64,000 bases of DNA from Micrasema longulum (Eukaryota; Arthropoda; Insecta; Trichoptera; Brachycentridae): assembly GCA_022494885.1 (NCBI GenBank), contig JAGVSM010002894.1:417905-481904 (forward strand), read 5' to 3'. Below, one piece after another: positions 1 through 64,000 of this stretch (position 1 is its first letter; every line of letters begins with the position of its first letter). The notes beneath the pieces were generated by a model that did no database searches, had not been told where the DNA came from, and saw only the letters and a program-made list of their open reading frames with translations. Made by a program: the position numbers and the translations under genes.

Positions 1-113
1 ATGATTGCATCGCCAGCGTTTCTTAGCCTTAAACTTATCTACGAATTGCACGATAAACTTGTTTCTCCCGTATATGAGGTGTACCATGCCCTGCTTAGCG
101 GTAATATATTTGG
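1..113 (-). CDS. FLYWCH zinc-finger terminal exon, cut by the left edge
   Basis: The minus strand has an acceptor (tttgcag at 114-120) followed by two bases and then an open frame reading K-Y-I-T-A-K-Q-G and ending, at the window edge, in K-K-R-W-R-C. Trp is at residue 33 and the first zinc-ligand Cys at 35, the positions seen in nearly all other exons of this array. The second Cys, the HxH pair and the stop lie outside the window. The role by family is DNA or protein binding by the C-terminus of one isoform. It is too short for a standard ORF list but its splice phase, spacing and core motif agree with the other copies. Confidence 0.8.
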
Positions 114-1089
114 CTGCAAATAACAGAAAACAAACAGTATTAGTGTAAATATGAGCGATAATGAGGAATTCCACTGTTTTCTAATTATTTTTTTCTATTA
201 GCGTACTATTTAACTAAGCAAAAATATTTATATTTTTTTTGTGCGTTATTTACAAAGATATGATTTTTTAAAGTTACATTTATTAAATACCACGCCAAAT
301 GACTGTAATCAGTGTGTCACTTTTCAGTAGTGACGTCATGAAACGGTTGGCGTTCTTACTTTCACTGACCTGACAAGAATCTATGGAATATTGCTTTGAT
401 TACTTCATTTAGTTGATCGTAATTTGCTCATTTCTATTTTATGGTTGTTTTTACGAACGTTTCGATTTAGAAAAACCTAGAAAGTTGACATAATCTCCGG
501 TTGAAATGTCAAATTATACAAATTATACTCTTTTTTTTCTATGGTCAAAACGTTGCGGGGGCTTTAAGCGGAAACCGGAAATACTACACGTAGATATAAG
601 GAGTGACGTCACTATTTACGATTTTAATTTTTTTTATTTATTTTTGAGTGCGTTTTTGAGATATTTCATCCTACTCCAACGGAGTAAATAATGGAAAAAA
701 CTAGATCTTAATTTGAGCATACGCGGACTTGGTAATTCGGTACTGGGTGACCATCATAAACGAACTAACAGAGTTACGCAGTTCTTTATCTCAGAATTAG
801 ACGGAGCGCAATTAATTTTACTTCAGTCAGCGCATAATTGCGCAGGCGAAAGATTGCGTGCGAGCTTGTGGCAGTTTTAAAAATATGCAAAAAAAAAAAT
901 ATTAATGTATGAACATCGAACCCATCTCAGATTGTTACAATTAACAACAAACTAATTTTAAAATACTCGTTGCAATCTTAGGGAAGCATCAGTTCCATTT
1001 AATGCATGGACGGACCGCGCGTGATAACCAAAATTGCTCTTTTACTTACTTCGCGTATAATATTATAGTTATAATATTTAGATAATATA

Positions 1090-2019
1090 CGAAGGTTGCT
1101 ACATAAGTTTTGAGATAGACAAGTAAAAACAAATATTTCTAATCGAAAATGTCTTTATTGTTTTTCAAAATATTCTCCTTGAAGATCAATAATACACTTC
1201 AGCATGCGTTTGAACCAATTTTTGAAGCACTTTTTCTAGTCCGACCGAAGTACCTCCAAAACATGAGATTTTAACGTATCAACCGTTTCTTCAGGCGTCG
1301 AAAAACGATGACCTCGCAATTTATTTTTTATATGCGGAAATAAAAAAACATTGGGTGCCAAATCAGAACAGTACGACGGATGACCCATCGATTCGATATT
1401 TTGAATGCTCAAAAATTCACTTGTTTGAGCTGATGTGTGACATTGTCGTGGTGGAAAATGATTCGTCTTCTGCAATTGGTTTCCCCTATTTTTCTGAACA
1501 CTTCTGGCAAACAAATTATGGTGTACCATTCAGAATTGACTGTTCTACGTTGCTCTAATGAAACGGTGGCGACATGTCCAGTTATTCCGAAAAAACAGGC
1601 GACCATTTGCTTTAAAGTGCTTCGCAGTGCAAAGCATCGATTGTTTCTGGCACAACAGCTGATTTTGAACGACCTTCACGAAATTCGCACTGTAACGAAG
1701 TGCGACTACGATTGAATTAAGAAAACCAGCGAAACACGGTGGCTCGATATGATGCTTTATCACCAAAAGTCGCAGCGAGTTGATCCGTACACTGTTGTTA
1801 GTTTAATCCACGTCGAAAGTCATAGAAAATCATCGCACGAAAATGTTCACAATTTAGTTCCATTTTTCAAGTATCTGTAAACAATACAAATATCACTCGT
1901 ATGACAAAACGTTCTGAGTACGATTACCATTAAAAATGGCAAACTTTACGATGAAAATGTCAGATTTGACATATTCACACTGGTGTTGCCATATCTTAAA
2001 ACTTAAGTAGCACCCCTCG
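1090..2019 (-). mobile_element. mariner-type transposon relic, internally deleted
   Basis: The left end (1090, cgaaggttgctacataag) and the right end (2019, read inward cgaggggtgctacttaag) form imperfect terminal inverted repeats, each bordered by the TA dinucleotide that Tc1/mariner elements duplicate. Between them the minus strand carries broken transposase: H-H-D-N-V near 1420-1450 and, in another frame, H-P-x-Y-x-x-D-L-A-P-N with F-L-F-P-H-I-K-N, the region of the mariner catalytic D34D signature. About 930 bp remain of the roughly 1.3 kb expected, and the frame is split into at least three pieces, so it is inactive. It lies just downstream of the FLYWCH exon at 2167-2360. Confidence 0.88.
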
Positions 2020-2166
2020 TATTATATAATTATAATGTACGAGTATGCATGTTACGATAAAAATTGCGCCTTCTTCGCACCTTCGAGTTCCAGCAGACTC
2101 CCGCTTTTAAGCGCGTCGCCTTTCGTCAAATGAAACAAAATTTAATAAATAAAAAAGCGTTTTATA

Positions 2167-2360
2167 TTAGTTGTGATTGTGAATATTTCTAATAAAAACA
2201 ACAGAGTCGGAAACAGTATGCAATCTGGCTTTACATCCATTATAATATTTGTAACATAGCCAACGTTTCCTAAATTTATCTTTGGTCTTGGATTCCAAAA
2301 CATATCTTCCGCCCATAAACATGATACAACGCTGCCCACGCTGAGTGGTAATGTATTGAA
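2167..2360 (-). CDS. FLYWCH zinc-finger terminal exon
   Basis: The acceptor gtttttag (2361-2368) is followed by two bases and 63 codons to TAA. The FLYWCH fold is complete: R-G at residues 7-8, G-G-R-Y at 16-19, K-R-W-L-C at 31-35, the second Cys at 42 and H-N-H at 60-62, followed by one more residue. The open frame runs back through the acceptor into the intron, but the methionines found there have no coding support, so the exon is taken to start at the splice site. It belongs to the GGRY/KKRW group with the exons at 5.4, 12.3, 15.3, 19.1 and 22.3 kb. The inferred product is the C-terminal domain of one isoform of a mod(mdg4)-like protein, used for binding DNA-bound or chromatin partners in the nucleus. 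Confidence 0.88.
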
Positions 2361-4226
2361 CTAAAAACATACAAAATATTAAATTCTGGAAACATGGATA
2401 CCAACACATAAGAATGGTCTAAAAATACTTACTTGTATACGGGAATGAATCTACTCCAAAATTTTCCGCAAAGATTATGGGCACTAGAGCACCGTAATAT
2501 TAACGAGTATAAAAAATCTTTCTTTAATACTTATATTAAATTACGTTAGGTATATTATGTATCTACGTATGAATTAATGTAATAATTATTCAGGATAATT
2601 TTAATAGTGGCATTTTCGTGAAAATCATATTAAGGGCGCTGCACAATAAATATCGCTACAAGTCTTGAACTTACAGAGTGCATAGGAGGTTGATATTCCA
2701 GTTCACTTATTAAAATTATGTTAAATTGTTATAATATATAGGAGCTAAATTACAACACGTCTTGCAGCTACAGAACGCATGTATGGTTAAAAATCTAGCT
2801 CCAATTTACATTTTTTTAATCGATAAGGTAATTTTTTTTTAAATAGCCGATTACAAATAAATCTGATCAAATTTGATATAATTTTATAGTTAATTTAATT
2901 TACGTAACATGAAGCTGATAATACTAAACGTCTTGCAGTTACAAAGCGAATGAACGAATAGAATTATAGCATTTTTTTATTTCAGTATTTTATAATATCA
3001 ATAGTGACGCGAGTGATTCTAAGTAAGTACAAGTCGTGATGAAGAAATACTGACCTTAAAACCGCTGGATGTACAACTAAAAAATTTAAACGGTTTATAC
3101 AAATTTCATAAACAATGTCATGTCACAAAGCGAAATACATTTTTGTCACAAAAATAAACCTCAATCAAGCCAATGACAGGTTTTTTCAAGTAAGTGTGGA
3201 GAATTTATTTTTCCCTTCTATAAAATACTTTCCATATCTGTTGACCTGCTGTGTCGAATATAAAGAAAATGTAAGCATAAATTCCTTAAAGTATGAAGAG
3301 TAAAAATAATTCAATAAAATGGTTTAGGTATTAATTTGTATTTTACCATGTTATATAAACTTTCCAAAGAAATAAAAACAGTGGAACCTCGATTATCCGG
3401 AATGGATTTTATCTATTTTTCATGTGGCATCTCAGAAATTTAACATGAGCATCTCAGTCAGTAAAACAAAAAGCTTAACAATATCTAAGTATCCTAAGAG
3501 ATGCAAACTGATGATAGATGATAAGACAGTGGAACAAGTCATGTCTTTTAAATATACTTCGAAGTGAGGGAACAAACCAATAAAGCCTCGGCAATATCTG
3601 GATTTATTTTATTTTATAAACATAAACGGCAAATCTGCCTTTTACAAACATTTATAATATTAACATATTCGGCTTAATATATATATATATTTTTTTAAAA
3701 CATGACTTTCTTTATACCCAAGATTTATAAAAAAAATTAAACCAAAAATTATACAAGATTTAAATTTAAAAAATTAACCTAAAAATTATACAGCATATTC
3801 AGTAGAAAGTTTAAATAATAAAACATTCTACAGTAAAACAAAAAAAAAATCATAAGTACTGTTTCACACAGCTAGGCAAAGTGAACAAAAAACTGTAAAT
3901 ATATATATTATGAAATGCGTGAATAAATAAATATAATTATCATTCACCATCTTTGAAAAAGTTCAAAAGGTTTGTTCTATAGGAACAATACCCTACACTA
4001 AATATATCTGATACGTGGGAATAACTATTGCTGAGTTCATGAAGTCTATTTAATACTGCATTACAAGTATACACTGTCCGTGAATTGTTGTTACAAAACG
4101 GTGGCACCTGTCTAGTCATTCTTCCAGGCACCCTGAAGTTGACGAGAGATAACAGTTCAGGGCAATCCCATATTGAATTTACAATTTTGAATAAATTTAA
4201 AAATTTAAATTCTTGAGAAATATCGA

Positions 4227-4620
4227 ATGGCACAAGAAAGCAAGGTCCGTATAGACAAAGAGTGTGTCAGACCAATCATGACGTATGCAAAAGAGACGAG
4301 GGCAGATACGGTGACAGCAAAAAATCTGCGGAGAACGTCAGAGATGAAAATACTAAAGGCAATAATAATAGCAGGTGACAGAATCCGGAATCAAGAAATT
4401 AGACGGACTTGCGATAACCAAGTACAGTGGAACGGAACTAGGAGAAGATTCTGGAGAGATCACGTCGATAGCATGGACATCTCCAGAATTCCCTTTACCG
4501 TGGCCCTTGAAATCCCAGCTGGTCGCCTTTTACTTTCTGCTTTCTGCTTTCTGCTTTGCGCGTTTTGCTGCGTTTTTCCACTTCCAGTGTTCAGTGTTTA
4601 GATATCGCCGTGAAGAGGTA
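4227..4620 (+). pseudogene. RTE-type LINE reverse transcriptase C-terminal fragment
   Basis: The open frame contains C-V-R-P-I-M-T-Y-A-K-E-T-R-A-D-T, then L-R-R-T-S-E-M-K-I-L and D-R-I-R-N-Q-E-I-R-R-T-C, the characteristic stretch after the polymerase core of RTE-type non-LTR retrotransposons. The frame shifts near 4430 (W-x-x-H-V-D-S-M-D follows), and the tail carries a tctgctt repeat at 4534-4555. There is no catalytic core, so it is a dead 5'-truncated copy. Confidence 0.72.
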
Positions 4621-4839
4621 TGATGGACAGGAAGATTGTACCTCGAGACAACTTATATGTCTCAAAAATATACGTGATTTGGCAGTTTCTAAAAGGAAAG
4701 CTAATTTTAGGTAAAAGTCAATCACTGTTTTTATTTAATCGTCAATAATTTCAAAATAAAGTTTTATGTCTAGTACATAATATTGTACTTATTTCAATAA
4801 AAATATTCAAATTAATATTATGTAGACATACTGTGTGGA

Positions 4840-5190
4840 AAAAGAACCAGAATCCTCGACGAGTGTTTTCGACTCGACGGCTGCTCTCAGGTAAAAATTC
4901 TGAAAGCAGGGAATCGAGCGGGGAAACGTCCGCCTCGTAGTGTAGCGCTTGACGCATTCGCCTAAAATACTTGAGGTTTAGGTTCGATTCCCGGGAAGGT
5001 TAACACGATATATATTTAGTTTAAATGTGATGTTCATCTGAAGTATTTTATTGTCCCTGGACTGGCACCAGAAGCGTAAGATTGGTGACCATTGGTACCC
5101 TCCTGTAAGAGATGATCGAGATACGTTGCATTTGATTTAACAATGCAGTCCCCTATGCACCATCTGATAGAGGTTTGACGATGATGAGTG
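4840..5190 (+). repeat. tRNA-derived SINE, family A
   Basis: The tRNA-like head (cctcgtagtgtagcgcttgac at about 4933, then ggttcgattcccgg at 4981) gives degenerate A and B boxes. A body follows with ccctggactggcacc, gcgtaagattggtgacc and a tail gcagtcccctatgcaccatctgatag. An upstream extension (ggctgctctcaggtaaaaat) is shared with copies at 47.45 and 63.7 kb. The acceptor-stem pairing of a real tRNA is absent. Confidence 0.7.
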
Positions 5191-5351
5191 GCATGATAAA
5201 TTTTGAAGTAAAATTTGGTTTACTATGTATTGAATGCCTGAATCAAAAGTAAGTAAAATGATTCCTTCGGCACGAGGAAGAGTTCAGAGTGAGAATAATA
5301 GTTTTAATTTACAGATAAAAAAAAAACATTATTAACTTTTTACTATTTTTA

Positions 5352-5548
5352 TTATACATCATGGTTATGTATATTATTTACGGAAATGACACTGTTCCCT
5401 ACTGTATACAAGTATCCTTTGCAACCTAAATACGATTTGTAGCAGTTCCACCTTTTCTTCAGTTTGTCTTTATAATCATGTTTCATGTTGTACCTTCCCC
5501 CCAGATACACGATACAGGGTTTTCCTCTTTTTGTATTGATGAAAGTAG
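5352..5548 (-). CDS. FLYWCH zinc-finger terminal exon
   Basis: The acceptor tattttttag (5549-5558) is followed by two bases and 64 codons to TAA. Core residues are K-R-G at 6-8, G-G-R-Y at 16-19, K-K-R-W-N-C at 30-35, Cys 42 and H-N-H at 60-62, followed by D-V. The upstream open frame gives an apparent M-I-G-I-K start, but this lies in the intron. An AATAAA hexamer on the minus strand overlaps the end of the exon (about 5348-5353), which suits a terminal exon. It is closest to the exon at 12.3 kb in this window. Confidence 0.88.
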
Positions 5549-5579
5549 CTAAAAAATATTTAATACCAATCAATGTTAA

Positions 5580-8380
5580 TTATTTTCTATTCAATTTAAC
5601 AAAACCAATTAAAATAAACTTAAATTAAAAACGAAAAAAAAACCTTATTAACAAAAAAGCCCATTTGAAACGTATCATAGATTTGTATCTACGCGGTACG
5701 GCATGCCATTACTAAAATTACAAAAAGGTGGTTTGAATTTTACTGAATTATTTAATAAGAGGCTAACGCACTATCTAGTAAGTACACCACAAAGCAGAAT
5801 AATTTCCAGTAGATTTATTTTTATATGATCTTTACATGAGAGTAGCCACCAAATAGAGCCGTCATGGAATAAATAGTTTTAGAAGGTTTTTTCTCATGTG
5901 GCGGTAAATATTTTTGTGTTTGAAAATTAGTGCGAACTTTAAATTTTATATTTTCGACACTTCACCCTCATTCCAATATAACACCCACTCACCCACCCTC
6001 TCACTCACTTACACTCACACAAACACACTAGTATGTATTGTACGTGTATTTAATGTATTTCTGTGGATATCTGTCATTGGTTTTATTCTCTGTATATTTT
6101 ATTTGTTATATTTTTGTTACATGTATTACTGTTGATATCCCCAATAAATTAAAAAAATTGAGACGGGCGTGTCGGCAAATTAAACTATTTCGTGAAACTG
6201 TTTCTATTTAAAAAATGTGAAACTTTTTTAGATGATTTTGAAGAACAAGTATTTTAAATAACTGTTTTATTTTAACCACCTCTAGTGCTAACGTGATTGA
6301 ACATATATATATATAAACTATCGAAAATGATGGAAACCACAGCTTTAGGCTACATATAAAACACTATGATTCTTGTGATGACCACTTTACTGCGTATACA
6401 ATATTCTATCTACAAAAAAATTGGTTGCAGTAATAATAAAAAGAATCCGTTTTATGATTACTACAATAATGTAATGGTCATCCTGAACCTATAAAACTCA
6501 CACCCCTCCCTTTATCCTCTCCCTCTTCTTTCAAAACTACTTATCCCACAACATCAAACATTTACATAAACTATAATCAGTGCATGTAAGAGTTGCCTAC
6601 TGAAAGCATGTGGTTTCAAATCGGCATGATGGTTTTATATTTTTGTGCAACAACTATGCCGAAGGTGTATAGTGGGTTTTGCATATTAGTTTAATGATTA
6701 GTGTCCTGGCAAAGAAACGCGTACGTCTCGAAACCGGTAGACATAGAAAAGTCGGTAAAGTCGGTAAGTCGGTAGTCGGTAAATAAATTTGAACCATAAT
6801 TTTCCAACTTTAGAAGATTTTTTTTTTATTTTGCTTACAAAAGGGTTACGATATTATTGAAATTTTATTATTTAATTTTAATATAGATATTTTAACCGAG
6901 ATGAAGGTTTTTTAAAAAGAGAATATGAAAGTCTAAGCATTTACAGAGCATTTGATTTGTAATTGCCTTGTTTAGGCGAAACACACGCTGGGTAAAATTC
7001 AAGTTTTAAAGTACCTAGATTCAACGATAGCACAATATACTTCTTTTTTAAAAGCTCTGTTGATAAAGCGATTTCATAGCCATCAGACCATTACAGATTT
7101 GAGTCCGGCCAGTATTAAGGTGAAAATTAAAACAAAATAAAGTTTTTAATTAAATAAAAAATAAATGCAAATAAAACCAAAATATATAAAATAAACTATA
7201 TTTAGCAACAAAGTAAACATGAATATTTTCACAAGAAAAGTACTTTTACAAGTCGTTTCGGATAACATCAATAGTTACAATGTTATAAAATATGTATACT
7301 TAATAAACAAAAAGTACTTACTAGTTATAGAATAAGAAAAAAAAAAATTAAACTTAAATATATCTTATACAACGTCTTAATGAGTGAACCCAAAACCTAC
7401 TTGAAATCGTTTAGTTAGGATTCCATATTCTAACCCTTCAATGCCCAATTTTTCTAATTATAACTAAAAACGTATTTTTACGCATGTTTTTTTATGCAAA
7501 TACTAGGAAAAATAATGAAAAAAAAGTTAATTATTTTCAGTTTTAATTTAATATTTTAGTTCATGTGGATAATATCGGGCATTAAAAGGTTAAAGATACA
7601 AGAACGTACGAAAAACAAGAAATAACGATTCTTATGAACATCTTTTTATATAATAATAAAAGTAGCGGAAACAATTATAGCTTCAAATCTTTAAAAAAAA
7701 GTTGAAATCACCCTTTGAAATTTAGCTAAATAACACTTTTGACTGAATACGTCTAACTGACTTTAAATTCAACAATTTATTTTTTCCAATTTTATCGAAA
7801 GTTTTTACCCTGGTGGCGACTTTCTAAAATAAATTATAATGGCTAGTATGTACACAATATAATAAACTAGTCTTCGAGCAATAAACATGTCTGAAATCAC
7901 TTATATTCACCGATTATCAGTATGTAGCAGATCGTCTACATTGGGCATTGTAGGGCTAATTGATTAAAAAAGTTAGGAATATTATATTTGATTTTAAAAA
8001 TCAACAATTCTTCTTGTTTAAGGTTTAACATTTAATAAATTAATATTGCATGGATTTAGAACGAATAATAAGGTTTCCATGAATTGTACAAAGTACCTAA
8101 CTGAAGAGTTATAAGTTATAATACATATAAATAGATAAGTATTCGGGTGGTCTTTAAATTAGGGTAAAAACATGATTTTTTAATTAACTTTGTAATTTTA
8201 ATCTACTCTGTAAAAAATAATAACCGTATTTTTTGGAAATTTTAAAACTTAAATTTAAGGGCTGTTACCACATTTAAAAAATATATTTTAAAAGAAAACA
8301 GGAAGGAAATCGCAAAAAAAAAGTTTTATAAACATGCGAATTATATTTACCGGAATTACAATGTTTTATAATCATGGCTG
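5580..8380. other. AT-rich intergenic or intronic stretch
   Basis: I see no supported gene here. Around 5930-6135 a cacccac/actcac-rich stretch encodes a low-complexity frame resembling a LINE 3' end (compare the reverse copy at 23.97-24.06 kb). Near 6960-7010 there is a short gene-free segment with a ttaggcgaaacacacgctg motif like those in the foldback elements further right. The rest is low-complexity A/T sequence. Confidence 0.5.
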
Positions 8381-8384
8381 AAAC

Positions 8385-8765
8385 GTGGATGTGCCTACGA
8401 GAGTAAGAGGATCGATGCATTCGAGATGTGGTGTTGGAGAAGGCTGCTGCGAGTGCTTTGGACAGCCAGAAGGACGAATGCATCGATACTGGAAGAGCTC
8501 CATATTACAACTCGTCTATCAGTGGTGTGTTTGAGAAGGATACTGTCTTTCTTTGGACATATTGCTAGACGTGAGTCAGACAATCTAGAAAAGGCAATAA
8601 TGTCTGGCCGAGTTAAAGGTAGGAGAAGCCGGGGTAGAATCCCATAAAGATGGACTGACCGAATAAAGGTGGCTACGGGGCTAAAATTTGATGAGTCAGT
8701 TCGTCTGGCTGAGGAGAGATTGGAGTGGAACAATCAGAAGTGTTCATGGTGATCACGATCCTCAG
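8385..8765 (+). pseudogene. RTE/BovB-like LINE C-terminal fragment
   Basis: The plus strand reads E-M-W-C-W-R-R-L-L-R-V, then W-T-A-R-R-T-N-A-S-I-L-E-E-L and R-R-I-L-S-F-F-G-H-I-A-R-R-E-S, then G-R-R-S-R-G-R-I-P before an in-frame stop. This is the familiar C-terminus of RTE-type non-LTR elements, downstream of the polymerase. Coding similarity continues past the stop (W-T-D-R-I-K-V-A-T-G) to about 8760, where an agaagaagaa tail begins. It is 5'-truncated and dead. Confidence 0.78.
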
Positions 8766-8807
8766 CATTGAGGGACCGACTTGGAAGAAGAAGAATAATA
8801 TAATACC

Positions 8808-8985
8808 GGCGGCCTCCGTGGTGTAGTGGTCAAGACGCTTGACTCACGCACGGAAGGTTCCGGGTTCGATTCCCAGTGAGAACACAAAAATTAAAAGTGT
8901 GATTTTTCTCAAGCCTGGGTGCTCTGTGATGTAATTCACCACTGTAATTAGGCCTCCTGGCCTGTTGTGGTGCAAAAAAATGTTA
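8808..8985 (+). repeat. tRNA-derived SINE, family A-like
   Basis: The head ggcctccgtggtgtagtggtc, with an A-box-like segment, is followed by ggttccgggttcgattccc, a good B box, and then a non-tRNA body ending in gcctgttgtggtgc and an A-rich tail. It resembles a tRNA 5' half, but the 3' half does not fold back on it. It sits immediately behind the LINE fragment. Confidence 0.65.
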
Positions 8986-8999
8986 AAAATGTTTTTTTA

Positions 9000-11900
9000 A
9001 AAAAAAAATATGTTGAATACGAGTGATTTTAGTAAAAAAGTTTAAAATAGCAATAGCATGAAGTATTAATGTACCGACCTAATTTAATTTTATAGAAATA
9101 TCTTGAAGATGTTTGTTTGTAATATAAATTATGTATGACTATGTTTTCTGAATAAAATAAAATATTTTTTTCAAAATAATAAAATAAAAACTTCTTAAGT
9201 ATTCTAAAAGTTCAAAACTAGGTAGCGACTCCTGAATTTTTTTTTAAAAATCAAATAATTTTTATGAAAGTCTTGTTTTCTATCATAGAACAAAATAAGA
9301 GGATGCCCGGGTAGATTTTAAATGTTAGTTTTTAAGGACCACTCAAATATTTATATTATAAAGGTTACATACTGTTATTGTCATATATGATGTTTTATAA
9401 ATTGCTCGTCTGTCTACATGTTCTGGCTGTAACGCGTATGGTTATTAAACCTAGTACGTAACTCCGTAATCAACTAATCCTGGAATATTTTTGTATATCA
9501 GTAGTTGGTTCGCACAGACTCTGCGGAATTGTAGAGAAATGATTACATAGTGGGTAGAGGTAATAAGAGCTGATATATAAGACGTACAGAATTTGTAATT
9601 AAGGTATTTAAAAAATATATTTTGAATGTTTTCCTATATTATAATATTTGTGGCATATTGGGGATTTCATAACTTTTTATTTTATTTATTGATTGATTAA
9701 GCTTTACATATACACAAACATATTTAAATCTATTTAAGAGAAGAAATACACAAAGAAAAAAGGAGAAAAAAACAGTTATCAATATGAATATTCGTAAAAA
9801 AAAACATTTGCAATTCACAATTTGTCGCTCAACTTGATAATAGTCTGTTCTAAGGCCAACAAATTGTGAATTTACTGGTTTGGAATGAATGGAACATAGT
9901 AATAATCAAGGTATCAAAAAAATACACAGAGCATCAAGGAAAAATAAGAAAATATTTTATGATGGATTTACTGCATACCCTGGAGTATATAATAAATCTA
10001 TCTGATATGCACATTCTGAGATACTTCTAAAAATGTATAAAATAATGTTTTAAGAGCTTTTGGATTAAGAATTAATTTGCTGATTCGAGTATTTGTTTTA
10101 TATATTTTTTTTAAATTTGGAGATTACACATAGACGAACGGTCTTGAAACTCCACCTAACATTAAAAATATGTACACAGATAATATGATACCTATATAGC
10201 TCTATTGCGGCCAGCCCGGCGCGCGGTCATAAATGGATTATTTTTTCATTTCCACTGACCTTAAAAACAGCTTAAATTTATTCGGTTACAAATTTCTTAC
10301 AAAAATTATTGGGTTCAGCGGTAATTTATTAAAATGTTGTATAAACACAGTATGCAGTAGTAAACAAACACGATGTATAGTTAAACTCGATAGTTAAAAG
10401 GTTAGCTATTCTAATGATTCTAAGTGCGTAGGTAATATTAAAAAAATCGCACATTTGTTAACTTAAAAGTATATTAAAAAATATTTTTATACATAAACAA
10501 GTTAGTAAAAGTTCATTGTCACACAATGATTACTAAAAATAGTACTTATTTCGAAAGATAAGAACAGGACTTAAAAAAGTGAATGAAATATTTTTGAAAA
10601 GCACTTTGAATAAAATATTGCTTGACCGTTATTCGTTTATTTTTTTTATAAACCTCTTAAGTTTTAGTTATACGTCGGCCTGTTTTGAGGTTACGCCTCA
10701 TTACCAGAAATTAAATTTACTCAAGTAAATGAAAAACGTCATGCTACAAAGTTATTTTTTTTTTAAATATATAAGTTGATCCAGAGAAAGTTTTGTGCGT
10801 AATTTTTAGATTAAAATGATGTTATATGATGTTTTCGTTTTCATTTTAGTATATTATTCGTCTCGATTTGACCTTAGATAGATATATAGTCATATCGTTT
10901 TTTAACATTTTTGTAAATAGCTGTTATAAGTAAATGTGAAAATAAGTTTATAAAGAAATCCTTTTGTATGCTCGTCTCTAAATCAGGTTTCCCATAAACT
11001 ATTTAGTAATATTGTAAAAAAATTGTAAAGCATGATTTTTAAATAAATACACGGTAATAAAAAAAAAAACATTAATCTCTATTTAAAAACTTGATAATAT
11101 TGCAAATGATATGTTGAGTTTTAAGAATAAAATAATATCGATAAATTATTTATCAGTGGAGATCGAAAAAATATGGAGTAAAGAGGTTGGGAATATTTAT
11201 ACAGTGTAAAATTCAATACAAGTGTCAATTAAAAATGAACGATCATAACATGACGAGATCTGATCACAACACTACCATAATATTATAAAAACAGCAAAAA
11301 CGGTAATAGGCCAATCTCGACGTATATGCAACACAGTTTTTATGTAGTGTGGTACAATAAATAAAGCAGCGAATTAACAGAAAGAAAAAAAAGGAACCAA
11401 TTAAAGAAATGCCTGTAATAATTATATAAAATACAAACACATAACAGGTTTAATATATAACAAAAAAATAACGGGTAAGGGAGAATGCCGGTCAGAATGA
11501 CATATCGTCGTTTATAAACAACACCGCTTAAGTCATTTTTAACCTTCTTGCAGGACGACGCAATAAAATGCTATTTTATTACAAACTCGACTAAATTACG
11601 CCTGTTTATGAATTTAAATAAAACGTTTTATTCATAAACCAATGCCTTTTATTAGTTAAAGTCTAATTTTCCTCTTTAACTCAATAAAATAAGTCGTTTT
11701 TACGTCGCCCTGTAAAAATTACAAAATGACATACGCGGTATTGTTAGTTAAGCGACGATATTATGATAGAATGTTAGCACAGGGAGCTCCAAAATACAAT
11801 ATATAAAATAAATATTTTAAACTCAGAGCTTCCAAACAAATTTTATTTGCTTATTTTATATTTTTAAATGAAATCTTAAACGTTTATTACCCAATTCGTA

Positions 11901-12240
11901 ATCAGTTATCATTGTCCATAATACATCTGGGCCAGTATTACATAATGGGAAGTTAACAGAGTTCAGAGAATCAGAGAAAATTTGAAGCATCTTCATCAGT
12001 ATTCGATAGTTAAACACGCCTATTCACTTTTTATATATTATGAACATTCAATTTTCAAGGAAAATTTGATCTTACTTTATGACGATTTAATATAACTCCT
12101 GTAACCGAAAAAGTCAACTCAAATTTTCAATACGAAAAATACTTGTATAAAAATAGTAGCAGTCCTTTACTACATAGCACCAATCATGTTACCGATAAAA
12201 TTTGATCGAGGTTACTATAGACACATGGGTAAAACTATTA
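9000..12240. other. AT-rich gene-free stretch
   Basis: I find no FLYWCH exon, LINE frame or tRNA-like head here. A stretch of taaaa/tttatt-rich DNA around 9660-9840 may be a LINE 3' end on the minus strand, but no protein motif survives. A short GC-rich island at 10206-10228 (gcggccagcccggcgcgcgg) stands out in otherwise A/T-rich DNA and is unexplained. Confidence 0.4.
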
Positions 12241-12250
12241 TTGAATTTAT

Positions 12251-12462
12251 CTACGCTAATGGAAAGTCTGCACTATGATTGTGAATATTTTTCACAGAGA
12301 TAATGTTATCTCCTATCGTGTAGATGACGCCTTTGCACCTCCTGTATGCTCTGTAGCACACCCAGCGTTTCTTCATCTTCCCTTTGTAGTTGTGTTCCAG
12401 AATATATCTTCCCCCCATGTATAATATACAAGGTTTTCCCTTTTGAGACACAATATAACGAA
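12251..12462 (-). CDS. FLYWCH zinc-finger terminal exon
   Basis: The acceptor tttcttttag (12463-12472) is followed by two bases and 69 codons to TAG. G-G-R-Y is at 16-19, K-K-R-W-V-C at 30-35, Cys 42 and H-N-H at 60-62, followed by a seven-residue tail S-A-D-F-P-L-A. All zinc-ligand positions are present. It is very like the exon at 15.3 kb (M-G-G-R-Y-I-L in both), which suggests a local duplication. The coding part is richer in G and C than the flanks. Confidence 0.9.
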
Positions 12463-12559
12463 CTAAAAGAAAGAAAAAAAACATGCTTAAAAACCAATTC
12501 CTACAACGTATAAGTTTAGTGCATCTGGATTCTGATTTTAAAAAAATATTTTATTGTTC

Positions 12560-14240
12560 AATGTACATATTTTTTTTTTCCAGATTGATGTAAGTCAATT
12601 TTTAGACAAATCATAAAACATATACAGCTTACCTTACTTGACCCCCATGACTGAACTGTACGAAAAACACGGTAGTTTGGCGATTCGGTAATTTTTTTAC
12701 ACAAAACTGCACAGGAAAACACCAGATACAAAAAATGCTGACATACACAAATACAATACCAGACAATAACACTACCACATTAAAAAAGCAAGAAAAAATG
12801 CATGACAGTAAAAAATATTATACTATACAATGGATTTAAACACTGCAATGACTTACCAACTATTTGAAAATTTATACTGAGAAAAAAATATACAATCAAT
12901 ATTAAGGAGCACATGATGACTACACTTACCAGACGACACATACATGACTTGAATGTAATATGCTAATCCCAAGGGGTTTTTTCGGCGGTAATGACTCGAG
13001 TCGATAAGAAGACCCTCGGTCTTTAAAACGGTTTTTGGGTGTATGGGGGGAGTGCTTTCACTTATGGATACTGGCGGACATAGACCGCGATTACAGTGGG
13101 AAGTTATCTTTAATTGTCAATAAAGTAAAATTAAGTTTTTTTTTTTTTAATGTAAATATTTGTACGCACAAATTTACTGTCTTTGTCAGCACCATCTAAT
13201 TGAACACGTTTTAAATTTAAAAACTCGTAAAAATATGCGCATTTGAAGAGTACACGGCAAAAACAGGATCATTGCATTTTTTCGATTTTAGGGATATTAG
13301 TGCCATTTTTTTTCCGGAATGAATTTAATACAAAATAATATTCAAAACTAACAACGTGTGGCTCTCTGTCTAATAAATTGCTGGAAATAAATATGGGGTC
13401 ACGGCTGGCAAAAAAAGACAAAATGTGACCATTGCTCGTGTTTTTATCATTAAGAGAAATGTTTTTTTTTATTATATAAAGTAGATATTTGTATTTTTTT
13501 TCTGTTAATCTAAGTAAAAATATAAATTAGATTAATTAAATACCTATTTATTAACTAAATAAATCCAGTTTTTCCCAAACAAGGTTTTTATTTTAAATAA
13601 ATAGAAAAAAATGTTTTTAACAACTATTTTTTTTTCTTTCACCGACCGGTTTCAAAGCAAACAAGCTTCTTAAACCTTGACGAAGAAGCTTGTATGCTTT
13701 GAAACCGGTCGGTGGAAAAAAATAAAAAATTAGAGGTTAAAAACCAAGTACTTTTATTTATTTTATTATAATGAATAACTAAGTTAGTGCTTCAAATAAG
13801 AAATTTATATGAGTATTTGAGTTATTAGTCAAATATTGTAATAAAAACCAACTGGTCCTAAAAGAAGTTTAAAAGTTGGAAAATTGTTTTCAGGCGTTGC
13901 CTAGTATGTGAAATTATTCAGTCAGATGAATCTCTTCACACTAATAAAGGTTTCAGCTCTTTAACTTCACTAAAATTAACAAATGGAAGAATTGAAGCAA
14001 TATGGATGTTCAAACATCGGCAAAATTGTCAATGTTACACAGAGTGTTAAGTGGCCACTTAAACCAGCCAATGACAGGTCATAAGCCCTGTAAATACCTA
14101 GACTTCTATATTCCCCTTTAAACGTATTCTCCATCCGTGTTGTAATTTGTTAATTTATATGAGGTTTTTATTCTTCGTTTTGCTCTCCCGTAAAATTTGT
14201 CAATGAGCCCGTTCTTGCCGTGTACCTTTCATTTTGGTAT
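12560..14240. other. Non-coding stretch with foldback and repeat fragments
   Basis: No gene is seen. At 13640-13712 is a short foldback: caccgaccggtttcaaagca and its inverse tgctttgaaaccggtcggtg surround cttgacgaagaagc. At 13900-14165 lies a minus-strand copy of dispersed repeat D (gccaatgacaggtcataagccc, then tctccatccgtgttgtaatttg). A partial MITE C end (tacagtgggaagttatc) is at 13092-13125. Confidence 0.55.
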
Positions 14241-14310
14241 AGGGAATTAGATTTTACTTTATAGACAATTGAAGATACTCATTAGCTTCTTATTGTAATC
14301 GGGGTCGTGG
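14238..14310. repeat. MITE C end fragment
   Basis: The sequence gattttactttatagacaattgaagatac ending in ttattgtaatcgggg matches one end of the MITE family seen complete at 47106-47347. Confidence 0.6.
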
Positions 14311-14324
14311 AAAAATTAAGTAAG

Positions 14325-15281
14325 TATTTTATTTATTTATTTATTGACAATTTATATACATATACAATAAATATACATATAAGGGCGGGCATATTGCCTT
14401 AAGGCAATTTCTTCCTACCTACCCAAACCGTTCAGTTTGAAAAATTATAAATACATGGACATATTGAATCTTACAATTTTATACAAAAATTAAAAGCAAA
14501 GATTAACAAAAATAAATATATGTATAAAAAAAATTACACTTTACTATGAAGAGAGGAGAGGAGATGGGAAGGAAAGAAGAAGGATAAAGGAACAATTTAA
14601 ATATTTAGATAGTGACATTTCAATCTCGACTTAAATGTAAATAAAGAAGGGGCGTCTCTAACATTAGTGGGTAGATTATTCCACAATCGAGCGGCTACTA
14701 CTGTGAAAGAGGAGGCAAAAAAATTAGAGCGATGACAGGGTATTAAAAGGGTTCTCTCGTTACTAGAACGAAGAGATAGTCCGTGTTGTGAAAGAGGTTG
14801 GATGAGCTCTCTCAGATAAACAGGCGAAGTGGGATTATTTAAAATATTGTGAAGAAGTGATAGAATGTGAATGTTTCTTCTATACCTGATACTGAGCCAG
14901 TGTAGTTGCGTGCGATACTCGGTTATGTGGTCAAATTTGTGAAGATCAAAGATATAATGTATACAAATATTCTGCAATCGTTCTAACTTATCAAGCAATT
15001 CAGAGTTAGCATCTGGATAACATACATCCGCGTAGTCAAGGAGTGGAAGAAGTAAGCTCTGGACTAATGTTTGCTTAACATTAATTGGCAAGAAATTCTG
15101 TAATCTTTTAAGTGAGTGCAAACTGCTATAAAGTTTACGACTAACTTCGTTAACCTGATCGTGCCACTCTAAATGCTTATTAATGATAATACCTAAGTTT
15201 TTGACTGAAGTCATGAATGGAATTTCTGTACCATCTATTTTGAAAAGAGGAAGTGTAATAAGCTGATTAGATTGTTTTTAA
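14325..15281 (-). mobile_element. LINE 3' end with reverse-transcriptase C-terminal frame
   Basis: A 205-residue frame (14597-15214) begins with V-K-N-L-G-I-I-I-N and includes L-L-L-P-L-L-D-Y-A-D-V-C-Y and W-N-N-L-P-T-N-V-R-D, the region after the polymerase core in jockey/CR1-type non-LTR elements. Coding similarity extends upstream to about 15280. The 3' end is an AATA microsatellite (tttatttatttatt on the plus strand, 14331-14344). The copy is 5'-truncated but its remaining frame is open, so it is young. Its 5' junction falls at the stop codon of the FLYWCH exon at 15283. Confidence 0.82.
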
Positions 15282-15282
15282 T

Positions 15283-15479
15283 TCAGGAAGTATGGTCATG
15301 GTCGTCATTCAAATATGTGATAACATCATTGGTTGTATATAAAAATGATTTACACCCGGCGTACCCTCTGTAGCACACCCAGCGTTTCTTCGCCATCCCT
15401 TTATAGTTGTGTTTGAGAATATACCTTCCTCCCATGTATAACAAACAAGGCTTTCCCTTCTGAGTCATAACATAGCGAG
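15283..15479 (-). CDS. FLYWCH zinc-finger terminal exon abutting a LINE
   Basis: The acceptor catattttag (15480-15489) is followed by two bases and 64 codons to TGA. G-G-R-Y is at 16-19, K-K-R-W-V-C at 30-35, Cys 42, and the ligand pair is H-D-H at 60-62 rather than H-N-H. The stop is followed at once by LINE sequence, so the original 3' UTR and poly(A) signal have been displaced or replaced. The last residues (H-T-S) could have been altered by the insertion. The remaining domain is intact. Confidence 0.88.
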
Positions 15480-15689
15480 CTAAAATATGAAAAAATTAAC
15501 ACGCTTAAAAATCCATTCTCGCTGATACAATTACAATGGAAATAGGAATGGATATAGGAGAAGGAAATATGGATGCTTAGGCATTTATAAGGCATATTAT
15601 CTGTCATTTGTAATTTTGGATTCCCGCAAAAACGGCCATTCCTTCGGCCACGTCCCTAATACGTCACGACTTATGTTTATTTGTTCCTC

Positions 15690-16685
15690 GCCATTTATTT
15701 TTATTTTATTTATTTAATAGCATAATTATACATTTTTACAATTTAAAAAAATTTCACTTGTTATATTTTTACTAAAATCCCACCAAGCCACTTTTTGTAG
15801 CTTGTTGGTGAAGATCATATTTATACTGACTTAATAATATTATTTAAATTTATAAAAACAATGAATAACAGATAAAAATTAACAGCCGGAAAGATCAGAA
15901 TAAACATGTTTATACAAATAATAATATATAAATTTATTTTTTTAATACAAGAAAATATATGAAAAATTAAAATATTTACACCTAAGCTACTATTCATAAA
16001 TAAACTCTTGATCGAGTAGCCACTCTCTTATTTTGCTCTTGTTACAATGTGAGTTAAATTTAAGTTCTTTTGGTAATAAATTCTAGGTACTAAATATTTG
16101 AGAGTTCTATTTCCATATTTATTACATACTTTTGGTACTACCAAGCCGTCATTAGACGTGAAGCGTGTATTATGGTTATGTTTGAGAGGAAACTTGAATG
16201 AATTACTATTAAATTGTTCCAAAATGATGCAAAGCCACAGTAGTCCTCGAACTGGCAGAGTTTTGATTGTTTTGTGCAGGAGATCATTATTACTTCTTTG
16301 TTCGTAAATCTCTGCAGGTACAATTCGCTTAACTATAGGATACTGTAGACCCTGGATCATTTTAATATTAGTTTTAGTCGAATGTCCCCACAACTTTATA
16401 CCATATCTTATTATTGATTCTACTAAAGAAAAATAAATAATATAAATAAATAGATAACTTATAAAAAATACTCACAAGAGTCCGCAATCGATCACAAAGT
16501 TTAAATATATGACGATCCCATTTAAAATTATGATCAATAAAAATACCCAAATACTTATACTTCTCCACAAATTCTATGAGTTCCCAATTACAAGTGTTAG
16601 AAATACCATCATGCAAGCAATTTGTGCAATGAGCAATAATATTAGGCAAAACATATTTTTTGGCATGAGGAGATTTTATGTATAA
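15690..16685 (-). pseudogene. Degraded LINE reverse-transcriptase fragment
   Basis: Two overlapping minus-strand frames carry polymerase-downstream motifs: F-V-E-K-Y-K-Y-L-G-I-F-I-D (16374-16649) and, after a frameshift near 16430 (followed in the other frame by I-K-M-I-Q-G-L-Q), R-F-T-S-N-D-G-L-V-V-P-K and Y-G-N-R-T-L-K-Y-L-V-P. The 3' end is a tttatttattta-type tail at about 15700. The frame is broken by an indel and a short insertion, so it is inactive. Confidence 0.75.
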
Positions 16686-17329
16686 GCATTGAATTTTGTT
16701 TCAAAAATTATAACGAATCTTAACGTCACAATGACGAAGGCCAAACATGTCGCGTTTTTCTTGCAACGTATTTTTATTAAATTTATTTTTTACATATATG
16801 TATGTAAAACATTTCTTCACAATATCCATATTGATTTTGAAAATACAAATAATTATTCTAAATCCTTTTCATATATTTTAATCAGTATTCGTAGTATGCG
16901 ATATTTCCCTTTTGTGCAAATAAACGCCTCTACAAAAACGCGACCAGAAAGGCCTTGACAAAAATTATAAATAACAAAAAACACTGCCACTAATAAGTTA
17001 AAAAAACATATTTTTTTTACCCGGCAGTATTTCTTTATTAATTCATAATTGAAAAGAAAAATATTATCCGATTGTGAACTCATGAGGGTTATAACGATTG
17101 TTTATTTATTTTGATTGATTTTATCACTTATTTAGTAAATGTAATGCTTTCATAGAGAAACGCCCAATATAAGAGTTAACAATATGAACAACGAAATACT
17201 GTTAAAATTGCTTTATTGTATTATAAGTACATAAGAATGCATTATAGAAAATACACAACAAATTCCAGTGTTCTTACATATTACAACAATACATTTTTCT
17301 TTTGTGACCTTTAAGAGTACTTAATATCC

Positions 17330-17430
17330 TGGATAAATATATTAAGTTCTCCAAAACAAAAGCCATTCTCAGGAGAAATATTCAAAATTATATTTTGACT
17401 GGGGGAGAGTCTATTACATCCCAAAAAAGA
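17330..17430 (+). repeat. Fragment shared with the LINE piece at 33.5 kb
   Basis: The stretch aagttctccaaaacaaaagcc, followed by attctcaggagaaatattc, is a diverged copy of 33518-33590 (ttcttcaaaacgaaagcc and attttcaggagaagtgc). No open frame remains. Confidence 0.5.
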
Positions 17431-18029
17431 TAAGGAAATAAATTATATTAAAAAAATTCCAGGAGTGTTAAAAGTGTTTCTAATAAAAGAAACGTTTCTA
17501 TACTATAAATGAATTATTGGAAGATCCAATTTGATAAATTAAAATGTATTAAATATAATTAATGTAAGCAATAGATACCCTAATAATTTATAATGTTTTA
17601 ACTGTTTTTGTTTTATTAACTTTTTTATTTATTTGTTTTTTTTTCTTCTTTTTTTTTTCTTTTGTATTTTTTATTAAGTTTTGGCTAGACTGTAAGAATT
17701 TGCTAGTGGTAATAAGTCCGCAATTTAACTATGTAAACTTTTGTTTTTATTTTTGTATTTATCACATTGTATGTTATGGATAATATTTTTTATTATTATT
17801 ATGGTGAACACATCTCACTGCGTGTTGTTCAGGTTGAGATACAAAATTATTTTTTTTGTATTTTTAAGTTAAATGCATGCTTCCACTTTTCATTATGTTG
17901 TATTCCAACTCGACACAGGTCTTTTAGTCTCGTGGAGTTGGAGATTCGTTACTATTTCTCGAATTATATTATGTACTGTTGTTGTAAATAAATATAGGCA
18001 ATAAGATATAATATCTTTAATATACAGAG

Positions 18030-18250
18030 TGTTCTTTAAACCCTGTCACATCCGAAACCACGATGATCAGTATGGGCAAGAAGACATATAAGCATATTAA
18101 AAAATATATTTAGAACGACCAAATTTAAAAAAAATATATATTTAAAAAAAACATATGGTTGCGTACTTCTGCAGGGGAGAAGCGAGAGGGGCGCCGCCGC
18201 GCGGTTGACGGTATATCAGACTCCCCCCTCCCCACTCCTCGGCCACTTTT
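18030..18250 (+). repeat. Half copy of foldback MITE F
   Basis: It begins tttaaaccctgtcacatccg and contains gatgatcagtatgggcaaga and gcgtacttctgcaggggaga, matching the left arm of the complete element at 34139-34492. The right arm is missing. Confidence 0.7.
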
Positions 18251-18539
18251 ATGTTAAATGCATCTTCAAATTATTACAACAAATTTTTGTTCAATACTCA
18301 GTCTTTATTGAGATCCCAGATACCTAAGTTTAGTCTAAATTTGAAATGGCGTAATCTGCCGGTATAAAAGTAATTATATTTTAGTTGGATAAAACTTTTG
18401 AGTATATTTTTTAACAGCAATACCATTAAAAAATATTGTTTTTATCTAACTTATGTTTTTTTTTTTTTATTACTGCCCGATCAAAAAAAATCATTCATTT
18501 TAAAATGGCGAAATCGTATGATTTCCTATTTTTGCGTTC

Positions 18540-19045
18540 ATAATGGAGTTCTGGTACCAACCCTAATGTATGGAAGCGAAGCATGGAGTTGGAAAAAAAG
18601 GGACGAAAGTAGACTGAATGCTGTTGAAATGCGATCCCTCAGGCGAATGTGCGAAAAAACAATGTATGATAGGTGCCCTAATGTCGAAATTAGAGCAGAA
18701 TGCAAGGCTGAGTTAAGCATTATCGACAAAATTAAGAAAGGTCTTTTGCGATGGTTCGGTCATGTGGAGCGAATGAATGATGAAAGAACGGCTAAAAAGA
18801 TTTATGATGCGAATGTGTCTGGTTGTAGAAGTCGAGGAAGGCCGAGAAAGACATGGCATGATCAAGTACAACAAATTCTTGAAAGTGGTCATGTGAAAAG
18901 TCGGAATAATCGACGTGCGTGCATGAGAAGATGTATGAATGTGAAGGAAGCAAAGGAAGTGTGCCAGGACAGAGTGGTGTGGCGTTCTATCCTCTCTGCC
19001 TACCCCTCCGGGGAAATGGCGTGATGGTTAGTTAGTTAGTTAGTT
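18540..19045 (+). pseudogene. RTE-type LINE C-terminal fragment with (TTAG)n tail
   Basis: The frame reads P-T-L-M-Y-G-S-E-A-W-S-W, then N-A-V-E-M-R-S-L-R-R-M-C, L-L-R-W-F-G-H-V-E-R-M, G-R-P-R-K-T-W-H-D and ends R-S-I-L-S-A-Y-P-S-G-E-M-A. This is the 3' part of an RTE-type non-LTR element. A (ttag)n microsatellite follows the stop at 19025-19043, the usual 3' end of such copies. About 160 residues are uninterrupted, so the insertion is fairly recent. Shorter relatives lie at 58.3 kb and, inverted, at 49.3 and 60.6 kb. Confidence 0.85.
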
Positions 19046-19105
19046 CGTTTTACTTTAAGTCCACTTTCGTTAAATATTACATATTAAACATATTTTTAAA
19101 GCGAC

Positions 19106-19317
19106 TTAAAAGTTTTCAATACCAGAATCATGGTTATGCTCATTTTTCACAAGTGTCACAACATCATACACAGTATACAAAGATGATCTGCAACCGGTAT
19201 AGGATTTATAGCACACCCAACGTTTCTTTAGCTTGCCTTTATAACGTTGATCCATTATATATCTTGACCCCATGTGCACGATGCAAGGCCTTCCTTGTTG
19301 GGACCGCACAAAAGTAA
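19106..19317 (-). CDS. FLYWCH zinc-finger terminal exon
   Basis: The acceptor ataatttctag (19318-19328) is followed by two bases and 69 codons to TAA. Q-Q-G at 6-8, G-S-R-Y at 16-19 (Ser in place of the second Gly), K-K-R-W-V-C at 30-35, Cys 42 and H-N-H at 60-62, followed by D-S-G-I-E-N-F. All zinc ligands are present. The LINE tail at 18.54-19.04 kb ends 60 bp beyond its stop codon, on the opposite strand. Confidence 0.9.
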
Positions 19318-19474
19318 CTAGAAATTATCACAAACAATATATGAGGAAACCTTCAACGAAAAATTAAAATTAATCAAATTTCCAATGTTTTATGTCAGCA
19401 TGAAATTTCAAAGAGAACTGCGAGTTTATATGTATTATGACCTCTAAAAAAATGTCTTATTTTTTTTATTTATA

Positions 19475-19890
19475 GTTGAACGTAGTTGTGTAGAAAGCAG
19501 CCAGTCCACAATTTTGAAAAAAAAATAGATATCGGTATTATCGGGTGCAGTAAGGGTCAATTCTATGTTGTGCTAAACCCAGCCAGACGCTTACATAAAA
19601 AAACTGTAATAATCACCTGCCTGCATTTCTCTATTTGCAGAAAACACCTACAGGACTAAAAATATTTTACGATACTTAAAAGATCATTCAAACTAGTTAA
19701 GTACGTAGTTAGATTCTTGTTTGTAATATAAAAAAAAACTAATTTATTCATTGTTTATAATTTGTCAAAGTCAAAAACATTCCAACTGTTGTGTGGATTT
19801 GATTATGTACTCTTTTCACAAAGGTGCTATTATCTCAGCTTCACTTTTCTATGGCTGGCTGCTTTCTGCGTAACTACGTTCAATTGATGC
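19475..19890. mobile_element. MITE G with terminal inverted repeats
   Basis: The left end (ttgaacgtagttgtgtagaaagcagccag, 19478-19506) and the right end (ctggctgctttctgcgtaactacgttcaa, 19855-19883) are inverted repeats. The 415-bp interior has no coding capacity. A related copy lacking a clear left end is at 45.29-45.55 kb. Both copies sit in the intron just upstream of a FLYWCH exon. Confidence 0.72.
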
Positions 19891-19919
19891 ATGCTTTTTA
19901 TTCTATACAATCTACTTTT

Positions 19920-20880
19920 ATAATTTTAATAACGTTATAACGAACTTTCCAAAAAAGAGGATAGCTCTTGTGCTTGGAAAGTGACTTACACTGTTATATT
20001 TATTCAGTAATTTGAAGTTATATAATTTCATTATATACGAAATAAATGAAAAGATACGAAATATAAAGAAAAACAGAAAATTACATTTAAGTAATACTAA
20101 TTAAAATAGAAAGCTGTTTTTAATCGGGTTTAAAAAAATTTTTAAATTGACTTTCAGTTTATTGACTGATATACTTGTATTAGTTTTAATAATTTTGAGT
20201 TCATTGTGGAAATTTTTGTATTTTTTTATTTCTTTGAAAACAAAACTATTTTGACCGTGACTTGTATGGAACTTAGGGATTTTGATGTCATTTTGGTATC
20301 TGAGTGACTAATTTATCTGAAATGAGTTTATTTTTTCTTCTTTGTAAATTTAGATAATAGAATTTATTTTGTAAATAATGTCTACTGAATGAACTTAAAA
20401 TAATTTATATATATTTTCCGTGTTGAATGTTGAGGGTTTCTTTAAAATTACTTAGATAATTAATCTTTGTACCATTTTAAGAGGGTTTAATATATTGGCA
20501 TATGCGCCACCCTGTCTAACAATACCCAATTGTAATGAAGATTGTACAATTGAGTAATATGCCAGTACTAAATTATTGATTCTTAAAATATTCCTTAATC
20601 TAATAAATATGTACATAAATTTTCTAATACATTTACTAGTTCGGTAATTTTTCTTTCCATTTTAAGTTTTAGTCAATGTACACACCAAGATATTTAATAT
20701 CATCACATTAAACATTGCGTTCACGACTCTAGGTTTCAAATCTTTGAAGGTGGATATATTCAGTTCTCTTTCCGATTCCTCTTCTACAGTTGATGAGTTG
20801 ACTCTTTATCAGCCATTCTAGGGTCTGCAGAGTACAGGAATGACTTATAGCTGCAAATTGCCCTTCCGCAAGTGTAATAT
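19920..20880 (-). pseudogene. Strongly decayed LINE fragment
   Basis: The segment starts with family-B 3'-end sequence (aacgaactttccaaaaaagaggatagctcttgtgcttggaaagtgac) and, read on the minus strand at about 20680, gives a broken D-I-K-Y-L-G-V-Y-I-D-like motif of a reverse-transcriptase C-terminus. No frame above 60 residues survives. Confidence 0.5.
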
Positions 20881-20889
20881 GGATGACTC

Positions 20890-22300
20890 CAATCAGCACT
20901 ATACAAAAACCAACAAGTAAGAAAATTTTGGTTGTGTTTTACGTTTTAGGAGATTATTTTCACCGTATTATGGTTCCGAACACAAGGGGAAGTAAACGAG
21001 GTTATCTCCAATTAAAGTAAAATATCATTTTAAATACGGTAATGTGTATATTTTAATGATTTTTTCATTTGACTCATGTTCAATTCCACGTTACTGACGA
21101 AGATATTTTTTAAACATATACAAATACTTATTTTAGTCTAGTCTAGATTATGAGACTCAAGGTATCTGTCAAAAAATTAACACTAGATTTTGGCGTCTAT
21201 GGATATTTCAAAATTTAGAAGATAAATTTTTTCATCGATCGAATTCACAAATTTTTGCATTTTTTTCTGTTGAGACAAGCTAGGTTTTTTTTGTCCTTAC
21301 TCTGTCCTTCATCCCACCTTATATTTATCAATGAAAATACGATTTAAACCGACGCGACGTGCGTCCAGCTCTAAGTATACCGGACTGGAAAAAAAATGAA
21401 TACATCATTAGAATTATTTCGACGTGCTACCGTCGCGTCGGCCGTGCCAATACAAATTTTAAGAAGAAAGAAAGATTCCCAAAGTTTGATTAAATTTCAA
21501 TGAAAATGTAAATACTTTGAAGTGGTTCTTTAGACATTAAGAGTATTATTTTATCTGAGAATATGAAGTGATTTTTTAATGAAGTGTCGGTAACAGGCGC
21601 ACGCAGCATGACAGAAAAGGAATTTTCGCGAGCTTTTAGGGAGGTTCGTGCATTTATTTTTAAATGAGATTTTTTTCAATTTCAATCCCCTGATATATTT
21701 ACCTGACTATCTGTTTATGATTATTTATATTAATCTATATATTTTTACACTTTTAACAATTTTTTTTTTTTTAACAATAACTAAGTTCCCGCCAAGTTAC
21801 TTTCTGTGGCTTAACTAACAGTAGTTCAATCATCAGTAATATTGCTTCTGTTAGAATGATGCGAAGTGATGCTTCTAATATCTGCCCCTTAAATAGGTGC
21901 ATAGTCTGTATTCAATAAATTGTAGCAATTTGTGTAATTTTTATTGGTTTTTGATATATAAAAGGATCCTTATAAAAGGAAACAATGAAAAAAAAAGTTT
22001 TCTCAGAGTAAAGCCCTATGTAAAATATTGAATAATTAAGAAGTCTATCCAAATAAAATAAACAATGCTTTACATATGAAAACAGGAAGATAAACATAAT
22101 GCGACAACCAATTATTAGGAACGTTTGTACCAATGTTCAAAAAGTTTTGTAAATCGTAAAAGGTAAAACACAATGAAATAAGAAGCCCAAAAATATTTAT
22201 AATTCATTATTGCGCTGTTGGTAACATGTGAACCTTATAAACTTACTTAATAAATCATAAATAAAAAAACATTAAAAATATTTTAGACGCAAGCTCAGTA
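20890..22300. other. Gene-free stretch
   Basis: No coding or repeat head could be supported. Short GC-richer segments occur at 21345-21370 (gacgcgacgtgcgtccagc) and 21418-21450 (gacgtgctaccgtcgcgtcgg), which are partly inverse to each other and could form a weak hairpin. The rest is AT-rich. Confidence 0.35.
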
Positions 22301-22312
22301 CTTTCAGCTTTT

Positions 22313-22512
22313 TTATAAATGATTTGTGTGTCTATCGATATTAGTCGTTATGACATCGCTTCCTATAGTTTGCAGGGAAGCTCTGCAACCTTTGCTTGAC
22401 CTATAACACAGCCAACGTTTTTTTATCTTGAATTTATAACGAGAGTCCATTATGTATCTTCCTCCCTTATACGAAATAGCAGGATTTCCTGTTCTAGAAT
22501 AAATTGAACAAG
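22313..22512 (-). CDS. FLYWCH zinc-finger terminal exon with altered HxH
   Basis: The acceptor ctgtttgtttcag (22513-22525) is followed by two bases and 65 codons to TAA. G-G-R-Y is at 17-20 by position shift of one, K-K-R-W-L-C at 30-35 and Cys 42. The terminal ligand motif reads H-T-N-H (61-64), one residue longer than the usual H-N-H, which may change zinc geometry or use a different His. The upstream M in the open frame is intronic. It belongs to the same GGRY group as its left-hand neighbours. Confidence 0.87.
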
Positions 22513-22794
22513 CTGAAACAAACAGAAGAGTTAAAAAATACCGTTGTATTATATACATATCAAGTTTTTTGTAAGATGATAGAATCTCATAATAATTTAA
22601 TTTTATAAACTGATCATACGAAAATTGGTTTTTAATTCTACATCGTTTTTGAACTAAAAATACTTAAATAGAATTGTGTATTTGCTGAGAGATTTTATAG
22701 CTCATTTTACACTATTGTTCAAATCCACGCGGTAAGGCAAAATTAGTATAGATTGTGATTTATGAATAATCTTTTGTATTAATTTTATATTTAT

Positions 22795-22875
22795 TTAGCG
22801 GCTACTCTCAGGTAAAAAATCTTCAAAAGGAAATCGAATGGAGATTAGTCGGTTTCTTGGTGGACTGGTAATTGC
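22795..22875 (+). repeat. SINE family A, 5' extension only
   Basis: The sequence ggctactctcaggtaaaaaatc followed by ggaaatcgaatggagattag matches the leader of the SINE copies at 4.84, 36.06, 47.45 and 63.74 kb. The tRNA-like head is degraded. Confidence 0.5.
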
Positions 22876-23374
22876 GTTTTCCCAGTATTAAATAAATATA
22901 GTTTAAAAATATATAATATAAAAATATCAATTAACCCTATGTTCTTTTATCACGACGTGTGAATTTTCACCATGGTGTAAAATGGGCCTATTGGCTACAC
23001 AGAACAGATCTCGATTTAATTGCCATACACAGATGACCTTTGCATTAGGAGCAAAATACCCACAAGAATAACAGTCCCCATGGATAGTTGAGATATTTAA
23101 TGGTGTCAGAGTTATGTAGATTTTAGAGTTTTTTTAGGTGAACTGCCGATTTTCTACGTTTTTTCTTATTTAAAAAATACCGAAAAATCGTGACGCACAT
23201 TATTGTTTGTCATACTGGTATCTACATATGCTAGTGTTTTTATATACTCATATTTTTTTATTATTTTGTTTCTTTACAGAAACGTTTTGTATTTTCAATA
23301 CACTTTATATTTGAAGCACTAACTTTGCGCGTATATTTTGTTTACTATTTTTTTTTGTTTTTAATAAAAAAGAA

Positions 23375-23560
23375 ATATTTGCGTTCTTATGATTGACCTA
23401 AATATTTAATTTTGAGGGCCATTTTCAACGAGTTGTAAATAACTCACTATTAGGGATCAAGTTGGGGTAGAATGGGATTCGAAACGCGGACATTTGATAC
23501 GTGAGTCCGAGACACTAGCCACAGGACCACACCTATGTGATGCTCTAAAGTAGGTGCCGG
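23375..23560 (-). repeat. tRNA-derived SINE, family B
   Basis: On the minus strand the head is ggtcctgtggctagtgtctcgg with an A-box-like segment, and a degenerate B box at about 23478. The body cccaacttgatccctaatagtgagttatttacaactcgttgaaaat follows. Other copies are at 26.7, 27.9, 37.1 and 57.2 kb. Confidence 0.75.
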
Positions 23561-23959
23561 ACGAGATGAACGAGATACCTGTAAAGTTGGCAACTCCAAG
23601 GATCCAAGGAAGAAGCCTACACACTGATCACGTGGCCTTTTATATTCTTCACACCTCGTCACAACCTCACAAGATTCATGAATCTCGTCGAATCCATTTT
23701 ATTGTTACCTCCGCAAATAAATTTTACGAAACATAATTTTAGTGTTAATATCATAAAAATAAATCAGTTATATACATTCATTTAATTTATAATTAAATTG
23801 ATAAATAATCAAAAGTGTTCTATACTCACGCCAGTACAGTCCTTTTTAAATTATTGTATTATTGATTTATTTTAAAGAAAAAAACAGTCGACAATAATAA
23901 AGTAACATTAAAAAAAATACAGTTTAAAGACAGACCAGCAAAGTTTCTAAATAAGAATC

Positions 23960-24535
23960 ATATTTATTAATTAATTGTGTTACAACAAAAAGGGGTGTTT
24001 ATGTGTATTTGTATGAGAGTAAGTGTAGATGTGTGTTTATGTGTATTAAGTGTAGGAGTAAGTGTTGAGGTGTGTGTAAGTTTGAGCATCATTAAATAGT
24101 AAGTGTAATCGTATATCGGGACATTAAGATTAATTTTGGAGAGTAGGTTAAAAGAGTCTACTTTATTATTTAATAATTTATGTAAATAGCACAATTCAGA
24201 TACAGTGCGTTTATATTTAAGAGTAAAATATCCATTTGTTTGGCAGATTGGCTGTAAGTACAAAGCGTTTTATTGTTTTTATAATCTAGGTATTGTAATA
24301 ATTTTCGTTGAACATTTTCAATTCTTTCTATGTTTGTTATGTATTGTGGGCTCCACACAACGGATGGAAACTCCAAATTACTGCGTACAAAAGTGTTGTA
24401 TAAAGTTGTCAATGTATTTGGTTGTTTAAAAGGTTTGAAAATTCTTAAAATGAAGCCCAGCATTTGGTAAGCTTTTTCAGCAATAGAATTTATGTGAGAC
24501 CCAAACGGCAATCTATTATCAAGAACAACTCCTAA
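23960..24535 (-). pseudogene. LINE reverse-transcriptase C-terminal fragment
   Basis: The frame at 24170-24511 reads L-P-F-G-S-H-I-N-S-I-A-E-K-A-Y-Q-M-L-G-F and L-Y-N-T-F-V-R-S-N-L-E-F-P-S-V-V-W-S-P, typical of the segment after the polymerase domain. Upstream, V-L-D-N-R can still be read. The 3' part shifts frame near 24200 and ends in a tgtgt/gagtgt-rich low-complexity stretch. It is truncated and inactive. Confidence 0.78.
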
Positions 24536-24589
24536 TTATTGATGGTTCGCTAAGAAATGTTATGAGATACAAAGTAGGCTACGCGCGAG

Positions 24590-24800
24590 ATGTCGAATGA
24601 AAGACTTCAGTCGTACTCTTACTTCGGATTTTAGCCTATAGTACAGACGCGAGAGTGCATAGTACGCACGCCCATAGATCTACCTACAAAACGCACGGTA
24701 GAGCCATGACTATAGCTCTATAGGAGACATCCAAAGCTCGGCTACCACAACTGGCAACTCCGACAAAGAACAGTTACTGGTAGCCACAACTACATTAACG
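24590..24800. other. GC-richer unexplained segment
   Basis: About 200 bp with base composition unlike the surroundings (tctcctatagagctatagtc and similar short palindromic words). I see no protein motif and no repeat copy in this window. It may be the remnant of a mobile element. Confidence 0.3.
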
Positions 24801-24949
24801 AGTTATGTTATTGGATTTATATTAACGGTTTCAAATTTTATTGAAAGTTTTCTAAATTTTTAATAATTCGGCACAGATACGTATTTATTTCATATGGTCA
24901 CCTTCAAATTTTGATACTAGAAAACAAACTAAAGTACTCAATTTTACTT

Positions 24950-25100
24950 TCCATTTTCCAAATTCTAATAAATAAACAACTAAAACAGAGTAAGTAACTC
25001 TCCAAGCACAGGAGTTAGTGTCTTTTTTTGGAGAGTTGCAGCTATAACATTTACTAGATGTATAAAAGTAGATTTGTATAGAATAAAAAAAACACGTACC
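24950..25100 (+). repeat. Family-B LINE 3' UTR copy
   Basis: The words taactctccaagcacaggag, tttggagagttgcagctataacatttactagatg and gtaaaagtagatttgtatag-like sequence recur at 19.93 (inverse), 30.17 (inverse), 30.58 and 32.90 kb. At 32.7 kb the repeat directly follows a reverse-transcriptase C-terminus, so it is a LINE 3' UTR. Confidence 0.65.
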
Positions 25101-25164
25101 AATTATGACATTTTTAAAGTTTGTTAGTGAAAATTCTTGATGGAAGTTCATTGTAATTTATTAT

Positions 25165-25575
25165 ATAAATAAAAGACGAATGATACTTTAATCCACAAAT
25201 TTGGAATATCCAGTGACCGGTTTCATTGCTTTCACGACATCTTCGAGACTGGTATCTTTATTAAGGAGTTCAATACAAAACAGAGGTAAGAACAGAGAAT
25301 TCAAAATTATATGAAAGAAAATTTCATAAAGTTATTTTTATCTTAAGGATCATTATCAACATATTTTCGGGTTAACTAATGAGTTGATATAATGCTATTT
25401 AATGAGTTTAAGTATTTTAATTTTAGTGTCCCATCCTTCGTGAGTCTGTTTTGTATAAATACATTGAACTCCTTAATAAAGATACCAGTCTCGAAGATGC
25501 CGCGAAAGCGATGAAACCGGTCACTGGATATTCCAAATTTGTGGATTAAAGTATCACTCGTTTTTTATTTATAAA
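25165..25575. mobile_element. Long foldback element with hammerhead-like core
   Basis: Arms of about 115 bp are nearly perfect inverted repeats: 25165-25280 (aaatttggaatatccagtga, then ccggtttcattgctttc) against 25460-25575. They enclose a loop of about 180 bp without coding capacity. The right arm reads tcgaagatgccgcgaaagcgatgaaaccggtc, which resembles the CUGANGA...GAAA hammerhead core found in Penelope-like element ends. Confidence 0.75.
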
Positions 25576-26127
25576 ATAAATTTATGAAAATAGACATTTC
25601 AGCCACACTCGCTCAAACGTACAATTTTGAATTGTTTAGGGTTTATTAGTGACCCTGAATAAGGCAAGTGTTGCAGAAATTAGTTGATCAGTTTCTTAAC
25701 CCTTGTGATGATGGTTATGATGTCACATAAGTCTACATATAATACAAAACAAGTACGAGACTTGATACATTTTTGTAAACGTTGTAAACAATTCACCAGT
25801 CTTGAAGATGCCTACTTAGGCGAAAGCGCTCGTTGGTCAAAATAATACTAATTTAAGAAGTTTCATTGATAACTTTATTTATAATTTTATCAAAATCATT
25901 GACATATATTCCTTTTTTTATATATTAATAAATTATAGAAAAAATATTATTATGCAGTATACACATATGTTGGTTTTTTTTGTTGATATATGTTTTTTTT
26001 TAATATCTCGTTGTTTTGTTAATATATTAATACGCTATAGCACCGTTTGTAGGGTGAATTTTAGGACAGTTTTTTAGAGTTAAAAAAATAAACGTGTTAG
26101 TAAAAGTATTTTAAATTAGTTTTTATT

Positions 26128-26324
26128 TTAAAAGTTATGATTATGATCAATTCTGAAGTTGATGATAATTTTATTTAAGGTCTGTAGAAAAGATTTGCAG
26201 CCGTTCATCATCTTCTTGCACACCCACCTCTGTTTTGCTTTGTCCTGATAGTATTTCTGTAAGTAGTACCTGTGACCCTTGTAATCGATGGCTAGGTTAC
26301 CTCTTCTCGAGACTACATAGTTAG
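26128..26324 (-). CDS. FLYWCH zinc-finger terminal exon
   Basis: The acceptor accattccag (26325-26334) is followed by two bases and 64 codons to TAA. R-R-G is at 6-8, G-H-R-Y at 16-19, Q-R-W-V-C at 31-35, Cys 42 and H-N-H at 60-62, followed by N-F. An AATAAA on the minus strand begins directly after the stop (26122-26127). The upstream open frame gives an apparent M-S-T-N-S start that I reject, because the acceptor and phase match the other exons. It is intermediate between the GGRY group on the left and the TTR/SRQ-G-N group on the right. Confidence 0.88.
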
Positions 26325-26699
26325 CTGGAATGGTATGGGGAGTTGAGTTAGTTGACAACTTTTATTATTTTTAGGGTTAGTTGCTATATATGTTACAAAA
26401 TTTTTATAAAATCAATAAAATAGGTTGCTTTATCACACATTTTTACAAGAAACTATTTTTGCCCTCGGTAAAGATGATCCAGCCTTCCAAAGTTAAAATG
26501 AATACTATGGGCAATCTTCGAAGGTCTTTCGGTGCATCTGCGGCCCAAGGGCTGGTAAAAGAGGCATGAAGGATTAACTCATCGGGAGACATATGTAAAT
26601 ATGACAGCATGTGACCCAGCCACTACGCTTATAATTATCAAAGACTGTTACGATTTCCTTCGATAAAGTCAAACCACTCGACACCTAGAATTCCAAATA

Positions 26700-26825
26700 T
26701 TTAAATTTTTGGGGCCGGGGATATTTAAGTAACTCACTATTAAAAAATGGGAATCGAATTGTGATAAAGGGGGGTTCGAACCTCGGGCCTCTGATCCGTG
26801 CAAAGGCCTCTGATCAGCAAACCAA
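26700..26825 (-). repeat. tRNA-derived SINE, family B
   Basis: The minus strand reads a B box (ggttcgaacccccc) and a body through caattcgattcccattttttaatagtgagttac. A short internal duplication (ggcctctgatccgtgcaaaggcctctgatc) disturbs the head. Confidence 0.65.
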
Positions 26826-26934
26826 AAAACAAAACAACCCGTCTCAAATTAAAGGCACATAATATACAAAATATTATTTTATTGAACAATGAAATTTAAG
26901 ATATAATCGAGGGTTACAAAAATGTGTTAATTAA

Positions 26935-27225
26935 TTCGATACTGATTGATGACGGTGTTTTTACTTGCAATACAGTATCTAGTAAACTATATTAATGAAC
27001 AAATTACAACAGAGATGGAGAACATTTTAGTAAGGGAAATATGGAAGTCTAGGCATTTACAGAGCTTAAAACCTGTCGTTGGTTGGTTAAAGTGGCTACT
27101 TTACACACTGTGTAACATTCATAATTTTGCCTATGTTTGCATATCCATATTTCTTTAATTCTTTCAATTCAAATCAATTTCTTCACAACAATAAAGTTTT
27201 CAGCTCTTTGACTTCAGTAAAATCC
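26935..27225 (+). repeat. Dispersed repeat D, plus orientation
   Basis: Contains acaacagagatggagaacat, gaagtctaggcatttacagagc, gttggttaaagtggctac, cacactgtgtaacattcata and ttcagctctttgacttc, which recur in the same order at 28.41, 36.18, 39.23, 40.49, 45.88 and 47.82 kb. The 70-residue frame inside it is not judged a gene. Confidence 0.65.
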
Positions 27226-27234
27226 AAGCCCAGA

Positions 27235-27790
27235 TCCGTAAAGAAGTAGGGCGAGCTCTTTAGCATCCTCAGGTTTAACCAGCGGTCCCCCGAGTTAATA
27301 CATTATTTTATGATGTAAAGCATCGTAATTACATAGAATGTGTATGGGTGTTTCCTCATCTGCACTGCAGAACCTACATCTAGAAGTTTCGGAAAGGTTC
27401 GCTCTAGCAAGGTGTTTGTTTAATCTGCAGTGCCCTGGGCGGGCTCTAGCGATAACCCTCACTTGATTTCGGCGGCGCTTTATTACGTCGAAGGCAAACC
27501 TTTGCGAGTACCCTTTTATACCCGAGTATAAGATACTTTTTGACAAAGCATTACGCTTCGCTTCTTAGTCCATGACCTCAGCTCGATACGAGGAGCATAT
27601 TTGGGCAACCCACAGTGGGGCTCAGGGCTTATTGGGGATGTCTCAGCTCCCAGCCTTGCCAATCCATCAGCTGCCTCGTCACCGTTGATGTTTGAGTACC
27701 CAGGTACCCAAATTAATGTCACACTGATACACTCAGTCGCTCTACGCCTAGTCGGCATGGGGCACTGAATTATGCGTTTGACTGTCAATA
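27235..27790 (-). pseudogene. LINE C-terminus with RNase H and Cys-His motif
   Basis: The upstream frame (27516-27788) reads V-T-L-I-W-V-P-G-Y-S-N-I-N-G-D-E-A-A-D, the C-terminal part of a retroelement RNase H. After a frameshift the next frame (27295-27546) reads G-H-C-R-L-N-K-H-L and C-R-F-C-S-A-D-E-E-T-P-I-H-I-L-C, the Cys-His tail found in I/R1/LOA-type elements. It is broken and 5'-truncated. Confidence 0.85.
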
Positions 27791-27909
27791 ATAAAAAAAT
27801 ATCGCTCCGGGAAGTACCATTAATTATGAAAACGGCCTAAAGCTCGCGCTATCTTCTCACTCATTTTATTGCAACTCATAGTAATACTATACTTCAGCAA
27901 CCGAAAATG

Positions 27910-28075
27910 AAAATGAATCGGGTTGTGGTCCCGTGGCTAGTGTTGCGGACTTACGGATCAGAGGTGCGAGGTTTGAACCCCACTCTACCCCAACTTGATT
28001 TCCATTTTCTAATAGTGAGTTATTTACAACTCATTAAAAATGCTAATTATTATTTTATCGAAAAAAATAATTAAA
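27910..28075 (+). repeat. tRNA-derived SINE, family B
   Basis: The head gggttgtggtcccgtggctagtg is followed by a B-box-like aggtttgaaccccac and the body ccaacttgatttccattttctaatagtgag. This copy is nearly full length and is in the opposite orientation to the one at 26.7 kb. Confidence 0.78.
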
Positions 28076-28404
28076 GGTAAATAGACAAAAGTATTGTATT
28101 ATCTTACTTTTTTCATGCATCTTACTATGTATTTGTTTTAAATATATAAAAAAATATTTTCCTACGTCAGTCGTAGTATTAATTTTTAAAAAAAAACATA
28201 TTTTTTTATTTTATAAATTTGATAAGTTAGAGATGCGGTACAGCGGAGTTGAATCCGGGTAGTACCATTAATTATTTGTACAAACACGATTTTCAATAGG
28301 GCGGTTGATCGTTTAAAGGCAGGGTTCTCAAAAAATGTTTATTTTAATTACCGAATGGCGGAAATAATACCACACAATATTATTATAAAACGATAACTTA
28401 AGTC

Positions 28405-29000
28405 AATAACATTTTGAGTTTGTCCAAATTTTTGTAGACAAGGACTGGATTCAACTCCCTGGGGAGCTGTTTATATTAAAATATTACAACAGAGATGAAG
28501 AACATTTACGAGAAGGTAATATAGAAGTCTAGGAATCTACAGAGTTTATGACCTGCCAATGGCTGGTTTAAATGGCCACTTTACACATTGTGTAACATTC
28601 ACCATTCTGCCCATATTTGAACATCTGTATTCATTCAACTCTTTAATCTGTTGATGTTTGTGAAGTTAAAGAGCTGAAACCTTTATTTATGCGGGTGAGA
28701 TTCATCTAATTAAATTATTTCACCTACATACTAGGAAACGCCTGAAAATGTTATTTTTTCAATTTCTATACTTCTTCATGGACCAGGTTGATTTATCAAC
28801 AACATTTTGAGTTTGTCCACTTAAACAAGCCATTGCCAGGTCATAAGCTCTGTAGATGCTTAGACTTCCATATTACCTTTTCTTAAATGTTCTTCATCTC
28901 TGTTGTAATATTTAATTATAAACAGCTCTCCAGGGAGTTGAATCCAGTCCTTGTCTACAAAACTTTGGACAAACTCAAAATATTGTTGAAATAAAATGTC
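28405..29000. repeat. Dispersed repeat D, inverted pair
   Basis: A plus-strand copy (28412-28798, from tttgagtttgtccaaat to cttcatggaccagg) is followed by a minus-strand copy (28820-28985, ending aatccagtccttgtctacaa then ggacaaactcaaaat). The word ttgagtttgtcc recurs at the junction (28807-28818). The pair can form a large foldback. No protein of the repeat itself is recognised. Confidence 0.68.
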
Positions 29001-29065
29001 GTTTGTAAAATTTGCAGAATGGTCAATTATTGAACATATAAGAACTAAGGCAGCGAGCAGCGCCA
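28860..29065 (-). CDS. Unrecognised small ORF with signal-peptide-like start
   Basis: From ATG at 29063-29065 the minus strand reads M-A-L-L-A-A-L-V-L-I-C-S-I-I-D-H-S, a short hydrophobic segment that resembles a secretion signal, then A-N-F-T-N-D-I-L-F. The remaining two thirds of the 68-residue frame, from F-E-F-V-Q onward, coincide with dispersed repeat D. So either repeat D has replaced the end of a secreted-peptide gene, or the frame is accidental. No family is recognised and no expression signal can be judged. Low confidence. Confidence 0.25.
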
Positions 29066-29119
29066 TTCTCAAAGCTCTTTAGGTGGTAGAAAACGCATTG
29101 CTAGCACGTAATTAATGTA

Positions 29120-29273
29120 CTAATTACATTCTAGCAGCGCTTTCTCTAGCCGTTCAGAATCACACTGTAGGTCTTTGAAATAACATGAGCCCTGGTGATG
29201 GACTAAATGAAAGCATCCACCCCTTTCCCGAAACTGTTCATAAAGACTTGTGTCTTTCTTCAGTTTCGCATAT
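29120..29273 (-). CDS. Candidate terminal exon B, Cys-rich, not FLYWCH
   Basis: An acceptor (ttgatatag, 29274-29282) is followed by one base and then 50 codons to TAG. The peptide contains G-G-C-F-H-L-V-H-H-Q-G, then C-Y-F-K-D-L-Q-C and ends L-E-C-N. It has four cysteines and four histidines and a base composition more like coding DNA than the flanks. Its phase fits the donor at the end of the exon at 29385-29520 through a 111-bp intron. I do not recognise the family. It could be the end of an alternative tail of the same gene, or part of an unrelated small gene. Confidence 0.45.
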
Positions 29274-29384
29274 CTATATCAATTTAAAAAAAGTTAATTA
29301 AGCGAAAATGTAATATTTCTTTACAATCAAACCGCGAAAATAATAAAACAAATAAACTTTAAAAGCTTTCATTGTACCCCTCAC

Positions 29385-29520
29385 TGCAGTATTTTCAATT
29401 TGTGATCAATCAAATACACATGCTCAGCACAATCACATTTTTCTAATTTCCCAGTATGACAGTGAAGGAATACAGCGTTAGTTCCAAATTGAGATCGCAG
29501 CCGCACGCTCCAGATCCCGC
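29385..29520 (-). CDS. Candidate exon A of a non-FLYWCH tail
   Basis: A strong acceptor (cgttcttcttcctttccgag at 29521-29540) is followed by two bases and 44 codons, the same phase as every FLYWCH exon here. The peptide begins G-I-W-S-V-R-L-R-S-Q-F-G and includes L-H-C-H-T-G-K-L-E-K-C-D-C-A-E-H. The donor is ctgca|gtgagg at 29384-29385. If it is not spliced, the frame stops three bases later at 29381 (TGA). No known domain is recognised. The acceptor, phase and position between FLYWCH exons suggest an alternative C-terminus. Confidence 0.5.
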
Positions 29521-29750
29521 CTCGGAAAGGAAGAAGAACGTAGTAATACAAACAAATCAAACAACGACACAAAAACCTAAATACCCATAGAAAACATTAG
29601 AATAATTTACCCTATACAACATGCACTCAAGCAGTGGTGATGGACTGTAAATTTTTTAGAAAAATATTTTTATTTAGAACCGATTTTACAACTGATTTAA
29701 TGTCCAGCAAAAAGTTTGTCTAGCTCTCAGCGCCTCATGTTGTAACTAAC

Positions 29751-29947
29751 CTAATGGTTGTGAGCATGTTGGCTCACGCGAACGATTCTATCGTTAAGTG
29801 TGTAGAGAGAAGCCCTGCATGTCTTGTTCGTTCTCATGGAACAACACCATCGCTTCATGTCCACAGAGCGATACTTGGCCTCCGTGTAGTACATGTGTCC
29901 ATTATACAATATCCGGCGATTACCCTGCCTTGACAAAATGTATTCAA
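29751..29947 (-). CDS. FLYWCH zinc-finger terminal exon
   Basis: The acceptor ttttgtccacag (29948-29959) is followed by two bases and 64 codons to TAG. S-R-Q-G-N is at 5-9, K-R-W-C-C at 31-35, the second Cys at 43 (one residue further than in the left-hand group), and the domain ends H-A-H-N-H directly before the stop. The extra residue between the cysteines and the stop placed exactly after H-N-H are shared with the exons at 36.6 and 39.8 kb. The doubled Cys at 34-35 is unusual. The candidate non-FLYWCH exons lie 230 bp beyond its stop. Confidence 0.88.
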
Positions 29948-30159
29948 CTGTGGACAAAAAAACAAATGTTTAATAAATTAAATTAAATTCCAAAACCGGA
30001 TAAAAAAATAGGCTAAGACTACGAAATTCGAAAAAAATCCTGGCAAAAAACGGTCGATATATATTTTAAAAGACCTGTTGAACTTGAACTTTGAACCCGA
30101 GTAAAAAAAGCATTCTATTTTAATTACCATTATTTTTTTAATTTTATTTTTTAATTTTT

Positions 30160-30300
30160 TTATTAATAAATTTCTTAAAAGGTACATGTTTTTTAAAATT
30201 CTATACAAATCTACTTTTATGCTTATGGTAAATGTTATCACTAACTCTCCAAAAAAAGAGACTAACTCTTGTGCTTGGAGAGTGACTTACACTGTTTATT
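30160..30300 (-). repeat. Family-B LINE 3' UTR copy, inverted
   Basis: Reads aggtacatgttttttaaaat, tacaaatctacttttatg, aaatgttatcactaactctc and cttgtgcttggagagtgac, the inverse of the copy at 32.90-33.02 kb. Together with the plus copy at 30.57-30.69 kb it forms an inverted pair around an AT-rich 280-bp spacer. Confidence 0.65.
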
Positions 30301-30719
30301 TATAAGAAATTATATAACTTTGAATATAAGAGTACAAGAGAAAAAAATTAAAACATAGAATATTTCAAGAAAAATACATATGATAATGATAAATTTAAAT
30401 TAAAAGACATTTAATGCAGTTTTTACACGAGTTCAAAAAATTTCTTTACATTTACTTTAAATTTATGAATTGATATTTATTCTTAATTGTTTTTAGTTCA
30501 TAGTCATTTTCCGTATATTTTTTTTCTCATGTACGAGTTTATTCGAAATTATACAAGTGCAAATTACCAAATAAATATAACAGTGTAAGTCACTCTCCAA
30601 ACACAAGAGCGAGTCTCTTTTTTTGAAAATTAGTCATAATATTAAAAAATTATAAGTAGATAGTAATAAAAATATTTTAAAAATCATGCATCATTTATTA
30701 AAATAAATTATAATAAAAA

Positions 30720-31460
30720 AAAAACTATGAATATGGAAGTAAAGACGTTGCCGCCAAATATTTAAATGAGGCACTCAACTGAGCGGATAGGCTGTTTATT
30801 AAATGCCGACATTCAACTGAATGGCTAAGCCATTCGCTGAATGAATTAAGCTAATTCATCGTTAACCGTATTGGCTGGTTGAAAACTAGGCCTTTGGAAA
30901 TGGCTGAACCAAAATAATTTTAATAATTTAAAAAAAGTTAAGGATCAATTATTAAGTTAAGTAAAACACTTTTTTTATTATTAAACTAAACCCGACCTAT
31001 CCTAACCTAATCCGGAGGCTTTTGATTCGACCGTTTTCAAAGGGCTAGCTTTCAATCAATCAAATAATAATAATTATTGTTGCATTAAATTGAAAGAAGC
31101 TAAGCGAAATTCGTTAAACGTTCATTCGACGAATGGCCTTGCCATGCAGTTGAATGCTGGCATTTAATGAACAGCCTAGTCGTTAAGTTGAGTGGCTGAT
31201 TTAGTTATTTTGTGGCGACATAGACACTTACAAAGATTGTGACCTGTTTTTGCTTTTGGCTTTTATACACCATTGTACAGTATGGTAAAAATGAGCATAA
31301 AAAAATAATGGTGAACACTTCGAAATCGCAATTAGTTGAAGCTTAGAAACGCATTTTATTATTTTATTTTTTGTTCCCTTACAACATGCTCTAGGCTAGG
31401 GGCGTTTACATGTACACATAAATACAAGCTTATGCGGAATTATGTTTAAAATACATGAGA
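30720..31460. other. Gene-free stretch with internal inverted words
   Basis: At 30755-30845 (gccaaatatttaaatgaggc, ctgtttattaaatgccgac, ttcaactgaatggctaagcc) and again inverted at 31125-31215 (gaatggccttgccatgc, gttgaatgctggcatttaatgaacagcc) there are matching words. These may be the ends of a MITE of about 450 bp. The interior has no coding capacity. Confidence 0.45.
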
Positions 31461-31465
31461 ATATA

Positions 31466-32400
31466 TAGGGTAGGCCTTAACTGTATACCTAGTTTCAATT
31501 ACCAAAAATTAAATAATTGTAGAAATTTCAAATGTTTTATTTATATTTTCAGAAACAACAATAAATGGAAAATTTAAAAATTTCCAAGTTTGAAAATTAT
31601 ATTGTCCAAGTGAGTTCCACCAGCTTGTTGACATTGTTTAAAGCGGATTCGCAAATTCTCAAAAATCACGTTTAAAAGTTGCCCGTGGGATGGCGTTAAT
31701 TTCCCGTACAATGTTTTATTTTAACTGATTTATTGTTGTTGGATTGTCTTCATAGACTCTTGATTTTAAGTAATCCCACAAAAAAAATCACACAGGCTGA
31801 GATCCGGGTTTCGTGGGGGCCACTCAATCTCCTCCTCGGAAATGAGTTTTCCGGGGAACATCTCCTTCAAACGGTCGAAGATCGGTATCATTCGGCTTCA
31901 ATTCTTGCATCAGTTGAATTTTATAGGGTTTTAGATGTAAATCATTGCGTAAAATTATTTGTCAAGTGGTCCTCTTGCTGTTAAGGGCTTTGCTTCTCTT
32001 GGTAGTTAATTGTTGCGGATTTTCCCTTACTAATTCACTAACACGCTGAATAATTTCTGGTATCCTCGCCGACTTCGGGCGGCCTTCATTTATTATTCTT
32101 ACTGTCGAGCCGGTTGTCTCAAACATTTTGATCCATTCCCGAATAGACTTTGCGCTTGGTGCTTGTCTAATGTCTCGTAAACCGAAGTGAGCGCCGTACA
32201 TTTGTCTCGAAATCGTCACGGAATAATTGTTTACGTAATATGCGCGAACACAAGACGCGCGTTGCTTTCCAGTGAATGGCTCTATGGCGACTAAAAATCC
32301 ACGAAATAGCGCATTTAACGCTACCCTTCGCGCCGCGCTATCTCTGCGTATTATTAAAAAATGACGAAACGAACCGCAAACACAGTTAAGGCCCACCCTA
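31466..32400 (-). mobile_element. mariner-like transposon relic with DUF4817-type HTH
   Basis: The ends tagggtaggccttaactgt (31466) and, inverted, tagggtgggccttaactgt (32400) are terminal inverted repeats beside TA dinucleotides. On the minus strand a 147-residue frame contains F-T-G-K-Q-R-A-S-C-V-R-A-Y-Y, P-S-A-K-S-I-R-E-W-I and F-E-T-T-G-S-T-V, the N-terminal helix-turn-helix known as DUF4817 in insect transposases. A stop precedes the catalytic region, and a remnant at 31.60-31.93 kb is in another frame. The element is about 935 bp and dead. Confidence 0.82.
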
Positions 32401-32639
32401 TACAATCAATAGGATAAGTTAATACCAAAATAAAGAAAACTATAAAAATTTAAAAAATAAGTTTAATAAAAGAAATGTACTTATGAATAAGTAAGAATGA
32501 CTAAAATATGACTGGACTCTTTATGGGACCGATATTGTTTTTTTCTTCTCGTTACCGCAGTAGTGTTTTGATGTGTATTTGAATTAGAAATGTATCGTTT
32601 ATAGATATGTTTATTAATGATAAGTATCACACACGGTAT

Positions 32640-33050
32640 CACCCAAAAAAGAAACATATTGATAAGTTATAAAAATTATAATAATCTTCCCAATGAACTA
32701 AAAAATATTAAAAATAATATATCAATAATTAAATTTAAAGTAAATCTAAAGAAATTTTTTGAACACGTGTAAAAATTACATTAAATTTTAATTAGTATGA
32801 ATGTAATATTGTTTTATGTTTTTCCTTTGTTTACCCTGTTTTTTTTTCTCATGTACTCGTATTTAAAATTATATAAACTCTTAAAAATAAAAAACTACAA
32901 CAGTGTAAGTCACTCTCCAAGCACAAGAGTTAGTCTTTTTATGGAGAGTTACAGTGATAACATTTACTAGATGTGTAAAAGTAGATGCGTAAAGAATTTT
33001 TGAAAAACATGTACCTTTTATGAAATTTATTAATAAAAAAACTAAAAAAA
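32640..33050 (+). pseudogene. LINE 3' end with family-B UTR
   Basis: The plus strand reads Y-N-N-L-P-N-E-L-K-N-I and F-K-V-N-L-K-K-F-F-E-H-V then stop at 32771, the final residues of a CR1/jockey-type reverse transcriptase. The family-B 3' UTR follows (taagtcactctccaagcac, ggagagttacagtgataac). It identifies the source of the family-B repeats elsewhere in the window. Confidence 0.68.
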
Positions 33051-33353
33051 GTGTATGGTTTAAAAATAATTAGAATTAAGTTAATATTAGGACGTTCGTG
33101 TATTGTTTGTACTATTTTAAGATAAAAATAAAAATTGTGTAATGAAATAAATAAAACAACTTTGTTTTTAACAACTTATTTTTATTTTTTTCTACCGACC
33201 GGTCCTCCATATGTATTATATGTAATATTTAAAAAACATTGATAAAACACAATAGAATATAATTCAAAAGTTCATAAGTCCAACTTTCCCATATGAGAAA
33301 TTGATTTAATTTATGAACGTACTGAATATTAGACAATTTTTTAAAGAGAGTCA

Positions 33354-33620
33354 TTGACACATTTCTGGTTATGTGGTTACAAGAGAAGATACCAGCAGAA
33401 TGCTCGTAAAAGGTCCTGTGATTTGAATGATGTAATACCAAAAACACGAACGACTTTCGCTCCGAGAAATTTCTTTTTCGTGGTCCCAAAAGTGTTCGAT
33501 GTCCTGGAACCTATTAAGTTCTTCAAAACGAAAGCCATTTTCAGGAGAAGTGCACAAGTTTGGATTTTGTCTACGGGGAGAGACCATTGCAGGAGACTGC
33601 TGCGAGACATTGCATAGATT
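33354..33620 (+). pseudogene. LINE C-terminal fragment
   Basis: The frame contains V-I-P-K-T-R-T-T-F-A-P-R-N-F-F-F-V-V-P-K-V and later F-K-T-K-A-I-F-R-R-S. The pattern of K-T-x-x-G-x-R-S-F, a P-x-x-[WF]-[ND] motif and a closing F-K-x-x-L is typical of the last residues of non-LTR reverse-transcriptase proteins. The fit is approximate. Frames on the opposite strand are shadows. A diverged piece is at 17.33 kb. Confidence 0.5.
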
Positions 33621-33639
33621 TATACAAGGTGTTTATTTT

Positions 33640-34140
33640 TTTATTATTTATTTATTTAGTTCTATGTATTTACATAGTCTAATATATATTTACAACACAA
33701 TATTTACATCTATACTTATTCTAACATTATTTATCACTATTATACACTTAGTATCCTAATTTATAATATTAACTGTTTCATATGTACATTTTCATTAATT
33801 ATATTCACTATTTACTACCTAATATTTATCACATACATACTTTTTACATTTAATTTTAAATATATTTACATTAATTTCATTTTTTACGCTTTCTGGCATT
33901 TCTTCAAATAGTTTTATTCCCTTGTACATAAGGCAGTTCTGGGACATTGCTTTTGATTTCTTTTCCAGTCTTATATTTTTAGATCCTCTTGTTGCATAGT
34001 TATGAAAGAACTCATTATTTTTAGTTTATTTTGAAAATATCTCGGAACTATTCCTTTAATAATTTTGTTTATTTCATTGGCAACATTGAATTTGATTCTT
34101 TGATCAATTGTCATGATATCTAGAAGTTGAATTGAGTTAT
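33640..34140 (-). pseudogene. LINE 3' end fragment
   Basis: On the minus strand a short frame reads M-T-I-D-Q-R-I-K-F-N-V-A-N-E-I-N-K and V-P-R-Y-F-Q-N-K-L, a degraded reverse-transcriptase C-terminus, and runs into an AT-rich tail ending in a tttatttattta-type repeat near 33640-33660. A plus-strand relative is at 38640-38800. MITE F interrupts its upstream end. Confidence 0.5.
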
Positions 34141-34492
34141 TAAACCCTGTCACATCCGAAACCACGATGATCAGTACAAGCAAGAAGACATATTGGCACA
34201 TTAAAATATTTTTTTAGAACGGATAAAATTTAAAAAAATAAAATATCAAAAAAGCAAATGGTTGCTTACTTCTGCAGGGAAGAAACGAGGAGTGGAGAGG
34301 GGAAATATGATGCGCCCACAAGCACACGGCCGCGCTCCCTTTACTTCTCCCCTGCAGAAGTAAGCAACAATTTTTATATATATACATATTTTTTAATTTC
34401 TGTTTTAAATAATTTTTTTTAAATGTTAATATGTCTTCTTTCCCATACTGATCACCGTGGTTTCAGATATGGCAGGGTTTAAAGAACACCCT
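34139..34492. mobile_element. Foldback MITE F, complete
   Basis: Long imperfect inverted repeats: the left arm (ttaaaccctgtcacatccg, cacgatgatcagta, ttgcttacttctgcaggg) is matched inversely by the right arm (ccctgcagaagtaagcaac, tactgatcaccgtgg, atggcagggtttaaag). The element has no coding capacity. A half copy is at 18.03 kb. Confidence 0.78.
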
Positions 34493-35182
34493 GTATATAG
34501 TTATATTAAGCGTGTTGTCCAGATATTTATTGAAATTTATGTTCGTGCAATATTTTTTATTCGTAGTATTCATTAATAATATGCATGCTTCCACTTTTTT
34601 ACTCAGCTGTATCTCAACTCACCACAGAGCTCTTGGCTTTATAGAGTTAGGGACATGCCATTATTTTTCTTGTAATATGCATCCTTATATGAATAAATAA
34701 ATAAAATAGTTAAGTATACCTTGATAAAAAAGCTTGCATAGCTTTGAAACTGGTCAAAAGAAAAAAAAACGTGGTTAAAAACAAAGTTGTTTATATTTAA
34801 TTTTTTTATAATTAATAACCACAAAGTTAGTGCATCAAATATAAATTTTATAAATATTTTGTCTTGATTTACATATTCCATACCTAGTAAAATATTTTAT
34901 TTTTTTAGATAATAAACCTATTGCATTTGAAAAAGTTGGATAGAAAACTGGCCTGCCAGTCTAAGTTATTACAATACTCTTGGGACAGGCCTTTTAAATA
35001 ATATAAAAAATCAGAAAATAAATAATTTCATTATGGTAGTTTATTTTATATCCCACTATTTTATAGGTGTCCTATCAAGGGTTAAAGGAGATTCGATACA
35101 ATTTAAAGGATAATATGATAAAAATAAAGAATTTATTTCATTTAAATTATTTATTGACAATTATTGATGGAATTCCATTGTA

Positions 35183-35372
35183 ATGATGTAATAACTTATA
35201 TTTACATATAAGCTATTAATTTAAAAAATACTTGGTACACTTCCACTTATTTATTTTGACCAATTAGCACCAGTCTGAAGATGCCCATTAGAAGCGCTAA
35301 TTGGTCAAAATAAATAAGTGGAAGTGTACCAAGTATTTTTTAAATTAATAACTTATATAAGTTATTACATCA
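35183..35372. repeat. Near-perfect foldback with hammerhead-like loop
   Basis: Arms 35183-35265 and 35294-35372 are inverse copies (for example gtacacttccacttatttat against ataaataagtggaagtgtac). The loop reads accagtctgaagatgcccattagaagcgc, matching the GAAGATGCC...GAAAGCGC words found in other foldbacks here. Confidence 0.75.
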
Positions 35373-36169
35373 AAAATAAAGAATTTTACTGAGAAGACGG
35401 AAAACTTTGAAATTTCTGGTATTTGAAGTGGAATTATGGACACTGGGGAAACAAGAGAGGCATAATTTATATGCTTGATGTTTTTGACATGTGGTGCCGG
35501 AGGCGAACATTACGGCTTCTGGGAACAGTAAAAAACGCAAATGTCTTCAACCTCAAAGAACTTTCAATAACCGCTGCGACACCATAGTCTGAAATAGGCC
35601 AATAGGGAAATATCACATACTACGAATACCGATAAAAATATATGAAATGGATGTAGAATAATTAATTGTATTTTTAAAATCAATATGGATATTGTGGAGA
35701 AATGTTTTCATATCTAACTTTATTAAAGAAAGTATAAAAATATGTCAATAGAAAGACATGTTTGGCATTAATAGTTGTGACGTCAAGATTCGTGACATTG
35801 TTCTATAAAAATTTGAACGGTTTGGCACGAAGTTGAAAATTAACATGATCGTGAAATATTAGGGGCGTGGCAATGCAATGCCAGTTTTTACTGGACAGTA
35901 TTTCATAGACCCTTATTACTTAAAAAATGTTTTTTTTAAAGTGGTATTTTCCTATTGTAACTTTTTGTATGAATGGTCCATTTCATACGCATCGTCCGAA
36001 TCCACACGACACAATAAAATTAGGGTGGATCCATTTTAACACATATTTTTAAATATTTATTCTGTGTCTATGCTCAGGTAAAAACCTTGCAAAGGCAAAC
36101 CGAGTGGACATTAATCTGCCAAGGTGTGCTGGCTATTGCGTTTACCTGCCATCAAATGAATAAAAATTT

Positions 36170-36560
36170 ACATACTACAACAGAGATGAAGAACACTTCA
36201 GAAAAAGGAATGCAGAAGTCCCGGCATCTGAAGGCCTTATGACCAGTCATTGGTTCATTTAAGTGGTATCTTTAAACTGTGTAACATTCACCGTTCTGCC
36301 CTTCGACAGATGGAAGAATTGAAGAAACGTAGAGGTTCAAATAAATACAGAATGGTGAATGTTACATAGTGAGTAAATTGGCCTTTTAAACCAGCCAATG
36401 ACAGGTCATAAGCCTTGTAGATACTTAGACTTCCACATTACCTTCTCTTGATTGTTCTTAATCTCTATTGTAATATGAATATATTAACAAATCATTAGGG
36501 GGTCGAATCCAGTCCTTGTCTACAAAAATTTGGACAAACTTAAAACATTGTTTTGTATTT
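36170..36560. repeat. Dispersed repeat D, two pieces in opposite orientation
   Basis: A plus piece (36175-36320, acaacagagatgaagaacac then gtaacattcaccgttctgcc) is followed by a minus piece (36345-36540, agccaatgacaggtcataagcc then aatccagtccttgtctac and ggacaaacttaaaac). The minus piece ends 60 bp from the stop of the FLYWCH exon at 36601. Confidence 0.65.
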
Positions 36561-36600
36561 GATTAATAAATATAAAGGTTTTAATATTTATAAAAAAGAT

Positions 36601-36794
36601 TCAATGATTGTGTATATCGGAGGCAGAAACAACATCTTTTCCTACAGTGAATAGAAAAGCTCTGCATTTGTAAGAGCGTCTCATCTGGCAAGCCCATCGT
36701 TTCTTTAATTTGGTCTTGTACATAGTTTCAACAAAGAATAGATGTTTTTTATACAGAATACTCGGATTCCCTAGGCGTGTCGTAAAGAATTCAA
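36601..36794 (-). CDS. FLYWCH zinc-finger terminal exon
   Basis: The acceptor tttattttcag (36795-36805) is followed by two bases and 63 codons to TGA. T-T-R-L-G-N-P is at 4-10, Y-K-T-K-L-K-K-R-W-A-C at 25-35, the second Cys at 43 and H-N-H at 61-63, the last residues before the stop. There is no in-frame methionine before Y-K-T, so a start-codon search misses it; the acceptor, phase and motif define it. Against the exon at 39.8 kb most of the central residues are identical, so the two are recent tandem duplicates. In place of the usual G-x-x-Y it has K-H-L-F-F at 16-20. Confidence 0.9.
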
Positions 36795-37124
36795 CTGAAA
36801 ATAAAAAGCAATGTCACATGGTTTTAAAAAAATATTTACAATTCGTAAAACAAAACAAACCATAGTGATAAAAAATACTTTTCCCTTGTGAGGCCGCTTG
36901 ATGTCACATTAACTCCACATAGAATACAAATTAAGAACTACAAATAACCGCAATAATAACTAAAAAACACAAGATGATAATACTTATATAAAATTAACAA
37001 AAAGAAAGCATTCCCTTCTATCTACCGAGGTATTATGCATACAGAACCTTTCAAACATACCTCACATGATGGTATCACAATTTTTCTTAACACAGAAATT
37101 ACCAATAATATTAATATTACTACA

Positions 37125-37300
37125 CTCGAATGCAAATCTGGTAGTGGTTTTGTGACTAGTGTTGCAGACTCACGAATCAGAGATCCAAGGTATCCAAACC
37201 CCACTCTACCTCAACTTAATTTCCATTTTCTAATAGTGAGATATTTACAACTCGTTGAAAATGGCTCCAAAACCGAAATATTTGGGAAAATAATAAGAAC
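37125..37300 (+). repeat. tRNA-derived SINE, family B
   Basis: The head ggttttgtgactagtgttgcagactcacg is followed by the degraded B box, then ccactctacctcaacttaatttccattttctaatagtgag. A 110-residue frame runs across it but is not a gene. Confidence 0.72.
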
Positions 37301-37869
37301 TCAAATATTTCCCTTTTTATTAATAAATAACATTTTACGACTAAAATTCCGTTCATTAAATAAATAAAATAAAATGTAAGTTTGACTAAAATTAAAAAAT
37401 ATTTACAACTCTCGCTTTATATAGTATACCGTATCTAGATAGACAAGTTTTTATAAATAAATTACAAGAATTTCTTAGAGATACTGTTTTTTGGGAAACA
37501 TTCAGTTTTCATTTGTTCTTTTAGATTATTTTTTTGTTTCATATATTAAAATATTTATACTGTGTAATTTTTATTGTGTACGTGCCGTAGCATAAAACGG
37601 ATCATATCATGTATACCCACGCACAGGCTATGCCCATGTGAGATTTTTTTCTTATTATTTTATTCTGTCTTATGTTTTGTTTGAATTCCATGAATGTTTT
37701 TTCAATAAATATAAAAAAAAACAGGTTTGAAAAATGCAAGACTTGATATATCTTTGGTGTCCATAGTCCATAATCAATGACACACACGTGTTAAATGATT
37801 TCACCTGAAGTAGACTAATGACCGACGATGCAATCTCATCGCTTTCTATTGAATCCAATACATACGTAT

Positions 37870-38245
37870 AATGCAACTCTTACAGTATTGCACGTTAAAC
37901 CGGGAGCATTGTTCTGCAGTACATCCACATCGTCCCTACCATGAAGAAATGAACTACAAAGGAACGTGATCTATAAAGAGACCACAGGACGCTGCCAAGT
38001 CAGTCAGCCCAACAAGTTAAGTTCACTTCAGTCCAGCTCGACGAAGTCACACAGTTCCAGCATGTAGTTCAAGTGCAGTTACTTTAACGCCTTATCGTTG
38101 TAACGCTCGTGCGACATAATTCATTATTTATTCGCTATGTAATAAATAAACGTCAAACAACAACCTCGTGTCTTCTCTGTCAATCTCTAACTGGGGTAGG
38201 AGCTCTAACCAACCCTCAACAACCTAAATCCTACATATGTCTTAT
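37870..38245. repeat. Possible solo LTR or LTR fragment
   Basis: A region richer in G and C than its flanks carries aataaataaacgtcaaacaa followed by ctcgtgtcttctctgtc, a layout like the R/U5 part of insect BEL/Pao or Gypsy LTRs, then ggggtaggagctctaacc. I could not find a convincing target duplication or a second LTR. Confidence 0.35.
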
Positions 38246-38249
38246 TTAT

Positions 38250-39220
38250 AACAAGAATTAAGTCATGTTCTGCTAAAACAGGCCTTAATTATATAATATT
38301 TTTAATAAATAATGGAAAACAGATTATCAAAATTATTCTAAATATACGTTTTTTTCTTTTTATATACTGGAATTTCAAAATATCTCGGTGTTAGCTCAAT
38401 GTAAAATGATGTTACAGCACCGTTTGCAAAGGGATTTTTAGCACAGTCGTTTGAGAGCGAAATTTGTCTATTGATTTTTGACAGATTTTTAAGGCATTCC
38501 ATCCAAATGTTTTGAATATTCAACTCTTGATTTTTGAGAAATAAAATCAACCCCGCAGTTGCGAGGTGGGTGAGACATTCCCAGGAAAAAGTTTTTGTAA
38601 AATATTTAGAGATGGGTGGACGGATTTTTTCGAATAATTCCGAGATATTACCAAAACAAACTTAAAAAAATCGTTCTTTCATAACTATGCAACAAGAGGA
38701 TCTTAAAATATAAGACTGGAAAAGAAATCAAAAGCAATGTCCCAGAACTGTCTTACGTACGAGGGAATAAAGTTGTTTAAAGAAACGAATTGAAAGAATT
38801 GAAAAATGACAGTGAAAATGTAATGTAATTTTCTTTTAAACTGGCATTTAAATATGAGGTTTCTCGAACCCCGCCTCACCGCTGTCGTAATATATTTTCA
38901 CCTGAATACTGGCGGGTTGAGTAACCAATATTATTATTTTTTAATTTTGTGCTATACTAGTAATTTTTTTTCTGTCGATACGTATTTCTACTGAGTTTTC
39001 TTTATGTTTAACTCTGTTAGTATTTTTATTTAATTTTACTGTTTCATTTATCTAATAAATAAAATAAATGTAAAATAAAAACAACCTTTATTCATCATGT
39101 GTATGTGATTTGACGTACACGTAACTAAGTTTAAAATATATTTTTTTATTATTTATAAGTAACAATATTAATGAAACGGATTGAAATATACTTTATTAGA
39201 ACTATGTATTTTATAAGAGA
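38250..39220. other. Non-coding stretch with a LINE scrap
   Basis: 38640-38800 (aatctcggaatta-like and caaaagcaatgtcccagaactg) resembles the inverse of the LINE fragment at 33.9-34.1 kb. Nothing else is supported. Confidence 0.45.
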
Positions 39221-39224
39221 AAAT

Positions 39225-39490
39225 TAAAGTCTACGCCTTAACAGGATTTATGACCTGTCATCAAGGTGAAGTAATTCGATGAAACAATCAAAGAAATATA
39301 CGTGTTCAAAGATAAACAGAATTGTGAATGTAACCCATTTTGTAAAGTGACTAGTCAAACCAACTAGGTAGTATGCTCTTTTAGCGATTTAGGGGGTTTG
39401 ACTAAACAAGTTAACAGATGGAAGAATGAAAGAAAATGGATGTTAAAACGTAGGCAGAACGGTGAATCTTACAAGTGTGTAAAGTGATCA
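39225..39490. repeat. Dispersed repeat D fragments
   Basis: Diverged pieces with gtctacgccttaacaggatttatgacctgtcat at 39229 and gtgaatcttacaagtgtgtaaag near 39463. The order is scrambled relative to the copy at 47.8 kb. Confidence 0.5.
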
Positions 39491-39779
39491 CTGACCCACG
39501 CACAGGCCATGCGTATGTGGTATTTTTTTGTTTTCATAACTTAAATGATATATTATGTAATAAAATATGTATCAAAAGCAAACAAAAAAATTGAAAATAA
39601 AGAATATAATAAAAGTTAAAAAAAAGTCCTAAAACTGTCTAGACTTTCATATTCCCAAATCAAAAATATTTTTTTATTTCTGATGTGATCTATTAATTCT
39701 GATAATTTCCTCTAGGGGGTGAAATTCTGAAGGCCTGCAAATATTTGGACATATTCTAAATACAGTTTAAAAAACGGAT

Positions 39780-39973
39780 TTAATGATTATGAATTTCAGA
39801 CACGCTAACAATTTGTGCTCCTACGGTGAATACGTAGGCTCTGCATTTGGTGGACGGTCTCATCTGGCAAGCCCATCGCTTCTTTAGTTTGGTCTTGTAC
39901 ATAGATTCAACAAAGAATATCTGGTCTTTATACAAGATACGCTGGTTCCCCTGACGCGTTGTAACAAATTGAA
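39780..39973 (-). CDS. FLYWCH zinc-finger terminal exon
   Basis: The acceptor taatttttag (39974-39983) is followed by two bases and 63 codons to TAA. T-T-R-Q-G-N-Q is at 4-10, Y-K-T-K-L-K-K-R-W-A-C at 25-35, the second Cys at 43 and H-N-H at 61-63 directly before the stop. It has no upstream methionine and is too short for a start-to-stop search. It is the duplicate of the exon at 36.6 kb. Beyond the stop, both exons are followed by sequence resembling the g-tccaaat-ttg word of dispersed repeat D, so the duplicated unit may include the 3' UTR. Confidence 0.9.
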
Positions 39974-40489
39974 CTAAAAATTAAAAGAAGTGTCACTACA
40001 CAGCATTTTAGTTAGGAGCTATTAAAAAAATAACTTGTAAAAAAAAAACAGTTAATGAATAGGTAATAATCAATACACAATAATTTAACAGAATATTTGA
40101 CACTTTTTAAAATCTGTATTTTTAAGTTTATAGGGTTTATAAACTAGTTTTATTAAAAAGGGCCATAAGAGAAAGCATAATTTAAGTAAATAGTAATCAA
40201 TAAACAAATTCGTTTCTTGGAGCAGGCATTTGCCCATATTATAGGAACCGATTGCAGTATTAGGCATACTAATATTTCTGGCTTGCCCTCATGTATTGAG
40301 CCTACTCCTATCACAAGCAAAATTTGTCTGGGTGTTTTTATGCCACTTTGTCCAATACGAAGTGTATGTTTAAATATATAAATATTCACTTAAAAATTGA
40401 AGAGGGATTTTATCAACCATAAAACTGTTTTAAAAGCGGAAAAAAATAATACGGTTTTATCAATTCAACCAAATTGAGTGTTTTCGGCA

Positions 40490-40985
40490 ATGCTTAAGGT
40501 CGCAGAGATCCACTTAAATCAGCCAACGACATGTCATAGGCCCTGTAAATGTCTAGGATAATATCCTATAAACAAATAGAAAAAAATATATACATAACAT
40601 ATTTCAGTAAATATTTGTATATAACCAGTTATGTCTAAAAACGACTGTCTCAAAATTAATGTTAAACATTTACAGGGCATATGGCATGTCAATGGCTGGT
40701 TTCAATGGCCATATTAAACACCGTGTATCATTTACCATTCTGCCTATGTTTTAGCATCTTGAATTCTGCCAGCTGTTGATTTTTGTGAAGATAAAGAACA
40801 GAAACCTTCGTTCATGCGAGTGAGATTTGTGAGCCCTGCAAATCTCTAGTCAGTCATATTCCCTTCTCAAAAATGCTCTCCATCTCTGCTGAAACATGTT
40901 TATCATAAAAACTCCTTGAAGAGATAATTTCAGTCCATGTCTACAAAAACTTGGACAAACTCAAAATACTGTTTATTAAAATGTG
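40490..40985. repeat. Dispersed repeat D, pieces in both orientations
   Basis: A minus piece at 40495-40560 (agccaacgacatgtcataggcc), a plus piece at 40668-40840 (catttacagggcatatggc, gtttcaatggccatattaaac, aacagaaacctt) and a minus piece at 40838-40975 (ctccatctctgctgaaac, cagtccatgtctacaaaaac, ggacaaactcaaaatac). Confidence 0.6.
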
Positions 40986-41299
40986 GTTAAACTTAAACGT
41001 TATTTTTTTAGATAACTACGATTTTTATTTTATGGTTTAAAAAACTTTCTGTAATAAAAAAAAAAACTGCAAAACAAAAAAACAAAGGCAAAAATTTCAA
41101 CATGTAAGACAAAATCAATTGAACGACCATGAATCTGTTTTCCCCCTTTGTATCACAACTTCTTTTATTTAGATGCTTTGCTTTTTTCAATGTCTTGATT
41201 GATGTTATTATTTTTTTATTCAAAACATAAACGTTATTCCGCGTGTGAATGATTCCGCCGTATGTGAGACGCCACTCAAAATCGCCGTACATAGAATAA

Positions 41300-43400
41300 T
41301 AAAATGACTAATCAGTAAAAAAAGGTCTCATCTCGATTGAAGACTTAATTTTTTTTTCGATTTCGTTGTTTTATATTATCATCCTAGTTCGAATCCCGGA
41401 GTAGTAAATAAGCCGCGGTGTAAGCAAATGGAAGCAAAAACTGGAGGAAGTCATTTAAAAAAATGGACCTTTTGTATAGGTGTCACCATTTATTGTATAC
41501 AACGGGGTCTCTGTTGAATACGATAGTTATAATATAGATTATGTAGGTGTGTAAGGTAGAGTCTTTTAAAAGTAAAAAAACATTTTGCGTAGCTTTGAAA
41601 ATTGATAAAAAAAATACACCGATTAAAATATAAATAATTTATTGTACATATTTGTTTTAAATTTCGATATATTATAATTAATTGTTTTTGAATGAAAATA
41701 AATGGCAATACTGGGTAGGAATATTTTATATTTTAATAAATAAAAAATATTCTAGGGTTAAATCCGTACGTTATAATTTGTTATATTACTATACATTCAT
41801 TTATTTTTTAATTATATGTTCTTACCGGGAATCGAACCCAGAACCTTGCGTGCGTGAGTTCAGCGTCTTAATACATTTTTTTCATAATTTCTAATCAAAA
41901 TACTATATTTTCTACAGGATTTTTAATTTGGAGAAAAATATAATTTATTACAGATGGAGTTGAACTGATAATTCAATAAAAACATATGTTAATAAAACAC
42001 AATTAATATCAAATAAGTAAAAAATTAAAATAAATTACTACTAAATAAATTAATGGAATGTGATCCAAATGTTACCGAAAACATTTTTTTTCCATAAAAT
42101 AAAACAAATTCAGGTATATTACAAGGTAAATGAAAGTAAAACAGTGAGAAGAAACTATTTACGTATATTTAATGACTATTTTTTGAGATCATATATATAC
42201 GAGTATATACATAGTAAATTAGAACGAATTCCTAAAATAATGACGTAAAAATAATTTTATATCACATAAAAAAATTAGTAAATTGAGACGGTATAATTTA
42301 TTTGTACATCATATTTTCAGTTTGTGCAAAACTGGGAATATGAAACATTTTTGAGCTACATACTCACGAATTTAAGAAAATAAAGCTAGAATACTTCGTA
42401 CAATTTATGCGAGGAAGTACAAAATAGTCCAAATCATATTGCAAGGAAAGTTGGAAGAAAACAAATCTCCTGGCTTAAACAATGAAGAGATTGGTTCCAC
42501 TATAGAAGCGATTCAGTTTTATTTTTACGGCTGCAGACAAAATGACGATAGATCGCCAACCGCCACCGCCGAGTGGTTCCATAAAGAAGAAAAGAGATTC
42601 GCAATTTTCGCACAGGCCTAACAATATCTCATCGAATATACCTAATTATACTTTGTATAAAAAAAAAGGAATATGATGGTCTATTTCGAAACTGTATGGT
42701 AACTATGTCGTTTGTACGTTATGATCTCCTATGATCATTGTACACATTAGACGTTTATATGGTAATCTTACTCGACAATATTATTATGTACATATATTAG
42801 AAAATTAGGTCATTTTATAGTTTTCCACACGTTTCTCTAAGGAAGTGAAAAGATTTACCGATGTTTTTGTATTGTTTTGTAAATAGTCAAATGCTTGCCC
42901 GTTATAAAAAAACAACTTTATAAAGCTTAATCAGTTAAATATTATTGTTTTTTTTATAATTACTTAAATTTGAAGTCTTTTAACTTTTTTTAGTACTGGT
43001 TTTTTGAAGTTTTAAAAAATTACATTAAACACTTCATTTTTCTATTTTATTTTTGTTAATTTTTTTATGTTAAAATTACTTTTAGAATTACTTTTTAAAA
43101 AAATATTACTTTTCTTACCGTAGTTTGTTATTATTATTATGGATTATTGAAAAGATTCATGTCTTTTAGTTTATTTTATTAGTTATTTTTAACTGTTTAT
43201 TCCTTATAACATACATTTTTATATTTTTGTAAGAGTTTTTCTTCTTACTTATTTGATTTCTTATTTTTAAATTTAAATTACTTTTAATACATTTTTTTCC
43301 TTTTTAATATTATTTTCATCCATGTACTATCAATATGGTTTTTATAAGTACCTGTTTTTTGGGTGACTTTAAATATTGTTTCTTTTTGTAATTACTTTGA
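41300..43400. other. Gene-free AT-rich stretch
   Basis: The only recognisable item is a degraded tRNA-like head on the minus strand at 41822-41872 (accgggaatcgaacccagaacc), part of a family-A-like SINE. Frames of 60-94 residues here have no family motif and are AT-driven. Confidence 0.45.
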
Positions 43401-43419
43401 GCATGTTTTTAATTGTACA

Positions 43420-43612
43420 ATTTACACCAATCGCAGCATATCTTGATCATTTTGTTACATAAAGGTAATATGATCAGTTTTACGCTTCAGGCAGTCCAGG
43501 GGACTATGTAAATATATATAAATATTTCATGTCAACCATGTCGGGAATCGAACCCGAGACCTCTTGCATGGCAGGTAAACGCGCTGACCACTACACCACG
43601 AGGCCAACAGAC
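43420..43612 (-). repeat. tRNA-derived SINE, family A
   Basis: On the minus strand the head ggcctcgtggtgtagtggtcagcgcg has a good A box, and gaggtctcgggttcgattcccgac gives a B box. The body follows leftwards to gattggtgtaaattg. The same family lies at 46.73 and 57.04-57.48 kb. The head is tRNA-like, but no full cloverleaf closes. Confidence 0.8.
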
Positions 43613-44754
43613 AACAAAAAAAACAATTACAACTTTACAAAGTTATAACTGTTAATCCAATAAAAAATGCCTAAGAGGTGAATAAAAACCACTGTTATCA
43701 AACCACTAAGGACACTAGTTAGTTTAAATATTATTATTTGAAAAATTTAAAATGCCGTTGTCATTTTTTATCAAAGAAAAATAAAGTTAATATTGTCAAT
43801 TTTAGTCAACTCAAATTTTCTATCTGAAAATGTAAATATTTACATTACATTGATTGACATATATTTTAACAAATTATGGAGAGTCGTTTTGAAAAGGATT
43901 AGCAATTCTAGGCATTTACAAGGCTTATTACTTTTTTTTTATTTTAATACGTGAGTTGCATTATTATTTACCTTGCTTGTAATGTACAAGGTTTATATTT
44001 ACTTTAAAGGGATAGTTATTTATTTATTTACTTAAAAAAAAAAATTCTATTAAATTTATTTAAAAAAAAAACTTTGTTTAGTTATTTAGTTGATATATTA
44101 TGTAAGGATCGGGTGGGAGGTTTCGGCTGTGGTCTGTTTCAGGAGCATCTCCGCATTTGCTCTCGTGACGAGGAATCCAAAGAACGTCAGGAGAGGGCGG
44201 ACCGTTGTAATTCGTCAACAGATCTTCCGATCCACTTGAATTTTACTATGTCGAGAAACATCGGTAAATCTTTTCATAGTGTAATACAGTTCCAATACTT
44301 TCACAGATTATGTTCCTGCGCGATAATTATGTATTATGACCGGTCATAGTTCAATGATTTATTTTGTCGAAAAGGCCGTCGGTAGATAAAATCACCTATT
44401 GATAAAGTCGTTTATCTGTAAGGCAGTGGCGAATGGTGATTTAATTTACAGGTAAGCTATAAAAAATATCATATGTTTGTATCTACATAGAAGGTAAATA
44501 ATATAATGTAAGTAATACATACTATAAATTGATATTTTTCTGTGATTCTGTGTGATACAACAGCTCTCATCCATGAAATCAACTCAAATAACGTAACTTC
44601 GTGATATATTATATTATATAGATATATCAACCATTACTTTAATACATAACTCATTAGAAGTTCAATTATCTGTTAAGTCATTTGTGATAAGGACATCATT
44701 ATGACAATGATATCATTTCAATAAGTACAACATTGTTAGAACAAAACCGTTGTG

Positions 44755-44892
44755 ATAAGGATATTAGTCAACAAGGTCACCTGTCGATCAGGTCATCTGT
44801 CGATCAGATCACCTGTCGATCAGATCATCTATCAATAAGGTCTTCTATCGATTAGGTCTGTAGTTATGGTCCTCAGTCGATAAGGTCTCTTT
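44755..44892. repeat. Degenerate 16-bp tandem repeat
   Basis: Units of the type cacctgtcgatcaggt, catctgtcgatcagat and cttctatcgattaggt follow one another with a period of about 16 bp for at least six copies, then decay. It ends 10 bp from the stop of the FLYWCH exon at 44902, so it would be transcribed in that exon's 3' UTR. Confidence 0.75.
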
Positions 44893-44901
44893 GTGCGCAA
44901 T

Positions 44902-45095
44902 TCATCCGTGATTATGAACGCTGTTGGCGTTCATGATCTGGCCATAGATGGTCATGATAGCGGATAGACAGCCACGTCTCGCGTATGAGCACACCCACCG
45001 CTGCTTCATCTTGTTTCGATATTTGGTCTCCATGTGGTATGTCCCTCCTAAATAGTGTAGTTTGGGGTGACCTTTGCGAGTGGTAGAAAATGACA
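44902..45095 (-). CDS. FLYWCH zinc-finger terminal exon
   Basis: The acceptor tttttgtcgttttag (45096-45110) is followed by two bases and 63 codons to TGA. T-T-R-K-G is at 4-8, G-G-T-Y at 16-19, K-Q-R-W-V-C at 30-35, Cys 42 and H-N-H at 60-62 followed by G. Its centre (A-R-R-G-C, M-T-I-Y-G) is unlike the neighbours, so it is a lineage of its own. The overlapping frame on the same strand is a shadow. Confidence 0.9.
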
Positions 45096-45289
45096 CTAAA
45101 ACGACAAAAATCAGGAATTATAACACAAAACACATATTTATTTCATTCTTAAGACTGTGAAAATCACTTCGTAGATGGCGCTGTTACATTAAGCAAAAGA
45201 TGATATGTTTTTAAATTCACGTAGACCGTTTTCATACAAAAAATGTTTTAATCACCCTTTGAAAATGGTGTCCATCACAAAAACGGCAT

Positions 45290-45552
45290 TTCTCAATTTG
45301 CAGAAAACACCCACAGCACTAGAAAAATCTTAACGAATTTCAAAAACTATTAAAACTGGTCAAATGCATAATTAAATTCTTCTTTGTAATATAAAAAAAA
45401 AACTAATATATTGATTGTTTATCATTTGCTAAAGTCAAAAACATTCCAACTGTTATGTAGATTTGTTTATTCACTCTTTTCACAAAGGTGCTATTTTCTC
45501 AGTTTCACTTTTCTATGGCTGGCTGCTTTCTGCTTAACTACGTTCAATTGTA
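45290..45552. mobile_element. MITE G, partial copy
   Basis: Shares catttctcaatttgcagaaa, tgtaatataaaaaaaaaact, aaaaacattccaactgtt and ctggctgctttctgcttaac with the complete copy at 19475-19890. The left terminal repeat is not recognisable. Confidence 0.7.
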
Positions 45553-46559
45553 CAACGGTTTAATAATCTTGAATTTCTACTTTATAAAAATAATTTAGAC
45601 CTGTTATAGCAAAATACAACTTCATTATTTGAAATGGAAATTTGATTTTGAATGTTTTATTTTTCTAACTTCAAAGGATTGTTTAAGTTGCGTTTTTGTA
45701 GAACAGTTTACAGGTTTTATTTTATGCTTTCTTATAATGTATATATTTTATTTAGTTATGCTGTTGTTTTCCCTAATAAACAAAATAAAAAAATAAGAGA
45801 CATATTATACTACGTCTCGTATTGTATGTAGATAATTGTGACACCATAGCCACACAAGGGTTAAGTGAAGATCACGATAAACAGAGACGGAGAACCTCTC
45901 TCAGAAAGGAATATTGAAGTCTAGACATTTACAGTGCTTATGCCTGTCATTGGCTTGTCTCTTTTTGGGCGGTTTTTCGATTTTGTAATTTACAAGGTAA
46001 GTTTGTATGGCGGTAAGATTTTTTAAACCGTCATCAGCGTGTACCTAAGTATTAATCGTAACACTTGATTTGTCATGTTTTCGATTTATTGGTCACGTAG
46101 ACTAGCAATCCACCTCTCTATGCCATTTTCTTATTTTTCATTTACGAGTTTTTGCGGCAGGAAGTTTAATATAGAGTGGGTGCTATGGTAATTGGACCCT
46201 AAATCTAATGGTCAAAAATCAGTAAACGCAAGAATGTACTGCAGCATGTCCAATTACGATAGCTCCTACCCTAGTTGATTAAAGTGATAACTTTAAAAAT
46301 TGTGAGACAGTCACCATCCTATCTATGTTTGAAAATTTCCTTTTCTTGCATTTTCTTTGATTCTAGTATTGGATGATTTTTCAGGATTTATTTTAATGTA
46401 TTCAAAATATTTTACGCACTAGAAAACGCATGGGTCGTAAAAAACACCTTTTTAGCGCGTATTTAGCACGTAAATACGAGCTAAAAAGGCGTTCTTACGC
46501 TCGCGAAAGCGTTCAGAATACCAGCCCTGAATCCACCTTTCTTAAGTATATACTTTTAT

Positions 46560-46722
46560 TTAGATCAGAGCCCCGATTACAATTAAAAATTAAGAGTTAT
46601 CTTCAACTGGCTATAAAATAAAATCGAATATTCTGTAAGAGAATGTGCATTTTCAATAAACAGTTTTAGACGAAGATACTAAAATTTTTGATTTGAAAAT
46701 TTGATTTTACTTTATAAACAAT
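46560..46722. repeat. MITE C pieces
   Basis: cagagccccgattacaatt, then agttatcttcaactggctataaaataaaatcg and, at the right, gattttactttataaacaattgaag, matching the termini of MITE C at 47106-47347. A SINE is inserted directly to the right of it. Confidence 0.6.
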
Positions 46723-46724
46723 TG

Positions 46725-46975
46725 AAGACTGTCTGCCTCGTGGTGTAATGGTCAGCACGTTTGCATACCATGCAAGAGGTCTCGGGTTCGATTTCCGACA
46801 CGGTTGACATGAAATATTGATTTAAAAATGTGTTTTTACACTAGAATATTTTATAATCCCTGGACTGGCACCTGGAGCGTAAAACTGATCAACTTACCTC
46901 AAGATCAAGATACGCTTGATTGGTGTACTAATGCAGTGCCCTGTGCACCATTCGGTGCGGAAAAGGAATGATGAA
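46725..46975 (+). repeat. tRNA-derived SINE, family A, inserted in a MITE
   Basis: The head gtctgcctcgtggtgtaatggtcagcacg (A box) and ggtctcgggttcgatttcc (B box) are followed by ccctggactggcacctggagcgtaaaactgatcaac and a tail at 46965. The MITE word aattgaag(at) is present on both sides (46718-46726 and 46978-46986), as a target duplication would be. Confidence 0.8.
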
Positions 46976-47105
46976 TAATTGAAGATAACTGTTTACTCCC
47001 CATTGTAATCGGGCTCAGAAGCTATAATAAACAATGGAGAGTAGTTTACCGTATGTTTCTAATGACTACCATAGACATCAACGATTTAAGCTGTTTTATC
47101 TTCCC

Positions 47106-47347
47106 GGGCCCCGATTACAATGGGAAGTTAACAGATTTATCTTCGACTGTCTATAAAGAAAAACGGATATTTGTTTACGAAAATGAGTATATTTGCAAAA
47201 ACATTTAAAGTATCTTTGTTGGTAACCTATAATTTAACGTGATTAAAAGATTGTTTTTGCATATTCTGCTTTAAATACAGAAAACTTAATTTTACTTTGT
47301 AGAAAAATTTAAGATAAATGTTAACTTTACACTGTAATCGGGGCCCT
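47106..47347. mobile_element. MITE C, complete
   Basis: Terminal inverted repeats gggccccgattacaatggg and, inverted, gggccccgattacagtgta, with subterminal aagttaac/gttaac words, flank a 240-bp non-coding interior. Relatives are at 13.1, 14.24, 46.57, 46.98, 48.55, 48.78 and 56.83 kb. Confidence 0.8.
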
Positions 47348-47439
47348 GATATAGACATATTTCATGTTACTGAAAGAAAGTTCAGAGAGAATATCTTCTT
47401 TTTACTCTAATTAGTTATCTGTGTGGAAATAGAACCAGA

Positions 47440-47775
47440 ACGCTGAACGAGACTTTTCGACACAATGGCTGCTCTCGGGTAAAAATAAGGAAATCGAGTG
47501 GATATACCAACTACTACACCTCGTCATGTAGTAGTTGGTGCGTTCGTATACCATTTTAAGGTCCCGGGCTCAATTTCTGGCAGGGTGGACGTGGAATATT
47601 GATTTTAAAGGTTATTCAAACTTCAATATTTAATCGTTCCTGAAGCGTAAGGTTGATAACCTTACCTTTCTGTAAGATGTGATTAAGATACGCATAATTT
47701 TGTTTAACAATGCAATGGTCTATGTACTATCGTGAGCGGATACGTGTTTGATGATGACGATGCTGAGTTTGATCC
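47440..47775 (+). repeat. tRNA-derived SINE, family A with 5' extension
   Basis: Starts with the extension ggctgctctcgggtaaaaat, then a head around 47517-47580 with a small duplicate (actactacacctcgtcatgtagtagttgg), then gaagcgtaaggttgataacc and caatgcaatggtctatgtac. Confidence 0.65.
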
Positions 47776-47814
47776 GCTAGATATCAAAACTGATAAATAA
47801 TTTCAACGAATGTA

Positions 47815-48490
47815 GAACCTTTTTAGAAGGGATGTGGAAGTCAAGGCATTTACTAAAAGATTCTTTCGGCGGTTTTCGAAAGGTATACGACATGTTACCC
47901 GACAGAAATCTCGACAACGAATTAATATTTAAATTAATAACCCTATTTATAATATACGTTTATTATTATTGATTGAAATAAAGCAGCACTATTATATCGA
48001 ATAAACATTTATTGTACAAAAATACAATATAATACAATATTTGAGTTTGTCCAAATGTTCGTAGACAAAAGACTGGATGTCGGGAGTCATTAAGATTAAC
48101 AAATTACAACAGGGATGGAGAATACCTTAAATAAGGGAATATGGAAGTCTAGGCATGACCTGTCATTGGCTGGTTTAAGTGGACACTTTACATGCTGTGT
48201 AACATTCACCATTTGCCTATGTTTCAACATCCATATTTCTTCAATTCTTCCATTTGTTGATTTTAGTGAAGTTAAATAGCTGAAACCTTTATTGTTGTAA
48301 AGAGATTCATCTGACTGAATTATTTTACATACTAGGCAACGCCTGAAAACAATTTTTCAGTTTTTAAACTTCTTCTTGGACCAGTTGGTTTCATTAAAAT
48401 ATTTGAGTTTGTCCAAATGTTCGTAGACAAAAGACTGGATTTCACCCCCTCGGGAGTCATTAAAATTAACCAATTACAACAGGGATAATA
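47815..48490 (+). repeat. Dispersed repeat D with flanking direct repeats
   Basis: The word tttgagtttgtccaaatg with gtagacaaaagactggat begins at 48043 and again at 48399, each followed by gggagtcattaa and attacaacaggga. They border a 355-bp interior with the usual repeat-D words (atggaagtctaggcatg, gtcattggctggtttaagtgg, aggcaacgcctgaaaac). The arrangement looks like a tandem pair or an element with long terminal direct repeats. Confidence 0.7.
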
Positions 48491-48552
48491 TAATACGTAT
48501 AACTTTTAATCTTCATAAGATAAATTATTTCCTTTGAGGTTTAAGAGTTGCA

Positions 48553-49010
48553 GGGCCCTAATCACAATAGGACGCTAACATTTATCTTCAATTGTATCTA
48601 CAAAGTAAAATTAAGTTTTCTATATAAAAAGCAGAATATGTGTACATTTTTTTCTTCTAAACTGTTACCGACAACGATACTTTAAATTTTCATGCAAACA
48701 TACTCATTTTCGTACACAAATTTCGGTTTTTCTTTAGAGACAGTCGAAGATCAATCTGTTTGTAATCGGGGCCCAGGGGGCAATTACAATCGGAAGTTAA
48801 CAAAGTTATATTCGATTGTCTCTAAAGTAAAATCGATTATTATATACGGATATGTGTATGAAAATTTAAAATATATTAGTCGGTAACCTGTAATTGAACA
48901 TGTTTAGAAAAAAAAATGTATACAAATTCATTTTTTCATAGAGAAAACGTGATTTTACTTTATAGATAAAATTGAAGATAACTGTTAACTACACATTGTA
49001 ATACAGGCCA
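48553..49010. mobile_element. Two adjacent MITE C copies
   Basis: 48553-48774 (gggccctaatcacaatagg to tgtaatcggggccc) and 48775-49010 (caattacaatcggaagttaac to gttaactacacattgtaata) stand head to tail. Neither has coding capacity. Confidence 0.72.
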
Positions 49011-49159
49011 TGATACATTGAGATAAAATTGCCCATTTTTATTGGATATGAAGTGATTTATATTTTCTTAGAATAAAATATACCTACATATATGTTTATA
49101 CAACATTACGTAAATTTTAATAAATGTTTTCATAATAATTTTCTCAATTGATTTTTTAT

Positions 49160-49295
49160 TTGTCCTCTTTGCCTCAATGGCTAAACTTCGCGCACGGCGG
49201 TTCCGGGTTTGATTCCCGATGAGATCAATGTACATAAATAAGATTTCCTACATGCGTGTTTTGTGCTGTAATTCACTGGAAGAATGACAATATCT
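49160..49295 (+). repeat. tRNA-derived SINE head
   Basis: ctctttgcctcaatggctaaac is followed by cggcggttccgggtttgattcccgatgag, a good B box, then a short body close to that at 8.81 kb (tgtgctgtaattcac). Confidence 0.6.
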
Positions 49296-49309
49296 GACAC
49301 AAGAAACAA

Positions 49310-49560
49310 AAAAACCATCATGCCGTTTCCCCGTAGGGATAGGCAGAGAGGATAGAACGCCATATCACTCTATCTTTGCATACAGACCTCGCTTCCTCCA
49401 CATTCGTACATCTTCTCTAAGCCCTCTTTTGCCAAATTTTGTTTGTGCTGATTTTTTAGTGTTAGCAAAACCGATAGGAAGACCCTCGGTTTTTGTAGCG
49501 GTTTTCGGGTATGTATGGAGGAAGTGCTTTCACTGTAATTCACCACTGTGGGTCTTGTGT
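49310..49560 (-). pseudogene. RTE-type LINE C-terminal scrap
   Basis: On the minus strand the last residues of the family at 18.5 kb can be read (W-R-S-I-L-S-A-Y-P-Y-G then a changed end) between 49320 and 49390, followed upstream by degraded sequence. A second scrap of the same end is at 60618-60690. Confidence 0.6.
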
Positions 49561-50189
49561 CTTTTATTACTTTTAAATCAATAGTTTTCTGTATTTTACG
49601 CATACGAGAAAATGATTAGAAAATACATACTTCTAAGCTATAAATTCATTCTAATGTAGGGTTGCAGTATTTCGGAAGGGTCTCGTCAGGCATTCTGGAA
49701 TGGGGATACGTAGTAACAAAAAATACAATTTTATAATGGATTTTCAGAAATGTAAAAGAAATGTTGTGCTATGTCTTGCGGCAGAAGTACCGCTGGCCAT
49801 ATTTCTATGACTTAATATTAACGTAATACTGCAATATTGATTCTACAGTCTCTGGCAGCAGACAACATTTTTTATCGTTACTTTTTCCTGAGCCAACATC
49901 AGAAATGAAATACTCGCACAATTTATAAAATTGTCAAAAAAAATATATTTTTCTTTCGCAGAACCTATCGAGGCAAGTTCAGCTACTATGAAGTTTTTTA
50001 GAAATATCAATTGCTGAAATCATTTGCCACCTTATTTTCACATTCATTGTCAGTACAGCCGACAAACGTTCAGTTCGTTATTATTTTTTTTGTTTATTTT
50101 TCTGTACATATATTAATCGAGACATTATTGACATTCGTTTGAAAATGCCCTAATAAGGCGAAACAATTGTCACGAAGTTTTATTTTTAT

Positions 50190-50595
50190 ATGTTTATATT
50201 TGTAAAAATAAAATAAAGTATTCAGTAGACTCAAATCAGTGTTTGATTTCTAATTATAAGTTTTTTTTTGTTTTTAAATCAGTTGTATTATGGCAATAGT
50301 TTTTCGTCTTTGGCAAATAAGACTTTATCGTCTGAACAGGTAGAAGAAATGGCGGCAGGCCTCAGGCACGGCGGTCTGATGACATAAGACGGGTTGCATG
50401 AAGCGGTTGGATGCGGTTCCCTCAGGATAGGGAGATGTGAAGATCTAAGGGGGGCAATGTTCACCCTGGGACACGAGAAGAGCGATGATGACGATTACAA
50501 TAGTATAATGTGTTACATTTCATGATTGTGAGTTGTCATTCTATAAAGAATGATGTCTCCAGCGGTGTGTACAATAGCCCGGCATCCATCCCGAT
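50190..50595. repeat. Left copy of 406-bp direct duplication
   Basis: This segment is identical, as far as I can compare by eye, to 54628-55033. The two copies border the Penelope-like element. The copy contains the 3' part of a FLYWCH exon and its downstream sequence. Confidence 0.92.
50513..50595 (-). pseudogene. Half FLYWCH exon created by the duplication
   Basis: The minus strand encodes the second half of the domain: R-D-G-C-R-A-I-V-H-T-A-G-D, then T-H-N-H-E-M and TAA. It is the same as residues 38-64 of the exon at 54951-55147. The splice acceptor and the W-V-C core are missing and are replaced by a short filler and Penelope sequence. The longer open frame reading through it into the element is accidental. 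Confidence 0.9.
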
Positions 50596-50621
50596 TTTCC
50601 ATCCCGATTTTCCATCCATCC
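50596..50621. repeat. Junction filler made of target-like words
   Basis: Between the exon fragment and the element lies tttccatcccgattttccatccatcc-type sequence (26 bp), repeats of the catcccgat word present at the break. It looks like template slippage at the 5' junction of the insertion. Confidence 0.75.
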
Positions 50622-52092
50622 TCATTTGTCAGAGATTCTTCACATTTCGTGGATACAACAAAGGAGCTAAAAGTTGAGAAGGATGATATATTAGTCAGTT
50701 TTGACGTAGTGTCACTTTTCACGAATGTGCCCCTGAATGACGCAATGGTACTTATAAGAGAGATTTTTAGTGAAGACATGTGCGCTTTATTTGAGTACTG
50801 CTTAACAAATGGATACTTTTCTTTTGAAAATGAAAATTTTTAAACAGTTAGAAGGAGTGGCTATGGGCAATCCTTTATCGCCGGTTCTAGCAAACTTTTT
50901 CATGGAGACATTTGAAGAAACGGCCTTGGACACAGCTCCATATGCACCCAAAGTATGGCTTCGATACGTAGATGACGTATTTGTCATTTGGAATCATGGT
51001 GCAGAAAGATTAACAGTGTTTTTAGACCACCTAAATAATCTCCACCCGGCAATACAGTTTACTATGGAAGTAGAGGAGGACAAAAGCCTATCTTTTCTAG
51101 ACGTCAAATTAAGCAGAAAGGAAGATGGCAGACTGGGACATACGGTGTATAGAAAACCCACACATACAAACCGGTATCTCCATGCTACCTCACATCACCA
51201 CCCATCTCAAAAATTAGGCATCATAAACACGCTGGCCAGAAGGGCAACACGTATTTGTGAAGAAAGTAACCTAGAAGAGGAATTGAATATACTGACAAAA
51301 GTATTAGAAAGTAATGGCTATGAAAAGAAGGATATAAAAAGAAGAATAATGTCGGTAACAAATCCAAAGAATATTTCCAAGATGGATGATGCTAATACGG
51401 ATAAAAGAATAGCGTTCCTTCCCTATGTCAAAAATGTCACGGATAGAATTGCAAAAACGCTTAAGAAACGGGACATAAGGACAGTGTTCGGTACGACCTC
51501 AAAAGTAAGAAACTTAATAAAATCAGTAAAAGATCGGGACCCACTTGAAACAGATGGAGTATATAAATTAAATTGCAAAAGCTGTGAAACAGTCTACATA
51601 GGGCAGACTGCCAGAAACATAATGACAAGAATAAAAGAGCACAAGAGTGCATGCAAGTTGGGCTACCCGGATAAATCAGCTCTTGCAGAGCACTACATAG
51701 AAACAGGGCATAATTTCTCATTTGAGCCAAATGTCCTTGGAAAGCCCAAAAATCATCAAGCCCGTTTAATAAAGGAAGCCATAGAAATATACAAGCATCC
51801 TAATAACATAAACAGGGATGATGGGTTACGACTACGAACCTCATGGTACCCGGTGCTTCCAAAGCCCACGGTACAAACTCCACACACTTAACCACATACA
51901 TTGCCCGACTGCGACACGGTACAAATTCCTCACAATTAAACACACTAAAAACTACACTCATACATTCAGCCCTGAAGATGGACACTGCAATGTGCTCCGA
52001 AACGTCGGCAATACAAAGCCCACAAACACGGCATAATAACCCAGAAAAACACTATCTATATTCTGAAGGCCGTGAAAACCTACGAACCTTGA
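50622..52092 (+). mobile_element. Penelope-like element, 5'-truncated first copy
   Basis: The copy starts inside the reverse-transcriptase region. A first frame (50550-50843) carries S-F-D-V-V-S-L-F-T-N-V-P, RT motif A. After an extra A in a homopolymer near 50834 the next frame (50809-51891) has G-V-A-M-G-N-P-L-S-P, R-Y-V-D-D-V-F and the GIY-YIG endonuclease region (G-V-Y-K-L-N-C, then V-Y-I-G-Q-T-A-R). The 3' end is at 52092 and runs straight into the second copy. This truncated-plus-full tandem is the usual form of Penelope-like insertions. Confidence 0.9.
51972..52010 (+). ncRNA. Hammerhead-ribozyme-like motif of the Penelope terminal repeat
   Basis: CTGAAGA, a stem (ggacac/gtgctcc) and CGAAAC followed by GTC fit the core CUGANGA - stem II - GAAA of a hammerhead. 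Such ribozymes are known in the terminal repeats of Penelope-like elements. An equivalent motif is at 54508-54546 in the second copy, one base different in the loop (gatagacac). Stems I and III were not verified. Confidence 0.55.
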
Positions 52093-54628
52093 TTACGAAC
52101 CTCTATGGGGAGGAGATCTACTTTTCTACACGACGCCTGGAGAATCTCCGGAAGAAGAAAGTGAACTTGCTAACTAGTTTAGCATTTTTGCTGAGGTGTA
52201 GAGACCAGTGCATCATACCTACACACATTAAAATACATCGAAATATTCGCACACTCAAGTCCGAGAGAGTATTCCAAAGAGCAGAAGCAGCGCTACTCAG
52301 GGAAAGGATAAGCAATACCCGTTTCGAGTTAGACAAAATCTCGAAAACCCTGTATGATCTGCATCTTCTCCTCGGTGCTACCTTGTCACCCCAACACTTC
52401 ATGAAGATTGAAGACATAACCCATACCCAAGCTGAAAGAAGTAAACTAGCAGTAGAGAAGAAACAGAAAAAGAAATTCCAAGAAATGGGAAAGAGAAAGA
52501 AAGAAAAGACAATTCAACTGGATCCACAGAAAGTGGTGATGAATCTATCTAGCCAAACTCTGAGCAAAGATGCAATATCGGTACTCAGTAAAGGACTCAA
52601 CTTTGCAGTTACGCCTAAGACCATCCCGGTTGAGGACATAATATGTGGAGTTGAGGCGGCACTAAGTAAGAAGATCCCTATTGCAGTTGCGGAAGAAATC
52701 CGACAAGATACTTGCCTGATATTAAGAAAAACTAAATTACCACCATCTAACATATCCAAACAGGAACGCATAGCCTTAAAAGAACTAAGGGACAATAAAG
52801 ATATTTTAATTCTACCAGCCGACAAAGGAAACGCAACCGTGGTATTGGATCAAAAAACATATTCTGACAAGATGCGTGAGCTATTAAAAAGCAAGACATA
52901 TGAAAAACTAAAGAAAAAATCCCACCAATAAGATTGATAAAGGAATAAGGGAGTTAGTGAGGAAATCTAATATTCCTAAAGACTTACATTGGAAGATATT
53001 TACACAAGCTCCGAAAACTCCAGCACTATACGGACTACCAAAAATACACAAAGAAGGCACTCCTTTGAGGCCAATAGTAAGCACTATAGGTGCTCCTACA
53101 TACAAACTCTCACAATACTTGGCAAGTCTCCTTCAAAAACACACGGGAAAAACCACTTCATTTGTCAGAGATTCTTCACATTTCGTGGATACAACAAAGG
53201 AGCTAAAAGTTGAGAAGGATGATATATTAGTCAGTTTTGACGTAGTGTCACTTTTCACGAATGTGCCCCTGAATGACGCAATGGTACTTATAAGAGAGAT
53301 TTTTAGTGAAGACATGTGCGCTTTATTTGAGTACTGCTTAACAAATGGATACTTTTCTTTTGAAAATGAAATTTTTAAACAGTTAGAAGGAGTGGCTATG
53401 GGCAATCCTTTATCGCCGGTTCTAGCAAACTTTTTCATGGAGACATTTGAAGAAACGGCCTTTGACACAGCTCCATATGCACCCAAAGTATGGCTTCGAT
53501 ACGTAGATGACGTATTTGTCATTTGGAATCATGGTGCAGAAAGATTAACAGTGTTTTTAGACCACCTAAATAATCTCCACCCGGCAATACAGTTTACTAT
53601 GGAAGTAGAGGAGGACAAAAGCCTATCTTTTCTAGACGTCAAATTAAGCAGAAAGGAAGATGGCAGACTGGGACATACGGTGTATAGAAAACCCACACAT
53701 ACAAACCAGTATCTCCATGCTACCTCACATCACCACCCATCTCAAAAAATTAGGCATCATAAACACGCTGGCCAGAAGGGCAACACGTATTTGTGAAGAA
53801 AGTAACCTAGAAGAGGAATTGAATATACTGACAAAAGTATTAGAAAGTAATGGCTATGAAAAGAAGGATATAAAAAGAAGAATAATGTCGGTAACAAATC
53901 CAAAGAATATTTCCCAGATGGATGATGCTAATACGGATAAAAGAATAGCGTTCCTTCCCTATGTCAAAAATGTCACGGATAGAATTGCAAAAACGCTTAA
54001 GAAACGGGACGTAAGGACAGTGTTCGGTACGACCTCAAAAGTAAGAAACTTACTAAAATCAGTAAAAGATCGGGACCCACTTGAAACAGACGGAGTATAT
54101 AAATTAAATTGCAAAAGCTGTGAAACAGTCTACATAGGGCAGACTGCCAGAAACATAATGACAAGAATAAAAGAGCACAAGAGTGCATGCAAGTTGGGCT
54201 ACCCGGATAAATCAGCTCTTGCAGAGCACTACATAGAAACAGGGCATAATTTCTCATTTGAGCTAAATGTCCTTGGAAAGCCCAAAAATCATCAAGCCCG
54301 TTTAATAAAGGAAGCCATAGAAATATACAAGCATCCTAATAACATAAATAGGGATGATGGGTTACGACTACGAACCTCATGGTACCCGGTGCTTCCAAAG
54401 CCCACGGTACAAACTCCACACACTTAACCACATACATTGCCCGACTGCGACACGGTACAAATTCCTCACAATTAAACACACTAAAAACTACACTCATACA
54501 TTCAGCCCTGAAGATAGACACTGCAATGTGCTCCGAAACGTCGGCAATACAAAGCCCACAAACACGGCATAATAACCCAGAAAAACACTATCTATATTCT
54601 GAAGGCCGTGAAAACCTACGAACCTTGA
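52093..54628 (+). mobile_element. Penelope-like element, full-length second copy
   Basis: The unit is 2,536 bp, the offset between equivalent positions in the two copies. An N-terminal frame (to 52931) holds a basic helical region (K-K-Q-K-K-K-F-Q-E-M-G-K) and I-L-P-A-D-K-G-N-A-T-V-V. A frameshift follows in an A-run near 52917. The second frame (52957-53796) has P-A-L-Y-G-L-P-K-I-H-K, F-D-V-V-S-L-F at residues 94-100, G-V-A-M-G-N-P at 145-151 and R-Y-V-D-D-V-F at 181-187. Another frameshift in an A-run near 53746 is followed by a frame (53660-54427) ending in the GIY-YIG domain (G-V-Y, V-Y-I-G). All catalytic motifs are readable but the reading frame is broken twice. Confidence 0.92.
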
Positions 54629-55033
54629 TGTTTATATTTGTAAAAATAAAATAAAGTATTCAGTAGACTCAAATCAGTGTTTGATTTCTAATTATAAGTT
54701 TTTTTTTGTTTTTAAATCAGTTGTATTATGGCAATAGTTTTTCGTCTTTGGCAAATAAGACTTTATCGTCTGAACAGGTAGAAGAAATGGCGGCAGGCCT
54801 CAGGCACGGCGGTCTGATGACATAAGACGGGTTGCATGAAGCGGTTGGATGCGGTTCCCTCAGGATAGGGAGATGTGAAGATCTAAGGGGGGCAATGTTC
54901 ACCCTGGGACACGAGAAGAGCGATGATGACGATTACAATAGTATAATGTGTTACATTTCATGATTGTGAGTTGTCATTCTATAAAGAATGATGTCTCCAG
55001 CGGTGTGTACAATAGCCCGGCATCCATCCCGAT
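54628..55033. repeat. Right copy of 406-bp direct duplication
   Basis: Identical to 50190-50595. It runs from the 3' end of the Penelope-like element into the middle of the FLYWCH exon at 54951-55147, which remains intact. It includes the exon's stop and about 320 bp beyond it. Confidence 0.92.
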
Positions 55034-55147
55034 CCCGCGCACAAACCCAGCGAATTTTACCCGACACCGCGTTCCCGGGCTGTCTAAACCTGAACCCATC
55101 GACCACAATCATTTTCTTTCCTTTCTGCGAGATGATGTATTGCAAAC
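54951..55147 (-). CDS. FLYWCH zinc-finger terminal exon, intact beside the Penelope insertion
   Basis: The acceptor taatttgcag (55148-55157) is followed by two bases and 64 codons to TAA. S-Q-K-G is at 6-9, R-Q-P-G-N-A at 21-26, K-I-R-W-V-C at 30-35, Cys 42 and H-N-H at 60-62 followed by E-M. The duplication endpoint falls inside it at 55033, but the exon reads through unbroken. It shares R-Q-P-G-N-A and the G-C-R-A core with the exon at 58.8 kb, so these two form a separate subgroup. A tool that relies on start codons would call a TTG start here; the splice site is the better explanation. Confidence 0.92.
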
Positions 55148-55249
55148 CTGCAAATTAAACAATATTAATACAAATAGGAAGTTAATTTTACTCGGCGGAT
55201 ACTGAGAGAGTTTACGGCTACCCGAAAATCCAAATGATAATAATAATAA

Positions 55250-55300
55250 AAAACAGACAGATATCTCAGCAGAGACGAAAGAAATCTCATTGATAAAAAA
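55250..55300. repeat. Repeat D scrap
   Basis: gatatctcagcagagacgaaag and the related word atctcaacagagacgaagg at 56651 resemble the acaacagagatgaagaac word of dispersed repeat D. Both are short and diverged. Confidence 0.35.
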
Positions 55301-56102
55301 CCGAAATTCAGGAATTATTTTAGGTCACAATGTCGTTGCCAAGAAAACGCGTTCGCTTCAGGAACAGAGTGAAGCAAACAGAAATAAAAATGTCACCATA
55401 AACTGGAAGCATCGAGCCTAATCGGCTTCTTTAAATAACCTAAAAAAATAATCTCATGTTTATACTTTAAATAAGGTTGGAATGTTTTTTCAATTGCGTC
55501 TTGGAAATTAGATGGAATATTGAAGCTTTCGGATGAGGAATCCACTACATATTTATATCATACTGGGGGTTATCTTGTCAAAAAACCACAAATTACTTTT
55601 GTTGAAGTACAAAACTAGAGGTAGCTGGAAGTTAAAACTGCACACTTAAGGCTGTAGTCTGACAAAACGCACGCAAAATTAGAAAATCATACGATTTTAC
55701 CATTTTAAAACGAATGTTTTTTTTAAATCACGCAATAATAAAAAAATCAAAAAACACAAATTGGATAATAACAATATTTTTCAAATGTATTTCTGTTAAA
55801 AAATATACTTAAAAGTTTTATGTAACTAAAATAGAATTATTTTTTTTGACTAAACTTATTTGACCTATGTCCCTAAACACAAATAAAAAATAATATACAT
55901 AGTATAAGCTGACGTAGTAATTTCAATTAAAATATTTCAAATAGTTGACAACCACTGGAAAGGGGTGGGGTCAATGACCGCCAACGCGCGATGTCCTTAT
56001 TACTAATGACACGCGACAGATGACCTCCAAACACAGTCGCGGATAACCTTGAAATTGAGTATCCGCAATTCTTATCTACTTATATGTATTATCTATTTTT
56101 GA

Positions 56103-56249
56103 GATAGATCTTCCGGCTTTTCGTAGATCTCTTCGCGACTAAACAGTGTGGGATAGATCTTCCGGCTTTTCGTAGATCTCTTCGCGACTAAACAGTGTGG
56201 GATAGATCTTCCGGCTTTTCGTAGATCTCTTCGCGACTAAACAGTGTGG
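56103..56249. repeat. 49-bp tandem repeat, three copies
   Basis: Units start at 56103, 56152 and 56201 with gatagatcttccggcttttc and end acagtgtgg. The three copies appear identical. Each unit contains two AGATCT-like words (tagatctt and tagatctct) in a partly palindromic arrangement. It lies in the intron between the exons at 55.0 and 58.8 kb. Confidence 0.92.
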
Positions 56250-56825
56250 GATGAAGTTGGATTGGCATTGTTTAGCTTAAAGTTTTTGGTCTTTCGTTTT
56301 TTTGAATATATTGTATACAATTATTGTTTTGCCTTTGTTTGTCTTTGCTAAATAGTTTAATGTTCTTTTTTATCAGTTTCTTGCATTTATGTTTCTTCAT
56401 GTAACTGTTGTAATTGGCTTAGGCCGTATATATATAATAAATAAATAATATTGACTACCGCTAGAGTACGCTTAAAACAACAATTTTCAATTGATTATAC
56501 TTCTTGTTTTACCAAGTAATATTTATTTATTTTGAATCTTGACATAGGGCACACATAAACATATTATCAACAATATTATAAGTATGTCCAAAAAATGTAG
56601 ACTTATGCTGGAATTTCACCCGATTAGGAGTTTATCTAAATAAACCAATATCTCAACAGAGACGAAGGAAATAAAATTGATAATAATATTTGTTTTAACC
56701 TCCAAATTTGACTAATTTTTAATATAGGTAACTTATATTTTATCCTTTTTGGTATGAAAACATTTACATAGGATTCCGAAAAATCAATACAGAAAGTTTA
56801 TTTTCTTTTTTTTAACATCTTACTA

Positions 56826-56890
56826 GGGCCCGTATTACAATGGGAAGTTGACTGAGTTATTTTTAATTGTCTCTAAAGAAAATTGATTTA
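56826..56890. repeat. MITE C end fragment
   Basis: gggcccgtattacaatggg then aagttgactgagttatttttaattgtctc, one terminus of MITE C. Confidence 0.65.
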
Positions 56891-57036
56891 ATGCATTAAA
56901 AAAATATATATAAGTATTTATATTATGTTTATTTGTATCGAAGAAGTTGTTGTTATTTTAATTTATCGTCGTACTTTTAATTTTCTTTAGTCGTATTTTA
57001 TTTTGATTATACCTGTATATAAAATCATCATCATCA

Positions 57037-57485
57037 TTACCTTACAGCACCTAATGGTGCATAGGGCACTGCATTGGTACACCAATCGCAGAGTATCTTG
57101 ATAAATTTTTGTTACATGAAGGTAAGATGATCAGTCTTACGCTTCAGGTACCAGTGCAGGGACTAAGAAATATTCTAGTGTGAAAAACACATTTTTTTTT
57201 TTTTTTTGAAAAAAAGAAATATTTGCGTTCTTATGATTTACCCAAATATTTAATTTTTAGGGCCATTTTCAACGAGTTGTAAATAACTCACTATTAGAAA
57301 ATGGAATCGAGTTGGGGTAGAGTGGGATTCGAACCACGGACCTTTGGTCCGTGAGTCCGAGACACTAGCCACAGGACCACAACCCGATATTTCAAAATGA
57401 ATATTTCATATCAACCATGTCGGGAATCGAAACCGAGACCTCTCGCATTGTAGGCAAACGCGCTGACCATTACACTACAAGGCCG
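57037..57485 (-). repeat. SINE family A interrupted by SINE family B
   Basis: The family-A head is at 57405-57485 (minus: ggccttgtagtgtaatggtcagcgcg and tctcggtttcgattcccgac). Its body is at 57037-57190 (minus: ctggtacctgaagcgtaaga, ending at gcaccattaggtgctgtaag). A family-B copy at 57191-57395 (minus: ggtcctgtggctagtgtctcgg, then ggttcgaatcccactctacc) is inserted between them at an A-rich site. Confidence 0.85.
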
Positions 57486-58324
57486 AGATATAAAAAAATA
57501 ATGAAATGTATTTATCGCAACTAAATGGACTGAATAAGTCTGTAAATAAATATGTTTTTTAGACACGTGCAACCACAAGCTACCTACGAAGACGTCTCAA
57601 ATATTCATAAAAATATACGCATTTTTGTAGAGAAACTTCCTAATGAGATAAATCAAGATCCAGCTGTCTAAAATCGAATGAATTAGTTAGTTAAGGAATA
57701 GCGTTCATACATATAGTTGGATAATTCATATAGCGTCATTTTTGTGAAAATCACCTCAAGGGCGATAATTATAAATTTTTGTGGCTTCTCAGCCACATAA
57801 ACATTTAAACTTTTTTTCATGGTAAAAACAATATTAAATCATCATTGTTTTTACTATAAAAAAAAAATTAACATTATGTTTCATTTAATGTAAAAAAATA
57901 ACTCGTTTTATTGGTTATAAAAATATTTTATTGTACATTATACACATAACGTAAGCATGCAACAAACATATTTTAATTTAGTTTGTAAAACGCAATTCAA
58001 TAAAATAAAAATAAATATATTAACATATTAAGCATGAGAAAAAAAACATAAAATCGTTAAAATAACAAATATTTTTTCATGTCAATATTGTTTGTGGACA
58101 AATGATTGGTTTTTACTTAAATTATAAATAAATCACAACCTATGAAGATAAAGTAAGTATTGTTACTCAATATATTCATAACATTTTTTTCGTCGTTCCC
58201 TTTTATATATTTTTTACCAATTAGTTATCACTACTGATTTCTATCCAAAGTTTTTTTGCTTTTTTATCTTATTTTTATTACTTCGTTATCCTTAGTTATT
58301 ACATATGTTCTTTTAAAGTTCTTT

Positions 58325-58556
58325 TTCGATAATGAACATCGTTAGACGAGGACGACCAAGGAAGACGTGGCATGATCAGATAAACCAAAATCTCTCTGGT
58401 CATGTCAAAAGCAGACAGAGCCGAAGGGCATGTGTGACAAGATGTATGAATGTGGAAGAGGCTAGGACTGTATGCCAGGATAGACGTGTGTGGCGGTCCA
58501 TTCTCTCTGCCTACCCCTACGGGGAAATGGCGTGATGGTAGTAGTAGTAGTTAGTT
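58325..58556 (+). pseudogene. RTE-type LINE C-terminal fragment with (TAG)n tail
   Basis: The frame reads R-R-G-R-P-R-K-T-W-H-D-Q-I, R-C-M-N-V-E-E-A and ends S-I-L-S-A-Y-P-Y-G-E-M-A, then a (tag)n run at 58536-58550. It is the same family as 18.54-19.04 kb, more strongly truncated. Confidence 0.82.
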
Positions 58557-58832
58557 GTTTTTCGTCTTCGTGACTATTTTGTTTAATTTACCTTTTCATT
58601 ATTTACTACAGATATTAATATTTTTACAGATGCTGCATTCATTTTTTATTGACACTTTCTTCTAATGCATACTATTTTTTATGTTTAAGAAAAAAAAGAA
58701 ATCCTTTTTTTGTAATCTTTTCACTGCTGTTATAATTTTGTAAAAGGTTAATTGAACCGTAAAAAAATTAAATAAGAGTAATAATAACGTAATTTTCAAA
58801 TTGGTGGTTAAAAATCGAAAAGTTCTGAAATG

Positions 58833-59041
58833 TTAGCATTCTTCTGTTTTTGGATGATTGTGTGTACAATGACCGTACAAAAAATTGTCGTTCTCCGTGT
58901 GAATATAAGCTCGGCAGCCATGATGCTCACGTGCGCAAATCCAGCGTATTTTCCCCGCTTTGGCATTTCCAGGTTGCCGATACTTGTAACCTTTATATAC
59001 AATCATGTGTTTCCCTTTTTGGGATTTTACGTAATACATAC
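58833..59041 (-). CDS. FLYWCH zinc-finger terminal exon
   Basis: The acceptor gcttgttttag (59042-59052) is followed by two bases and 68 codons to TAA. M-Y-Y-V-K-S-Q-K-G opens it, R-Q-P-G-N-A is at 21-26, K-I-R-W-I-C at 30-35, Cys 42 and H-N-H at 60-62, followed by P-K-T-E-E-C. All zinc ligands are present. The internal ATG right after the acceptor is not taken as a start, because the shared phase and acceptor indicate splicing. Nearest relative: the exon at 55.0 kb. Confidence 0.9.
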
Positions 59042-59159
59042 CTAAAACAAGCATTTCGTTTTAATAAGTAGGTAGATTATTAACAATCAAAGCAAATTAA
59101 AAGGTATTATATGAGCAATCTTATTCAAATTTTGATAAAAATATCAGTAAATTTCCTTG

Positions 59160-59420
59160 GTTACGTTTAAAAGAGACAACGGACGCGGCAACCTCCGGTG
59201 ACAAGCGTCATCAAGCGAAGGCGATACGGCTGATGCCTTAACTACGATTGCCTACTTTACAAGGCATCAGGTTCTCTCGGTCATGGACGTCTATGGCTGA
59301 CAGTCGGTCGGCAGTTCAAGTTTGAAATACGAGACGCGGAACTGACTTCGCAGGACACACGGGAATTGGTCGCAGACAGAGAGGCAGGGAGAGATTTTGT
59401 GGATTCCATATAACTCACCT
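59160..59420. other. GC-richer unexplained segment
   Basis: About 260 bp of balanced base composition (gacaacggacgcggcaacct, gacagtcggtcggcagttc) in AT-rich surroundings. No frame, splice site or repeat match within the window. It runs up to the foldback at 59437 and may be the body of the same mobile element. Confidence 0.35.
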
Positions 59421-59436
59421 ATGGATTAAATAAGTA

Positions 59437-59558
59437 AGTTTTACCTTATTTTATTAGACCAGCGAGAGCTTCCGCTTAACTAAGTTAAGTAGACCACCAC
59501 TGAAGATGCTCACTTAGGTGAAAGCGCTTGTTGATCTAATAAACAAAGTAAAACGGAA
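59437..59558. repeat. Foldback with hammerhead-like core
   Basis: gttttaccttattttattag and, inverted, gttttactttgtttattag face each other around ccactgaagatgctcacttaggtgaaagcgc. The core CTGAAGA...GTGAAAGCGC resembles the one at 25.80 kb. Confidence 0.6.
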
Positions 59559-60979
59559 GAATTGTTATTTTATTGCTATTTTTATCAAAATCATACATAA
59601 CTAATTCGTTACCAAAATGATTTCTCCATAATACCACGCGAGCGAAGCCGCGGGAAAAAGCTATTAAAAATGAGTTCTCACTAGGATATCCTCTTTTGAA
59701 AAATACTGCAAAGGATCAATTTTTGTATTGACGTCTTTTAATGACAAATATTGACAAAGACTTGCATTTTTTCAATATAGGAACACAATCTTATCGATCT
59801 TTATAATGTTTTAATGTTTTACAAGCGTGTTAGAAATAATAAAACCAAATGTTAAAATAATGAGCATTTAATGAAAATGAAAGTAATAACGTAATATTAA
59901 ATAATAATAATACTAATTAATTGAGTTCTTTATATCTACCTAGTAAGAAATGAGTAAAGGAAAACATTTGCATTTTGAAAATTTATTTGAAGTAGGTACC
60001 TAATTGTTCAACATAAAATTTATTAGGAAGACTTACATATTTTTAAGGATATTATCTAACGAAAAATTAAAAGCATGCTCTAAAAAAAGCAAACCTATTA
60101 CTATAGTAATTGGACACACTAAATCTAATGGTAAAAATAAATAAACGTAATAATTTATCTCCACCATAAAATAGTGTGTTTTTTCTTAAAATGAAAGCTA
60201 ATATAATAAAATAAAATAAATAAAACAACTTTGTTTTTAACCACTAATATTATCGTTTATTTATTTTTGACTGACAGATTTAAAATATCCACTTACTGCA
60301 GCATGGCCATTGTCCATATGTCCAATTACTACAGCATCCACCATATTTATTACTGGACATATGAACAAAACCAGTTGAGTTTCCAAGGATTCAATATGAT
60401 GCTTCCAAATATTGGACATAATATATTTTTGAAAACATTACTGAAAGCAATATTATATTTTTCTCACTACAGCCACATTTTCAGAATACTATTTACCTTA
60501 TTCACTAAAAAATACATGAAATGTAAGTATAAAATATTATAATATGCCGGTAGATAGTTTGTTGTATTATGTTTTGCTAAAGTGTCATAAAGAATGCAAT
60601 AAATTTATACGATATTTAGGATAGAGAGGATAGTACGCCATGTATCTAACGCTTTTATTACATACAGACTTCGATTCCTCTATAAGCATGCACCTTTTAG
60701 TGCAAGAACGAGATTTTATCGACCGATATTACGCGTAAAATTCGCAAAAATGTATATTGGTAGGTAGTAATAATATATAATTACAGTAAATATTAAAAAA
60801 TGACTGTCCACAGAGCCTTTTCAGATTATATACTAAATTTTTTGTAATGATTTTTATGGGCGTATGTTTTATAAAAAATGCGGTTTAAAATACTTAATAA
60901 CCTGTATAATAAAATAACTGTTATCTTAAATGTACATTATTATATATTTTTTTATCAAATTAAGGCACAATCGATTTAT

Positions 60980-61095
60980 TGTTATATCCCTATCTGCACC
61001 CAGTGGTGCATAGGCCAATGCATTGGTACACCAAATGCAGCGTCTTTTGATCATCTCCCACATGAAGGAAAGGTGATCGGTACAAGGCACAGTTA
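60980..61095 (-). repeat. SINE family A, tail part
   Basis: cacccagtggtgcataggcc, gcattggtacaccaaatgcag and catgaaggaaaggtgatcgg are the inverse of the family-A SINE body at 46.88-46.97 kb. Confidence 0.6.
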
Positions 61096-61619
61096 GAGTT
61101 TTTAGTACAAATCAACGAATACAGTATTGTTTTTAATACTAAACTAAAAGTATGTATAATTAATTATATGCAAAAACTATGTATAAAAATAAATTTGAAC
61201 AGAATATTCGAAAAATTTGACCCTAGTCTGGCAGCTGAAGCGTAAAGCCTTAGAGTATATAAATATACTCTAAGCGCAAAACCATAATAATGTTCTAAAA
61301 ATGACAGTTTAGAAAAAGAGATTATTTTAGCACTACCATTTCAAGCTTAAAAATATATTCTTTGTTTACTATGCATAAAACCTAGTTATAGTAATGATAT
61401 TTTTTTCGAGTATTGATACGTAGGAACAAGAAAATGATAAATTTATTTGATTAATGTGAAAAAAACATTTATAAAATCTATAATATGTAGAACCATAGAT
61501 ACTGCAATAATTTCTTCAGACTGATATTTTCAGGCAAATGACATTTGGTTAGTTTAAGCAATTACTTTATACTGTGTGTTAATATTTTGGAACCAGTATA
61601 ATACATTGTATATTATTAT

Positions 61620-61985
61620 GATTATTGGCATTAAAGCATGCATATACAAGTTGGTTCTATAGGAGAATTCTGGAAATTTACTGTAGGGATCGTATCAGGA
61701 ATGGCGAGGTTCTCAGTAGAATCGAAGAAGGAAGGTACTTGCTTAAGATCTTCTCCGAAAGACGTGCTAGATGGATTGTACATATAGTGCGTCACGAGTC
61801 ACGAGGGTCTTCTACATGATAATAGAGGGCATGTCTGAGGGAACAAAATATAAGGGGCACCTTTGCCGAGAACACCTCGCAGATTTATGAGAGGATATGA
61901 GCTGCAGGTAACATGAAGAACTAAAGAGTGCCGCACAGGACAGACCGGAGTGGCAGAGAAGATGCAAACCGATTAATTTTAGTGG
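61620..61985 (+). pseudogene. RTE-type LINE C-terminal fragment, decayed
   Basis: The frame reads H-A-Y-T-S-W-F-Y-R-R-I-L-E-I, then D-R-I-R-N-G-E-V-L and R-R-A-R-W-I-V-H-I-V-R-H-E-S, a worn version of the RTE-type C-terminus. A further piece, G-Q-T-G-V-A-like, runs to about 61980 in other frames. Confidence 0.6.
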
Positions 61986-62739
61986 ATTAAAATCAGAGAC
62001 AGGATATTGTCAAAACATATGGAAAACAATCGATTTTTTTGCGAAGTAAATCCCTTCAAATTTCTCTGTTTTCAAAATGATTTTAATATTTATTTGTGAA
62101 GAATAATCTATTAAAAGCAATTAATTAATTAAGAATAAAACACATGTAACTGCAAACAGCAAGAAAATTATAAATAGTATGGAAAAATAATAAAACAAAA
62201 CACCGAAAAAGAAATCACAAAACTCAACCATTTATATAGGGCAAGACTCCGGGGAATTTCGAAAATATTTTTTAAATACCTATGTGCGTTCAAACATCAT
62301 TATATTTAACAAGTGGTAAAAACGTATTCCCAAAGACTATCAAGGGGTTAAATATGAGTCACTAAACAAAGATAAACCTACAAAAAATGGGTTAATTGTT
62401 ATGAGAGAAAAAAATTGACACAAACTACTATGAAACTATTTTTTGTGTGCTCAACGAGCCTCCAAAGATACTAATGTTTCTCTTGGTTCCATTGTTAAAC
62501 TTGTTATTCTCTCTACACATATAAAAAAGGATTATAGTATTATTTTTTTGAGTAGAATCAACTCTGAATATTTGTCTAGATAAAATAATCGTTTAGGAAA
62601 AAAAAAACGTTTGTTAAAAGGTTCTAGATCAGTGTACAAAAATATGTCAGCTAAATATTAAAGCCAGTACTGATCTTAAAGATATGGGCATGCTCAAAAT
62701 GATGTAGATGTTCCAGCTTGGTTCATATTTCATTCCTTC

Positions 62740-62945
62740 CTATTTATGGTTATGAGTTCCTGACAGGAAAGCAATCTTCCCGTTCTCCGTATGACACCTG
62801 ATGCTGCACTGCTTCTTCTTCTGGTGGTCGAACATATAGCTGCACCTCCAGAAGACCTTGAACCCCTTCCTTCTGGTCGCCTGGAACTCGTATCCTCGAA
62901 CTACCATCAGAGTTTCTCCGGTGCTTGAAACTTTGAGGAAGAAAT
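62740..62945 (-). CDS. FLYWCH-like terminal exon, most divergent member
   Basis: The acceptor tattttgttttgtag (62946-62960) is followed by two bases and 67 codons to TAG. S-S-T-G-E-T opens the core, R-G-Y-E-F is at 16-20, F-W-R-C at 31-34, a long basic loop H-Q-K-K-K-Q-C ends with Cys 46, and H-N-H is at 64-66, followed by K. The spacing between the two Cys is four to five residues greater than in the other exons. It is the rightmost (5'-most) exon seen and may be an older or functionally distinct lineage. Confidence 0.87.
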
Positions 62946-63689
62946 CTACAAAACAAAATATGTTTATCAATAACCGAGCTAATTATCTACAGTATTATCA
63001 AAATGATAGAGTTTATTCATCTGGTAACAAACATTTGACTAACTTGAACAACCTCCGAAGCGATCTGATGACACAACTTATTAAAACTGCCATGGCCAAT
63101 TCACCTTTTCATATTTACGTTAAAAGTTCTAAATAAAGTGCAGGATGATTAGAAGAATACATCAGGAGCTGCCATCAGTAAATAAAGAATATATAAAGAA
63201 TCTAAATAGGTTGTGGTGATTGCAAATTTCATAAAAAAAAAAAGTGTAACCTAGTTAGCGCATCCAGAAAAGAGCGCAAGAGCGGTTTTATTGTTTACGC
63301 TGATAATAAAAATGATTAATTAACATAACAAATCATAAAATCTACTACATTTTTGTGGAATAGATTTATATGGATTGTGTGTAGGTAGTCTATCAAACTG
63401 TGTCCAGGCGGATGAAGAATACAGTTCTGCGTGTGAAATAAAATCAGAACCCCTTTTTTTTTGGCGACGATATCCTTTATGGACACCCATCTAGTCTGAG
63501 TAGAACTCGCACCGGCTAAAACCCCCTTTTCTCTTCTGCAGACCGGTTCCCACCTTGCAGTCTTACCGCCTTATTCTGTCTGGTTTCTAGTTTCATCACA
63601 TTATTTTTTATCATTATTTCCGCCATCAGGTTTGTCATCGAATTCCAATTATGCGCAGTTTTCAGCATAAATCTGATGATATTATCTGG

Positions 63690-64000
63690 AGCCAGAATCT
63701 CAGAGATGCTCAGAACCCTGGAGGAGTGTTTTCGACTAGATGGCCGCTCTCAGGTAAAAATCCTGACAGAAAATCGAGTGGAGATGAGTTCGCCTCGTTA
63801 CGTAGTGTTTGACGTATTTGCCTATCTCTAAAGTTCCTCGGTTTGATTCCATTGTGCCTCGACTGGCACCTGAGTGTAAGACTGATCACCTTGCATTTAA
63901 AAAAAATATGGTCGAACTACGCTGAATTTATGATTTATCGATACAGTGTTCGAATATTCGACCAGTGGGTGCGAAAAGGGGGAGACTGATAATGAGTTTA
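63690..64000 (+). repeat. tRNA-derived SINE, family A, cut by the right edge
   Basis: The extension gatggccgctctcaggtaaaa at 63740, the head cgcctcgttacgtagtgtttgac at 63790 and ggtttgattcc at 63840 precede the body (ctcgactggcacctgagtg). The end lies at or beyond the window edge. Confidence 0.68.

What the first reader, a model, noticed from the sequence alone, without database searches (positions are those of the whole stretch)
1..62945. Array of 15 phase-matched FLYWCH terminal exons on one strand
Fifteen minus-strand segments spread over 63 kb each start at a splice acceptor, contribute two bases to a split codon, encode one FLYWCH finger and stop. In 14 of 15 the Trp of the W-x-C core is at residue 33 after the splice site; in the exon at 62.7 kb it is at 32. 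Identical phase makes them interchangeable 3' exons. The known precedent is mod(mdg4), where alternative FLYWCH tails are joined to a common BTB exon by cis- or trans-splicing. An array with this many tails, with no common exon in 64 kb, raises the question of whether distal exons are reached by trans-splicing.
Basis: partly seen in the sequence, partly recalled or inferred. Interest (0 to 1): 0.88.

Follow-up and report, generated by a model that had tools for sequence, protein, structure and literature searches.

The report
Giant insect mod(mdg4) tail-exon array
The window is part of an unusually large set of interchangeable last exons of one insect chromatin gene, mod(mdg4), and the shared first half of that gene lies on the opposite DNA strand, so its tails should have to be joined by trans-splicing.

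Summary
Confirmed and extended. The 15 minus-strand FLYWCH exons are there; an acceptor choice blind to frame picks the claimed site in 15 of 15, with Trp at residue 33 in 14. The window is the last 64 kb of a 482-kb contig. The common exons lie 161 kb to its LEFT on the PLUS strand: a three-exon mod(mdg4) ortholog (BTB, 283 aa) ending in a phase-1 donor. In the 224 kb right of that donor, 40 complete FLYWCH exons are antisense to it and none is on its strand, so cis-splicing cannot reach them; trans-splicing is the economical reading. In 11 contigs I read 163 phase-matched exons (162 distinct proteins), a lower bound, under purifying selection (median dN/dS 0.21). The insect is probably a caddisfly. 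A relative with a 93%-identical donor part shows the predicted BTB-FLYWCH junction in one frame. Antisense trans-spliced tails are known from Danaus; Kong et al. report at most 41 tail combinations in six species. New is a roughly fourfold larger set, though I compare exons in DNA with isoforms in RNA. No RNA of this species was examined.

The parts
1..113 (-). FLYWCH 3' exon, cut by the window edge (complete at C2755:417803-418017); Trp 33
2167..2360 (-). FLYWCH 3' terminal exon; acceptor TTTTTAG|TT, Trp 33
5352..5548 (-). FLYWCH 3' terminal exon, Trp 33
12251..12462 (-). FLYWCH 3' terminal exon, Trp 33
15283..15479 (-). FLYWCH 3' terminal exon, Trp 33; dN/dS 0.18 against the 12.3-kb exon
19106..19317 (-). 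FLYWCH 3' terminal exon, Trp 33
22313..22512 (-). FLYWCH 3' terminal exon, Trp 33; ends H-T-N-H instead of H-x-H
26128..26324 (-). FLYWCH 3' terminal exon, Trp 33
29751..29947 (-). FLYWCH 3' terminal exon, Trp 33
36601..36794 (-). FLYWCH 3' terminal exon, Trp 33; dN/dS 0.21 against the 39.8-kb exon
39780..39973 (-). FLYWCH 3' terminal exon, Trp 33
44902..45095 (-). FLYWCH 3' terminal exon, Trp 33
50513..50595 (-). 3' fragment of a FLYWCH exon (no Trp core), a copy of the 3' part of the 54.95-kb exon
   Evidence: start from the reading frame, end from the repeat limit
54951..55147 (-). FLYWCH 3' terminal exon, Trp 33, complete beside the Penelope-like insertion
58833..59041 (-). FLYWCH 3' terminal exon, Trp 33
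62740..62945 (-). FLYWCH 3' terminal exon, Trp 32 (acceptor 95 nt before the Trp codon)

Best explanation
The window is the distal part of the 3'-exon array of the mod(mdg4) ortholog of an insect, probably a caddisfly. Shown from DNA: one donor gene on the plus strand of the same contig (coding exons C2755:255728-255938, 256047-256601, 256695-256778) encodes a BTB domain and linker and ends one base into a codon (G|GTAGGA). Each of the 163 FLYWCH exons counted has an AG that supplies the missing two bases (giving GNN, never a stop), one finger and, where read to its end, a stop. In the 224 kb right of the donor all 40 complete FLYWCH exons are on the other strand. Inferred: the tail exons are transcribed separately on the minus strand from their own promoters, and the donor pre-mRNA is trans-spliced to them, so one BTB half is given more than 160 different tails. 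Inferred from homology: the products are chromatin or insulator-type proteins whose tail sets target specificity.
For: Donor BTB: 66% and 64% identity to the Drosophila query, the only two of 34 listed places above 60%; gene model and phase. The 120 closest proteins listed are BTB proteins (PF00651 in each row); where named with an organism they are Lepidoptera or the caddisfly Arctopsyche, called tramtrack-like, mod(mdg4), uncharacterized or unnamed. In 188 of 188 relatives held after two searches a residue V/A/G/D/E follows ..AQ at my predicted junction. P0001, donor part 93% identical over 267 aa, has donor and FLYWCH tail in one frame on a 1387-base contig with no intron at the three junctions. 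Strand: C2755:257905-481904 holds 41 FLYWCH matches at E < 1e-3 on minus (40 complete, 1 fragment) and 0 on plus; the donor's own 3 kb holds none. In 4 of 11 array contigs exons occur on both strands (C204 3+/14-, C1272 1+/33-, C4767 5+/1-, C4540 1+/2-). Selection: 48 of 51 measurable pairs have dN/dS up to 0.5, median 0.21. Antisense trans-spliced tails are reported in Danaus (33 of 40 isoforms; PMC4667647 section 8).
Against: No RNA from this species. The strand argument rests on one contig being correctly assembled; a reverse-transcriptase-like frame (judged by eye) lies between donor and first tail exon. No 8-mer upstream of the 40 exons stands out, there is no excess of poly(A) signals (28 of 40 have AATAAA within 600 b, random 0.76), and no U1-complementary donor-intron motif better than chance: promoters, 3' ends and the Drosophila-type trans-splicing signal are not seen. 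Non-FLYWCH tails, which could be spliced in cis, were not looked for; 4 of 10 Arctopsyche isoforms have tails without any match to my exons. P0001's own tail finds only 38% identity in my exons.
Confidence: 0.87

Rival explanations
1. Same gene, but cis-spliced: the contig is misjoined between donor and array, or a second donor copy lies beyond the contig end on the minus strand, so that ordinary alternative last-exon splicing suffices.
For: The assembly has 5184 contigs and the window ends at a contig end; a repeat-like frame lies between donor and array; Anopheles has cases with donor and tails on one strand (PMC4667647).
Against: Only one place has mod(mdg4)-grade BTB identity; no Ns in the stretch; four other contigs carry tails on both strands, which no single cis transcript can serve. 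Danaus has a mostly antisense layout.
Confidence: 0.08
2. The FLYWCH exons belong to several different BTB or other genes that happen to share the phase.
For: A second BTB gene with two same-strand FLYWCH exons exists on C3379; one of these exons (L119) has AGs in the matching phase.
Against: None of the ten array contigs other than C2755 holds a BTB match to the query at E <= 0.001, although C1272 is 325 kb long. Two exons on different contigs (C1272 219 kb, C2755 279 kb) are 56-69% identical to Lepidoptera tails of this gene. Contig ends link by paralogy (C204-C5105-C4799).
Confidence: 0.04
3. Transposon-borne or decaying FLYWCH copies without function.
For: FLYWCH domains occur in some transposases (recalled; PMC3169594 on a nematode Mutator element holds the word, seen only in search listings); the window has retroelement frames.
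Against: Third-position substitutions dominate (0.123/0.115/0.291), dN/dS is low, 147 of 149 keep the C-C-H-H pattern, 40 complete exons against 1 fragment in 224 kb, and the ten window ORFs scanned gave no Pfam transposase match, though one has a DUF4817 helix-turn-helix.
Confidence: 0.01

Closest known systems
mod(mdg4) of Danaus plexippus (PMC4667647: section 8 and passages read)
   Same: Donor with BTB, tails mostly on the opposite strand (33 of 40 isoforms), one scaffold, 550-kb locus, trans-spliced isoforms backed by RT-PCR (14 of 18)
   Different: 40 isoforms from 24 acceptor genes, 7 isoforms from the donor strand there; at least 162 distinct phase-matched tail exons here, and none found on the donor strand in the 224 kb read to the donor's right. 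The first is a count of isoforms, the second of exons in DNA
mod(mdg4) of Drosophila melanogaster (PMC12692577, PMC5666082: abstracts and passages read)
   Same: BTB common part plus FLYWCH-bearing alternative 3' exons, tails on both strands, independent promoters, trans-splicing
   Different: 31 mRNA variants, four common exons and 402 common residues there; three coding common exons and 283 residues here; no U1-pairing intron motif found here (the Drosophila motif is recalled, its papers are not held)
LOC143919269 of the caddisfly Arctopsyche grandis
   Same: 83% identical donor over its whole length, same junction
   Different: isoform names run X1-X11 (X9 not listed); X1, X2, X3, X5 and X7 carry no PF04500 in the listing

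Membership tests
mod(mdg4) (modifier of mdg4) | Common N-terminal BTB of ortholog grade | tested here: met
   66/64% to the Drosophila query; 93% to P0001, 83-85% to Arctopsyche and Lepidoptera. Unrooted donor tree: own with P0001 (94), Lepidoptera together (100), Arctopsyche between
mod(mdg4) (modifier of mdg4) | Alternative 3' terminal exons with a FLYWCH finger | tested here: met
   14 of 14 complete window exons match PF04500; 163 phase-matched exons read
mod(mdg4) (modifier of mdg4) | One donor phase serving every tail | tested here: met
   850-nt CDS leaves one base; 136 of 149 frame-blind acceptors in matching phase; each of the 149 has a matching AG at 89-116 nt, 21 of them assigned by rule after the best-scoring site failed it; same junction in 188 of 188 relatives
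trans-splicing locus | Donor and acceptors not on one continuous transcript | tested here: met
   Opposite strands for 40 of 40 complete exons right of the donor; DNA geometry of one assembly only
trans-splicing locus | Chimeric mRNA observed | not testable with these tools
   No reads from this species; P0001 from a relative shows the joined frame but not how it was joined
trans-splicing locus | Separate promoters of acceptor units | tested here: inconclusive
   No 8-mer stands out in three 1-kb bins upstream of 40 exons after about 500 tests each
trans-splicing locus, Drosophila type | U1-pairing motif in the donor intron (recalled) | tested here: not met
   Best match equalled by 21 of 60 random sequences; in the proximal 2 kb by 118 of 200
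lola-type array (features recalled) | C2H2 fingers as tails | tested here: not met
   The 14 window tails scanned match FLYWCH and no other Pfam family at 0.01

The most novel reading that the evidence does not exclude
One donor pre-mRNA serves well over 160, perhaps 200 or more, separately transcribed tails spread over about 0.9 Mb of summed array span, reachable only by trans-splicing: a combinatorial zinc-finger repertoire several times larger than any mod(mdg4) locus I found described, still being extended by tandem duplication and held by purifying selection.
Probability: 0.5. Interest if true: 0.8.

Novelty: new member of a known kind. Interest (0 to 1): 0.62.

Why it matters
Trans-splicing between separate animal transcripts is rare, and how a donor finds its acceptors is open. 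A locus with one donor and well over a hundred candidate acceptors of differing age, 40 of them shown antisense to it, is a natural series for finding what an acceptor needs, and for asking why one insect lineage keeps so many tails. It also shows how such tails are born: tandem copying, after which little is kept but the piece from the polypyrimidine tract to the stop.

Tried and rejected
U1-pairing motif in the donor intron: not above chance. Poly(A) signals after the stops: no excess. Upstream 8-mers: none stands out. Haplotig redundancy: among blastn matches between contigs that overlap both exons, the best identity is 76%; the two matches above 95% over 100 b do not overlap exons on both sides: one is the shared stretch of neighbours 375 b apart, the other a 118-base flank match. 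C968 holds two identical 341-base stretches, counted once among 162. Relatives of a C5105-type tail alone: 1 candidate, none significant. phmmer of one window tail against the PDB: none; the profile of 14 found 2RPR.

Dropped before counts: the two C3379 exons (own BTB gene; L119 does have matching-phase AGs, which speaks mildly for shared ancestry), the C4799 60-kb hit (L129, Tyr for Trp), the fragment at 50.5 kb. The 163 total leans on a rule: of 149 exons, 127 had the best-scoring AG in phase at 89-107 nt, 21 were given another matching AG (13 of them with an off-phase best site), one was kept at 116 nt; 14 more were taken with an acceptor picked by eye.

A wider count by other queries was not possible: the genome search was answered only. 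The PF04500 search scored 150 of 219 candidates; in the one stretch read throughout (C2755) it listed 24 where 40 complete exons were found, so the other ten contigs, read only around hits, are probably under-counted.
Full report
OBSERVATION. The window is C2755:417905-481904 of a 584-Mb, 5184-contig assembly, and its right end is the contig's end (481,904 b). Reading all frames gives 14 complete minus-strand FLYWCH exons and one at the left edge that the contig completes. Fourteen of 14 complete exons match PF04500, and their profile finds the solved FLYWCH1 finger 2RPR (E 1.9e-6).

BEYOND THE WINDOW. A PF04500 search of the assembly scored 150 of 219 candidates: 148 lie in eleven contigs and two in C3379. 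I read C2755:257905-417904 whole and short stretches around the 126 hits outside C2755. A profile built from the 14 window exons gave 150 matches at E < 1e-3, of which 149 have a core (148 TGG, one Tyr): C2755 40, C1272 34, C5105 33, C204 17, C4711 15, C4767 6, C4799 4. Fourteen more came from the last 17 stretches. Total 163, 162 distinct proteins. Best-scoring acceptor in the matching phase: 136 of 149; other AGs 0.35.

DONOR. A BTB query (Drosophila Mod(mdg4), recalled) gave 34 places; the only two above 60% identity are adjacent on C2755, PLUS strand, 255,728-256,195. Reading 3 kb there gives exons 255728-255938, 256047-256601 and 256695-256778 with GT/AG borders, 850 coding bases, 283 residues plus one base, G. 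With the 149 tails the split codon is V 71, A 40, G 18, D 13, E 7: GNN can never be a stop. The window starts 161 kb from the donor's last exon. In C2755:257905-481904, 41 matches (40 complete) are minus and none plus; the donor's own 3 kb has none. The contig left of the donor was not read; one search lists no FLYWCH there.

IDENTITY. Donor plus the 12.3-kb tail against 5.8 billion proteins: best P0001 (JGI source, 345 aa on a 1387-base contig), then Arctopsyche grandis (a caddisfly) and Lepidoptera. P0001's donor part is 93% identical over 267 aa. In 188 of 188 relatives held the tail follows ..AQ at once. An unrooted donor tree puts own with P0001 (94), Lepidoptera together (100) and Arctopsyche between; own, P0001 and Arctopsyche share the GFGDGSVTGDT stretch that the 13 Lepidoptera shown lack. 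The organism is therefore probably a caddisfly; this is inference from one protein. P0001 passes the three junctions without introns, so I read it as a spliced transcript; a retrocopy is not excluded.

EVOLUTION. Across 149 exons the first Cys is invariant, second Cys 0.99, first His 1.00, second His 0.99, Trp 0.99. Of 53 pairs at least 60% identical, 47 lie in one contig; dN/dS could be computed for 51: median 0.21, 48 up to 0.5, maximum 0.80. Conservation covers polypyrimidine tract to stop and falls to background outside (41 and 26 pairs). Best match is an own-genome paralog for 147 of 163, in the same contig for 116 of 163 against 0.16 expected at random. The six pairs across contigs tie the right end of C204 to the left of C5105, the right end of C5105 to the left of C4799, and C4767 to C4799. 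Taking each held tail's best hit, only two exons are matched at 55% or more: C1272 219 kb (61-69%) and C2755 279 kb (56-58%), both by Lepidoptera tails; the sample is 188 of some 3200 significant proteins. P0001's tail finds only 38% in my exons while its donor is 93% identical: fast turnover, or an unread exon.

MECHANISM. Opposite strands mean that donor and these tails cannot share a pre-mRNA. Trans-splicing is described for this gene in Drosophila (PMC12692577, abstract and passages) and in Danaus, where 33 of 40 isoforms use opposite-strand exons (PMC4667647, section 8). Tail combinations there are 31, 9, 40, 41, 35 and 34 for six species. I infer the same here. The FLYWCH of Mod(mdg4)-67.2 aids recruitment to chromatin, though the protein without it still rescued (PMC5666082, passages), so tails as targeting modules is inference by homology.

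NOT SEEN. Promoter motifs, poly(A) signal excess and a U1-pairing motif were sought without result.

PRINT. The listings of searches of the open-access library showed no paper on a caddisfly mod(mdg4) tail array or on more than 41 tails. PMC5094011 (passages) reports Mod(mdg4) transcripts in all neopteran orders but two, which implies caddisflies; the passages seen say nothing of tail numbers. Subscription papers, among them Krauss and Dorn 2004, were not readable. Isoform numbers in the names of annotated Lepidoptera proteins run to X50 in the lists of 120. The fourfold figure compares exons in DNA here with isoforms seen in RNA there.

VERDICT. A real mod(mdg4) locus, ordinary in kind and extraordinary in size.

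Noticed in passing
window 50190-55033: A Penelope-like retroelement (RVT_1 and GIY-YIG matches; two stretches of 1473 b 99.3% alike) sits between two identical 406-base direct repeats; the repeat copies the 3' part of the 54.95-kb exon and leaves that exon complete.
   Followed up: partly
window 31965-32405: Reading frame with a DUF4817 helix-turn-helix match (PF16087, E 3.3e-11), not explained by the array.
   Followed up: no
window 22313-22512: The exon's last ligands read H-T-N-H instead of H-x-H; a weakened finger or a start of decay. C2755:266109-266347 also misses the pattern.
   Followed up: no
C3379:105590-133295 (outside the window): A second BTB gene (51-55% to the Drosophila query) with two FLYWCH exons on its own strand; one has no matching-phase AG in the range looked at.
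   Followed up: partly
C968:12177-12517 and 32555-32895 (L120, L134): Two FLYWCH exon stretches 20 kb apart are identical over 341 bases: recent duplication or assembly copy.
   Followed up: no
C2755:349487-394160: A 44.7-kb gap without FLYWCH exons inside the array, against 0.4-14.4 kb for the other gaps.
   Followed up: no
window 2230, 5418; 12332, 15349; 19187, 22382; 36587, 39766: Several neighbouring exons recur at about 3.0-3.2 kb spacing; whether the sequence between them once matched was not tested.
   Followed up: no
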